From Plumapathes pennacea (taxonomy: Eukaryota; Cnidaria; Anthozoa; Antipatharia; Myriopathidae): DNA of 64,000 bases. Both the position numbers and the translations under genes were made by a program. Within the stretch, counting starts at the first letter, position 1. Each line of letters starts with the position of its first letter. The notes below the pieces were generated by a model, which searched no databases, was not told the DNA's origin, and was given only the letters and a program-made list of their open reading frames with translations. The DNA lies in NCBI GenBank assembly GCA_964036295.1, contig OZ038462.1, positions 29,201,759-29,265,758 of the forward strand, written 5' to 3'. Below are positions 1 through 64,000 of the stretch, one piece after another.

Positions 1-250
1 CTCGTGGATTCTCTACGTTACTCTCGTGTTCTCCCAACTTCCCGCGCGTTTTACAGATGAGGTAATGGCACCGATTATAAGTGATACTTAAAATATAATG
101 GACAACAGATTTTCTCTACTCGATACATGCAGGTATAATTCCCGTTCAAGAATTAAGCAAAGGAGTGCACACTTTCACTCCCAAGCTCAAAATTCTTGCA
201 ACCTTTAAGAAGAAAGAGTATGAGTTGTGTACTGAGAATTGATAGTTCAA
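1..250. repeat. No gene; repeat-derived sequence replacing the 3' end of gene E
   Basis: No convincing coding sequence. The stretch contains a segment (about 165-190, with CTTTCACTCCCAAG) resembling the ends of the small MITE family seen at 7568-7781 and 53507-53716. Its 205-250 part resembles 24340-24400, which shares the AAGAAG/TATGAGT and GATAGTTCAATCA blocks. Relative to gene D, this sequence stands where the last 30 or so codons of the receptor tail should be. Confidence 0.4.
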
Positions 251-1284
251 TCAACTTTCATCATTGGCTGCTCCTGCCGCTTTAATGTGCTCACGGCTGG
301 CTTCAGACAATGACACGTACGTCATTACAGACGGCTCCCAGCGGTTCTCACCCAGTGCCTGGTACAAAGCTGGAGCAGCCCTGGCGACAGGTTCCTGGTG
401 ATCTCTGTTCGTGCCAGCGTTCTCGTCAGGTTCTCTCGTGACCTTCATTTGCATTGCGTCATCGTCGCGTTCTTCGTTCATCTTGCTCTTTCTCCTCAGT
501 CGTAATACCAGGAATACAATCACAGCCATCAGAATTAACGTCACACATGTGAAAGGGATGACCACAATGATGACGTCACTGCAGAGCCTAGTGCTATTCA
601 CTGGAGTTTCTGAGGAGGCTGAAACAGATAGACAAGCAAAACATCAATCTACTTAATACACTCACTGTATATCGCTGTTGATCAGCATCTCAGCATTTGT
701 GAAATGTTAATCGTTTGTTGATTTGGTAAAGCGTTACACATTAATTTGCCGCTCATAGTCGTTTACTCATTGGAGGTCAGAAACAATTTTCCAACACTGC
801 GCCTTCCATCTTGTTGCACTGGTTATTTGTAGTTCCGTGGTCCTCCTCGTTAAACCAATGTTGTCTCAGTACTGACCATCCTCCTGATGTCCTCCTTCTG
901 TAGTGCTTCGTGTAGAAGTCTTACATGACGTAAGTACGTCAAATAAACAAAAGGGACGCATTACGTAATGTATGATAATGATGATGGTGCTCATGTCATA
1001 CATGCTCTTCTTAAATTGCATTTTCACCTTTTTCTGTAGCTGGGCGGGTTGGTTTGGCTTTCGTATTTGATTTTCCACTAGATGACGTCACAGTTTGCTG
1101 GGCAATTGTTGTTAGAAGATCGGAATGGGTCCAACAATTCCCTGGACAGCTTGCTGAATAAACTGATAAAACACATATTGAAGAAATGTGACGAGCCAAA
1201 GAATAGAAAATAACATTAGAAAATAATGGAAGACATAAAACGTTTCTTTTAAATTCCCAAAATTTTGCATCGAATTGTGCGTGA

Positions 1285-1430
1285 AGACTACCGTGTGGCA
1301 TGAAATTTTTGCGGGAGTTTATTTTTGCGAATTTCGCGGGTTTTCCCACGATTTGCGAAAATTAAATCCCGCAAAAATATACTCCCGCGAAAGAAAACCC
1401 CGCGAAAATTTACTCTATATGTTTATGAAA
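1285..1430. repeat. Short repeat with inverted GCGGGA/CGCGAAAA blocks
   Basis: Repeated motifs such as GCGGGAGT, TTTCGCGGG, CCCGCAAAAATA and CCCCGCGAAAATTTA alternate in direct and inverted orientation. The block is absent at the corresponding place in the gene D copy (10760), so it is probably a small inserted element. A related CGCGAAAATTC piece abuts the left end of the gypsy element near 1592. Confidence 0.45.
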
Positions 1431-1617
1431 TTCGTCCAGCGCTGTATGTTACATGTTTTACAGGCCAACCACCTACCGTATACTGTAGCTTTCAGTTGTA
1501 ATTGATAAAAGATGTTAAGAAAAAGTGAAACCCCTTGTTGCTATGTACTAGTACCGAACGCGTGAAATACCAGACAAAAATTACCTGAGATCCGCGAAAA
1601 TTCAAAGCCATTAAATG

Positions 1618-4307
1618 CTGATCCAAAGCCCTTAAATGCTGCTCTGAAAAGGGAGCATTACCAAATTCCTGTCATTGATGATTTGTTGCCAGACCTGACG
1701 GATGCACGCGTGTTCACCAAAGCCAACCTAGCGTCCGCTTTCTGGCACCTGGAATTGGATCATGAGTCCAGTATGCTCACAACCTTTGCCACTCCGTATG
1801 GGCGATATCGTTGGCTTCGTCTGCCTTTTGGTCTCAGCGTGTCAAGTGAAATATTCCAGAAACGTCTCCACCAGGAACTAGAAGGTCTCCCCGGTGTGAA
1901 GTGCATTGCGGATGATGTCCTGATTTATGGCACAAACGTACCCAACCATGACGACAACCTAGAGGGTTTTATGTCTAAATGTCAACAAAAGGGCATAAAA
2001 CTCAACAGTAAGAAGATGGAATTCAAGTGCAAGGAAGTCCCATTTCATGGACACCTCCTAACCAGCGAGGGTTTAAAACCTGATCCAGAGAAGGTCAGAG
2101 CCATTACAGAAATGCCACGTCCAGAGAACCGAGATGACATTCTACGTCTGAATGGCATGGTCAACTACCTCAGTCGTTTTCTTCCTCATTTGTCTGATGT
2201 TATGAAACCCCTACGGGAGCTCACACACAAAGAAGTGCAATGGTGCTGGGGTGACGTTCACGAGAAGGCTTGGAACGAAGTTAAGAACCTGATTTCTAGT
2301 GCACCCGTTTTGGCTTACTACAGGTCCGCTGAAATGCTGGAAATCCAATGTGACAGCAGCCAGAGCGGGCTTGGTGCTGCTTTAATCCAAAACGGACAAC
2401 CCATTGCGTACGCCAGCACAGCATTAACGGACACTGAATCCCGCTATGCTCAGATAGAGAAAGAAATGTTGGCTATTGTCTACGCAGTTGAGAAATTCAA
2501 CGACCACACATTCGGAAGAAAAAACATTGTCCACAGTGATCATAAGCCACTTGAGTCAATTCTTAAAAAGCCACTTCATTGCGCGCCCAAGCGGTTACAA
2601 GGGATGATGATCCGTCTGCAAAGATATGACTTGGAATTAAAGTCAAATACGAAAAAGGAAACAGAATGTTTCTGGCGGACACATTATCCAGGGCATACCT
2701 CCCCTCACACAAACAAGACGAGGCAGAGTTTGAAACCATCAACATGACGAAGTACCTACCTATTTCCGAAGAAAGGCTTCTGCAAATCCAGCGTGAGACA
2801 GATATGGACGAGTCCCTTCAAATTCTAAAGGCTGTTATTCAACGGGGCTGGCCTGAACACAAGAGTGCCCTGCCAGATATCATCTCTCTGTATATCTTCA
2901 AAGGCGAAAGGGTAGTAGTTCCACGAGCTGCAAGAGGCGAGCTGCTCAAGAGAATCCACAACCCACATCTGGGTGTTAATGGCTCTCTCAACAGAGCCCG
3001 CGTGTGTCTTTATTGGCCGGGTATGACAGAGGATATTAAGAATCATGTGTCGACCTGCGAAGCCTGCAGAGAGTATGAGCGGAGCCAGACCAAGGCGACA
3101 CTCATGAGTCATGAAACGCCAAGTCGTCCATGGCAGTATGTCTCAGCTGACCTTTTTGAGTGCGACGAAAGAACCTACTTGGTGACCTCGGACTACTATA
3201 GTGACTTCTTCGAGCTGGACCACCTCAGAAGTACTACGTCGGTAGCGGTGATCAAGAAACTTAAAGCCCATTTTGCAAGACACGGTATACCAGAGGAGCT
3301 CGTATCGGACAATGGCCCACAATTCGTGTCGCGTGACTTCCTACAATTCTCCAAATAGTGGGATTTTGAACACCACCCCAGCAACACGCCACAGCCAAGG
3401 CAATGGAAAAGCTGAGAATGCAGTGAAGGAGGCCAAGAAAATCCTAATGAAGTCCAAAAGGGCCGGCTCTGACACGTTCATCGCGTTGCTGGACCACAGA
3501 AACACACCACTTTTGAGCATCATGATAAGCCCTGTACAGCGCCTAATGAACAGAAGGACACGGAGCTTGCTGCCAATGTCTGCTGGTTTACTCAAACCGG
3601 GTGTTTCTGACGATGATCACACTCAAACTAAACTACGCCTTCGTCAACAACAGCAAGCGCGTTACTACAACAGAGGTGCCCGCGATCTCGACCCATTAGA
3701 GCCAGGGGATCCTGTGAGAATCAAGCCATGGCAGCTTGGCAAGAAAGAGTGGGAGAAAGGCTTTGTGAGAAGCCGCCTTGATGAAAGGTCATATGAGATA
3801 AAAGTTCAACAAAGTGTTCTACGAAGGAACAGGGTCCACCTCAAGAAAAGCAGTGAGCCAACCCGTCGATCCATGATTGACGCCCTTGATGAACCAACCC
3901 CTGAGACCTCCGAGCCGCCGCAGGCGCCACCCGAGCCAGAGACCAGTCAACCCACCCCTGTCAAGTCCAAAGAAACTGCAGCCTGCGAGTCCTCTCCGAG
4001 GAAAGTCCAAGAGCCAAGAAGATCGGAACGCATACGCCGTATGCCTTCACATTTGAAAGACTTTGTCTTAAACGTTGTAAAGGCCGTGAACCCTATCTAA
4101 CTCTATCTAATCCTATCTAACACTACATTCATGTATTTTGCAGAGAGTCAGGGTGTTATAAAATGTAACTAGAGCCAGCGGTTGTCCCTAGGGACACGCA
4201 TGATCTGATTTGATATTCTGATATTCTGTGACTTTTGTGAGCGTCGGTTTGGGAGTGAACATTAAACACGTTTGTCTTCAAGTTTGTCCTTGCTCGATAT
4301 TATCACA
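1618..4307 (+). mobile_element. Ty3/gypsy LTR retrotransposon, 5'-truncated and disabled
   Basis: The element starts inside reverse transcriptase (DPKPLNAALKRE at 1620) and runs through RT (active-site box IADDVLIYG near 1910), RNase H (acidic residues in IQCDSS, EKEML and HSDHKP) and integrase. Integrase shows an HH-CC zinc finger (HNPHLG ... CEAC), the catalytic Asp in SADLF, the second Asp in SDNGPQF and the Glu in NGKAENAVK. A chromodomain is not seen. Gag, protease and the 5' LTR are missing. The frame is broken near 2660, stopped at 3356-3358, and shifted again near 3375, so no full Pol protein is made. It lies in the opposite orientation to gene E and between E's first and stalk exons. 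Confidence 0.93.
4151..4307 (+). repeat. Probable 3' LTR of the gypsy element
   Basis: After the last Pol codons (stop near 4100) comes a purine-rich stretch (AGAGAGTCAGGG) followed by TGTTATAAAATG, a usual start of gypsy LTRs. The sequence ends in TATTATCACA just before the next element. No upstream LTR remains to check the borders by comparison. Confidence 0.55.
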
Positions 4308-4318
4308 GACAACAGCGT

Positions 4319-4996
4319 ATGAATGCCAATCAAAAGCGTCATAAACAGAAGCAGTTGACACAGACAACTCCGCAAAGAGAATGCAATCGCCAGCGAGTAG
4401 CTTCTCGACGTGGCAATGAATCGTCTGAACGGAGTACCTGCAGGCTTCAAGCTCAAAATGAAGCCAACACTCGACGCCGACAACAGCGTGCTGCAGTTAT
4501 CGAAGAACGTCGCAGCCAAAAACAACAATATTTGCATAACCGTGGGTGGGCAAATCTAGAAACTCCTCCATTCCACGAACGAGAATGGGTGCGGGAAGAA
4601 CTCACTGCCTTTCACAGCTTTGAGGAAAATCTCCGACACTTACGCTACAAGGTATGCAAAGAAACATGGCCGATCACCAACCAAAGTGTGCCCGAGCTGA
4701 ACTACAGCTACACCAGGTGCAAACGCGACAAAAAGACCTCGTGTCGATTGTTCTCGGCTGAAAACGACATGGATCCTGGGACAGTCCCTGCAGAACTACA
4801 GGACCTCACCGTATTAGAGGAAATGCTGATCGCCAGAGCTTTCCCCATCATGTGTGTTTACCGGAAACACGGCGGCCAGCGTGGGTACAAAGGTCAATTG
4901 TCCTCAACTTGCCACAGGATGTTCAGGGATTTCTCAGCACTCTTCCAGCCAATGCGAGTGATCTGCCTGTTCTTATCATCAAGAAGCAAGGGGCAG
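4319..4996 (+). pseudogene. N-terminal part of a Helitron-type (DUF6570 / helicase) protein
   Basis: An open frame of 226 codons begins with a Lys/Arg/Gln-rich segment (about residues 1-80). It is followed by a region with the features seen in the N-terminal domain of Helitron Rep-helicase proteins and their domesticated relatives: an [11 protein letters not shown] box, a [13 protein letters not shown] box, and then, after a one-base frameshift near 4891, [14 protein letters not shown] and DLPVLIIKK. Reading ends at a possible splice donor (GCAG|GTAAG, 4996/4997). The Rep and helicase domains are not found downstream. It is best read as a broken fragment of an autonomous Helitron; a fragment of a host gene is less likely. 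Confidence 0.7.
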
Positions 4997-5666
4997 GTAA
5001 GAATTGAAAACTATTCTGTATGGCTTTTATGTTTGTTGTATTTATATTTTTGATTCTGTGTATTGATGGCCAAATTGGCAAACCGCCCATATTCTTTGTC
5101 ATTGTTTGTTTTCAAAGAAGAACAGCTGAACAAACAATACATGGTGATATTTTGTTCCTGAATGTTCCAAAAAAATTTAAATCTGAACTCATGTTTATCA
5201 CACCACTGAATGTGTTTTGTTATTATTTGCTGCATTTTCATACACAAGGATCGAAGAGAACACAAAACTGTATACATGTGTTTGTACTTTGATTTACCAT
5301 TGCAAAAGCTGTAGTTTGTGTTTTTTAGAATGTTTGCCAATTTTTACTACAGTATCAGTGCCTAATTAATTTACAGTGATTTATGATCTATGCAGTGAAG
5401 TTTCTTCCATTATGATGATGTGCATTTGTTTTTATGCCATGTACACTTGATATTACGCTCGGGGATAACCAAAAACATTTATAGCAGTGTTTTGAGGAAA
5501 GAATTGGCCTCTATCATCAGGACAACGAGTATTTATTTACAGTGCGCTAGTTCCTTTGCAGCATCCTTCCAAGATTTATGTCAATATTGTGGATGAATAG
5601 TACACTAGGTTAACTATGAAACTGCATTGTATTGTGTACATCATGTGAATTATCTTATTAATCCAC
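4997..5666. other. No gene recognised
   Basis: AT-rich sequence with only short spurious frames. It may be intron or 3' remains of the Helitron fragment that ends at 4996. Confidence 0.5.
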
Positions 5667-5670
5667 TTAA

Positions 5671-6870
5671 GGTATCAGGATACCCTCCGGACTTTGCCAG
5701 ATTCGAAAAAAAATTTTTTGGCTTAACGAAATTATTACATGTTTTACCTTGTGTTTCTGAAAACAAAATTTGGATACCTATTTTTTTCCTCGAGATATTT
5801 AAACGAAAGGATTTTATATTTCTCTTTCTCGCCGGAAGCTACCTGTCAACAGATCGTTAGTATCACCCGTCTGCGCAGCATGCGGCTTGCGCGTCAGTCG
5901 TGCAAAACAATAAAGTACAAATTTTAGCCGCGCGACGGATAACGCATGACTAACAGCAGATCTGCAAGAATATCGAAATGCCATAAGAAATATTTCCCTG
6001 TATGCCTTTGTGAACGCTTTCTTACGTTTAGAACGAGTTTGTCGTTTGCTTGAACTCATTCCGAATTCCAACTGTGGCTGCAAAAGGTTGAATTGGTGTC
6101 GAGTGGTGTGTGCAACTGTGAAGCGAAAATAGATGTTGCGAAACTTACCCGAACGAAGCGTTGATGTCCGTAGTTATACACGGCGGCCTTTTGTGCTGCG
6201 TGTTTCAATTACCGACAAAATGCCTGGAAAGCCTCTATGCGAAAGCACTAACTGCGGTGTTTTGACAGATTGCTGACAGATGAGGCGATTATGTAAACAG
6301 GTTTCCGGCTCCCTGGTCAGAATCTTTAAATGTGTTTTTCTCGGTGTTTTCGAAACGCGGAAAAGTGTTTCTTTCGGAAACCTGCATTTCAATGGATTTT
6401 AATCGATTGGCTTGAAACTTGGCAAATATGTGAATCAATATCAAAGCTACAAAAAGGTGTCTCCGATTTTAATTCTTTTTTTTTGTTCGGAAGATATGTC
6501 CGCTTTTGTCTTGCGCGTAGCTAGAAATATGATCGGCCAACTTTAAAAGTCAATAACTTTGTATATGGACAAGATATCAAAATTCGGAGACACCTTTTTT
6601 TTCTTCATTGTGTCAACGTTAGGCTGAAACAATAAATAATCAAATCGGGTAAAATCTGAGTGACATTAGGCTTTTTGAATGAGGCAAGGTCAAAATTCAC
6701 TCGGAAGCTGATAACTTTCTTTCTTTAGCAAATTCAAAAAATATAAAGCTTTACCCTAAATCTATGATTGTTGAGCTTTCAGAAAATATATACTTTATTA
6801 TTAGTTAAATGTAACGCTAGCGCGAAAAATGGGTTTGAACGCATGTCGTTCACGAGGGTATCCTGATACC
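5671..6870. mobile_element. Non-autonomous DNA transposon with TTAA target duplication
   Basis: The block starts with GGTATCAGGATACCCTC and ends with its exact reverse complement, giving 17-bp terminal inverted repeats. It is flanked by TTAA on both sides (5667-5670 and 6871-6874), the target preference of piggyBac-type elements. The element is exactly 1200 bp and holds no long ORF, so it would need a transposase in trans. The terminal repeat itself contains a short palindrome (GGTATC-AG-GATACC). TIR sequence and TTAA duplication are read directly; the superfamily is inferred from the target site. Confidence 0.85.
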
Positions 6871-6874
6871 TTAA

Positions 6875-7567
6875 AACTTGGTGCCTTTTCTGATTTTTGT
6901 AGGAGCAAAGAAAGAGGTTCCTTGGCTAAACTTACACTTCGGTCCAAATGGAAGTTCAATTTCTATGTTGTTTATAGGTAAGTACTGTATAATAAATTTG
7001 CAACAATATGTACCGAAGACAAAAACCTGAACATGTGTTTATATCTCTAAAGATCATGCTAAAGGAAATGTTAAAGTGAAGGAATCATGCTGAGAAGTCA
7101 ACTCTTGTGCTATTAAGGGATCCTCATATATCAAGTCACTGACATCATGAAAGTGTAAGATTGTCAGGAGCCATAAATGAACTCAATGCTGACGTGTACG
7201 ACCCGATTGTCTGGTCCAACAAGAATGCCAAAGGAAAATGTTCTCAAAAACATTGGCCTGTATATTCTGTATATTCTGTTGAGTACGCCACAAAAAAATT
7301 TTGGTATATCTGTATGTTTTCTTAAAATTTGGAATGGTACTGTGCTCAAGTGGATGACATGCTCAGAGCCAAGTATTTTTTTTCTATGTGTACCTTTCTG
7401 ACACAAGGTTTTGTTATTTACTTATTTGTTAGAGGGTTGTTTGCTTTTTATGAAGGAAAACTTCAGTACAGTTATGTAATATAAGTGGCAATAATGTGAG
7501 TAAGGCCAGCATGTGAGTAAGGCCAGCACCAAGGTAGACAGTAACCAATGTTGTAACAACAAGTTTA
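6875..7567. other. No gene recognised
   Basis: A short stretch at 6903-6977 is bounded by TTTTTGTAG and GTAAGT and could be an exon (reads AKKEVPWLNLHFGPNG in the frame continuing from 4996), but it is not recognised. The rest is AT-rich and non-coding in appearance. Confidence 0.4.
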
Positions 7568-7781
7568 AACCCTTTCACACCTAAGAGTGATCAAATTCAA
7601 TTTTCTCCTTCAGTTGAAAGTGAACTGTATTGTACAGTATAGAGAATATATAGCTTTTTGTACCTTTTTGGTTAAGTGAATGCTGACTAAACTGTCACTT
7701 CTCACTACATAATTTATTTTGTATAATGTATTTTGAAAAAGCTGAGAGATTCTGCATTTTAGGCTTGGGAGTGAAAGGGTT
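7568..7781. mobile_element. Small MITE with CCCTTTCAC ends
   Basis: About 214 bp, bounded by AACCCTTTCACACC and its inverted form GGGAGTGAAAGGGTT. A second copy of similar size is at 53507-53716, and end fragments lie near 170 and at 9424-9440. Confidence 0.65.
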
Positions 7782-8159
7782 GTTTACCTCTATTAAGTTC
7801 ATGATAGTTTCCCTTATCCTCCAAGGGATTGTGCTACTGCATGATTTGGTTGGAGAGTACATTCCTACTTTTTCCTACAAGGTTTTGGGTTTTCGTACCA
7901 GGCAGGAGCACTTGATGAAGCTTATATAACACAAAAGTATGATAAAAAGGGAACACAACGAATAGTGTGCTGTATGATGATGATGATGACAATGAGATTA
8001 AGAATAAAAAGAATTGATGCAGATATATATGTTGTTTCCTTATTGGATCAGAGCTGATCCATTATAGAGTGATAAAGTGATTAATCACAAGAATGATTTT
8101 TTGAAATTTGAAATTTGTTTTCTCAATGTTTCTAAATTTCCACTGGTTTTCCGTGGTTT

Positions 8160-8534
8160 GTTGTGGACTCGATCGGAAATTCACCGTGATCGAGAAAATG
8201 AGTGGCGTAACGCAAGAGAGGCCACTAGGCGGGGTGGGGTTTGCAAAATGTAGATATATTTTTCAGCGCAAAATTAGTAATAAACCACTAGTGACACAAA
8301 GTTACTATAATTCAGACCACTCTTTTTCTCCTTTAAGTGTTTAGCACTTGGTATAGTACAAGTAGTAAAACGTTATTTTAACACGCTTGCTCCGTCAACT
8401 ACAACAAGCTGGTTACATCAAAGGCCGTATAAAATAGACACATTACTTCTATGTTTATTTTTTTGCGTCGAAACTTCTAATATATACTAGTGCAGGACGG
8501 AGTGAGGGGGTATCTGCGATTATCGTATTTCTAG
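8160..8534 (+). mobile_element. 3' part of the Helitron-like repeat
   Basis: Ends with GGTATCTGCGATTATCGTA followed by TTTCTAG (CTAG at 8531-8534), the same terminus found at 17641, 44552, 45873 and 46515. The CTTTTTCTCCTT...TAGCACTT block also matches 45720-45750. It ends only 38 bp from the gene E first exon. Confidence 0.6.
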
Positions 8535-8674
8535 TATATTGAGAATACCCTTTGACTGTTCTATTTACTTACCAACTTCAATCGGTGCCACAATAGCATA
8601 ACAAATCAGTGCTGGAAGAACCTCTGCTGCGAAAAGTCTCATCATCTTCCTTTGAGTCTGACTGATGACAGCGA

Positions 8675-8740
8675 ACAAACCGAAATACTGAACAGAACTG
8701 ACTTGTGCAACCGAAAGTCATCTGCGAATGACGTCATACC
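8675..8740 (-). promoter_or_regulatory. Candidate promoter of gene E first exon (CRE and IRF-like half sites)
   Basis: TGACGTCA (8729-8736) is a perfect palindromic cAMP-response element, 84 bp upstream of the ATG at 8645. AACCGAAAGT (near 8709-8718) resembles half of an interferon-stimulated response element. The same combination occurs at the same distance from the orphan first exon at 14503. Function is inferred from motif match only. Confidence 0.4.
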
Positions 8741-9461
8741 CCGCCTCACGACGCCAGGTCACGAATAAGATTGAGAAAGCACACGTAACTCCTTATGTGA
8801 AGAATATATGACCAAGGCTGTTTTCAGGGTATTTTTTTACCAAGAAAAAGGGGCTGGGGAGCTGAACAGCATCGATTCATGAAGCTTAATAGATTTCCGC
8901 AAATAATAAGCACGGATAGTAGTGAAGCTAAAGTGAGTCGTGTCTTCCATATTTATCACTTTTGGCGTTTCAAAAACAACAGTAAGGAGAACGAAAATAG
9001 ATTTTGGAGGTTTCCATTGCATCTGAAGCGAAATACAATTACACAAGGACTGAATCTTCATCGATATACCTTCTGTTTCGGAAGTGTCCATCTGTATGAA
9101 GTTAAAATTGAATAGCTTCAACCCGCAGTTTCGAACATATTGCTTAAAACGCTTCCCCGTATTTTACGGGAGTCCCACTAGTATCTAATATTCTCGGTGT
9201 ACAGTTGCAATGTAGAATACGTTAATGCAGAACAGGTCTATGTATGCCGTATTTAAAAGCAACATATTTCAGCAGCTTTTTAACAACAGATTATTTAGTA
9301 CTTGCTGAAACATTGTTGTCAGCAGCAGTAGCACTAGTCTCATATTGAAAGCATGGTTTTGCGTTTCAAACAGTTTCAACATTGTTCAGCATAGAGTTCT
9401 TATGGAGCGGGAAGTTGATCAATCTTGGGAGTGAAAGGATGTAAAAATAGAGTGACGGAAG
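8741..9461. other. Spacer between genes D and E, no gene recognised
   Basis: Contains no supported coding sequence. The right end (9424-9440, GGGAGTGAAAGG) is a MITE end fragment just outside the stop codon of gene D. Confidence 0.5.
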
Positions 9462-12266
9462 TCACACATTAGGCATGTTTTCATAATCATCGTCTCCACT
9501 TTTCCTTGTGTGTTCAACGTTCTCATAAGGAGAGAGCAGACGATCATCTTCATTGGCTGCTCCTGCCGCTTTAATGTGCTCACGGCTGGCTTCAGACAAT
9601 GACGCGTACGTCATAACAGACGGCTCCCAGCGGTTCTCACCCAGTGCCTGGTACAAAGCTGGAGCAGCCCTGGCGACAGGCTCCTGGTGATCTCTGTTCG
9701 TGCCATCGTTCTCGTCAGGTTCTCTCGTGACCTTCATTTGCATTGCGTCATCGTCGCGTTCTTCGTTCATCTTGCTCTTTCTTCTCAGTCGTAATACCAG
9801 GAATACAATCACAGCCAGTAGAATTAACGTCACACAAGTGAAAGGGATCGCCACAATGATGACGTCACTGCAGAGCCCAGTGCTATTCACTGGAGTTTCT
9901 GAGGAGACTGAAACAGATAGAATGAAAAAATAAACATCAATTTACTTTATATAGTGTATATCGCTGTCAATCAGCATCTCAGGAACTGTGAAAAATTGAC
10001 CGTTTGTTGATTTGGTAAAGCATTACACATTAATTTGCCGCTTATAGTCGTTTACTGGAGGTCAGAAACAATTTTCCAACACTGCGTCTTCCATCTTGTT
10101 GCACTGGTTATATTTGTAGTTCCGTGGTCCTCCTCGTTAAACCAATGTTGTCTCAGTACTCACCATCCTCCTGATGTCCTCCTAGCGTAATGCTTTTTGT
10201 AAAAGTCTTGTATGACGTAACTAAATCAAATAAACAAAAAGAGACGCATTACGTGATGTATGATAATGATGTGATCATGTCACACATGCTCTTCTTAAAT
10301 TGCATTTTCACCTTTTTCTGTAGTTTGGCGGGTTGGTTTGGCTTTCGTATCTGATTTTTCACTAGATGACGTCACAGTTTGCTTTGTGTAGTGTTTCGTG
10401 TAGAAACCACATATGACGTAACTACATGAAATAAACAAAGACAGACGCATTAAGCGATTATGATAATAAAATGCTGCCCATGTCACACATGCTCTTTAAA
10501 CATGAATTGCTTCTTTACCTTTTCTTGTAGTTGGGCGGGTTTCGGCTGTCTTCTCTGATTTTCCACTAGATGACGTCACATTTTGCTGGGCAGTCATTGC
10601 TGGAAGAGCGGGATGGGTCCAACAATTCTCTGGGCAATTTGCTGAATTAACTGATAAAATATAAATTAAAGAAATATGAGCAGTCAAAAATAAAGAAATG
10701 ACAACAGAATAAGACGTAATGAAAACGTTGGCTCCCTTCTATACTTCCCAAATTTTGCATCGAATTGGGTGCAAAAATTAGGTAAAAATTACCTTCGAAG
10801 GTCTAAACGTATGTCTAGTGTGAGCACTGAAACTCGGTGAGCCCTGTAAATTTCATGAACAACCTTAAGACTAAACTCTGTGCCATCCTGTATCAAAACT
10901 AATGATTCTTTTTGTTTCTTTGGATGTCCTCCTTCTCTCTTTCCAATCTCCCTAACTATTTTTTTCATTATTCTATCAATGTTTCATTTACCCATTACAG
11001 AGATTATGTGATTTAGTAAGCGGTTTTGTCGAACACTCCCATAAAATATGTTTGATCGGCAGGCTTCGCTATCAAACCTCATTGAATTACAGTTGTATTA
11101 TGTACTCTTCCGTCAGTAATAACATGCATACAATAATTTCTGCATTTTGATTGGCTGAGCGCACGTCAATTTATCCCAAACAGTGCAAAAATGTGTAATT
11201 AACAGTGCAGAAATGTGAAATTAACAGTGCAGAAACTTGAAATTGAAAATTGCCGATAACTGGCGCGCGTATTCGCGGCAAAGCCAAACAAAACAGAAAG
11301 CGTTTTCATTCCTCAGGACGATTCCGATTCTGTTTTGAGAAAACAAAGTTCTTGAGACACTTGTGAATTGTAACAAAATTGAAAAAAGATTGCTCGACGA
11401 AAATTATTGTATGCATGTTATTAACAAGTAATCACATGATTTCTCGTGCACAAATTGCACTCGCGCGGCGCTCGTGCAATTTTGTGGTCTTTGAAAATGT
11501 ACTCGTGCTCATTTATTCCAAATTGCACTCGAAATCACGCGATTACCTATACTAACAGTTCCACAGTCATTTGGTCGTTCCCACAGACAACCCCCTTACA
11601 CTTATTTTATGACTATGGGCCTTTTCTTTCTTTGTCAATCTCATTGCATTACTAACTCACCCGTTGTTACGTTTTCACAGATGGAAGCCCGATGCAAGTC
11701 CTTTTTCACATTGTTGAACTTCCCATAATATCCTGACCGCCGGCTTCCTGCTGTCTCGGCCACATTTCGCAGTTGATATTTATTTTTAGGTCGGTTTGGT
11801 TGCCAGTGATTGATGGTCAGCGGCTTTCCACTCACCCAGGTCCAGTTTCCAGTGCTAACATTTTTGTACAAACCGATGTGCCACTTGTCCAAAAATTTCG
11901 CAAATTTCGATTTCCTCTCAATTACATTCTTGATAAACTCCCACTCATCATCAGTTTCCATGGAGACCAGATCCTGACCAGACCTTTTACACGATTCTCT
12001 GTTTTCATCCCATGTTGCTCGATTCCTGGTGTAAGTGTAGCAAGAGCAAGTTGTGCGAGCTTCTATAACAAATCATTAGATTCAAAACCTTGATTTTAAG
12101 GCTCCTTAAAAGTTTGAATAGTACAGTGCATTTCTGCATAAACCGGACGACAATTCGCTGACATTTTCAGCTCCCTAAATATTGTTCATTTACCAATGAA
12201 AGAGGGTGCCAAAATCACACAAATTAATAATGCTGAAAAATCTTCCAATGCGCGGAAAGGCCCCAT
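9462..12266 (-). CDS. Gene D: C-type lectin membrane receptor with four tyrosine motifs
   Basis: Four exons join in frame to 350 aa: 12266-12194 (signal peptide, MGPFRALEDFSALLICVILA), 12062-11661 (CTLD), 10650-10519 (stalk), 9907-9462 (TM and tail). All introns are phase 1. The CTLD (residues 25-158) shows CSCY, an ESC cysteine, LVSMET, EWEFI, WHIGL, WTWVSG and a closing SICE cysteine. The calcium-site positions are degenerate (QPNRP; FNN in place of WND). The stalk holds the CPENC pair and TSSS runs. TM is about residues 217-243, followed by RLRRKSK. The tail has Y288 (ALYQAL), Y303 (MTYASL), Y330 (SPYENV, fits the ITIM consensus) and Y344 (DYENM, a PI3K-type YxxM). A second stalk-like exon (about 10390-10317) is a partial duplicate of exon 3. 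Ligand unknown; signalling is inferred. Confidence 0.85.
11118..11550. mobile_element. Copy of the TGCAGAAAT palindromic repeat
   Basis: Closely matches 33116-33480 (ACATGCATACAATAATTTC, GGCTGAGCGCACGTCAATTT, tandem TTAACAGTGCAGAAATGTG units). Unlike that copy, its right end is not a long inverted copy of its left end. It lies in the intron between CTLD and stalk exons of gene D. Confidence 0.65.
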
Positions 12267-12309
12267 TGCTTATTTCAGGACTATCTGTGAACTAACCAAA
12301 TCAGAACAG

Positions 12310-13890
12310 AATGAGAGTTTCCCAGTATTCCAGAGTCACCAGTATTCCACTTCAGTTGGCACTACAGTGTACTGAAACTGCTATCGAACGCCACACTACC
12401 AAACTACCCTTACCGACAAAAAACGTCATGGAGTTACTAACTCTATGCTTGACTTCCACGTACTTCCAGTACAACGGAAAACACTACCGACAACTACACG
12501 GAACAGCAATGGGTTCACCGGTCTCTGTTATTGTAGCAGAAATTGTGATGCAACACATCGAAGAACGCGCCCTTGCAACCTACGAACAAACGCTGCCTAT
12601 CTGGCTACGATACGTCGACGACACGTTTACTGCTGTACACAAAGACGACATTGACTCCTTCCACAAACACCTGAACGACCAAAACCCTGACATACAGTTC
12701 ACTAAGGAAATCGAAGACAACGGAAAACTTCCGTTCTTAGATTGCCTCGTGAGCCACGACAACGACAGGCTACGAACAACAGTCTACAGAAAACCAACGC
12801 ACACTGACAGACTACTTGACCAGACTTCTTACAACCCTACTTCACACAAGGCTACCACGATCAAAACGCTGACGAAACGAGCGCAATTACTTTGTGACTC
12901 TCCCGACGACTTACTTAACGAAACCCGACACCTGGAACGCGTTTTCCAGAAGAACGACTACGACCTAACTTTGTCAAACGCAACACTCACAAGAACACCG
13001 CACCCAACGAGACTACCGACAACGAAACCACTGACGACACAACTCCATTGACCTTGGCCACACTACCGTACATCAGAGGCACCTCTGAGACGATAGCACG
13101 TATTCTATGACCCTACAACATCCGGGTAGCCCACAAACCCATCACGACTCTACGCGACTTACTGACCAACGTAAAGGACAAAGACGAACCCATCAACAGA
13201 CAGGGAACAGTATACAGAATATCTTGTACTGACTGCAAAGCCACCTACATTGGTGAAACTGGCAGAAACCTCAACACGAGACTTACTGAACACAAACGAG
13301 CTACCAGAAACGGCGACATCAGAAATCACATTTCTGAACACCACCGACAGACTAAACACGACATCAACTGGGACTCTGCTGAATGCATCAGCCACAGTAC
13401 CAACTACTACCAACGACTTACACTGGAAAGCTGGTACACAAACTTAGAACGGAAACCTCTCAACAGATGCCAACAATTACCGGCACCTTACAAACGACTG
13501 ATAGATGACATCAAACGCAACCGAACGAACAATAGACTAATCAACAGGACAAAAGAACATCTTTTGATCGTGGTAGCCTTTAGAGGGCCACACGTTTATT
13601 AGCTCTGCTATTATGTGCTACCCTCGTTAAATAAAGACATTACTTACTTACTTACTTACTTACATCAACTGACATCAACAACATCAACACAACCAAGCCG
13701 ACTCGACCAACCATAGGCCGACATAACGGACCAATCACTTCTACGACCAGAGACATATATACCGCCATCTGACGAATACTTTTCACTTGACTCTGAAGAT
13801 GACTTCCGCTCAGGTAGTCGAAACGTCAGTCACCAACAACAGTCTTTCTGGAGACTACTCTAACCCGGACGATCACAACCAACCTACAAT
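12310..13890 (+). mobile_element. Penelope-like element: reverse transcriptase plus GIY-YIG endonuclease, decayed
   Basis: The RT frame (12311-13051) starts in the middle of the fingers/palm (VTSIPLQLAL), then has HGTAMGSPVS and the catalytic box RYVDDTF, with the Penelope-type tail LPFLDCLV and VYRKPTHTDR. A downstream frame (about 13055-13560) gives the linker and a GIY-YIG nuclease: GTVYRISC, TYIGETGRNL and RLTEHKRA, with the later LESWYTNLE. RT and nuclease are separated by a frameshift near 13030 and a stop near 13109, so the copy is dead. The 5' end is truncated. The left border (12310) falls exactly where homology between the gene D leader and the 14504-14550 leader ends, so the element removed or displaced the D promoter. 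A non-LTR tail is nested at 13557-13663. Confidence 0.9.
13557..13663 (+). mobile_element. 3' tail of a non-LTR retrotransposon or SINE with (ACTT)n end
   Basis: A short insert ending AATAAAGACATTACTTACTT with repeated ACTT units lies inside the 3' part of the Penelope-like element and interrupts otherwise continuous CATCAAC-rich sequence. Such short-unit tails are typical of LINE/SINE 3' ends. Confidence 0.5.
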
Positions 13891-13952
13891 TTTGTCTGTG
13901 ATAACAATGACGGGCAGTCGTTGACTTTGTCATTTCTGTACTTATCAAAGTT

Positions 13953-14259
13953 AAGGTGAAGTAATACGGGCAACATTTTCTTGCAACTTGTCGTGCAACA
14001 AAGTTGCGTAGCAAGTTGCGGCCCGTTGTTGCACGTATTACTACCTACGCACGAAACTTGTTCTGCAAAAAAACTTCGTGTTGCGAGTTGCGGCAACACG
14101 TTGCAAAAAGTAGAAACCAAGTCTACTTTTTGTAACATGTTGCCAGAACTCGCAACACGAAATTTTGTTGCGTGCGTAGGTAGTAATTAAGTGCAACATA
14201 GGCCGCAACTTTGTTGCACGACAAGTTGCAAGAAAATGTTGCCCGTATTACTTCACCTT
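13953..14259. mobile_element. Foldback MITE, about 307 bp, almost entirely palindromic
   Basis: Begins AAGGTGAAGTAATACGGGCA and ends with the inverse TGCCCGTATTACTTCACCTT. Further inverted pairs follow inward (CAACTTGTCGTGCAACAAAG with its inverse; TACCTACGCACG with CGTGCGTAGGTA; GTAGAAACC near the axis at about 14118). No coding potential. Confidence 0.85.
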
Positions 14260-14430
14260 TAGTAACCGTTCATTATTTTCTCGATTGGCTGACGCGATTG
14301 GACACGACGGCAGAGTTGCTTTCATTGGCGAAACACAGCATTTCGAGTTGAATCTTTCATTGAAGACCTCAGCACAGTCGCATAAGACAATCTAGTAAGA
14401 ACTGCATTACCTGACGATAGTTTCACTTAC

Positions 14431-14503
14431 CAATTACAGAGGGTTCCTCAATAACACAAATTAATAATGCTGAGAAAACTTCCAATGCGCGGAAAGGTCT
14501 CAT
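14431..14503 (-). CDS. Orphan signal-peptide exon, alternative first exon of gene D or relic
   Basis: 73 nt from ATG (14503) to a GT donor (CTGTAATTG|GTAAGT, 14431/14430), coding MRPFRALEVFSALLICVIEE. Length and phase (1) are identical to exon 1 of D and E. It could splice directly to the CTLD exon of D at 12062, skipping the exon 1 whose promoter was hit by the Penelope-like insertion. Alternatively it is the remnant of another gene copy. Confidence 0.6.
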
Positions 14504-14554
14504 TGCTTCTTCTTCGACCGCCTCAGTGAACCAACCGAATCAGAACAGTCCGTG

Positions 14555-14592
14555 ACTTGAGAAACCGAAAGTAAGCAGGAACTGACGTCATG
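14555..14592 (-). promoter_or_regulatory. ISRE-like and CRE motifs upstream of the orphan exon
   Basis: GAGAAACCGAAAGT (14559-14572) fits the GAAANNGAAA core bound by IRF transcription factors. TGACGTCA at 14583-14590 is a perfect CRE. Both lie 55-90 bp upstream of the ATG at 14503, matching the arrangement at 8709-8736. Confidence 0.45.
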
Positions 14593-15919
14593 TCATGATT
14601 GCTGAGGCTTCGGATTACATTGTTTTAAGCTGGCGTTCAGCACGAAGTGCTGAAAAGCGAAGCTTCATGCGATCCAGTCAATTGGAATGTGTCCCGGTGC
14701 TGTCAACAATGGATTCCAAATATGGAAGTCGTTCTGTTCCCAATTTGGGCAGTATCGATATTACCGAAACGCAACAAAATCGAGAACGCGATCATCGAAG
14801 TAGTTTTTGCGGTGGTATTTTAAGCATCCCACCTTATTGCAGTTAAGACTGCGTCAGTCAGTCAGTCCGTCACATGACGAGCCGCACGCCTTGACAACGG
14901 CCTTTCGGTAGGAACAATTTGTCCCCACCGCCTGTGGAGTGCGGTCTGCTTGGTATGAATGACAGAGGTGTAAACTCCAAACCATTTATAGCACAATCGG
15001 TGAACCAATAATCACTTTGTCCTGAATTAGAAATTGTAATTCAGCCGGCAATCGTGCTTTGGGGTGCCTGTTTCTCACTCTATAACAGAAGTCGCGCTTA
15101 TGTATCTAACGAAAGAGCTTGACGTCCAGTAAAACAAATCTTACTAGTTTTCCGCCAGTCACAAATAATGTCATTGATTTGACTTCACTGTGCAATATTT
15201 CCTCACAAAGATTCGTGTCGAAACACGCACTGCCTGAGAACATTACAGTGGTCAGGCAGTCGCCGAAACATTCAATAAATGGTTTCTATGAATCGCAATC
15301 ACAAAGCTATAATATGTCCGTTCAATCAAAGCCTGTTAAAGTCAGCGAGCTCTTCCCTGTTATTTCACGTTATCGCGTTTTGTGACTGAATCAGCTGCTA
15401 GCAGACAATGTGCCGAATCGAAAATCAATTTTTCTAAATCCGAACTTCAAATTAGATGCTGAAGCCGTTATCAAAATCTTACAAAAGACTGTTTCAAGGC
15501 TAGTTATCAGTGAAAAATGTCCTGCGGTGTTATTCCAGTAATAGTCGATTCAATCAGGCTCATCTACATCAGGCAACTCTCAGCTGTCATGAAATCAGCA
15601 TGATAGCATCCAGTTCCTGTTTTAGGAATAAAATTACATTCGCGGGGCATTACTATTTTACGCGAGAAGGACAAGAGGCAGGATCGAGAGAGCTAGCGAA
15701 TCACTTGTGTAGTGGTATAATCAGTTGAGGGTAAGCTATTGCTATTTCAGTTAATCCGCGAGATTTATTCGGGCCGATTTCCCGTGTGTACGTTCTGGCC
15801 ACATGTTAGGTTTTGTGGCCGGATCTTGCTCTGCCATTGTTTAGCTGCAAATTTCACAATGGGTAGATATATTAGTAGACTTATGTTTCTTGAAGTATGG
15901 CTCATAGCTTTAAAAATTA
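14593..15919. other. No gene recognised; old repeat sequence
   Basis: Several short frames are present, none recognised. The part 15160-15260 (TTGACTTCACTGTGCAATAT ... GTGGTCAGGCAG) is an inverted, diverged copy of 18247-18350. Confidence 0.45.
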
Positions 15920-17641
15920 TCCCCGAACGAAGTGAGGGAAATAATCACGACGCTAATGCAGCAAAATCGTATCATTTGAAAACTCCAAGCGTGTCGCCAT
16001 CTCGAAATTTAATGTTCGTGTGTGTGTGGGGTACGACTCGTCCCCAGGGCCATCCACGTTGAGCGACCACTGCGAGGTTACATCGGCAGCTTAACTGTAA
16101 ACCGCCATTTTCTTAGTGACATGCGGTAGCTGTAAGAGTACGAACGGAAGTGATTTTGTACAATAAGATGCAGATACAAGGCCAAGCAGTTCGACGGACG
16201 GCTGTAATTTGCCCGGATATTTTGCCGGTGTATGGGAGGCAAGCTTACTAGCCGTGAAACGGATTCTTAAAGGCACAACTGGTCGACCTGAACACAATCC
16301 CAGACGCCAGTACTGTGTTAAAACGCAGACACTTCTTCAGAAAGAAATAGCAAAATACAGTTGGTGGAAATCGAACAATCATCGTGGCAAATTTCACCTT
16401 TTACAATAACAGGAATGTAGTTTTCAGAATCCAAGTTTGACAAGATGACGACACACAATACAATGGAAAGTGGAATTTTCGTACTGTATAAGGACTGCTC
16501 TATACAGTGTACTTTGAAATCATTGAAGACGTAAACAATGGTGTTTTGGGTTTTGTTTCCTTTGCTGGAAAAGAGCTAAAGCTATGGCTTTCAGGAACCG
16601 GTGAGTTTTGAAAATTTACATCAATTAACGTACAACGCTTTTGTTAAATGACGGTCGTGTTATCATTATGGTATTTCAACAATTGCCGTATATTTTGTCG
16701 TTTGATGCCACGGGAACTGTGATGAAGGCCAAGTAGGATTATACTGTGATCTTTTCGCTAGTTTTCAAAGCTATTTCAGAGTGCCTTCGTGCAAGATTGT
16801 GTCATCCGATTCCTGACATATTTGCATAATTTCACTGACAGTCTGACACATGCTGTGAAGTTTTGTCGCCGCGTTTGTTGGCACACTGTATTCAAGGATA
16901 AAATGTAACCGGGTTAAAATGCTTTTGCTTTTTGAAGGCTATTAAAGTAGAAAATATCCGGCCACTGCTTTCCAAATTAAACAATTACAGTCTATTGTAT
17001 ATTATTGTCTACTAGCGGGACCCCGTATTAAAAAGATACTCGCTCAACACAATCGAACTTTGTATTATTTAGTGACCGGGTTTGCTCGCTCAATACAATC
17101 GGACCTTGTATTATTTAGTGACTTGATTTCTTTTTTCTGTCAAAGATTTTAAAATCGTCAAACGCAGTTTGAAAAGTTGTTGTGTTCAAAATTGAATACC
17201 TGCCAAAATTCACACGGTCCCGAGACTTCGAAAGCGTGTAAACAAGCGACTCGCTTTGACGGCTCTAAATTTTGTCACACTCGAAGAAGCGTATTAAACT
17301 TATAAAGTAAAAAAAAAAAAAAAAAAATTCGGTTTCCAAGATCGACTTTGCTTGGCTTTCAAGCCTCGGGAGTATTCTGTAGTTGCGTGTAAATGTTGTC
17401 TCAGCGAATTTTGAAGTTCAGCTTAGTGTCTACGAAAATTGCAGACTGTGCACGTTGTCTGAACTAAACCAGACTGCTGTGCGAAAAAGATTTTTTTTAG
17501 CGGCCGACTGGTGACGTCGCTACACAGCCGTGGTTTGCAAAAAAAATTTTAAATAATCTCCGAACCGAAAATAAACAAGAATCCCGCTTTCCGAAAACCC
17601 ACTACTGAGCGAGGGGATATCTGCGATTATCGTATTTCTAG
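15920..17641 (+). mobile_element. Helitron-like non-autonomous repeat, full-length copy (about 1.7 kb)
   Basis: Starts TCCCCGAACGAAGTGAGGG and ends GCGATTATCGTATTTCTAG. The same start recurs at 41790, 42872 and 44612, and the same end at 8534, 44552, 45873 and 46515. A 5' TC, a 3' CTAG followed by T, and the absence of terminal inverted repeats or obvious target duplications suit a Helitron. It carries a short degenerate ORF (16209-16409, with NPRRQYCVKTQTLLQKEIAK) that recurs in the other copies and resembles the basic start of the ORF at 44818. Class is inferred; no transposase is present. A strong 3' hairpin is not obvious. Confidence 0.65.
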
Positions 17642-19518
17642 TATGTTGAAGTGATTGTGGCTCTTTTTGTGTGACGGCCAGATCCGTTCAATCGGTGGTT
17701 TTGAGCGAACCATATTACTGCGAGATCACCTCGCGAACGAAGCCCAGGGTACTTGTCAAAGGTCTAGCCCTCGGCCCGCGTATAGTATTATCTGATCACA
17801 ACATGGTTACTTGTAAACTCGCGCAGGCCCAAAGGTTTATATAGTCATAGCGAAAGATTAAGTTTAATTTTCACTGATTGATGTTTAGACATTGCAGGCA
17901 GCTTTATGGAATGTATTTTACTCATTGCGGCAAATGGAATGGTTCAAAGCTAAATTAAGCTTTGATAGGAGAACACAAGACAAAACTCCGGGCAGACTCA
18001 CACAGAAAGTACAAGAGCATTAACTCGTACATGGTCGTATTGATCAAAGGATCAATTAAAGGGCGAAGTATTTATAGTTTGATTGAAGTTTTTGTCGAGA
18101 ACTCTACTGGTGTTTTCAGTGGTGTTTGGGGGCCGTTGAGTTGAACCGCAACCTTGTGCGAAAAAAAGGAAACACCTTGGTTTTCAGCCGGCTACTATTA
18201 CTGCGAAATACTATAATTTCGGATATATATTTTACGACTTCGGTTATTACCTGACCCGGCAGAATCTTAGTGCTGCAATGTTCTGAGGAAGTGTGTGTTT
18301 TGGCACGAATCTTTGTAAAGGAACATTGTATGGTAGTGAAGTCAAATTCAGGCAAAATAGCTTATATAGCCGTCCAGTTTCAGCAGTCTTCTTGTCGTTG
18401 CGATCGTAACTCAAACAAAACAAGTAAGATCTCGCCTGTGCGAAAACATCTCGGCTTTTTTTGTCGGCAGCAACTGACGCCCAATAGCCGACAAAACTAA
18501 CTCCCCGCGCAAAGCACGAGAGCACAGGAGTTTGGTTAACCTTTTTTTATTTTTGTAATCCAGTGGCTAATAAATAAATAAAGCAAAATGAAATGAAATG
18601 AAGACATTTCAAACCGGCGTTACGCGAACAGGAAGCTGTCACTCTCTAACGTGCATGTGCCAAAAACCCTAAACCGCAGTTATGTTGTTCCTTTTTGAGG
18701 AAGGAAGTTCACGAGCAGGCAATATTTCTTTCGTATTCCGCTGAACAGGGTAGTTTTTCAGGGTTCTCTGTAAATAACAATTTACACTTTAGCCGGACTT
18801 GTTCGATCCTTACTGTTCATGCTTATCAGGCATTTCGGCCAGGCCAAAAGTTTGTAACCGTTGATCGTGTAGGGCATGGATGGCGCGCGCCTACCATTTC
18901 GAAACACGTACTATTGAAGGAACTTTCACCTTCATAGAGCAACCGCGTTACTATGCCCCTGATGAGAATAGCGCGGTTGCTTCGACGGACAAACCTCAAA
19001 TGATGGTCATTAGTTCGACACACTTTTTAGAGCGCTCTTTCCTACACCACCCGTTTAACTTCCACTTTTATTAATTGCTTGTGACGACACAAGCTTTAAA
19101 ATGGAACGATTTTTTTTATTTTTTTATTTTTCTGGGTTACAAATCTCCATGTGGTGATTGGTTTATATTATCATGTGATTTGTGATAACGTTGTGATCAA
19201 GTGACTTGGCGGGCGAGCAGTTTCGCCATTTTGAAGACAGCATGTTGCTTGCCTTAGTTGGCTCTGTGGATTATTTTATGGACCACTCATCTTACTTACA
19301 AACGCATACGCCGGCTGCGGTAGACCCACACTAAATTTCATTGAGCGGTTTTGGCTTGGGTCGGTCCGTTCAGCCTCAAAAGCCATATTGAAAGCAAATG
19401 CAATGAACTTGTCAATGAACTGCATAACTATGCACAACTGTACAGAAATGTACGAAGAATCTGATATCCAGAACCTTGAGAACTTGAAGAAACAAGCTGA
19501 ACGAAGGCGCTCGAGATA
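17642..19518. other. No gene recognised; repeats
   Basis: Contains the inverted copy (18247-18350) of the sequence at 15160-15260 and an AAATGAAATGAA simple repeat near 18587. The 19081-19250 stretch resembles 41160-41240 (TTACAAATC..ACGGTGATTGGTT, TGTGATGACGT). No supported coding sequence. Confidence 0.45.
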
Positions 19519-19522
19519 CAAA

Positions 19523-20440
19523 TGTTACGGAAGAGATTTTGATTAAATATTAGTTGATTAATAGTTACGATCTAATACGATTAATATTCATAATTTTAAG
19601 GACGTGGTTTAATATTTTACTTTTCAAATTGATTCTTTTAGTGTGTGAACGGTCCACGGTCGGAACAATGCTTTAGCATTATGGGCATATCTATAAATCC
19701 GATCGGCCAAATCTTACCTGGCCTGACTAATTGAGTTTTGACCTGATCGACCAATGCAAGCCTGGACCGAATTTAATTAAGTGTACTGGCCTTTGTTGTA
19801 GTGTACAATTCTTTTGTTATTAATCGTCCGCTTATGCAACTAAGTATTGTTCAAAGGTCTCATTGTTCAAACAAAGTGCGCTGTCTTTAATCCCCTTAAT
19901 TAAGTTGTTTACGACAAAGTTGTACTCTCACTTTGAGGGCGGAGTTTAGTTTAAAGCTCCAAAACCCTTACGTAATGTTATCTGGTCAATTTTGTTGACT
20001 ACGCAACTTAAGTTGTCAAGGACTTTTTATATCTCTTACAACTTAAGACTTTAGTATTTTTATATCAAGTGGTACTGCGCTCGTCAGACTTTAAGTAGGG
20101 CACTCTGTTAGTTTAGCAAGTGAACTCTGCCTATTCGTAAACTATGGAAGTTTGAGTTAGCTGACGGAGCGCGTCTCTTTACATTTACTTTTCAGTCGCT
20201 ATGTAGTGACGTACCACTTGTCTCCTCATTGGTTTTTAATTTTGATGGACAGCTAATTAGAGTTAGAGTTAGCGTCCGTACTTAAGGGCGCGCACACCTA
20301 GTTTTGCCAGAGAGAACCAAACCCAGACCTGTAACATTAAGTGTGAAGACTTGTAATAAAGTCTAGAAAAGTGGGACGAGCTTGACTGGTCAGATCCTGC
20401 GTGTACCTCCGTTGCCACAGCGAGAAAACCCCTCGTATCA
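19523..20440 (+). mobile_element. Solo LTR
   Basis: 918 bp from TGTTACGGAAGAG to CCCCTCGTATCA, flanked by the 4-bp duplication CAAA (19519-19522 and 20441-20444). It contains an AATAAA signal near 20355. A 1048-bp relative in opposite orientation is at 33672-34719. No internal retroviral-type region remains, as expected after recombination between two LTRs. Confidence 0.8.
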
Positions 20441-20499
20441 CAAAGACGAGAACCTGTGTAAAGACGGCGATTCTTGACAAGCGCTTGATAGCGGATTAT

Positions 20500-20790
20500 A
20501 TGGAACTGTTTAGTATGAGGGTGAACTTGAAGGTACTTTGTATTCTTTTACTTTGTATTATTCTTGCTGATACAAGTAAAGCGTCAGAAAATCTGACTTT
20601 TGTTTGGGATCAAAGTTTCACTCTGCTGTGCATTTATGTTGTTGTTGCGACATTTTGGCTCGGTGCCATGAAGGTCAAACAATCAGTGGAACAGATGGCG
20701 TTATTATTTGAAAATTGGGAAATGGCTGAGGAAAAAGTGACCGTTGGTAGATCTCTCTTCGCTCAGTTTTATTGTATTCCCACAATGTGA
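20500..20790 (+). CDS. Hypothetical short ORF with signal peptide or TM segments
   Basis: The frame starts with a hydrophobic run (MRVNLKVLCILLLCIILADT, ATG at 20515) followed by SENLTFVWDQ and a second hydrophobic stretch (LLCIYVVVATFWLGAM), about 91 aa to the stop. Not recognised. A diverged copy of its beginning (RAVKVLCLLSED) is at 21639, and both are followed by a similar Arg/Lys-rich segment. It could be a decayed gene pair or an old repeat. Confidence 0.25.
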   Translation: MELFSMRVNLKVLCILLLCIILADTSKASENLTFVWDQSFTLLCIYVVVATFWLGAMKVKQSVEQMALLFENWEMAEEKVTVGRSLFAQFYCIPTM

Positions 20791-20805
20791 AAGAAAACCG
20801 AAGTC

Positions 20806-20965
20806 CTCCAAGACGAAGTCGTGAGCCAAGCCACGTACCCTTGAATAACCTTTCACGCATTTTGAACAAGAGTAGAAAAAGCAGGCGACTAATACGAGAA
20901 TACATTTCAAAGAATGTCCCAAAGTCGTCAAAAGTTCATGATTATACCCGAGCTTACGTACTTCA
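20806..20965 (+). repeat. First copy of a duplicated Arg/Lys-rich segment
   Basis: Reads LNKSRKSRRLIREYISKNV followed by PKSSKVHDYTRAY; the counterpart at 21785-21935 reads FNKSRKDRQAITSRIFVTEY then LEVFKSSRLISDYPS. Similarity is visible at DNA level too (GTCTTCAAAAG/GTCGTCAAAAG). Function unknown. Confidence 0.35.
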
Positions 20966-21638
20966 CAATGCTAATGCGTTCCGTGAACGTGCATGTAAAC
21001 AACATGGAAACAATAAAAAGCCACAGATGGAAATGGAAAGAGAAAATTAGGATCAATAAATCATCGCTGCGAGAAAGCTAGAAGCTCAAAAAGAAGATTG
21101 CCAAAAGTAACCGAGGTGCTGTTTGTATTTTAAAATGTGTTCAAAAACAGGCATTGCAAGATCAGACGTATTCAGAGATCAAAATCACAGAGCCAAGTAC
21201 AATGCGTTTTCTCTGTCAAGGGATATAGAAAACAATTCCGGTCCTTCAGTTGTTGATCCAAACAAAACGATCATCGGTTGGCTTCCTGGATGCACGGAAG
21301 CCATACTTTAAGAGCGATTTTGGCTTGCATTGTTTTTAAGCGTCGGCCCGGAAGACTTGAAAATAGCCGTACACAAATGCTTGATGTGTTACCAGCGGGA
21401 CCCCCGTAAAGTACGAAGGGTTGTGTTTTGCAAATGCTCGATTATAGATACCGCTTCAACCAATGTATCTGTGTTCTGAGCAATATTTGTGTGAAAGAAC
21501 ATCGAATAAGTAGTAGAAGACGTGTCGAAACTTGATAGAACTTGAACTTTTCCCTGCGGGCAGAGCGTCTCCCTTTGTCGGAAACTGCGGCTTTGTGTAA
21601 CGCGCGGCGTATACGAACAGTCGGCGTTTAACTTCGTT

Positions 21639-21944
21639 TTGCGTGCAGTAAAGGTTCTTTGTTTATTGTCTGAGGATACTGAATTACTAATAGGTTTGAG
21701 GCAAATATCACGCGAGATTAAGATACAAGATCTGTCAATGAAATGTCACGAGCATAACATCATAGAACGGGGAATCCCGAATCATCAGCTACTTAGCTTT
21801 CACTCACGCCGCTTTAACAAAAGCAGGAAAGACCGGCAGGCGATTACATCGAGAATATTTGTCACTGAATACCTCGAAGTCTTCAAAAGCTCAAGGTTGA
21901 TATCCGACTATCCAAGCCGTAATGTTCGCTCCACAAGCCCGTGA
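21639..21944 (+). CDS. Hypothetical 101-aa ORF, paralogous to the 20500-20965 region
   Basis: Not recognised. N-terminus MRAVKVLCLLSEDTELL aligns with MRVNLKVLCILL of the upstream ORF, and the C-terminal half is basic. The upstream copy now splits the corresponding parts over two frames, which points to decay of at least one copy. Confidence 0.25.
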   Translation: MRAVKVLCLLSEDTELLIGLRQISREIKIQDLSMKCHEHNIIERGIPNHQLLSFHSRRFNKSRKDRQAITSRIFVTEYLEVFKSSRLISDYPSRNVRSTSP

Positions 21945-21949
21945 TGCAC

Positions 21950-23270
21950 GCCTTTGTTGTCACGGTATTCAAACGTCTGCAGCTTCCGATAGAGATTAAT
22001 TTCGTATCGACCCAGAATTTTGCGTTAAAGCTTAATGCATAGCAGTCTTGAACATATTAGTGATCAGACTTGTACATGTAGGATGCGTAACGTCTGAGAT
22101 GGCTTTTTCATACGAAGTAATTTCATCATGGGAAGTGTCATGTTTTAATGTGCTACAGAGATAAGTCTAAAAGCTTTCAATTACAGCTACTTGAGCATGA
22201 TGCACACGCTGGGAAGATGAGATAAGGCTATTACGCTGTCTTACAGCTACTTAAGATGTCGGGTATTCCCCAGTCAATCCCATTACAAAATGACAACACA
22301 AAACATGTCAGCTTGAAAATTCACTCAACAAGGTTGCCAGGTTGTATAGCAAGCGTCACACAAGTACTGTCACGTGCACCGGAAAGCAAGTTCAAAATGC
22401 TCCCGGCAAAAACGATCACTCAAGGCAAAAGCAAATCACTCATTGAAAATATTATTCCGTATGAAACATCATACCCGGCATGAGTCGGGAGCTATGAAGG
22501 GTTGTTGCAAACGAAGAATATTCCTACGGGGCCTTTGATAATTGTTTTCTCTCAATTATTTATAATACACTTTTTCGTGAATATCTGTTTGACCAAAATT
22601 AGAAGAAAAGAGGGCAAGAAAAATAAAGGGAGCTCTTGGATCCGTCATGTGCAAAAACTGACTCGGCTATACTATCTTTTGCATATAAACGCACGACAAA
22701 AGTTCCTCTCCCGGGACCCCGCGTGTCTCTATTCATTGTACTAATGACGTCACAAGCGCACTGGCCACGGGCCTGTCTTGTTACTGTTATTGTGTTAGCG
22801 TCTTCACTAATCCCTTCGTTTTTCAGTTCTCTGTTTATTGTATTCTCGGTTTCATTCGCTCTTCGCTCCCGTCCCCTTTGTTGCCCAACACACGTGTTAG
22901 CTACCGACCCCAACTACATGTCTCCCTACCGAAAATGTTCCCTACACAAATACAAGCCCTGACACGGACCCCATTTTAGTGCTGCAGCATATAATCACGT
23001 ACTAACGCACATCATTTTAATTTATACTTCACTTCGCCACTCGATCACTCCCTTAACCTCATATAACTCATCCACCATTAATCTTAATAAAATAGCACAG
23101 GGGTCAAAATACCCGCGGCACAATTCAAACTACACTCTACAATTCACGTGGCCACGATTCGACTTCGTTTACAACTGCCTGTCGTATTGCAACCCAGTAT
23201 TTTACTTAGCGTTTAGATGCGTCGTTTGGATTCGGTCTCGAGCAATATATCTTGACAAATTTCGCAATTT
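21950..23270. other. No gene recognised
   Basis: Short frames at 22256-22483 and 22636-22962 are not recognised. The CT-rich 22800-22980 part contains TGACGTCA at 22745 and looks like a leader or repeat end rather than coding sequence. Confidence 0.4.
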
Positions 23271-23271
23271 A

Positions 23272-23462
23272 AAGGCCCGTTTACACATTTTTGATGCGAT
23301 TTTAATGCGATTGTAGTGGCGATTTTCGATGCGATTTCAAATCGCATGTGTAAACTACCTGCGATTCCATGGCGATTTCATGGCGATGTGCGCCGAGAAA
23401 TCGCCGCTGTTTCGAACCTGCTCAAATTTTTGATGCGACTTTCCCGGGGGGGGGGGGGGGGG
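23272..23462. repeat. GCGATTT-rich repeat ending in a G homopolymer
   Basis: GGCCCGTTTACAC is followed by many GCGATTT/GCGATTG units and TCGCATGTGTAAAC. The style matches MITE ends that begin with 'GTTTACAC' or 'GTGTTACAC' (compare 39997-40168). An uninterrupted G run sits at 23447-23462. Confidence 0.45.
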
Positions 23463-23483
23463 GTACTCCCATATATAAGCCAT

Positions 23484-23715
23484 ATAGGTATGAAGAAAAA
23501 CACAAAAGCGAAAAAAACTATTTGGACAGTTGAAGAGGAGGAGCTCATGATTAGCCGCTGGGGAGAGGCGGATAGCTTATTAAGACCGGTTCGGCAGACT
23601 ACAAGCGGCACGACAAAAGAGCCGCTGCAAGAGAAGAAATCAGGCAAGCCCTGCAGTCGCAATTTGGGACATTTTTACTATCCAAACTTTTCGCTGCTTT
23701 TGACGTTTTTGGCGG
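23484..23715 (+). pseudogene. Myb/SANT-like DNA-binding domain fragment
   Basis: Reads KAKKTIWTVEEEELMISRWG, then after a one-base shift near 23580 DYKRHDKRAAAREEIRQALQ. This is the pattern of Myb/SANT-like (MADF-type) domains found in Harbinger/PIF transposon proteins and derived host genes (W-T-xEEE-L start and basic RHDK..A middle). The frame break and lack of surrounding exons suggest a transposon-derived fragment. Confidence 0.45.
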
Positions 23716-23719
23716 CAAG

Positions 23720-25505
23720 CAACTAAAACAGCAACTTTTGTCGGAAGAGAAAGAAGGGACTGCGTTGCAGTCTACAAATGATTGCGAATGATTTGTACTC
23801 TGTTCCAGTCCTTCACTGTTGTACTGCACAACTAAATACACGCACATCTGACGCCATGCGTATTTTAACAAATCGCAAAGCAATATTTCTTACGTCGGTT
23901 GTATTGAAACTAATAGCAGAAACCAATCATCATAAACAAGAGCCAGTCCATCCCTATCAAAATACCTGTCCTTGTTGTTCCATTTAATTAGCTTTTAAAA
24001 TATTTTGAGAGTGGAAAAACCGGCTGGATTTCGGTGTGGAGTGGGCTTGGAGATAACAAATTGACATCTCCTTTCCCAGGCATGTCTAGGTCCATTAATA
24101 GAGGTGACATACGATAAACAAGAGATACTGCAACGAGGAGAACAACAATTGTGTTTATTAAGAAGTGCGTTTTTTTCTTTACAATATTTCCGCTATTCTC
24201 CAAGTAGTTTTGTTTCTTGACATAAAATTATAACCCTGGCTCTTCCGCTAAACTATTTTAGAGCATTACAAATAACCTGGATGTATTAAAACTTGAGATA
24301 TTATAGTTATCGAGACATGCAGTGTTTAATACAAATTCTCTAAACCTTTTAAGAAGAAAATGTATGAGTGACGTAGTGATAGTTCAATCATACTTCGTCT
24401 GAGCAAGTCAAAAGTCAAGTTCTCCATACTGTGTGATATATTTATAGCGTGAAACTGAAGGAGAAAATTCAAGTTGATAACGACGTTTACGTGAAAAATA
24501 AACTATTGCGGCCAAAGCGAAGCAAAGGGTTTATAATTTTATTACTTTATTTATAAATGTAATTGCCTGGCTTGTAAACGGGCCTACAAAAAAGTTTGTT
24601 CATTGTGAACCAAACTTTATGATGCAAGGCAATTAATTTCACTAAAATATTTTTCCCAGGTTTTTCCCACTTTATAGCTAAGATCTGGTAAAATATTTTA
24701 GTGACACTTGACTGTGTGATCCCTTCAACAGATTGTTCCATATTTTTCAACATTAAGAGTCCGTTCATACTTAGCTCGTTAAAATGGGATCGATCCGAGA
24801 TAAGTACCGATAGCGACCTGAGATCAACCATAGATTGACCCGAAATCGACCCGATATCAATCCGAAATCGATCCGAGATCGTATTTGGCGCGCGTTCACA
24901 CTCGAGAAAAAGTCGACTGTTCACATTCGGCTCGCATTTAGTTATAATTCCATGTATAGACGTAACTCGCCTTTCTACGAGTTTCTCAAAATAAAGCGCA
25001 ATCTTTTTACAAGCCTAAAACCTAGCCAAAAACCGCATTAAAAGCAAAATATTTTAACTTGATACAGTTTCAATAGCTTCTCCGACACTCTATTTTCTGC
25101 TCCTTCCAGTTTACAATGTAGACAAGAGACAATCCTAACGGTTCAAACTGGAAAAGAAAAGAAGAGAAATATTGTAAACGGCTTTTAATCGCAAGGAAAA
25201 GCAATTGTAATGGAATGTTGATTTAAAAATATCGAGAATTAAGAGATAAAGTGTTAGTTTTTACTGGCTTGAGAGGCAATATTGAGGCTTGGAAATTATA
25301 ATAACGTCCTATAAACAAAGCCAATAGTTGACTCAAATTGTTTTTAGTGCGTTCGTTTGTAAAAATAATCAACAGATTTTTTCAAAAAATGGAAGTGATC
25401 TTTGCAAATGGAGTTGCCAAGATAGCCTGGAAAAACGTACGAGATCCAACAACAGCTTTCAAATGGTAGATAAAAGGCTCAGCAACATAAAAAGTGTCGA
25501 ACGAC
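23720..25505. other. No gene recognised
   Basis: Includes a run of GATCGA/GATCCGA-type units (24784-24890: ATCGATCCGAGAT, ATCGACCCGATATC), probably a MITE. A 24340-24480 stretch is shared with 200-250 and 46516-46600. No tail exon for gene C was found here. Confidence 0.4.
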
Positions 25506-25510
25506 TAGCT

Positions 25511-25532
25511 TACCTGACGTAGCAAGCCTTTG
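25511..25532 (-). other. Candidate 22-nt mini-exon downstream of the gene C TM exon
   Basis: Bounded by TTATTTTTACAG and GTAAGC on the minus strand. Joined to the TM exon it reads R-YKGLLRQ and restores phase 0. It resembles in sequence (ATACAAR start) and position the 25-nt candidate in gene B at 36899-36875. Confidence 0.35.
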
Positions 25533-26151
25533 TATCTGTAAAAATAAAAGTATAATAAGAAAGAACGTTAGAGGAAAGACAACCGTTGCTTTTTGTGTTT
25601 GTTGTTCGGAACACTGGAGAAACGAAGTTCGAACTTGTTGCAAACGCTTTCTTTTTGTTAAGAATATCAAAATACAGGAAACATTTTTCATATGCTTTTG
25701 CCGAAAAATGAACAATAATTGTGAACAGCTCTTTTTTTTTCTCTGTCTCTCTTAGATTAAATATATATATCACAGCACAACAATGATTATCTTCCTAACA
25801 GGGCTTTAGTCGAGTAAACGTCGGAGACACTGCCAACAACCTCAACCTTTTTTGTTGAGAATGCGTGAGTCGCTCTTCCAAATATTTGGATGAGTCAAAC
25901 CAGTTTCTTTGTCTCAACAAATCGGTCATACGAGTCAGGGCTGCCCCGCATGTGCAGTGCGGTAAACTGCTGACTGTTTTCGTGTCCACTATGTTCTTTG
26001 AAACGAGGCTTGGTTACATAGGGCTCGCGCACGCTCAACGAAGAAATTCAAACTTGTTGGCAGAACCTTTTATTTTCCACGTTTCTAGTAAGGAAGATTC
26101 AGGGAGCCTCTGCTCGCAGGGTCAACAGTGGTGATTGAATCGTAACATCCC

Positions 26152-28602
26152 TCACCTGGTTTTTCTCTTCCGAGTTTTAATCCAGAGAACGACAATCAGA
26201 ATGCTGATCGTAACCAGTCCAGCGACAGCTACAACTGTACCGGTGATAACATCGTGCTGTTTTAGGGTGTGGTGGTTGACCATTAGCCTTTGAGAAGGGT
26301 CAGCTCCTAAGAGTAACATGTCCTTAGTTAGCATTGTGTGTACATGTACGTGTATGTAGATATTATATAGGGCTCATGGCCCGGTTTGAAAGCGGCTTTG
26401 CTGAAAGACCAACTTTCTTTCTTAACTTCCAACAGCTTAAAGCTTTTTTAGCTTAAAACTTGTCAAAGTCTCAATTCTGAACGAAAAAAAAAATAGTTTT
26501 TAAGGCTTAAAGATGACCAAAATTTCGGACCTAATCCAGCTGAAGCGTGCTTTGAACAACTAGTCGCAGGCATAGCGGAAGCTTCCGTAAGCGGACACTC
26601 ATGGGAAACCCGAGAAAAGAGTCCGTAACTGAAAATGTCCGCTTGCGAGAATTTGTAAATACAGAGTTTGACTGAGCTATAGTCACTTAGACGGGGTTTC
26701 GTAAAGACGTCCGTAAGTAGAGCCAAGTAAGTGGAGTCGATCTACCCAGAGATTTTCGACTGCATGCGTGTAAGTATAATTGCATTGCATGGTTCATATG
26801 TGTACGTCGACAACTACATGAATGTCTGGGTAATACTTTCTCTATTTATTTGTGCAAGTGCCGGGTATGTCAGCTTCTTACCGTTAGTAGGACGACTATC
26901 ATCCGCAGCAGTGAAATGCTTAGATCCTGGGAAACTATGAGCCACATTTCCAATGGTACTAGTCGTGGTTTTACTGCTTCTCTCGATGCTGGGATCTAGT
27001 GCAATATCAACAGGAGGTACATCTTCAGATCTGCTGGGACCGAGAACGGCTGCTTGCGCGTCAAGTGTGGGAACCAACGTAGACGTCTGTGTGTTTGAAG
27101 TAGGGATTGGACTTTTCTCATGCACAGAGTGAAGCTCACTTGTAGTAACCCTAAACGGACTCTCTGTAGTCTCTCGAGTAGCGTCCACATCGCCTGTATT
27201 GTAACTGTTGTTTTGCGGTGTTGTCGTTGAGTCGGTCATCGGAGTGTGATGGTCAGCGGCGGTGGAATCAGGCATTTTATCTGTCTTCTGTGCTTGCGGG
27301 CTCGTCTTTGCTTCAGTTGTAGGAACACGGGTGCTTGTTGCTCTGGTAGTTGGTCTGGTCGTGGTTCTTACGGTCGTGGTTCTTATAGTAGGGATTTTCT
27401 TCTTCCAAGCAGCTTCACAGTTTTTCTCACCTGGCTGACACGTTTCTATTAAAAATGTAAGAGAGGGCAGCTTCATAGAAGTGCTATGATAAAATTTCAA
27501 AGGTTCGCTGATTGTCTATTCCGACTAAACATTAGGATCCTAAAAACAAACAGACGGTATGTTGAATATTAGGCCAACAGTCTATCAATGTTATAGAATT
27601 TGTACCTAAAACAGGTTGCTGCATGAACCACAAGGAGGAATTAAAGGAGAAAAATGACAAACCACAGGTTCGTTGGATCTTTACCTCACAACAGTTGCGA
27701 TGTTAGAGCGAATAAAGGACAGATTCAAAGAAGGAAGGAAGAATGAAATGTAAATTAAAGGGAAAAGAAGATGGGTGGATGGGTGTATGGATCAGTGGAA
27801 GTTAGGATTACTGGATGGAGAAGAAGGGAAAGGAAAGGAAGAAGGATGGTATGGGAAAACCAGACAAGAAAGGAAGGGAATAGAAGGAGGGGAAGTTGTG
27901 GAGGGACAGTAAGAAAGCAAAAGAAAGCAAGAAACAAAGTTTCATCCGTCCATCCAGGTGAAAGTTACTTCGTAACCCTCAATAATTTGGCGACTCGTCT
28001 CAGGAAGCAATGGATGCTAGTCCGTTTGAGAACTAGATTTAATTTGCGTTGGTGTGGAGATAAAACGTAACCTATGATTTATCAATTCAAGGTTGATGTG
28101 GATACGAGAGGTTTGAAGCTCACGTTTCGAGCGTTAGCCCTTCGTCGGAGTGGTTCGTAGGAAGAATAGTTGACACTAAACAAGATTGTAGTACCTTTCA
28201 CTTGCTCACAAATGAATCCCCTTCCCAAAGCATCGCGCATGTCATTAAACAGCCCTTCCTTGTTTTCTGGCCAGTGCTTAGCCATCACAGCAATGTGCAA
28301 ACGTCCTCGGTCACCGTTTGGCTCGGTTGGCTGCCAAGGCCAACAACCAGTGTAGTTACAGTCGGCCCGCAGAGGCACCCCGCTCTCCCACCACCACGTG
28401 CCGCGTACTTCCTGCAAACCGATGTGCCACTCGTCCATCAGCGTCGTTCGGTTTTTGATCTGCTTAAGCATAAATTGCCATTCTTCTCTTGTTTCGAGGG
28501 AGACAAGGTACGCCCCTTCATTTTGGCATGTCGTCTTGGCAGTCCTCCAGTACGCTGGTCTTGGATGGAACGTGTAGCAGGAACAGTTTGCAATGACGTT
28601 TG
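26152..28602 (-). CDS. Gene C: C-type lectin membrane receptor, EPN-type, no signalling tail found
   Basis: Exons 28602-28195 (CTLD, 136 codons), 27445-26882 (stalk, 188 codons), 26306-26156 (TM). Introns 5' of the TM exon are phase 1; a first exon was not identified. The CTLD starts NCSCYTFH and has YLVSLET, EEWQF, WHIGL, WWWESG, the complete mannose-type calcium motif EPN (WQPTEPNGDRG), GLFND in place of WND, and FICE. The stalk begins CQPGEKNCEAAWKKK and is rich in Thr, Ser and Pro (TTTVRTTTRPTTRATSTR), a mucin-like, probably O-glycosylated spacer. TM is VITGTVVAVAGLVTISILIV, followed by WIKTRKRKTR. Read through the donor, the frame stops at once (TGA at 26152-26154), giving a short basic tail. 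Splicing instead to 25532 would continue it, but no ITIM exon was found. Confidence 0.75.
28080..28165 (-). repeat. Penelope-type 3' end fragment
   Basis: On the minus strand it reads CCGACGAAGGGCTAACGCTC followed by GAAACGTGAGC. This resembles the CTGAAGATGAC...GTCGAAACGTCAG signature at the 3' end of the Penelope-like element (13793-13830). It lies within the gene C intron, about 30 nt from the CTLD exon donor. Confidence 0.35.
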
Positions 28603-28659
28603 CTGTATAGAAAGAGGACATTTGTCGGTGATTGATGATATTTTTTGGCGCATCATAAC

Positions 28660-30297
28660 AGGGTGCAAACCTGTTATTTAACAGTCTTTTTGAAGACTAC
28701 TCTATACACCCAGACTATAGACGGACAGTCTTTTACAGTTTCATCGTTCACTTATTTTTATGATGCAAGATTACGAGCTTGTTTAACGTGGTATCACGAT
28801 TCATGGTCGAATCTCTCTACATCGGTGGCCACACTGGGTCATTATTTCATGGTCATCGTGGGGTTGTGTTATAAAGGGGTCCTCTCAACCACTTTCCGCA
28901 TCAAAATCGTCGATACGCCATTTGCAGGGCCCTCAAAAATTGAAAGCAAATTGCAATCCAGTGGCGCCCGACTCGTTTGAGAAGAAGATTTAGTGTCACT
29001 TGGCCTAAAAGTGTTATTTGCCATCGATTAAGACGTTGTTTAAGAACCAGCCATTTTAAAAATGTTTTTCACACAATGCAATAAAAACATCGGATTTATG
29101 CATCTTGGCTGAGAGGGTTGGAAAAGAGATTGATGTGGCGTGAGTCCATTTGAGTCATAATACAGCTCTCGCCCGCTTGAGTGCCTGCTTTTGGTCAGTT
29201 CTTAGAACGCCCACACAGTCCAATTACCCACAAACTACGAGCGACATTTGCAAGTTGGCAAACATTTTTTTCAGCTGTTGTGGGACGACCATTGGGATCA
29301 GTTTGGAATATCTGAAATTAGTTCAATATTGCTACAGTGTGTTTTTGGTCGTAGTTCACCGCCTCACGCAGGTGTTGTTAATTGGCATCTTGTTGTTTAA
29401 TATTTATATATAGGTCGAGTGCAATCGTGACCGGATGTTTTAAACAGAAAGCAGTGACAATATCATTGGAAATTGAAGGGAGCTGTTTGTAAAATGGTGC
29501 ACGCACAAGTAATCATTGACGTATTTCTTCTTTAGAACTGGCCGTTTGTGCTTCACAAACTGAAAGTTTCACAAAAAAAAAACAAAAACAAAAAAACAAA
29601 AAAAACGAATGTTTTGCCTAACTTTAGAAACAATCTACAATCTTGGACAAAATGTCGAGGCACCACACTGGTTCTACTGTTCCATTGTTTCTGACGTTTT
29701 AATCTAGTTTTGTCCAATTTTGTAACAGCAAGTCATAGCTACTGAGTTACACTGAAAACACGACAACACTTATGAACAGTGCTGCGTTGGGATGTATTTA
29801 CTTAAAACTTTCATTTGAATGGTCACGGCCTTTGGTTTTATTCGGGTTTCTGGTGCTTTCTGCGTTTAGTCAGCAAATTTATCATTCACATCGATCAACT
29901 CTCTGGTGTAGGGAGCAGAATCAGAATAGATCACAAAAAAAAACACAATTATTAGTGCATTCTCTTTCTCTGGTGACATGTTAGGCACTATTCTACTCAT
30001 CTACGCGTGTTATCTTCTAATAGCAACACTTTTCATAAACACCCTCAGTGACTATTTCAGAGTGATGTACGTCTTGCACGTCGCCGATGCATGACACTGT
30101 CAACGACATTACTGCCTTCGGCCGCCTATAACTTGGTGAAAACCTCAAAACGTCTCACTTTTCGCCTTCTGCATCGCGCGTTTTGGTGAGGAGTTTAGGA
30201 AAACAACCTTTGAGCAATTTCTTGACGCTTTAACTGCCAAAGACGAACATCAAGTCCAGCACTGTCAAATACAAGACCTGCACAGCCGACCACTCAA
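28660..30297. other. No gene recognised
   Basis: No supported coding sequence; the missing first exon of gene C could lie here. A 29745-29830 segment resembles one unit of the minisatellite at 30820-31385. An A-rich run interrupted by C occupies 29573-29608. Confidence 0.4.
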
Positions 30298-30552
30298 ATG
30301 AAAGCCCCAAGTACGTTGATAATAATAGTGCTTACACTATTGTTAGGAATGACGAAACAAGATACTACTAATGATCGGGATTCCTACCTCTCGTTTGTCC
30401 AGGACTTGAAAATACAACTGTTGATCCAGCGGCCAGAAGACTCAAAACAAATATCAGGGCTAAGTCATCCATACTCCCCAACTATCGAGAAACGTGTTTG
30501 GTGCGTTCAAGTGCAAGACTGGCGGAATGGGTTCGTAGTATTCTTTGTTCAG
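30298..30552 (+). CDS. Hypothetical secreted protein, first exon
   Basis: ATG followed by a strong signal peptide (MKAPSTLIIIVLTLLLGMTK, cleavage plausible after about residue 20), then a polar segment with RPEDSKQISG and VWCVQVQDWRNG. A possible donor lies at TTTGTTCAG|GTAACG (30552/30553). No domain is recognised and no following exon was found; it may be chance. Confidence 0.3.
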
Positions 30553-30582
30553 GTAACGCATCACTTACACACTAAACCTTGA

Positions 30583-31830
30583 CCCTTGTGTTCCACACTC
30601 CGATGCTCAAGTGATTTGGGACGTGCTAAGTGTGTATACAGCAAACCGATGTTTGAGTGAGTGCATTTAAAACTAGTGAAAGAAATGACGAGCACGTGCA
30701 GTGTCATGTCTAATGCATCTTCTCTCGGTTTTTACTCAGGCCATGTTTCTAAGCGAAAATTTAATCTAGAAATGCAAAATTTATGAACACTACCACATTC
30801 GATTGCAGCCATCGAGAACTTTCTTTTGAGTGGTCACTCCTTTAGGTTTCATTATTTTGACAGTTCATGGGTTGGAAGTGAACACTGCAATTAGGTTGTA
30901 CTCATTGAGAGCTTTCATTTGAGTGTTCACGTTCAGAAGTTGGATATGATAACACTGCTGTTAGAATGTACTCATTTAAAGTTTCATTTGAGTGGTCACA
31001 CCCTTACGTTTCATTTGACAGTTCTAAAGTTGGAAGTGAACGCTACTATTTTGTTGTACCCATTGAGGGCTTTCATTCGAGAGGTCATGCCTAGTTCACG
31101 TTTCATTTGCCAGTCCAGAAGTTGGAAGTGAACACCGCTGTTGGAATGTACTCATTGAGAGCTTGCATTTAGTGATCACACCTAGTTTACGTTTCATCTG
31201 TCACGACAGTTCAGGAGTTGGAAGTGAACACCGCTGTTAGAATGTACTCACTGACAGCTTGCCTTTGAGTGGGCACACCTAGTTCACGTTTCATTTGTCA
31301 CGACAGTCCAGAAGTTGGAAGTGAACACTGTTATTGGATTTTAACTACACTGTACGTTTTGCCAGTTCAGGAGTTGGAAGTTTTTATGGCTGAGTCCAAT
31401 TCACCGTTGGCAGGGAAAGGGTAAAAAATATCCATCGCAATATAGAGTCGCATTCTGCATCTGAAAGCAAATGGGCTGTCTTTTTAACTCAAGAAAGATG
31501 TAAGTAACACTATTAAACCTTGTTAGACCCTTTGTGCACCACACTCTGATGCTCAAGTGATTTACAACGTGCTAAATGTGTATACAGCATACCAGTGTAG
31601 GAATGAGTGCAATGAAAACTGAAAAATATGCCGAAGAGCACGCACAGCCACACCTTTCAAGCGGCACTCAAAATTTATCTTAGAAAGCAAAGTTACATGT
31701 CTTGCATCTCCTCCCGGCTGTCTGATTGCCATGTTTCTAAGCGAAAATTGAACCTAGATATGCAAAACATATTAACAATACCACAATAGTTTGCAGTCAT
31801 CGAGATTTGAGTGGTCTACACGCCAAGCCT
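30583..31830. repeat. Diverged tandem duplication flanking a minisatellite
   Basis: 30583-30815 and 31515-31830 share long blocks (GATGCTCAAGTGATTT, CGTGCTAA.TGTGTATACAGC, GCCATGTTTCTAAGCGAAAA). The offset is about 930 bp, and the two copies enclose the repeat array 30820-31385. Confidence 0.6.
30820..31385. repeat. Minisatellite, six to seven units of about 70-100 bp
   Basis: The unit contains TCATTTGAGTGGTCACACC, TTCACGTTTCATTTG, CAGTCCAGAAGTTGGAAGTG and GAATGTACTCATTGAGAG. Units differ in length by internal deletions. No coding function is apparent. Confidence 0.75.
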
Positions 31831-32469
31831 AAAATATTAGCAAACCTCAAAGTGAACAAACAAGAACGCCAACGCACACGTAAGATGATGAAGCAGTCAA
31901 GCATATTAATAATCAAACTGTTGAATTAAATCAGAAATAACAAGAAACGTGACATGCGGTGCCATCTAGTGTAGATAAGAAAGTCGGAAATGGACGTGGT
32001 CTGTAATGCTCGGGCTGTCGTGCTGCGCCTAGTTGCTTTTGATATACGTATCGGAGATAGCAACAGCACAGCAAAGAAGCAGAGAGAGGGAGATAGAGCT
32101 GAATAAATTAAAGAGACAGAAAGAAAGATGGAAAGCGGAAAGAAGTTGTTGACAGGCACAAACACTGAAATGTGTGTTTCCAATTTTCACATACCCATAA
32201 GTGAGGTATGTGAAAATTGCGGACCTGCTTTTATTGTGCACGGCTGGCTGCTTCGTCAAAGCACGTAGCAAATAGTGATACACCTAGTCATCTGAACATG
32301 CGTGTCGTCTGCCTGCAGAAATAGAACCAAAGTCAACCAACAGATACAAGATATAGTCAAGAGATTCATTATAATAGAACACGGCGAATCATTCATACTT
32401 TCATTAACTTGGTGCCCGGTTGGTTGTGATGGATTCTATTTTAAAGACTCGTTAATGGAGAAGGATGTA

Positions 32470-33050
32470 TAATGAACAGAAACAGAATATAGATATAAAA
32501 GAACATTTGAAAAGACAAGTGGTAACACTTGCAGCAGTCAAGGGGAGTCTTGTAGTTGGTTTACTGGTCGATGGAATAGCTGCATTAGTCGCAGGTTGTG
32601 TATATTTTATCGTTGGAATTGTCTTCACCAAAGCTGCTTCACAGTTATCTTTGTTTGGCTCACAATACACTTCACGTCTCGCACGTCTCAGAGATTATTC
32701 CTAACTTTGTCCGTCCACTGTTTTTGTTCCAATTCTTTGCCATCGCAGCAATGTGCAGACTGTTCCTCTATCGCCGTTGGGTTCAGGTGTCTGCCGAGGC
32801 CAACAGCCGACGTTCTCTCACTCTTGGGCGGGCTGCAACACTATTCCACTTTGCCACCACCACGTTCCTTGCTTCTCCATCAAGCCGATGTGCCGTTCGT
32901 GATTCATTGTGGTGCGGTTTTGGATAAACTGCCATGATTCTTTCCTTGTTTCCACTGACACTAAGTCTGCGCCTATCTCTCTGCACGTTTTTCTGGCGTC
33001 GCTCTAGTACGCACGCATAACAGGAGCAGTTCGGTCTTGTCACAGCTGTA
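32470..33050 (-). pseudogene. Gene F: disrupted CTLD with attached stalk fragment
   Basis: Minus-strand fragments show NCSCY, IGADLVSVET-like, HIGL, WWWQSG-like and TPEPNGDRG-like segments in different frames, so several frameshifts have broken the lectin domain. The stalk start CEPNKDNCEAALVKTIPTI follows within about 60 nt, without the intron of several hundred bases seen in the other genes. The stalk is most like gene C (GEKNCEAAWKKKIPTI). The short gap implies an internal deletion rather than a processed copy, since no poly-A or complete cDNA structure is seen. Confidence 0.7.
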
Positions 33051-33115
33051 CGGCGCAATTTTTTTCAATTTCGTTACAATTCACAAGTTTCTCTCAAGAA
33101 CTTTGTTTACTCACT

Positions 33116-33585
33116 AATAACATGCATACAATAATTTCTGCATTCTGACTGGCTGAGCGCACGTCAATTTATCCCAAACAGTGCAAAAATGTGTAATTAA
33201 CAGTGCAGAAATGTGAAATTAAGAGTGCAGAAATTTGAAATTAAAAATTGCCCGACAGCTGGCGCGCGTATTTGCGAAGCCAAACAAAACAAAGGGGCGT
33301 TTTTTCTTTCCTCAGGACAATTCCGATTCTGTTTGCGAGAAAACAAAGTTCTTGAGAGACACTTATGAATTGTAACGAAATTGAAAAAAATTGCGCGACG
33401 TAAATTATTGTATGCATGTTATTAACAAGTAATCACATGATTTCTCGTGCAATATAAATAAGCACTCGTAATTTTTCAAAGACCACAAATTGCACATTTC
33501 TGCACTGTTAATTTCACATTTTTGCACTGTTTGGGATAAATTGACGTGCGCTCAGCCAATCAGAATGCAGAAATTATTGTATGCA

Positions 33586-33592
<7 letters not shown>
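33116..33592. mobile_element. Palindromic MITE with about 100-bp terminal inverted repeats
   Basis: Left end AATAACATGCATACAATAAT with GGCTGAGCGCACGTCAATTT; the right end carries the inverse AAATTGACGTGCGCTCAGCC and ATTATTGTATGCATGTTATT. Units of GTGCAGAAATGTGAAATTAA repeat inside. Related to 11118-11550. Confidence 0.8.

Positions 33593-33642
<50 letters not shown>
33588..33642. repeat. (ATT)n microsatellite
   Basis: Seventeen or so uninterrupted TTA units grow directly out of the MITE end, whose last bases are ATGTTATT. Confidence 0.9.
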
Positions 33643-33671
33643 TTAATTAGGTCGCGTTCAAGTTATCCCAT

Positions 33672-34719
33672 TGTAAGGGAGGGGAAACACTCGCTGTGGC
33701 TTGCTTAAGGTAACCAGAGGATCAGGATCGGAAGCCCCTTTAAATCAGGTTAATCTGAGCGATAACCAACTTTACACGTTAGGTCTCAAGGTTCTCTGGC
33801 AAAAGTAGGTGTGCGCGCCCTTAAATACGGACGCTAACTAAGGAGCCAATAAGGATAAGGTAGAACGTCACTACTTAGCGACAGAAAGGCTAAACGAAAA
33901 GAGACGCGCACTTTTAACTAACTCAAACTTTAACAGTTTATAAATGGGTAGAGATGCTAAATGTACTAAATATTACACCTGTCGATAGAGCGACGAGCGC
34001 GTTCGACTGGCTGTAAAAATAACAGTCTTAAGTAGTAATGGCTGTAAAAAGTACTTAACAACTAAAATTGCGTAGTCAACAAAACTATTCAGATTATACT
34101 ACGTGAGGGTTCAGGAGTTTTAACTAAACTCCGCCTTCAGGAAAGAGTGTAACGCGACGTAAATAATTAATTAAGGGATTAAAGACTGAGCGTCCTTTGT
34201 TTGAACGATGAGACCATTAAACAATAATTAATTATACTTAACCGGATAATAATTACCAAAAGAATTGCACACTACAACAAAAGGCCAGTACACATAATCA
34301 AATTCAGTCCAGGCTGTATGGGCGTTCAGGTTTAAAAACTCAATTAGTCAGGCCAGGTAAGACTTGGCCGACCGGATTTATAGATATGACCGCAATGCTG
34401 AGGTATTGTTCCGACCGTGGGAACCAACTTCTGGGCCAAACAGCTGATAGTGAAATATCCGAAAGTGCCGTACAAAATGTACTAACTTGGTACCAAGAGT
34501 GACAGCTAAATCTAAACTTAGACTTGTGGCGGACATAATTTGGATTGAGAGTAGCCTAGACCTTTTTCAGCCTGAACTTCACTCAGTGGAAACTAATTAA
34601 CTTACGAATGATGCTTTCACACACTAAAAGAATCAATTTGAAAAGTAGAATATTAAACCACGTCCTTAAAATTGTGAATATTAATCAACTAATATTTAAT
34701 CAAAATCTCTTCCGTAACA
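33672..34719 (-). mobile_element. Solo LTR, opposite orientation to 19523-20440
   Basis: Minus-strand sequence starts TGTTACGGAAGAG (34719) and ends CTCCCTTACA (33672). It is flanked by CCAT on the plus strand at 33668-33671 and 34720-34723, a 4-bp target duplication. Same family as the LTR at 19523 but clearly diverged. Confidence 0.8.
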
Positions 34720-34723
34720 CCAT

Positions 34724-35001
34724 TTACTGTCATAGCATAGTTTACTTTTTAAGCAGTTCAAAGGACACATCTCGTGGTCACTTCCTAATCACGCTCTCTG
34801 TTTTAACTTTGTTTATCGTATTATAATGTTCACAAGTACGTTAGCGTCAAAATTTACATGTTTTTATATGCTTCATCTAATACACGCATTCAATTTCATG
34901 AACCGTCGCGTTTCCATGCTACAATGGTTATAAAGAGAATGCTCTCGAATCAGGCCATGTAATTTAATTTGTAAGTAGTTTGTAGTCAAACTCGCACAGC
35001 C

Positions 35002-35038
<37 letters not shown>

Positions 35039-35902
35039 GATGAACGGTTATATAAATGATAATTATGACTCAACAGCTTGCGGTACAAGAAGTTGTATAG
35101 GTATATGGAAAAATATGTATAACGACCTTTTCCCATTACTAGCTCAATGACAGGAAACTCAGTGTTGCTGCTCATAATAATCTGTCCAACTGAGGCGCTG
35201 TTTATATGAGAAAATTTGTCCCAGGGACCCGAGTCACCCTGGGCGCGCTGTTCATACATTTTTTTATAAATCGAAGCGAACGTCAAATAATTTGTCATGT
35301 AAAGAAACAGCCAATGCTTGAAACCGGTAAAAAAAAATTTTTCATTTTTTCACATTCAGTGTACTATATTTTAGTCACAAGCTTCCCACTACTAATACTT
35401 GAATTGGGAACTTGTGAACTCCTAAAATACTACAAATGTCGACCATACTCTTGAAATATCCGAGATGTGTGGGTTTCAGCAAGAACAACAGAGTACTTTC
35501 ATTTTTTTTTTTATTAAAAATAAGCGAAAAATACGGGATAGAAAAAGACATCTTATGCCAAGCTCTGATCACTTATATCAATCTTTATCTTATTTTACCA
35601 CTAAAGCGCACAGGTATACACTAACTAAGTGCAATGGAATTCGAGTCACGGCCATGCATTTAAGACTGCGATTTTTCCGCTATATATGAGGTTTTTACTC
35701 GAATTCTGACAATCAGGATTATATTTTGCCGCAGTTTTGTAAAAGTTGCAGACATTCAGTAGAATACGTCATTTCTTTCTTACTGAACTCTTCCCAGAGC
35801 ACAGTGAGCCTGTTTTAATACTGATTTATACTCAATCTAAGTTTATGCAAATTGTTTGATAATGAATGATACACATCGGATAACAAACAGCATGCACTAT
35901 CT
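34724..35902. other. Spacer, no gene recognised
   Basis: Holds a long T run (about 35006-35032). No supported gene. Confidence 0.5.
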
Positions 35903-38900
35903 TTACACAATCCCAGCATATGTGGGATCTTCTGCCTCCTGATTTTGAGCTGCGGCTTCTTCCTGATTGGCTGGAGCAGGAGCCTGGGCCGAGCGGATGT
36001 CTGCGTAAACTGTCGGCACGTACGGCTCGGGTTTAACGACTTCATTCTTGCCATTCCCGCGAGAAAGTGTCAGGTCGGCGTAGACAAGTTCCGCTGGTTT
36101 CTGTAAAATCAATAAAGGGCACCTTTTGAAAATAATCTCGCCGCAGAGGTCCAGAAAATGTGAACATCATCAGTAGCAATGCTAGCAATACAAAAATCAC
36201 AAGGCAAACTCAGAAATGCAGAACTTTAACTTCAATATACCAAATTAAAAATCATAAACTACGCTTATCAAAAACACGAGCATTGACAGTTCAGGGGTCG
36301 GGAGAGTTTCTAGATTGAGTCCTGAATTCGCATTTGGCGGTGAAAATGATATGAAGTACGAGGGAGTTACTGCATGTTTTTGTTTACATGAAATAGGTAC
36401 AGTACAAGGCTGAATTTGGTTCCTACACCGCGAAAATGTAATAAATTGATAGCAAAATAGACAAGTAGCACTTTTAGGCCAAACGAAACGATTCTCGCTA
36501 ATTTATCTGGGGCCCTAAAAATGGCGGATCAAGCACGACTGTGGATTTCGGCGCACAAGACTGGTCCGTCTGTTGTTTCTATTTAGCATACGCAGGAATC
36601 TTTACCTTTCCCTTGTTATTTTTCTTGCTCTTGTCCACCGTTGCGTACAGACCCTCTGCTGGCGGCTGCTGTCCGTCTGTAGTCAAAGCGAGGCTTTTTG
36701 AAAAAAAAAATACGTTGCTTAATACGTTCAATCTATAAATTTACACGTTCAGGAAATGCACAAGATCGCATTGAAGCTATCTGAGTGTTGTATAAAGCTG
36801 CCTAAAATAGCGAAAGCTGTTATGAAACACTAACACTAATAAAATCCCGCTTTTTTTTTAAATATCTCACTTACCCTCCGTTAGACAGTTCTTGTATCTC
36901 TGTAATGAAGAAAAAAAGGGGGGGGATACATGAGTTTATAGGAGTTTTGGTTGGCACATGAGTTGTTGAAGTAGACAAGATATGTGTAGTGGTCGGCGAT
37001 GCTTGGAATTTTGTTCGGTAGGGCTGCAATGTTGATAGATATGGTAAACCGGAAGTGTAACGTGGTAGCGCTGAAGGGTAAGAAAGTAAAGGTTGATGCA
37101 TAAAGATGGTGTGCATATTAAAAGTGCTTAGTGTGCATGTTAAAACTTCAGTTGAATCATTGGATAAAACGTATGATAAATCATCTAAAAATCGACATTA
37201 GCTAAACGCCGTTAAGAAGTTTCTTTAACGTCTTTCCATATCGACTTTTAGTTGATTAATCAGCATATTGGTTTGTCTCAACGCCGACGCCGAGTCTAAA
37301 AGCAAGCACATAAGGAGGCAATGTAGCCGAGTGGTTAGGGCGCCGGACTTAAAATCCGAAGGTCCTAGGTTCAAATCTCGCTCTGGCCACTTAGCTGAAT
37401 TTGCAACACGGTAGCCCTGAGTTAAAATCCTCGGCCACACATTTTTTAGCCAGTCCAATGAATTCAGTGTTGGGTAGCTTTTAAAAAAGTGTCGAGTTCC
37501 TAGAGTTCCATACTCACGTTTCTTCTGTGACCTCCGGCGACACAAAATAATTATCACCAAAATGGTTGTGGCTATGACGAGTACGGAGATACCAGCGGCA
37601 AGAACGATAATGATTGTGGAGTTGGATGATCTGTTGTTGTCGGCTCCAGGCTGCTCCGACTCGTTGATCTTAGTAGTGTGTATATAAGTGTGTGTCGAAT
37701 AATCTGGAAGAGAAAAGAACATTCAGTGCCAAGTTAGTTCAGTTTAAACCACTTTGTTGATGATTGGCCGGCATTGTAAATGGCGCACTCATGAGAGTCA
37801 GGCTTTTAAGCACAGTCGTAATCTTTTCAACTCCTGAATTTTATAGTTTTAATTTCTAATTTTAGTCTTTTAGTCTTGTAGGATGCAGGTTAGGATACAA
37901 ATAATCATCAGCAACTACTAGTTTTCTTACCAATCTTTTCATCGTAGACAGAAGTTGGGGTTTCACTCCTCGAAGTTGAAGCCTGAGTTTTCTTATCACT
38001 TGGTAAAAGCTCTTCGAAGATTTTGGTTGAAGCTTTAACAGGTATCGACTCTTCCGTTGTTTTCACAGCCTTGATACTTGTACTAAATCTGTACTCATTT
38101 TCAGTGAACTCAGTTACTTTGTGGGTTGACGTAGCAAGGTCAGGTTTGGCACTGACCGTCACTGCTTTAGGACACCATCTTGGGGTGACTTTCGTGCAAT
38201 TGCCTAAAGATGGGGGAAATGATTATTTTTCTTTGTTGATCGTACGTTGCATATCGATGAAATAGTAAACTTTTTAAAAGTAGTGCACATTGAATCCAAT
38301 TGCTTGTGAAGATATCAATGTTGCCATTATGGTTCTGCACAAATAACCCAATAAAATGCCTTATTTACAAAGTGCATGGAAAGCTAAGTAACAGGGAAGA
38401 TATTTCTTATAATAGTTGATTCAAAAGTGAAGACGTGTAGTATCATTGAGTTTTCTATTTTCTTCCCCAGCAAAATTTTCTGTTTATCGCCATCATCTGA
38501 TCACCCGTCACCTGACGTCCATGCGCCTGATCAGACAGTTAGGCTATTTTTGAAGTACTGTGTCCGTCAGCGTCTGGGCATGTTCCTACTGGATCTGAAC
38601 GCGAAAACGGCTGCATGACTAATTTTTCAAAATTATTATCACTGTTTTCCTGCGGTCAATCAATCATGCACGGTTCAGTAAGTACAGAGATGGTAATTCG
38701 GCAAGAAACAAGATACACGACTGAAGTACTTGTACAGAGCTACAGACAAACGCGTTTCCAAGGCCCGAATTCGAATTAATGGCGGACAAAAATATCGTGA
38801 CGTCAGAGCTCAAAAGTTTTACAGCTCTAACTTTTTTGGCACTAATTATGTTGAACTCCTTAGGCTATTCTGTGCCCAAATACAATGAAAATATAGCCTA

Positions 38901-39439
38901 ACACAGTGCAAAGGATGTATTTTCTGTGACACTTAAAGTGAATTAAGTATAAGGTTTCTACAGTTGTGTGTGTTATACCAAGAAAGCATAAGCTTATGAA
39001 GCTCGATTGTACTGGCCTGCCTTAAGTTCACATATGAATATTTTCTTCGCTTCCGCTACAACATCGTTGAAGAGCCCATATGAGTCATCTGGATGTTCTT
39101 TAGCCATGAGAGCCACAGTTGCTCTTCCACGGTCGTTGTTGGGTTCTGTTGGTTGCCACGGCCAGCATCCCTTAATTGTTTGACCCAACTTTGTTTCACA
39201 GGTTGTATTCAGTGGTACACCACTCACCCAGTTCCACCCACTGTCTTTCTTCAGCCCGATGTGCCACTCGTTGCCCTTCTTATCGATTTTTTTAATTTTA
39301 TCACGGATAAACTCCCATTCGTTTCTTGTTTCCATAGATACCAGGTCTCCCCCAGTCCTTTCGCATTCCCGTCTGCTAGCAGCCCATTCCAGGGCTTCCG
39401 AACTGCGAAACATGTAACAGGAACAATTCCTGCCCACAG
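35903..39439 (-). CDS. Gene B: C-type lectin membrane receptor with ITIM/ITSM-like tail
   Basis: Exons 39439-39017 (CTLD, 141 codons), 38203-37931 (stalk, 91), 37703-37518 (TM, 62), 36676-36606, 36100-35903. These join in frame; the first exon was not found. The CTLD has NCSCYMF, GGDLVSMET, EWEFI, WHIGL, WNWVSG, the EPN calcium motif (WQPTEPNNDRG), GLFND and FICE, so sugar binding of the mannose type is possible. The stalk starts NCTKVTPRWCPK and is Ser/Thr-rich. TM is STIIIVLAAGISVLVIATTI with a RRRSQKK anchor. The tail has GLYATV, LVYADL (canonical ITIM), TVYADI (ITSM form TxYxxI) and a final TYAGIV. Exon 2 ends in a GC donor (GCAG|GCCAGT). A SINE lies in the intron at 37313-37510, and a candidate 25-nt exon at 36899-36875 would change the frame. 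Confidence 0.82.
36875..36899 (-). other. Candidate 25-nt cassette exon in gene B
   Basis: Preceded by a pyrimidine tract and CATTACAG, followed by GTAAGT. Inclusion between the TM exon (phase 1) and the 36676 exon shifts the frame and stops translation before the ITIM motifs; skipping it keeps them. Splicing is inferred from sites only. Confidence 0.4.
37313..37510 (+). mobile_element. tRNA-Leu-derived SINE
   Basis: The head contains a Pol III A box (TAGCCGAGTGG, 37324), an anticodon arm like tRNA-Leu (CCGGACTTAAAATCCG) and a B box (GGTTCAAATCT, 37378). The acceptor and T stems do not pair properly, so it is not a working tRNA. A tail (CACTTAGCTGAATTTGCAAC) unrelated to tRNA follows. It lies in the gene B intron just downstream of the TM exon. 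Confidence 0.7.
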
Positions 39440-39559
39440 CTAAAGAAACAAAACAGCAAATGCCGTATTTACCTGACCGTTTAATTTTTATGTGCCTGTC
39501 ATCTAAATAATGATTATAAGTATATAGACCCACTATACTGTCCCTAGAACTCAAACGTG

Positions 39560-39996
39560 CAATATATAAAATGTTATTTGAGATGTCCGAAGTATTTCCG
39601 TTAGCCAGTTCACGTTAGGATGTTCGTGGACAGCGTAGGTGGGCAGTTCCCACTGTCACGTATTGTTATCAAGCTGAGAAAATGATGAATATTATGATGT
39701 CGACTGTTTGTACACGATAGGGAAGTCCCTGTCAATGGGGAGAGGAAATCCCTATCAGTTTAAAGGAGTAGTCATTTGTGCAGGAAATGCTTGTCAGCCT
39801 CGCAGCTAAAACGATGCTATCCATTTCACTTTTGAGGTCACACGTTTACTACTGATTTGCACTACAGTCAGTTTTTATCCGATAAGAAAGACTTTTTCTT
39901 TCTTTCTTGACTTAAGCGTGCTTTAAAAGTTTCCTTCCGCGATCTATTTTACCCCCGAGCTCTGGGTAATAATCGAAGCACTATCTCGACTCTTCA
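39560..39996. other. No gene recognised
   Basis: Upstream of gene B; a signal-peptide exon of the expected 70-90 nt phase-1 type was looked for and not found. Confidence 0.4.
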
Positions 39997-40168
39997 GGTG
40001 GTGTTACACTGGTCGATTTGCAACGATACGATGTTGCGCTAAAAATTGTTCAGGTGTAACATCCCACTGCAACGTGTTGCAAGTTTTAAAAGCGATTCAA
40101 AAACTTGCAACACCATTGCGTTAATTTGGAGCAAATCGGCATTGCAAATCGGCTGGTGTAACACCAGC
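39997..40168. mobile_element. Small MITE with GGTGTTACAC ends
   Basis: About 172 bp, ends GGTGGTGTTACAC(T)GG and CGGCTGGTGTAACACCAGC, with CGATTTGCAA inward on the left matched by TTGCAAATCG on the right. Internal TTGCAA repeats. Confidence 0.65.
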
Positions 40169-40189
40169 TTTAATGTTCGCGGTCCGTTT

Positions 40190-41240
40190 GTCGTAATGCG
40201 ACCTCCAGGCACGGTAGCTAAGTTTTCAAGTATGAAAAGTGAAGCAGAACACGGGTAGTGATTTCTAAAACAAGATACAGATAGTGATACAAGGCCAGGC
40301 AGTTCGACTGACGCTGTAAACGACTCGGAAATTGTACTGTATGGGAGGCAAGTTGCCAGCTGGGAAAGTGAATGAAACGATTTCATTGAAGCATCGACCG
40401 GAACCGACCTGAGCGCAATAAAGTACAACGGCTTAGAGAGTTGCTTCACGTTTTCCTCAAGCTCTGCGAGGGTAATAATCACGACGCTAATGGTGTAGTA
40501 TCGCGCTTTTTGGAGTCTCCAAGCGGGTCGCCATCTCGAAATCCAATGTTTGTCAGTCTGTCTGTCGGCCTGGTGTATGACCTCCAGGCGAGGTGGCTAA
40601 GCAGTTCATTGCCATGAGAAGCCATAAAGCACCGATGGAAGTGATTTTTACAACAAGATGTAAATACAAGGCCAAACAAATCGACGGACGGCTGTAAACG
40701 GCCCGGATATTATGCCATTGCATGGGAGGCAAGCTTGCTAGCCGTAAAAGGAATAAAACGATTTTCAAACTTGAATCCCAACATCTGTCGCGTTTTCACT
40801 TGACAAAACTTGTTATTGCTGGCGACGAAGGGGCCAGCAACATATTCTTGGTTGTGACTCGATTTTTGGATGTCTGGATGTCCGGCAGGGGACCATGGGA
40901 GTGTTTTTCTCCGACGCCGCTCAAAAGTCAAAGCAAAGATTTGTTTAGTGTCCCTGGTCGATAACGGATTGAGTATTGAAGTAAAACATCGCCTGATCTC
41001 CCTGATGAAGCCAAACAACAACGCGTCTACCGGCTACAAACGGTATGCTTTTTGTGTCAATGTGCCTCTCAATGTTTGTCTGTTTCATAATTGCTCGTTG
41101 GGGCAATGCCCCGACGAGCTTAAGATTGGAGACCGTGTCTTTTTCTTTGTCATTTTTTTTTTCTGAGTTACGAATCAGCACACGGTGATTGGTTCACATT
41201 GCCACGTGATATGTGATGACGTAAGGTGACTTCGCGAACA
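40190..41240 (+). mobile_element. Diverged pieces of the Helitron-like repeat
   Basis: 40200-40400 and 40440-40760 each match the first few hundred bases of the 15920 repeat (AATAATCACGACGCTAATG; GTCGCCATCTCGAAAT; CAAGGCCAAACA; CGGATATT and ATGGGAGGCAAGCTTGCTAG) but are clearly older. 41160-41240 resembles 19130-19210. Confidence 0.55.
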
Positions 41241-41789
41241 ACTTGAGATCTAATTAATCGATTGAATCGTACGTTAATGCTTGTTTATAAAGTTATCTGT
41301 ATGCCATCCAAACTCAACACCTTTTGGCTCTGTGGAACAGGCACGGATAAACTAGGTTTTAGGGAACGATTTTGGCTTGCGTTCTCAATTTCACCGTCAT
41401 AGCCGTAAACAAATGTTGGATGATTCGATTATATTTAATGGCTTCCGCTACAGGATTGCAAATAACTCTGTCGCCGCTAATTATTTAGTTCCGACGAACT
41501 TTGGGCACACAAAGCTTTCCTTCAAATTTATGATGTCGAAGTTCCATGTCTTTTGAAAGTGAAATACGTACGTGCAACGAATACCTTGACCGCAAAGGCG
41601 GTAAACAAATGAATAAGGAATCGGATTTCATATCATTGTTTAGTTTTAGTTTTATAATTTGTGGCACTCGGAAGCCGTAGAAAAGTTTTTGAAAAGTGGA
41701 TAAATTTGAAAACGCTGGCTTTGCGTTTTGGTGAAGACGAAAAACATTTTGAAAAGAAGCAAGTGGATGAGTGTTGTAATGACAATTTA

Positions 41790-44700
41790 TCCCCGAACGA
41801 AGTGAGGGAAATAATCACGACGCTAATGCAGCAAAATCGCATCATTTAAAGACTCCAAGCGACTGTCGCCATCTCGAAATTTAATGTTCGTGTGTGTGTG
41901 GGGTACGACTCGTCCCCAGGGCCATCCGCGTAGAGCGACCACTGCGAGGTTACATCGGCAGCTTAACTGTAAACCGCCATTTTCTTAGTAACATGCGGTA
42001 TCTGTAAGAGTACGAACGGAAGTGATTTTGTACAATAAGATGCAGATACAAGGCCAAGCAGTTCGACGGACGGCTGTAATTTGCCCGGATATTTTGCCGG
42101 TGTATGGGAGGCAAGCTTACTAGCCGTGAAACGGATTCTTGAAGGCACAACTGGTCGACCTGAACACAATCCCAGACGCCAGTATTGTGTTAAAACGCAG
42201 ACACTTCTTCAGAAAGAAATAGCAAAATACAGTGGTGGAAATCGAACAATCATCGTGGCAAATTTCACCTTTTACAATAACAGGAATGCTGTTTTCAGAA
42301 TCCAAGTTTGACAAGATGACGACACACAATACAAAGGAAAGTGGAATTTTCGTACTGTATGAGGACTGCTCTATACAGTGTACTTTGAAATCATTGAAGA
42401 CGTAAACAATAGTGTTTTGGGTTTTGTTTCCTTTGCTGGAAAAGAGCTAAAGCTATGGCTTTCAGGAACCGGTTAGTTTTGAAAATTTACATCAATTAAC
42501 GTACAACGCTTTTGTTAAATGACGGTCGTGTTATCATTATGGTATTTCAACAATTGCCGTATAGTTTGTCGTTTGATGCCCCGGGAACTGTGATGAAGGC
42601 CAAGTAGGATTATACTGTGATCTTTTCGCTAGTTTTCAAAGCTATTTCAGAGTGACTTCGTGCAAGATTGTGTCATCCGATTCCTGACATATTTGCATAA
42701 TTTCACTGATGACAGTCTGACACATGCTGTGAAGTTTTGTCGCCGCGTTTGTTGGCACACTGTATTCAAGGATAAAATGTAACCGGGTTAAAATGCTTTT
42801 GCTTTTTGAAGGCTATTAAAGTAGAAAATATCCGGCCACTGCTTTCCAAATTAAACAATTACAGTCTATTGTCCCCGAACGAAGTGAGGGAAATAATCAC
42901 GGCGCTAATGCAGCAAAATCGCATCATTTGAAGACTCCAAGCGTGTCGCCATCTCGAAATTTAATGTTCGTGTGTGTGTGTGTGTGTGTGTGTGGCGTAC
43001 GACTCGTCCCCAGGGCCATCCGCGTAGAGCGACCACTGCGAGGTTACATCGGCAGCTTAACTGTAAACCGCCATTTTCTTAGTGACATGCGGTAGCTGTA
43101 AGAGTACGAACGGAAGTGATTTTGTACAATAAGATGCAGATACAAGGCCAAGCAGTTCGACGGACGGCTATAATTTGCCCGGATATTTTGCCGGTGTATG
43201 GGAGGCAAGCTTACTAGCCGTGAAACGGATTCTTGAAGGCACAACTGGTCGACCTGAACACAATCCCAGACGCCAGTATTGTGTTAAAACGCAGACACTT
43301 CTTCAGAAAGAAATAGCAAAATACAGTTGGTGGAAATTGAACAATCATCGTGGCAAATTTCACCTTTTACAATAACAGGAATGTAGTTTTCAGAATCCAA
43401 GTTTGACAAGATGACGACACACAATACAATGGAAAGTGGAATTTTCGTACTGTATGAGGACTGCTCTATACAGTGTACTTTGAAATCAATGAAGACGTAA
43501 ACAATAGTGTTTTGAGTTTTGTTTCCTTTGCTGGAAAAGAGCTAAAGCTATGGCTTTCAGGAACCGGTGAGTTTTGAAAATTTACATCAATTAACGTACA
43601 ACGCTTTTGTTAAATGAGGGTCGTGTTATCATTATGGTATTTCAACAATTGCCGTTTATTTTTTCGTTTGATGCCCCGGGAACTGTGATGAAGGCCAAGT
43701 AGGATTATACTGTGATCTCTTCGCTAGTTTTCAAAGCTATTTCAGAGTGCCTTCATGCAAGATTGTGTCATCTGATTCCTGACATATTTGCATAATTTCA
43801 CTGACAGTCTGACACATGCTGTGAAGTTTTGTCGCCGCGTTGCACACTGTATTCAAGGATAAAATGTAACCGGGTTAAGATGCTTTTGCTTTTTGAAGGC
43901 TATTAAAGTAGAAAATATCCGGCCACTGCTTTCCAAATTAAACAATTACAGTCTATTGTATATTATTGTCTACTAGCGGGACCCCGTAAGATACTCGCTC
44001 AACACAATCGGACCTTGTATTATTTAGTGACCGGGTTTGCTCGCTCAATACAATCGGACCTTGTATTATTTAGTGACTTGATTTCTTTTTTCTGTCAAAG
44101 ATTTTAAAATCGTAAAACGCAGTTTGAAAAGTTGTTGTGTTCAAAATTGAATCCCTGCCAAAATTCACACGGTCCCGAGACTTCGAAAGCGTGTAAACAA
44201 GCGACTCGCTTTGACGGCTCTAGATTTTGTCACACTCGAAGAAGCGTATTAAACTTAAGTAAAAAAAAAAGGAAAAAAAAAATTTCAGTGTCCAAGATCG
44301 GCTTTGTTGTCTCAGCGAATTTTGAAGTTCATCTTAGTGTCTACGAAAATTGCAGACTGTGCACGTTGTCTGAACTAAACCAGACTGCCGTGCGACAAAG
44401 ATTTTTTTTAGCGGCCGACTGGTGACGTCGCTACACAGCCGTGGTTTGCAAAAAAATTTTTAAATAATCTCCGAACCGAAAATAAACAAGAATCCCGCTT
44501 TCCGAAAACCCACTACTGAGCGAGGGGATATCTGCGATTATCGTATTTCTAGTATATTATTGTCTACTAGCGGGACCCCGTAAGATACTCGCTCAACACA
44601 ATCGGACCTTGTCCCCGAGCGAAGCGAAGCGAAGTGAGGGTAATAATCACGGCGCTAATGCAGCAAATTCGCTTTGTGTGGAGACTCCAAGCCAGTCGCC

Positions 44701-46515
44701 ATCTCGAAATCTAATGTTCGTCAGTCAGTCTGTCAGTCTGTCATAGGGCGACCTCTAAGGCAATGACGTAATAATAATTATCGATTAGCGTCAAAGCGAG
44801 GTCAAACAAAGGTTTGAATGAAGCAACAACTGTACGTAACTGCGTTTACGAAAATGAATTTGAAAACTGGAAAACTTGACACAGCACGGTCTCGCGAAGC
44901 TCGTCTGCAAAAGAGAAGGGAACTAGCACGGGCAAGGCGAAATCGTGAAACAATCGAACAGCGCTTGGAAGCAAATCGGGAGCTTCAGACGCCGTCTTGT
45001 GTTAAACTCAGATCCTTATTCAGAAAGGACAAGCAACAAAGGTTAGTCAGAGGAAAGCGAATAATCACCGTGACAAATATATTCTACCCGTATCTTGTAA
45101 CTTGATCACTTCAAGAATGTATTAAAATCTGTATGCTGATCATTTTCCCTCGAAGTATTGTTTTAGTACGCTTCTGTCGCCAGTTTCGGCTACCGTATTG
45201 GCTCAGAGCAATCGAAACTTGGAGTCTTGAATGATTTAGTCAGATGTCTTATTATTTCTTTCAAGACTAAAACTGTAACAAATACTGTAATTTGACATGC
45301 GGTGATTGCAGCGAGAATCGTTCACAAGCCCTTAGAAGTATGACTAGGTCTGAAGCCCGTGTATAATTTGAAGTAAGCCGTTGAAGTTTTGCTTTGATTC
45401 TGGGAGAAATCATGTTGTTTTGAGCGCGTTCACGTACAAAACAATTCGAGCTCATTAAACATGCATGCCTGAGTCTTGTGCGTGCAATCCAGAGTAAAAA
45501 CAAATTGCACAGGAAGCCTATTTAATTGTACTGCCTATGAATTCAAAATTGGAAAATCAGCGTTCCTTTTTTGCCGTACTACGACGGCCGACCAACTTCA
45601 AAATTGAATTGAATATTAAATTTGAGAACGTGCTTGGCAGACTGTATGAATTAATTTGACGTGCAGACCGTGGGAAATACGTACTTCGTCACGCAATCGA
45701 CTCTTATAACACACACCATTCTTTTTCTCCTTCCTTTGCGTGTAGCACTTGACTTCGAAGAGAAGATTGAGTCAACATTTCGGTAAAACAAAGGCTACTC
45801 TTGTTGGGAGCACCAAAGTAAAAGTCCCATCAATGGCAGAGCGAGGGGGTATCTGCGATTATCGTATTTCTAGTATTATTTAGTGACCGGGTTTGCTCGC
45901 TCAATACAATCGGACCTTGTATTATTTAGTGACTTGATTTCTTTTTTCTGTCAAAGATTTTAAAATCGTCAAACGCAGTTTGAAAAGTTGTGTTTAAAAT
46001 TGAATCCCTGCCAAAATTCACACGGTCCCGAGACTTCAAAAGCGTGTAAACAAGCGACTCGCTTTGACGGCTCTAAATTTTGTCACACTCGAAGAAGCGT
46101 ATTAAACTTATAAAGTAAAAAATAAAAAAAACATAGACGTATGTGGTTAGGATAAAGCATTGGCTGGAGAAATCGTCGCTTTTCTTGAAATTCATAAAAA
46201 TTTCGGTGTCCAAGATCGACTTTGCTTGGCTTTCAAGCGTCGGGAGTATTCTGTAGTTGCGTGTAAATGTTGTCTCAGCGAATTTTGAAGTTCAGCTTAG
46301 TGTCTACGAAAATTGCAGACTGTGCACGTTGTCTGAACTAAACCAGACTGTCGTACGACAAAGATTTTTTTTAGCGGCCGACTGGTGACGTCGCTACACA
46401 GCCGTGGTTTGCAAAAAAAAATTTAAATAATCTCCGAACCAAAAATAAACAAGAATCCCACTTTCCGAAAACCCAGTACAGAGCGAGGGGATATCTGCGA
46501 TTATCGTATTTCTAG
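41790..46515 (+). mobile_element. Array of nested or tandem Helitron-like repeats
   Basis: Four joined copies: 41790-42871 (cut at its 3' side by the next start), 42872-44552 (complete), 44612-45873 (a diverged member with its own ORF), and 45874-46515 (3' half). Starts are TCCCCGAACGAAGTGAGGG, or TCCCCGAGCGAAGCG in the third; ends are CGTATTTCTAG. 41790-42871 and 42872 onward are nearly identical to 15920-17641, so the spread was recent. The ORF at 44818-45105 is very basic (RSREARLQKRRELARARRNR) and resembles in style the N-terminus of the Helitron fragment at 4319. Confidence 0.65.
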
Positions 46516-49500
46516 TACCAATAGGTTTCATTTGAGCAAGGTGTGAAAAATCAAGTTATCTATAATGTGTGATATTTTTCTGGTGAGAAACTGAAAGTCT
46601 CTTTTGGGAGTTTCGTTCTTGTCCCTACTTTCCATTCTAGTTTCCTCTGGTCTCGACCCCACCCACGAGCTCACTGGCAATACCAGTCTTGTTTGGTTTT
46701 ACAGTTGGTCATCCATGTGAGTAAAAAAGTAAACTACTCTTTTGAGATAACAATTTGTTTTTGTCGTTACCACTCGTTTATTATACAAATCCCTTAGTAA
46801 CGTGCAAATACCGCATAGTAACGTGCGAATAACTCCATAGACACGTAAAAAAGATACAGCCGTATTCAACGTTGCTAAGGAAAAAAAAACTTTTTCTTCA
46901 TTTGCTGCCGTTAATTCTTTTCTTTCGTTTTTTTTCGTATAAAAGTCATCCTGTGCACAGCTGGTATTTACATTACTTCTAGAGATTATTAAGCAAAGAA
47001 AGAAGCACAGAATTTAAACTGACCTGGCTAATACTATCCGATACGCAAAATCGAGCACGGAGACCAGCTTCTTCGTCAGAAAATCAACTGAATTTGCCGT
47101 AACATCTAATCTTCCATTCCACAAAATGTCAGACCACACACCACAGTTCAGTTATCAGGCCATAGTGTTTCCAGCAGATCAATATTTCTGAGAGCAGTTT
47201 AAGAATCCCTGTCAATCTCGAAACGAGATCTTGTCGGCATTCAACACGGCAGCCGTTGGATTTGCCTCGGCGTGTAATTCCAGTCCAAGATCTATGGCAT
47301 CGACTTGCAACAGCAGGCAATGATTACCTCTATCGAGAAACGGCAATTTGTATGCGAACTGTACCACCACTGGTCACAAGATAAAGTCCTTTTCATACTT
47401 CATAAGCGAGGAGAAGGCGAGAACTGGCTGTTTGTTGATTCTTGGCACTCGACAAAAATGAAAATGTTGACACATCTCGTTCGTCCAATTTGTTCTGTTT
47501 ACGACCACATTATGTGATGTAGTATCTCCCCGCGAACTTTGTTTAAAGTACCTCTTTCAACTTCATTGTTACTCGGCTCAGAAAACAACGAGGAGAGAGG
47601 AGAGAAATGAAAATTACGCACGTTTGCCGTGGTGTGGACTCTTATTTACCACGATTTACATCATCACGTGGTCAAAATGTTGTGGACTCACGAGGCGCTT
47701 CGCGCTTCCAAACCCGTGGAAATTTATTAAACATCTTTTACTAAGGGAGTTGTATAATAAATTTAACAAATTGACGTCAGTTTTTTATGTGTCTGTCATG
47801 AAACGCGTCATAACATTGCCAAAAAGTTGTGGATCACATTATTCCCGGACATTATTTTGTGTGGAACGATTTATCGAGGCCCACGAGGTTTGTGTACACG
47901 TATGTTGACTACTGTTGACACTTCTTGAGCGAAACCGATCCAACCGTGTTTACTTTAGCGAAACGTTCTCGCTCGCTGTCAAAGCAAAGGGATGTCGTGG
48001 GAAATTACGTAGTTTTCATTTTCGTACAGCCGTAGGCCCAGCGCGAACTCAAAACATCATAAGTTGGTGGCTTTCGACCACTCAGACCCGATCGATGTGG
48101 TCGGCAAAATAACCGAGTGCCGATGTGTACGGCCGCGCATACAGCAAACGACACTGTCCGTAATCGTTTGAAACGATTACGGCTTTAGAACTTGAAATGT
48201 TTTTACTAAATATAGCAACGCACGAGCGGGTACGCAGCATTAATCACTTCCATTATGGAACTCCCGGCCAGTTGTAAAGTTTTCTACTGTCTACACTGCT
48301 TCTTACCTGTTCCTCTTGCCGAATACAATAAGTTTCCCACCATTAAAGAGGCCACGAGGAAGTTAATGACAAATGTTTTCACGTGGTTAATTAACATGGC
48401 TGTGTGAGCTTTAGCGAATCAATAAAAGTCGAGTAGCAAGGCTGTAAGCCGTGGCGTCTATCAAAGTACTTCTGGACAAAACCGAGCAGCGTTTTTCTTA
48501 TAGCTCAGTCACCGTTTCCTGACCAGCCTTTGAGAATTGTGTTCCTTCATCCTTGACGATTTGATGTCTAGGCGTTCAGCCAGAGCGGAAATCTAAATAA
48601 TAAAACAAAGCCTTTTTTCAACGTCACTTTTACACGGCTGAAACTGCTGATTGAAGTGAAACAAGAAAGAGAAGGTAAAGTCCTTATGAATCTACCTTTC
48701 CTATAAAAGGAGAGTGTTAAACGAAAGAATAATCCAATCGATTGAGAAGTTAAGCGGAAAGTTAGATTGTCCGACACTGTACTTCCGTGAGTCCTGAAAC
48801 TGAATCAGTGATGCCGTCTTTCCGGGTTCGGTATCACGTACGGTATAAACAGTGACAGTATTATCGTGGGATTATTTAGTTGATCAATTTCCTTATTATC
48901 TCCATGTCACGTTCAGTCCATGGCGTGACCGTTCCAGTAAGCGCGAAAGGGAAATTTATTCCGTCCATTCTGCCCCCAGTAGCAGAATAGACGGAATAGC
49001 GGTTTATACGGAATGAACGAGAGAGAGAGAGGAAAAAAGCGTAATTTCCATTTCTCTCCTCTCTCTCCCGTATGCCGAGAGAAGAATTAGCCTGACACTC
49101 AGGTTATGAGCGCAGTGATTTCACTTTTGGTGTTCTATAAGGAATATGACCACAGTGAGCTAATCGGAGTAAAGTGTAAGGTTAGATTGTCTCACTGTGG
49201 TTCCTTGAGTCCTGAAACTGATTAAGTGATGACGTCTTTTCGGCTTGGGTATCACTGACGGTATACAGGACACAACATTTATTTATCGTGAGATTGTTTC
49301 AGTATAATTTATCAATTTCATCCCGAGTATTGTGCGAACTGAGGGAAATGTAACTTTCCTCGTGCGTAGACTGGTCAGTCAGTACCAGTCGTCGCCTATT
49401 GAATCTATTGTGTGACGCATTGGACTTGTATAGGTACTGTCTCTGATTTTAAAGTATCACACTCAGAGTGTGCTTCAGCTGTAAGACAACTTTCGATAAG

Positions 49501-50060
49501 CAGCGTTCATAAGAAACGAAAGCAGACAACAATTGAAGGACTCAAACGCAAATTAAATACATTTTCATTCTAATTTCGTTCTTGATCCGTCATTACTAGA
49601 ATTTTATACGTGTACTGGGTCAGATATCTGCCTTGTTTGTATATACATTTATTGGGGGGCCGTGCTTTCTTGTGCGAAACTGAACTCTATTCATATATAC
49701 AGTAATTATTTGAGGCCCATGTTTTCTGTGCGCACAGACAAGTCGTCGTATAACGTATAATAAATGAACTTAACTGAGTTCGCGTGGGAAAGCTATAAAC
49801 GTTGCTACTACGTACCATCCAACTTCCTCCACAAAAGGCTAACACTCGAAACATCTGCTTAAAACTCTTTAACGGCGTTTAGCTTTCCCACGTCAACTTT
49901 AATTTGATTTATCATCCGTTTGTCTCCACGCCGACACAGTTTAAAACTATTTCTCACAAAATTAATCTAACACTGCATGCAGACTATTCATATACAATAT
50001 ATATATGTGGTCGCTTATTTCTACAAACAACTGCTAGTTGAACGTCGAAAACCGCCGCCC
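46516..50060. other. No gene recognised; scattered repeats
   Basis: 47614-47715 is a repeat also found in a PFAS intron (58065-58150). 48756-48900 and 49170-49330 are two copies of one segment (GAGTCCTGAAACTGA, GTGATG.CGTCTTT). A hairpin lies at 48958-48997. Short frames (47129-47517, 48568-48777) are not recognised. Confidence 0.45.
48958..48997. other. Strong hairpin, 16-bp stem
   Basis: ATTCCGTCCATTCTGC (48958-48973) pairs with GCAGAATAGACGGAAT (48982-48997) over 15 Watson-Crick pairs and one G-T or A-C type mismatch, with loop CCCCAGTA. Probably the tip of an old foldback element. Confidence 0.7.
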
Positions 50061-53011
50061 TTACACGATCGACTTGTTAGTAGGACTGCCGGACTCCGGA
50101 ATGTTTCCTTCCTGATTGTCTGTACAAGAAACCCTCGCTGAACGGATGTCGGCGTAAATTGTAGGAAGTGCAGGTCTGACAGTTTCATGTATGACGTTGC
50201 CATTTATCAAGTCTGTGTACGCAAAGTCTTCTTGTCTCTGCAAATGAATTATACGTCGCTTTATAACACATGCCATTGTACAATTAATCAATCCTACTAT
50301 CCACTGACAATGGTATAAAAAATCCATATGACATATTTTTATGCAAATAAAGAGGGAAAAAACGTTTCTTTCGGTTCTTGTTCGTAGAATGGCCGCACAG
50401 TTATTACCGCAATCTATCAAGTTTGGTATGCGCATCAATCGACAAAACTATAACAGCCTCACCGAACTAGGTATGATCGTGAAAATGGCTTTTATACCGT
50501 TTATTTGCAGTCAAGTTCGGCAATTATGTTTCGATTTTGGAAATTTGTGAGTTTATTCACTTTGCTTCAAACGATATATGGTTTACACTTTTGTATCATG
50601 GGACTGTTGGAATAGTAAACTCACATGTTAGACCAGTTCACTATTTGTGCTTACTGCGCATGCACCATTTTATTTTACCTTTTTCTTCTTTGTCTTGCTC
50701 CAGTCCATTGTCGCGTACACACGATCTCCATCAAATACAAAGGTGAGCTGTCCACGTGTCTGCGCGGCCCCGCGAGCGTTACTATGGAAACACAAAAAGG
50801 CGTAAGCTTTTAAAGTACATCAGTTGGTTTATAATTTGCTGCCTGTCTGACTCTATAATTGACAGGATGAACAACTAACGATCAGGACTATGACGGACTA
50901 TGACTGACTGATTGACTGACTGTGACACCGCGGAAATGCGTTTTTTTTTTTTTTTTTTGGCCATGGGTTCACCTTAATTTTAAAATCAGTGCATTGCACA
51001 AAACTGTGGATTTAAGTGCAGAATTTTTAGTTCATTGTAACGCTCGTAAATCCTCAAGACTCAACCAAGAAACTCGGTTCTCAACTAATAAGTTAGTTTA
51101 ATGCATCTAAAACATAAGTAATGCACAAGAAAACGGAGCTTGCACACGATCGAGGTAAAGTTTTACCTCGACAATAGACTGAGTTATAGAGTAATGGTGA
51201 CGAACGCTGACCAACTGAAGCGACGTCAAGAACGTAACTATTTTCGAAGAGTTCAATCCTACCTTTTCTTCTTTATCCGGATTGATCTGCCACCTGGAAT
51301 CGGCAAACAGAAAAAAACTATTTATCTGAATTGGACCATTAGTTGAAAATATATAACTTTCGGAGAGCGGCTGAAATTCAGAGCTAAGCCGGTTTGTAGT
51401 ATAAACCGTATTGCGTGCGCTAACGTGGGCTATGCTCATGGGAATTATATTAAAATCTTTTGTGCAAATACTCACGTCTCATATGAGACTTTTTCCGCCA
51501 AAGAAGAGCGACCATCACAGATAATATGACTAATAGAACGACAACAGTCGAGGTGGCAGCAACGATGACCAAAGTATTGGGTGAATCGCCGCTGCTCCCT
51601 CGTTCGGGGCGCCCACTCACACTCGACTGCGAAGGAACTATGGCGCGTATCGTATGGTGTTCCCTGGACTTCTCAGTATAATGCTGTTTATTTGTCTCTG
51701 TACCTCCGGATGTGAGCTTCCCCGTGGTGGTTGGCAAAGCTCTAGTGGTAGGAGACTGTGAAAATGTGTCTTGTTTCCAGGATTTCTGCGTACTCTGTTT
51801 GTTTGTCACTGTACCTGTAGACATGAACTTCTTTGCGGTGGTTGGCAAAGCTGTACTAGGGAACTGTGGGGGAACCGTTTTCTGCTTATTTGTCACTGTG
51901 CCTCCGGGACTGGGTTTCTTTGTGATGGTTGTCAGGGGTGTAGTGGGAGGGAACACTGGTTTTCTCTGTGTGGTGCGCTGTATAGTCCTCGTTGTGTTGA
52001 AGCATCTCTCAACAGCACCTCCCAGGCAGATATCTTCATTTAAGGAAGAATATTTTAGGGTTTTGGCTCCCAATTATAAATCGGGATTCTGTTTGATTGA
52101 TCGACTGATTAGTTAATTAGTTGCCAGGTAAATATATTTATCCACTGACTCAAGGCTAATTGACCGAGTGGTCTCGGCTGCCGTTTTTTCAGTCATTTCC
52201 TCTAACTAAACTCTCTTTAAGATGGACACCTCTCTAAAACGGACAGTTGGAGCTGGTCCCGAGGGTGTCCTTACAATTGATTGTAATCAATTAATTAATT
52301 GATTGATTATTTGATTAATTGACTGATCATTGATTGATTATTGATTAATTAGGCCATTAATTGATTGTTGAATACTAAAACTGAACTGAGGAACAGAAAT
52401 ACAGCTGTTGCCAGTGATTTATAAGCTGTAACTAACCTGTCACGTGTTCACATATAAACCCTCTTTTGACGCCATTTGTCGTAATATCGTTGAACAGCCC
52501 TTCGGTGTTTTTCGGGTAGCTTTTGGCCATCAGTGCCACTTTCTCTTTTCCTCCACTGGGCTGATGTTTCTGCCATGGTAAGCATCCCGTTGAGTTACAT
52601 TCTGCCCAGTTCAGTCGTGTTCCGCTTACCCAGGTCCAGATCCGGTTGTTTTTCATCAGCCCGATGTGCCACTCGTTCTCGTTTCTCGCCGTCGAGCGGC
52701 TTTTGATGGCATGACGGATAAATTCCCATTCCCTTTTTGTTTCCATGGATACCAGGTCTCCCCCAGTCTTCTTGCATTCCTGTCTGCTCTCGTTCCAGGA
52801 CAAGGTTTCTGAGCCGTGAAATGTGTAACAGGAGCACTTCCTGATCACAGCTAAAATAGAAATGGACACTCTTCTGACTCCCAACTACGAAGCACCTTTA
52901 CTCGGATAGTGAATAATTATCACACCACAGACTTTTTGGCAATCCTTTAGCGAGCAGTCTGCGCTTGCAAATAACGAAACCCTGCAAAGTAGTCAAGTCT
53001 CCCCCCCCCCC

Positions 53012-53057
<46 letters not shown>

Positions 53058-53396
53058 TTTTCTTCTTTTTTTCATCTGGACAGGAAAATAAAACAACACA
53101 TAACAGTTAATAGAAGAACCTTTATTACATATAATTTTCGCGACACTTTGCGAAATTAACCCGTCGGGACTTTAAACTCTGGGATATATCTTGATACCTA
53201 TGGTACACATATACGTTCGAAAATCGCGAAATATGCGCGCACCCCACACATTCGCGAAACTAATGTGTTGCAAAAATTCCCTGTATTAAGGGATTATTGT
53301 CTCACCTGTTTCTTCAGGGTGAACATGGTCCAAATAAATAATCAGGAACTGGACCAAGAGAACGCAACAAGTCCTGAATATTCCCCGCACGGCCAT
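50061..53396 (-). CDS. Gene A: C-type lectin membrane receptor with ITIM/ITSM-like tail, complete
   Basis: Exons 53396-53306 (signal peptide, MAVRGIFRTCCVLLVQFLII), 52850-52437 (CTLD), 52018-51476 (stalk and TM), 50725-50679, 50237-50061 join in frame to 423 aa. The CTLD (31-168) has CSCYTF, GGDLVSMET, EWEFIRH, WHIGL, WTWVSG, CNSTGCLPW, a degenerate calcium site (HQPSGG), GLFND and FICE. The stalk contains three imperfect repeats ending TVTNKQ, TVTNKQ and TETNKQ. TM is VIVAATSTVVVLLVILSVMV, anchored by WRKK. The tail has Y353 (RVYATM), Y372 (FAYTDL), Y393 (TIYADI, ITSM form) and ends KSIV, a possible class I PDZ ligand. A candidate 31-nt exon at 51293-51263 would shift the frame. Inhibitory signalling through SH2 phosphatases is inferred from motifs. 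Confidence 0.85.
51700..51965 (-). repeat. Coding minisatellite in the gene A stalk
   Basis: Three imperfect copies of a unit of roughly 110 nt code for LTTITKK...GGTVTNKQ, LPTTAKK...TGTVTNKQ and LPTTTGK...GGTETNKQ. Such repeats change stalk length between alleles in other surface receptors. Confidence 0.7.
53001..53055. repeat. Poly-C followed by (CT)n
   Basis: About 22 C followed by about 16 CT units, in the gene A intron between signal-peptide and CTLD exons. Confidence 0.95.
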
Positions 53397-53506
53397 ACTC
53401 TTAAGCAATCTGCTGTTCAAGTGAATACGAGAAAGTGGTTGTCAACTACAAAGGAAGATTCTTGTTCTTACAGAGCGTTGTTTGATGCTTAAACAAGAGT
53501 TCAGCT

Positions 53507-53716
53507 CCCTTTTCACTTCCAAAGTGATCAACTTCGATTTTCTCTTTTCAGTCTCTCACGAGATACCACTCCATTGTACGTGTATGGAGCACTTGATGTT
53601 TGATACTGCTTAAGAACTGGTGGCTGACCTATATAAATTCTCGCTCTATCATTCGTGTACTTTTTTCTTGATTAGTTCGGAGAATTTGTATTCTTAGTAG
53701 CGCGGAGTGAAAGGGT
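53507..53716. mobile_element. Small MITE, CCCTTTTCAC family
   Basis: Starts CCCTTTTCACTTCCAAAGTG and ends GCGGAGTGAAAGGGTA. Same family and size as 7568-7781; located about 110 bp upstream of the gene A start codon. Confidence 0.6.
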
Positions 53717-55050
53717 AACGGAAGACCGACGTCACCTTGTTTATGATTATAGGGGTGCATTTCAGGCAGAGCGGAAAGGTCCTATATGCATTTCAATAGA
53801 TTTCGAATAAACAAGTTGGGAGAGGCAAGACAAAGAGAAGAACGAGGAAGAGAACGAACGAGGAATCGACAGGTTGAGCCATCGATGAGAAATACGGATG
53901 TGCTGTCAACAAATCGGCTTTGTTGAGATAAAACATAAATGCTTCTAGCAACTATTGATCTCCCAAGAGGCACTGCAGAGTTTCTTTTGGCGTGGTGGTT
54001 CACTAGTGCCCAGTCTAGAAATTTCTTAAAGTACCGACTGATTCACAGTGATTTTCAGGGTCCCGCCGTAAAAATTCATACAACTTCTTGAACAAGAACT
54101 CCTTCGCCGAATTCAACTGTAGACCATATTTCATCATATACGACGGGGGCAATATCATGATGCAGGGGAAACGGTTAACACTAATAAAATCATCAAATGA
54201 GGCAGAACCAAGTCATCCTCTTAGCGGAAACGATTACGCCAGCGTATTGCTATGAAAGATTCGAGAGTGACTAAACGAAGCCTATTATTTGAGCTGCTGA
54301 AGGCAACTATTAATTAAACTTCACAAGAAACTGGTAGTAGTGCCGGATTACTCAGTGAAAACTCGTCAGTACGTAAATTCTAAAATGTCGGCCACGCTAC
54401 TGTTAGCAAAGTTGGTGGCAGTGGACAGAGATAAATCACAATGAAAGAGTTAAAACTTTACCAAAGATGATCAAATTAATACACAAACTTATTGGCTGAC
54501 AACGATGATACAACATAATTAACTTGCCTCAAGCTTGTCAGACGCCACGGAACTTGAACCCAACTGTCAGCCGCTCTGTTCTAGTAGGCACGTCTAACGA
54601 AAAGGAAAGCAGTTTGTGGCACACTGACTTCTTAGTAGCTCTAGTTCGTGGAATCACTTTATAGTTTTCGTATTGCTTTAATGCTGTCGTATTGTTTCAG
54701 TATGCATCCGTAACACGTGAACGGAAGTTCTTGGCACGCCCCGAATCAAAATTTACGACTCATCTTTGATCGGACTCACCATTCAGTATCTAAAGAACGA
54801 TTTACGCGGTGCGATTTTCGCTCACGACTGTCGCATGCGATTTTCTTGCCACACAAAGCGCATCGTGTAAATCAGATCAAGTCAGATCAATTATCGTGAG
54901 CTATAAAATTGGACCTCCGGGCAGTGGGCTGTGATAACCTATAGCAGTTGTTATTCACCACACTCCTGAAGTGATTGGTCGCAAACGCGCTGAGATGTAA
55001 AACCCAAAACCCACACGGAGAGCCTGTGGGCAGGCTTTTTTTAGCCACTG
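53717..55050. other. Intergenic region between gene A and PFAS
   Basis: No coding sequence supported. 54790-54880 contains GCGGTGCGATTTTCGC and TCGCATGCGATTTTC repeats similar to 23272-23440. Confidence 0.45.
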
Positions 55051-55054
55051 ATCA

Positions 55055-55164
55055 CACGTGCGTGACCCATCATGTGTGACGTAACTCGTAAGAACCTCGG
55101 GGATCTGGGAATGAGAGTTCTTTCTCGTGCGCGCCTGACGGTTTCCTGCGAGACAGCACACGTG
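55055..55164 (+). promoter_or_regulatory. PFAS promoter/leader with two E-boxes
   Basis: CACGTG occurs at 55055-55060 and 55159-55164, with TGACGTAA (CRE-like) at 55078, all within 131 bp upstream of the ATG at 55186. CACGTG is the Myc/Max site, and purine-synthesis genes are Myc targets in vertebrates; the link here is inference. Confidence 0.4.
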
Positions 55165-55185
55165 TGTTACACAAGCAAGTCTAAA

Positions 55186-58100
55186 ATGGCAGATAATGTC
55201 GTTAAATTTTACCGAATCCCTGGACTTTCTCCTGGTGGACATGAAGTGACGGTAGCCAAGTTAGAATCTGCGGTATCTCGTTTGGAAATCACACATCTAT
55301 CGACAGAATTGTGCTTTAATGTCAGCTTACAAGATGGCTCCGAGCTAAACGAGGCTGACCGCGGGAAACTTGTGTGGCTTTTAAGTTGTTCTTTCGAAGA
55401 TCAAAAGATCAACTCGAAGTCATTCCTCTTAGAAACTGAACTCGCAGGCGGTGATTCCAGCTTGCTGATTGAGATAGGACCGAGGCTGAATTTTTCCACT
55501 GCTTGGTCAACAAATGCGGTGTCTATTTGCAAGTCGATTGGCCTGGAACATATCGATCGAGTTGAACGGTCTCGTAGATACCTCATTAAGTTTAAGCCAA
55601 GAGACGCGAAATATCCACTGGCGATTACAAAAGAGGAAGAGCAAGCGCTTATGGCGAAGCTCTACGACAGGATGACAGAGTGCCGATATACAAAACCCAT
55701 CTCGAGTTTCAAGGTGGATATCACTCCAGAACCTTGTTTTGAGGTTGGAGTCCTTTCCGAGGGACGGACTGCCCTTGAAAAAGTGAACAAAAGTCTTGGC
55801 TTGGCTTTTGACGACTGGGATCTCGATTATTACACCAAGCTGTTTCAGGAGCGTGTCTGCAGAGACCCCACAAGTGTGGAGTGTTTTGATTTGGCTCAGT
55901 CCAACAGCGAGCACTCCAGGCATTGGTTTTTCAAAGGAAAACTTGTTATTGATGGCCAGGAGGTGGAAGGATCTCTGATGAAGATGGTCATGAGCACACA
56001 AGAGAATAGCAACAGCAACAATGTCATCAAATTTAATGACAACAGCAGGTACAGTACAGTATGTGTCCTTCCCTCCCCTCCCCCTGCCCCCATTCATGCT
56101 CCACCCACCCCCCCCCCCCCCACCCCCTGGGATTGGGGTAGTACTCTAATCCTATCCTAGACCAAAAAGACAACCAGACTAAATATCTCAGATTAAAACA
56201 GGTGTGTAGAGAAAAATGTAAAAATAATATATTTGCCACCTAAATTTGGCATTTGATAGCATACTGCAGTACTCAGATGAAAGCTGATGGAATGACAGGC
56301 TGTAACTAGTGTAAAGGTTTAGTAGTAATAAGGGGTATATTACATGAGACTGGACTTCAGATCGGTTGATTTCCATACAAATCCTTGTTTCTGCATGTTT
56401 ACATGGGAAAACTGCCAAACCAGACTGACTATTCATGTTGCTTCAGCTCCTGGAACAAGTCAAACCAGTCTGAGGTTTTTCATACTAGTTTTATATGAGT
56501 TCAAACCAGTCTCATGTAGTGAACACCTAACCCTCAAGCTGTTTATCTTCATCAGTGCAATCCAGGGCTTCCCAGTATCTGTATTACTGCCAGAGGATCC
56601 CAAGTGTGCTAGCAAGTTTCAAGTGAGAGATGATGCTCTCAGGCACATAATTTTCACAGCTGAAACCCACAACTTCCCAACAGGTAATGGCAACGTATTA
56701 CCACTCAAGGTTCTTCACAGTACTGAGTTGTAGTATTTTTTTCAATATGTAGGAGGCCTGTTTGTATCACTTAACTTTACATGTATGTAAATAATTACTC
56801 CCTAATTTATTCCTCCTTCATACAGTTAATCATTGTGGTTTGACACCTGTCAGGGGTGACAATAACATCCAGCTTGCATTACAAGTTTTATTTGGACACT
56901 CATGCAATGTTTTTCAGTGATATTAAGAAAAATTATCAGAACAAATTAGTTTTCCAGCTTGTCTTAAAAAAAACACACACACACACACACATTTACATGA
57001 CTGTGTACTCTTCTTCCAGGGATGCACAGTAGCTAAGAAAAAAGGATGCCATATGAAATGGGTTGATTATCACACATACAGTAGGCTGGTGTCATTTTGT
57101 TTGTTTATGCTGCAGGTGTGGCTCCGTTTCCTGGTGCAACAACAGGTACAGGAGGAAGAATCAGAGATGTCCAAGCTGCCGGACGTGGGGCTCATGTGCT
57201 GGCTGGAACTGCTGGCTACTGCTTTGGAAACTTGCATATTTCAGGTATGTTGATTCAGCTGCCTCTCACCTACATTACAGTACAGTCTTAGACAAAGTTG
57301 TAATTGACACACTGCCCTTTTCCTTCTATAATCAATATTGATTGTTAAGCCTCACTGTTGCCTCAAAATGTTGCTGAAAATCCTAAAATCTCAAACCAAC
57401 ATTGTTAGGGAAAGGAGGGAGGGGATTTTCTGCTACCAAAGGAATCTCAGAAGGGTAACTTTATCCAAGTTATGAAATTGAAGCATTGTTCAACTTAAAT
57501 TTTCCAAGTGCTGTATATGGACAGAAATGGAGACCACAGCCATGCTATTGATTATAATGACAATGACAGATTTTACAAATACCGGTACCTGATACTTTGT
57601 CCACTCTTTTTCTTGTTCTCAGGGTATGATTTGCCATGGGAAGACCCTGGGTTTGTCTACCCAAACAACATGGCACCACCTCTGCAGATAGCTGTAGAAG
57701 CAAGCAATGGTGCATCTGATTATGGCAACAAGTTTGGGGAGCCAGTGTTAGCTGGGTTCGCTCGATCATTTGGTATGAAAATGCCCAGTGGAGAGCGCCG
57801 AGAGTGGGTCAAACCGATCATGTTTAGTGGAGGTATTGGAACAATCGATGGAATAAATGTGATAAAGTGTCAACCTGAGAAAGGTAAGTTCAACCGTTCA
57901 GAACAGCATGTATGAGTGATGTACTATTAGTGGCAAGAATTACTGCTATCAGCTGAACTGTCATCTGGGCCAGCTCTCTAGTCATGCCAAGTTCACCATA
58001 CTATGGTACTACAAGCGATCTAATCAGAAGTTTAGTGAGCTTTTGGGTTGATAATTAACAAATTTCCACTGGTTTGCCATGGTGTGGACTCATATTTACC

Positions 58101-61100
58101 ATAATTTACATCATCACATGGTCAAAATGTTGTGGACTCACAAGGTACCTTGTCTTTTGAGGACAGTTATTTTACTGAGAAATGCTGCATGCATTTTATA
58201 TCTCCACTGCATTTTAACTGGGAAGGAAAGGGGGGAGGGTGAAGGGCAGAGGGTAATTGCTGTTGTCATTACTTTATTACTGCAGCTACTGTATTTTACC
58301 CAGGTGACTTACACTGCACTTAATTGACCCCCGGCCCACAAACTATAATTTACTGTAACTATTAACATAATGAAGGCAGGTTGATTGATTGAATTGAAAA
58401 GAAAAATAATCACTCTCAGTAATTGAAAGGCTAGAGCAATATTTTGGTGTGACATTTCTTCATTATTGCTTGCCACACCATAGCAGGTGTGAGTCGGGTT
58501 GATCACTGATGACTATGTATTTAGCTTTTATGCCCAATTTACACCAAAGGAATGGAGGTAGTCAAGTTGGGTGGACCAGTCTACCGTATCGGTGTTGGTG
58601 GAGGTGCTGCCTCATCAATTCAGGTGCAAGGGGACAACGAATCAGAGCTGGACTTTGGTGCAGTTCAGCGTGGAGATGCGGAGATGGAGCAAAAACTGAA
58701 CAGGGCCTTAAGGGCCTGCATTGAAATGATGTCAGATAATCCAATCTGCAGTATTCATGACCAGGGAGCTGGAGGGAATGGTAAGGCTATGTCAACTTAC
58801 TATTTAATGTCTTTTAAGAATATCATGAATACTGCACTTAAAAGTTTGATTTTGTAGTAATACATTACAATAATGTGTAACAATACTAATTTTCAAGATT
58901 GATAGAAGCTTGACATGCAGTGCAGACATGTAGAATATATACAGTAACCTATAAGTAAGGAATAGTTCTTTTCTCTTTTTTTATCTCTCTCTTCTCCTTC
59001 CGCTCTGTCTTTGACATTTTTATGTACTTCATGTTTGGACCAGAAGAGAAACAAGTCTTATCATACTCAAGAGAGGAGACTTAGTTTCTCATTGTAAGAT
59101 GTATTGAATTAAATTGAATAAAATAAAGATATCAGCAGAGTCAAACCATGCTTCGACTATTCACCCATTTGGAGCCCTATATCAGTTCACTCACCACATG
59201 GTCTTGACCCCTATCCCCACTCCTGTGCGCAAATTATGCCTCCAAAGTTCTGGTTCAGACATTAACTGTCCCTCCCCTCTCTTCGTCTTCCCATTACTTG
59301 TGCCTATGTAGGTAATGTGCTCAAAGAGATCGTGGAACCCGCTGGTGCCGTTATTAGAGCTCGGGACTTTGTCCTGGGGGACCCAACATTGTCTGTTCTG
59401 GAGCTGTGGGGCGCTGAATATCAAGAAAGTAGTGCGGTGCTGGTCAAGCCAGAACACAAGGAATTGTTGCAGGGAATCTGCGACAGAGAAAAAGTGTCGG
59501 CATGTTTCGTTGGCACCATAACAGGTACGCTATTTGACCTGTAATATTTTTAGTCTCTACATGTACATTGTAAATTGCGGACAAGTTGCACTGGAGGACC
59601 GTATGTGTTCAGTAACGTGGTCGGTAATGTGGTAGGTAACGTGGTTTGTATGTGGGAGGTAACGTGATTAGTAGCGTGGTCGGTATGTGGTTGGTAGCGT
59701 GATCGGTATCTAGTCGGTGTCTGGTCGGTATCGTTGTAAGCAACGTAGCCGGTAGCGTGGTCGGTATGTGGTAGGTAAAGTGGCCGGTATGTGGTCGGTA
59801 CAGTATTTGATCGGTAACGTACTGTAGTTGGTATGTGGTCGGTATGTGGTTGGTATCTTGTCGGTACCTGGTCGGTAACGTGGTGATCGGCATGTGGTTG
59901 GTAACGTGGCCTGTAGGTGGTAGGTACATGTTCGGTATGATGTGGTCGGTAACTGTAATGGTAGGTAACATGGTCAATAGCGTAGTTAAATCTGATTGGT
60001 AAGATTTAGCCGATACAAGTGTCTAACTTGAATGCATGAATGCATGTGGCTAGTGGTGGACGATAAGTGGGTCTCGTCACCCTCGCATTGAGTGAAATAA
60101 TTATCCGCTACAGGAATATAAACAGGGTGTTTTCTCTGTCAGGGGATGGCAAGATTGTTCTTGAAGATGAGCACTGTCTTGCCTCCAATCACTCCACGGA
60201 GGAAAATGGAGGCGTGGCTGCCAAGCAGCAGCGAACGGTTTCCACACCAGTTGATCTGGAACTGGACGTTGTGCTGGGAAAGATGCCAAGAAAGGTGCTA
60301 AAGAATACACACATTCATTTCGATAAACCTATACAGTCTTGACATAAGTTATCAATAATCATCTGCTCTGAATTACTAGGAAAGGTGCTGAAGAGTAAGG
60401 AACAGTAGCTCTATGGCAGACTTTCTATACATTCCTGACACTAGCAAGCTTAACATATATTTTGATCGGTACCTTAAGATGTATTGCATACGACATCGTT
60501 TCAAAGAAAAATATGTAAGGACAGGCAATGACGGAAAATGGTGACGTGACGTTGATGGCGACGACGGCGACTACGAACACGTTGGTGATAGCGATGGCGA
60601 TGGCGACGGTAATGATGATGATGATGATATTGGTGGTGGTTGTGGTTGTGACGGTGGTGGTGATAGTGATGGCGGTGACGATTACGGTGATGATGACGAG
60701 GATGACGTCTATCACCAATTTCTATACTTGTGCTTCTGTAGGTTTTCCACTTTCAGCGGACACAGTTTCCGTTAGAACCTCTGAAGCTAAAGCCACAGCT
60801 GACTGTGGAAGAAGCCTTGGACAGAGTGCTCCGCCTCCCAGCTGTTGCCAGCAAACGATACCTGACAAACAAGGTAACAACACTGCCATCAAAACAGTCC
60901 AACCAGCACGGCAGTAATTTATTTATTGATTTATCTTTTTTCTGCTATACGTGAGCAGAATTGCAACAGTTTCGTGATACGGTAGCCTGGACCTTGGTTA
61001 GGTTCGGTTAGTGAGGGCTCCGCGAGCTTTGACATTGTCAGGCAGATTCATGCGTGCACTATTCAGACACTTGGTTCGAGAGTATAGTGATGTATGTAAA

Positions 61101-61392
61101 CGGGGAGAGAACGAATTGGGTCTCGTAGATGTCAGCAATGATGAGGACAGATGGTACAGTATGTGTTAACCCCCCCCCCCCCCCCCCCCTCTAAACACGC
61201 ATAAAACGAACGAAAGGGCAGCAACAACTCACCAACCCTTTCGCTGTATAGCCTATAATTTGGCTGAATGAACTTCCAAATGAAATCTAAAAGTGTGACC
61301 AAAGGAATGCTCTTGCTGTGTGCATTCTAACAGCAGTGCTCGTGTTGTTGTTCAGCGGAGTTCATGTTATTGTCGTTATCCTTGTTGTTGTT

Positions 61393-61423
<31 letters not shown>

Positions 61424-64000
61424 CTTTAAATATATTTTGTGCGGGAAAACGGCAGTGAAAGGCTTCAAATCTTTTGTTATTGGTCTAAACAGCAATATAA
61501 ATAAACAAAGCGTTGAACTAAGACGTTTTTGTGCCGTCTCCTGCAGGTGGATCGCAGTGTGACAGGCTTGGTCGCTCAGCAGCAGTGCGTGGGACCGCTG
61601 CACACTCCTGTTGCAGACGTGGCAGTTACAGCGCTCTCTTACTTCGACACAGCTGGCTCCGCCACAGCTATTGGCGAACAGCCAATCAAAGGACTTGTGG
61701 ATCCTGGCTGCGGTGCGAGAATGGCAGTCGGCGAGGCGCTCACCAATCTTGTGTTTGCCAGAATCACGGATCTTAAGGTGAAGAGCTGGTAAAAGTAGAT
61801 GATTCTGCATTTCTGGGAATTGCTTTCGTCAATTTTTGACTGACTATCTAAATTCAGGGCTCGAAAAATTCGCTAGCCCGATACACCGGGGCTAAAATAA
61901 ATTAAAATCGGACTTGCAAGGAACGTTCATTTGGTGCCCGAGGGCCAGTAGTAGACTTTGGCTTTATCAGACAACTTACACGATGCGCTTGAAAATAACG
62001 GCATCTGCAGTTGATACTGAATGTTATTTCAGGGCTAGATTTCCCTGAATTCAGGCTACCTATGGTCAGAGAGGCAGAAGAAAATTTTCCGATTTAAAAC
62101 AAAAACAAAAAATATATATGATCAAAGGGTCAACCACAGAAGACAGGAAAAGACAACCGGGTTCACTTTGATGGGTGTTCCCTTTTCTTTCTTTTCTTTT
62201 TTTTTTTTTTTTTTTTTTTCCGCTGGAAGGCAACTCAATGGTTTGTTCCCTTCCGAACTTATCTAGCTAAAACAATTATTCCTCCACACTGTCCTGCCAG
62301 CTGCAAGCCGAAAGTTCTTGGCGTGTATAAATGAAGTTTCATTTTCTTTCACTCTTCGAAGGATGTCAAATGTAGCGGCAATTGGATGTGGCCTGCCAAG
62401 TTACCGGGCGAAGGAGCCACTCTCTACGACGCCTGCAAAGCCATGTGTGACGTCATGTTGAAACTGGGTGTGGCCATTGATGGGGGTAAGGACTCTCTGA
62501 GCATGGCGGCGAGGGTAGACCGGGACACAGTCAAGGCGCCGGGAGCCCTCGTGGTGTCAGTTTATGCACCCTGTCCTGACGTCACGGCCACAGTGACGCC
62601 AGACTTGAAGTTCCCGGATAAGAAGAGTGGCCTGTTGTTTGTGAGGCTTGGAAAGGAGAGTTATCGACTGGGAGGCAGCGCTCTGGCGCAGGTGTACGGT
62701 CAGATAGGAGACCAAGCACCGGATCTGGACGACGCCAGGGTGAGTCAAACAATGCAGTGCACTCTCGCAAAGTGAAATGGAAATCTGTATCAATACACAA
62801 TGCCGGATTAGCTGGTTTGCTGGGCTGCTTTACAAATGACAAAACGAATGGTTTGGTTTGGAAATGATATTGTATACCGCACTAGATGAATGACAAGTAG
62901 GTTTAATGACTATTGAATTAACTGATAGATAAAGTGACTATCGAGCAAAGTGACTAAATGGATGCATAGAAAAATTGGTTTGTCGATTGGTTCGATCCAT
63001 CAATCAACTGATTGATTGATTGATTCATTCATTCATTCATTCATTGATTTACTGAGTGACTGATTAATTATTTTTTGATTGATTGATTGATTGATTGATT
63101 TATATGATTGACTGATCTATTTATTTCTTCAGACATTCGTTCTTTCATTTGTTCATTCATTTGTGCATTCATTTCTAGATTTTCGAAGCCGGCTTCAGGA
63201 CAACCCAAGAGCTCATCTCCAAGAACCTGATAGCCTCTGGCCATGACATCAGTGACGGGGGCGTGATAACAACCCTGTTAGAAATGGCCTTCTCCGGAAA
63301 CTGTGGTATCACGGTTGACCTACCTTGCCAATCCCTGGACACCCCGGTGGTAAACAAACCCATAGACGCCCTGTTCGCCGAAGAGCTGGGGTTGATCCTG
63401 GAAGTCAAAGAAGAACACGTGGAGACAGTCGTGAATGTGTACAAACAGAAAAGTGTGCCGTGCTATCTGATTGGTCAGACCGCAAGCACGGGTGAAGAGG
63501 CGCTTGTGTCTGTGAAAGTAGACGGCTCTCGGGTGCTGGAAGAGAAGATGGTGAAACTTCGAGATGTCTGGGAGGCCACGAGCTACCAGCTGGAGAGACT
63601 ACAGTCTAACCCTCGCTGTGTAGAGGAGGAAGAGGCAGGCCTTCGTTTCCGTCGGGCTCCCGAATACTCGCTCTCATTCGAGCCATCGCCTTCGGTGCCA
63701 ATTGGCTCCGACGTCAGCCGTCCGAAGGTGGCGATCATCCGCGAGGAGGGAAGCAATGGCGACCGTGAAATGGTGGCCAGTTTTCACATGGCTGGTTTCG
63801 AGGCGTGGGACGTGACGATGAACGATCTCTGCCGGGCTTCCATCACGCTGGAGCGTTTCCGCGGAGTGGTGTTCGTCGGTGGATTCAGCTATGCAGATGT
63901 ACTGGGCTCGGCCAAAGGCTGGGCTGCAGTTTGTGACATCAACACCACGGCTCGTGCGCAGTTCGACGCTTTCCTCACCCGAGACGACACCTTCAGCCTC
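55186..64000 (+). CDS. PFAS: Phosphoribosylformylglycinamidine synthase (FGAM synthase), 3' part outside the window
   Basis: Converts FGAR, glutamine and ATP to FGAM in de novo purine synthesis, in the cytosol. Exons: 55186-56048, 56556-56683, 57116-57244, 57623-57883, 58550-58780, 59312-59524, 60143-60294, 60742-60873, 61547-61777, 62362-62739, 63179-64000. All have GT-AG sites and consistent phases, for 1180 codons. Landmarks: N-terminal domain (1 to about 250), SEHSRHWFFKG, AETHNFPTGVAPFPG and TGTGGRIRD (nucleotide binding), GGPVYRIGVGGGAASS, HDQGAGGNG, VDPGCGARMAVGEAL, IDGGKDSLSMAA, HDISDGGVITTLLEM. From about residue 1086 comes the glutaminase domain (RPKVAIIREEGSNGDREM, VVFVGGFSYADVLGSAKGW). 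The nucleophilic Cys would follow just past the window end. Animal PFAS is usually about 1340 aa. ATG at 55186 is chosen because it starts the conserved protein; an upstream in-frame ATG at 55072 would add 38 unlikely residues. Confidence 0.97.
56101..56126. repeat. C-rich run in PFAS intron 1
   Basis: Near-homopolymer of C (CACCCACCCC then C run), 52 nt after the exon 1 donor. Confidence 0.85.
59590..59975. repeat. Minisatellite of GGTCGGTATGTGGT-type units in a PFAS intron
   Basis: Dozens of variants of a 10-14 nt unit (GTGGTCGGTA, ATGTGGTAGGTA, ACGTGGT, TGGTTGGTA). Strong strand asymmetry, G and T on the plus strand. Lies between exons 6 and 7. Confidence 0.85.
61168..61190. repeat. C homopolymer in PFAS intron 8
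   Basis: About 21 consecutive C. Simple repeat, may vary in length between alleles and cause assembly error. Confidence 0.9.
61383..61426. repeat. (GTT)n microsatellite in PFAS intron 8
   Basis: About 14 GTT units with one ATT interruption. Confidence 0.9.
63003..63110. repeat. (TTGA)n / (ATTC)n tetranucleotide repeats in PFAS intron 10
   Basis: Blocks of TGATTGAT, TCATTCATTC and TTGATTGATTGA precede exon 11 and overlap its acceptor region. Confidence 0.85.

Follow-up and report, generated by a model that had tools for sequence, protein, structure and literature searches.

A tandem array of predicted C-type lectin receptor genes with shared multi-tyrosine tails in the anthozoan Plumapathes pennacea

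NK-type control in vertebrates relies on variable heads coupled to stable ITIM or ITAM tails, and some lectins of the natural killer complex (KLR/Ly49/NKG2) themselves have ITIM-type tails. In PD-1, LxYxxL is followed about 25 residues on by TxYxxV/I; the ITIM/ITSM tails of PD-1, Siglec and SLAM-family receptors resemble those described here in motif and spacing only, as their heads are of the Ig type. Similar to the array reported below, the natural killer complex is a cluster of genes for receptors with a C-type lectin domain (CTLD). Its proteins, however, are type II (PMC1193534), whereas those of the array are predicted to be type I with a C-terminal tail of 3-7 tyrosines, and the two are likened by architecture. 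The Alr family of Hydractinia is likewise a cnidarian gene family in one complex, with 41 members whose heads are V-set/I-set-like Ig domains (PMC11999971), and ITIM and ITAM motifs are reported for candidate alr genes (PMC12065747). The likeness here is of motif type, the array heads being CTLDs; in further contrast with Alr, the Ig/FN3 loci that share the array's tail (on C5 and C2) lie outside the array. The fester co-receptors (FcoR) of the chordate Botryllus resemble the array in being type I with Y-x-x-[ILV]-type motifs; ITIM, hemITAM and 'core' Y-x-x-[ILV] motifs are reported, the first two varying between alleles or splice forms, but the heads are Ig and sushi domains, no lectin domain being mentioned in the retrieved portion of the source (PMC12065747). 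Transmembrane C-type lectins of other corals (P0010 of Acropora muricata, P0018 of Acropora digitifera and P0008, a 'layilin' of Pocillopora verrucosa) share the order CTLD-stalk-transmembrane helix (TM)-multityrosine tail, although databases name them uncharacterized or layilin and the tail motifs of P0008 differ. Among the matches listed in the open literature, as titles and abstract beginnings, none reported ITIM-type tails on cnidarian lectins; cnidarian transmembrane lectins have been counted (PMC8260672) and lectin families in corals described (PMC10236652), with 'ITIM' occurring 0 times in the retrieved portion of either source, and the distribution of Syk and ITAM is treated in PMC5978004. 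The receptor kind is known; in the variant described here such motifs occur on anthozoan lectins, in an array whose genes exchange tails, and a homologue of one tail is found next to Ig/FN3 exons in the same genome.

The window, by which we mean the whole 64,000-nucleotide stretch of DNA analysed, holds four open CTLD receptor genes (E, D, C and B), one CTLD wreck (F) and one CTLD-less remnant (A), all on the minus strand. The models were built in silico, by hand, from genomic sequence:

53306..53396, minus: gene E exon 1, start and signal peptide; hydrophobic N-terminus, GTGAG donor, phase 1
52437..52850, minus: gene E CTLD exon; PF00059 E 9.7e-13; splice sites
51476..52033, minus: gene E stalk and TM; 41% S/T/P across 154 aa; acceptor sequence weak
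51263..51293, minus: gene E small juxtamembrane exon; phase 1 to 2
50679..50781, minus: gene E tail exon; RVYATM
50061..50237, minus: gene E last tail exon; FAYTDL, TIYADI (ITSM-like)
39017..39439, minus: gene D CTLD exon; PF00059 E 2.5e-11; EPN and FND kept
37931..38203, minus: gene D stalk exon
37518..37703, minus: gene D stalk and TM exon
36606..36676, minus: gene D tail exon; LYATVDKSKK
35903..36100, minus: gene D last tail exon; ELVYADL (ITIM), TVYADI (ITSM-like), TYAGI
about 32743..33015, minus: wreck F, CTLD remnant; 55% to C; internal stop in the CTLD
30388..30472, minus: gene C candidate signal-peptide exon (weak), from a scan for hydrophobic start exons
28195..28602, minus: gene C CTLD exon; PF00059 E 1.9e-10; EPN and FND kept
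26882..27445, minus: gene C S/T/P-rich stalk exon
26156..26306, minus: gene C TM exon
25070..25535, minus: gene C short tail without ITIM; exons 25535-25514 and 25147-25070
14429..14503, minus: orphan signal-peptide exon; 80% identity to that of gene B
12194..12266, minus: gene B signal-peptide exon
11661..12062, minus: gene B CTLD exon; PF00059 E 1.6e-9; without EPN, has FNN
10519..10650, minus: gene B stalk exon
9462..9907, minus: gene B TM and B-type tail; ALYQAL, MTYASL, SPYENV (ITIM), DYENM
8571..8645, minus: remnant A signal-peptide exon
1029..1163, minus: remnant A stalk exon
251..643, minus: remnant A TM and B-type tail; stops before the last two tyrosine motifs

In-frame joining of the gene D CTLD exon requires a GC donor, and a signal-peptide exon was looked for in this gene and not found; a 25-nt exon at 36899-36875 was omitted from the model because it breaks the frame. 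The juxtamembrane exon of gene E resembles a proposed exon of 25 nt in four T1-tail genes. Wreck F gave no Pfam match in the one frame tried. Remnant A (8645-251) retains its signal-peptide exon, stalk and TM/tail, but a CTLD was not found; a Gypsy-type element lies inside it and its tail ends early. Of the related loci that a preliminary description had placed in about 52 kb, at least five and a wreck, four have an open CTLD, and the leftmost is this remnant. The limits given there, 9462..53396, are exact, the former being the last base of one gene's stop codon and the latter the first base of another's start codon.

The window represents the right end of a minus-strand array of about 190 kb (C1:29.065-29.255 Mb), which continues for a further 137 kb or so to the left and contains 17 loci with open CTLD exons and at least six broken loci. 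With 18 exon queries against 243.7 kb there was no plus-strand match above 35 bits, in agreement with the earlier claim of a single-strand cluster, and at the level of predicted genes the minus-strand cluster of C-type lectin receptors is confirmed as real. There are 38 duplicated segment pairs of at least 1.2 kb, all same-strand, which together with the broken loci bear out the proposed birth-and-death evolution; the longest pair spans 7.9 kb at 98.3% identity, a block that may derive from uncollapsed haplotypes in the assembly. The gene models show a tandem array of predicted single-pass C-type lectin receptor genes that have often been duplicated and broken.

Against Pfam Lectin_C (PF00059; cut-off 22.6 bits) the window's four open CTLD exons reach 38.9-49.2 bits (E 1.6e-9 to 9.7e-13), and among Pfam profiles CTLD exons match this one only, with no immunoglobulin-type ectodomain. 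The order of parts is signal exon, CTLD, stalk, membrane helix and C-terminal tail, a signal exon being available for 12 of the 17 loci. Where that exon is known the array proteins are predicted to be type I, as first proposed, and do not have type II topology, since the TM comes after both the signal exon and the CTLD, and the tail is C-terminal. As judged from the translations, only C and D among 19 open heads keep both EPN and FND; the heads of E and four E2 genes carry QPS or EPS plus FND, and B- and T1-type heads are without the final D.

Two to five Y-x-x-hydrophobic motifs are present in five of the six tail types, above the expectation from 2000 shuffles per tail in T1, B and D, and borderline in E and E2. 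The T1 tail contains five Y-x-x-[ILV] motifs against 0.85 expected (0/2000 shuffles), the D tail four against 0.64 (p 0.001), the B tail three against 0.42 (p 0.0045) and the E tail two against 0.48 (p 0.064, borderline); the E2 core is also borderline (p 0.06), and the single Y-x-x-hydrophobic motif of the C tail (0.71 expected) is not convincing. The strict ITIM, [VILS]-x-Y-x-x-[VIL], is present as a single copy in the T1, B, E2 and D tails and is absent from E and C; as a chance-exceeding motif it was rejected in each tail (p 0.06-0.19 singly). The signal that exceeds chance is carried by the Y-x-x-hydrophobic core, not by the strict ITIM. The term 'ITIM' is too narrow for these tails: in the window B and D have one each and E and C none, and beside a maximum of one ITIM, one ITSM-like motif or both, the tails contain further sites of the kinds Y-x-x-hydrophobic, Y-x-N and Y-x-x-M. 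The tyrosine motifs originally assigned to 'A, B, D' are found, in the present naming, in B, D, E and remnant A, those of C being unconvincing. In an alignment of eight T1-family tails (T1, D, E, one Ig/FN3-locus tail, P0010, P0018, P0002 and P0012) the seven invariant columns of 104 all lie inside three YxxΦ motifs. In the T1 and D tails an LxYA[E/D]L ... TVYAD[V/I] pair is spaced 25-26 residues apart.

The genome contains a cognate tandem-SH2 phosphatase, an SHP-2 orthologue with N-SH2, C-SH2 and PTP exons on C9 (14486261-14494500), whose joined SH2 and first PTP exons have PTPN11 as best PDB match (E 1.2e-100; PTPN6, 6.8e-82). We consider it somewhat better than an even chance, roughly 55%, that the array encodes SHP-2-recruiting recognition receptors of inhibitory type, whose phosphorylation, polarity and ligands we infer. 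The head would bind glycan (C and D keep sugar-site residues) or protein (other heads have lost some of these), and clustering would allow tail phosphorylation by a Src-type kinase. The spaced motif pair of the T1 and D tails could then hold both SH2 domains of SHP-2, which would weaken signalling from a co-engaged activating path, while Y-x-N and Y-x-x-M sites might add Grb2 or PI3K docking. Exchange of tails between heads would rewire one specificity to another output.

YxxΦ (Y-x-x-hydrophobic) is also the AP-2 endocytic consensus. It could be argued that these are endocytic or phagocytic lectin receptors whose motifs, together with an NPxY-like NPYDNV, are AP-2 sorting signals, the array feeding particle, prey or symbiont uptake without SH2 signalling, and the PDB sequence matches of the heads, which include the endocytic receptors mannose receptor 2 and Lymphocyte antigen 75, point in this direction. 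In our judgement, however, the small or acidic residues of YAEL, YADL and YADV, the 25-26-residue spacing in T1 and D and the three to five motifs per tail are better suited to SH2 ligands, and the same cassette is found at an Ig/FN3 locus; we put the chances of the endocytic explanation at about one in four. Less likely still are adhesion or activating receptors whose tails dock mainly Grb2 and PI3K (YENV, YENM, YANM, YDNV) and promote adhesion or phagocytosis, with SHP-2 as a positive effector of the Ras pathway. This would accord with two Y-x-N sites each in T1 (0.40 expected, p 0.049) and B (0.28 expected, p 0.031) and a single Y-x-x-M in T1 (p 0.047), in B (p 0.17) and in E (p 0.052), but the invariant positions of the T1 family are YAxV, YAxL and YAD, not the C-terminal Y-x-N.

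The T1 tail family, with relatives in D and E, forms, in the gene models, a cassette of at least two exons. Elsewhere in the same genome a homologous cassette is found downstream of Ig/FN3 exons, its tail aligning with the T1, D and P0010 tails at z 13.7-16.5 (0/1000 shuffles as high), although by E-values alone the Ig/FN3-locus tails are weak matches (0.05-0.16). A homologue is also present on lectin receptors of Acropora, P0010 and P0018 having in common YAVV..ELVYA(E/D)L..YAD(V/I). Named proteins among the whole-protein matches come from Acropora, Pocillopora and Oculina. The head-stalk-TM-tail order recurs in other corals, as judged by eye in 6 of 19 matched proteins; 10 of the 19, several of them fragments, had no such tail together with a TM. 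Against 5.8 billion proteins the P0010 tail region retrieved itself and one other Acropora protein, P0020 (42 candidates), and for the B tail none of 469 candidates reached E 0.01. As these tail searches returned so few relatives, the wider spread of the tails rests on the whole-protein matches, for which scoring covered the best 8000 candidates, and on the present genome. It is conceivable for models built by hand, but very improbable, that the exons for CTLD, TM and tail come from separate genes or that the motifs arose by chance, as phase-matched exons recur in the same order across many copies and P0010, P0012 and P0002 each unite head, TM and tail in one protein, the contig of P0012 (399 aa), at no more than 1,247 bases, fitting a spliced transcript.

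Within the array, some gene pairs combine a head dS near 1 with a tail dS near 0, and several tail changes are required by the tree of the heads: B-like heads carry B or T1 tails, and T1 heads carry T1 or B tails. Genes of crossed head and tail class include g118, g088 and g103. Neither this exchange nor the cassette at Ig/FN3 exons figures in the preliminary description. Related heads on different tails are a feature of paired receptors. These comparisons indicate that tails are exchanged between the predicted genes, and show varied lectin heads apparently joined to few homogenised multi-tyrosine tails; in g183, g172 and g128 the join of a T1-type TM to a B-type tail would use a weak acceptor. 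A broader proposal, which we offer tentatively and hold to be rather unlikely in full, is that a diversifying pool of heads recombines with few homogenised tails, the same ITIM/ITSM-like cassette serving lectin and Ig/FN3 receptors in an anthozoan recognition complex. If true, vertebrate paired-receptor complexes would have in this array a cnidarian counterpart, with specificity rewired modularly to output, and the array would be a candidate recognition locus for corals and related animals. Swapped tails resembling the off-switch tails of vertebrate immune receptors suggest a greater age and modularity of such recognition systems than has been assumed, and lectin-borne tails in an anthozoan array, with an Ig/FN3 homologue, make it testable whether SHP-2-based restraint of recognition predates the cnidarian-bilaterian split. 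The array also supplies named candidate genes for the recognition of symbionts, microbes or self in corals.

A test for positive selection on the lectin heads gave no significant result. In the B-like clade pN was 0.070 and pS 0.050, pN not exceeding pS in 149 of 1000 codon bootstraps; the corresponding values were 0.081, 0.108 and 876/1000 for T1 heads, and 0.080, 0.186 and 1000/1000 for E2 heads. Gene conversion may be the origin of clustered amino-acid differences near the loop.

The lectin genes of the window, which covers C1:29201759-29265758, belong to an array that, as a search of the adjoining stretches of this 290 Mb, 24-contig genome revealed, spans ~29.065-29.255 Mb of contig C1, on the minus strand throughout. 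Counting by C-type lectin domain (CTLD) exon, 17 loci have open CTLD exons, amounting to 19 exons because two loci carry two each; one of the exons, g109, carries a deletion inside it. Broken loci number six or more (A, F and those near 29.165, 29.138, 29.123 and 29.092 Mb). The main features are:

8645-251, minus strand: remnant A, with signal exon, stalk and membrane helix (TM)/tail
12062-11661, minus strand: open CTLD exon of gene B, above the Pfam Lectin_C cut-off
28602-28195, minus strand: open CTLD exon of gene C, above the same cut-off
about 33015-32743, minus strand: CTLD wreck F
39439-39017, minus strand: open CTLD exon of gene D, above the cut-off
52850-52437, minus strand: open CTLD exon of gene E, above the cut-off
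55066-62775, plus strand: exons of PFAS (phosphoribosylformylglycinamidine synthase, a purine gene), the right border of the array
C1:29190075-29187920, minus strand: g190a/g189b, two CTLD exons, then one TM/tail
C1:29178476-29176322, minus strand: g178a/g177b, two CTLD exons, then one TM/tail

With the E head as query and a threshold of E 1e-4, the genome gave 37 matching places: 27 inside the array, including the top 21, and 10 outside. Self-comparison of the array gave 38 segment pairs of at least 1.2 kb, every one same-strand and 88.7-98.4% identical. The longest measures 7.9 kb and is 98.3% identical. Local tandem repetition accounts for at least one pair, and a repeat element may account for one. 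Two mobile elements lie on the plus strand of the window. Frames of a Gypsy-type element (1566-4100; reverse transcriptase and RNase H matched by Pfam in the first frame) separate remnant A's signal exon from its tail, and a Penelope-like element (12296-13602; GIY-YIG match above cut-off, reverse transcriptase match below) ends 30 bases from the first exon of gene B.

Exons of the window genes were joined by hand with phases matched. In these models gene E runs from signal peptide through CTLD and an S/T/P-rich stalk with TM to three tail exons, and gene B from signal peptide through CTLD and stalk to a single exon with TM and tail. Gene C comprises CTLD, long S/T/P-rich stalk, TM and short tail, with a weak candidate signal exon. 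Gene D comprises CTLD, stalk, TM and two tail exons; its CTLD can be joined in frame only via a GC donor, and a search for its signal exon found none. No CTLD was found in remnant A. Across the whole array a signal exon lies 5' of the CTLD in 12 of the 17 open-CTLD loci, and these 12 therefore have type I topology.

The array has six tail types, of which D and E are relatives of T1, and C, the sixth, is short. Motifs of the other three are:

T1 tail: NPYDNV, QTYAEI, DTYATV, ELCYAEL, TVYADV, AVYANM
B tail: ALYQAL, MTYASL, SPYENV, DYENM
E2 tail: IYQTL, VTYASL, CYDDV, DYVNW and others

Against 2000 shuffles each, Y-x-x-[ILV] is in excess in the T1 tail (hand-joined without its small exon; 5 vs 0.85 expected, 0/2000 shuffles), the D tail (4 vs 0.64, p 0.001) and the B tail (3 vs 0.42, p 0.0045); the E2, E and C tails gave 3 vs 0.99 (p 0.060), 2 vs 0.48 (p 0.064) and 1 vs 0.71. 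Strict ITIMs occur once apiece in the T1, B, E2 and D tails, with a per-tail p never below 0.06, and a scan of the E and C tails found none. ITSM-like TxYxx[VI] occurs once apiece in T1, D and E vs ~0.03 expected (p 0.016-0.032). The motifs are also constrained. In eight aligned T1-family tails the invariant columns (7/104) all fall inside three YxxΦ motifs, for which a rough hypergeometric value (7/7 in 12/80 positions) is 2.5e-7, a post hoc figure from an alignment anchored by the same motifs. Over their whole length the B and E2 tails share 32% identity, and their invariant columns include the YQxL, TYASL, YxxV and DYxN motifs.

In the T1 and D tails an LxYA[E/D]L motif lies 25-26 residues from TVYAD[V/I]. 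SHP-2 prefers such motif pairs, and their spacing is close to that of PD-1. Profiles matched 56 exons of the genome for SH2 and at least 128 for tyrosine phosphatase (PTP), and on contig C9 two SH2 domains are followed in succession by PTP exons. A join of the SH2 exons with the first PTP exons scores E 1.2e-100 against PTPN11 (SHP-2) and 6.8e-82 against PTPN6 (SHP-1). The catalytic stretch of this SHP-2 gene is split over two frames (..VHC and SAGIGRTG..). We suggest that the heads bind ligands, that Src-type kinases would phosphorylate the tails, and that SHP-2 could then dock on the T1 and D pair, giving an inhibitory output. That the tails serve endocytosis instead is unlikely, although it merits some weight; that they dock Grb2/PI3K is more doubtful still. 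Dozens of PF00102 (tyrosine-phosphatase) exon matches, arrayed at C5:17.97-19.56 Mb, are a large phosphatase expansion.

Among the array loci, the class of a tail cannot be predicted from that of its head. B and T1 tails occur at six loci each:

B-like heads with B tail: B, g194, g183, g172, g128
B-like heads with T1 tail: g118, g088
T1 heads with T1 tail: g157, g109, g078, g072
T1 head with B tail: g103

On the head tree, which has long branches for C, D and B, T1 and B labels each need four changes (at least four and three, respectively, on well-supported branches alone), and shuffled labels scored as low in 63/500 (T1) and 78/500 (B) cases, neither being clearly clustered. Mean synonymous divergence, over 15 pairs for each of the two tails, is 0.53 in heads vs 0.10 in tails for B-tail genes; in T1-tail genes the head figure is 0.63 and that of the last tail exon 0.06. 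The pair g118/g109 has a head dS of 1.07, and its last tail exons are at dS 0.00. Since heads are so much more divergent than tails of the same genes, the tails were spread via recombination or conversion. Splice sites were inspected for g118, g172 and g103, and the g088 pairing is based on exon order alone. A 25-nt exon bridges the phases in g078, g109 and g157, and also in g118, where it is one of three candidates. In g183, g172 and g128 a weak acceptor would connect the T1-type TM with the B tail; the crossed pairings of g118, g088 and g103 do not depend on it.

Similar tails stand behind other heads elsewhere in the genome. Close matches to the last T1 exon are confined to the array (six, plus D at E 0.012), whereas a search with the D tail adds three places at E 0.05-0.16 (C5:1142713, C5:977324 and C2:13789121). 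Tails outside the array include:

C5:1.14 Mb (L031): YAQVDKSKKK, ELVYADL, DYADI, TYDNL, TYANV
C4:5231908-5232735, minus strand (L028): B-type tail 3' of FN3 exons, five tandem SRDYLEPVISDAPALYQELVENP-like units (YLEPV/ALYQEL-type)
C3: relative of the B tail, 3' of EGF exons
C1:27.97 Mb: B tail, with a head lacking Pfam identification

Upstream of the L031 tail are an Ig exon (Ig_3, E 6e-10), two FN3 exons (E 1.2e-14 and 5.4e-7) and a TM, which we infer to form one gene with it. Its alignment scores with the T1, D and P0010 (Acropora muricata) tails were unmatched by 1000 shuffles each, and its two tail exons are consistent with a phase-0 break in the lysine-rich stretch where T1 and D have theirs, if the GT following PKKPK is the donor. 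At the C2 locus a similar tail lies 3' of exons that look FN3-like. In L028 the tyrosine motifs have multiplied inside a single tail.

Named database relatives of gene E come from the stony corals Acropora, Pocillopora and Oculina. By eye, 6/19 relatives combine CTLD, TM and a T1-like YA-type tail (P0002, P0010, P0012, P0016, P0018, P0019), three combine CTLD and TM with another multi-tyrosine tail (P0008, P0009, P0011), and ten, several of them fragments, lack TM and tail together. The contig behind P0012 (399 aa) is no longer than 1,247 bases, so P0012 is taken as a spliced transcript. Residues 224-335 of P0012 (TM and tail) match PF15330, the profile of the SHP2-interacting adaptor SIT, with E 0.0016; the match falls short of the curated cut-off and is probably motif likeness. 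P0002 and P0004 resemble g190a/g189b and g178a/g177b in having two CTLDs. Expanded lectin families were already known in anthozoans and corals, as the accessible text of PMC8260672 and PMC10236652 indicates; among the open-access literature matches listed, none reports ITIM-type tails on anthozoan or coral lectins. The array falls outside the NK complex family because its topology does not fit, and outside the Hydractinia Alr family because its heads are not Ig. In its presumed mode of working it is akin to vertebrate ITIM receptor complexes and, going by the accessible text of PMC12065747 and PMC11999971, to Hydractinia Alr and Botryllus FcoR.

Among PDB sequences the heads match C-type lectins, for example mannose receptor 2, Mincle and dectin-1, mainly over the first 80-95 residues. 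EPN, FND and the C2-C3 cysteines are residues that we take to have roles in C-type lectins. Only C and D among the 19 heads keep both EPN and FND; the E and E2 heads have FND with QPS or EPS, the final D is missing from B-type and T1-type heads, and the second canonical (C2-C3) disulphide seems, by eye, to be missing. A test for positive selection on the heads was not significant. Further dense Lectin_C exon arrays lie at C1:1.05-1.20 Mb (plus strand), C1:4.32-4.59 Mb (minus strand) and C8:14.6-14.7 Mb, and their Pfam scores are mostly better than those of the window's exons.
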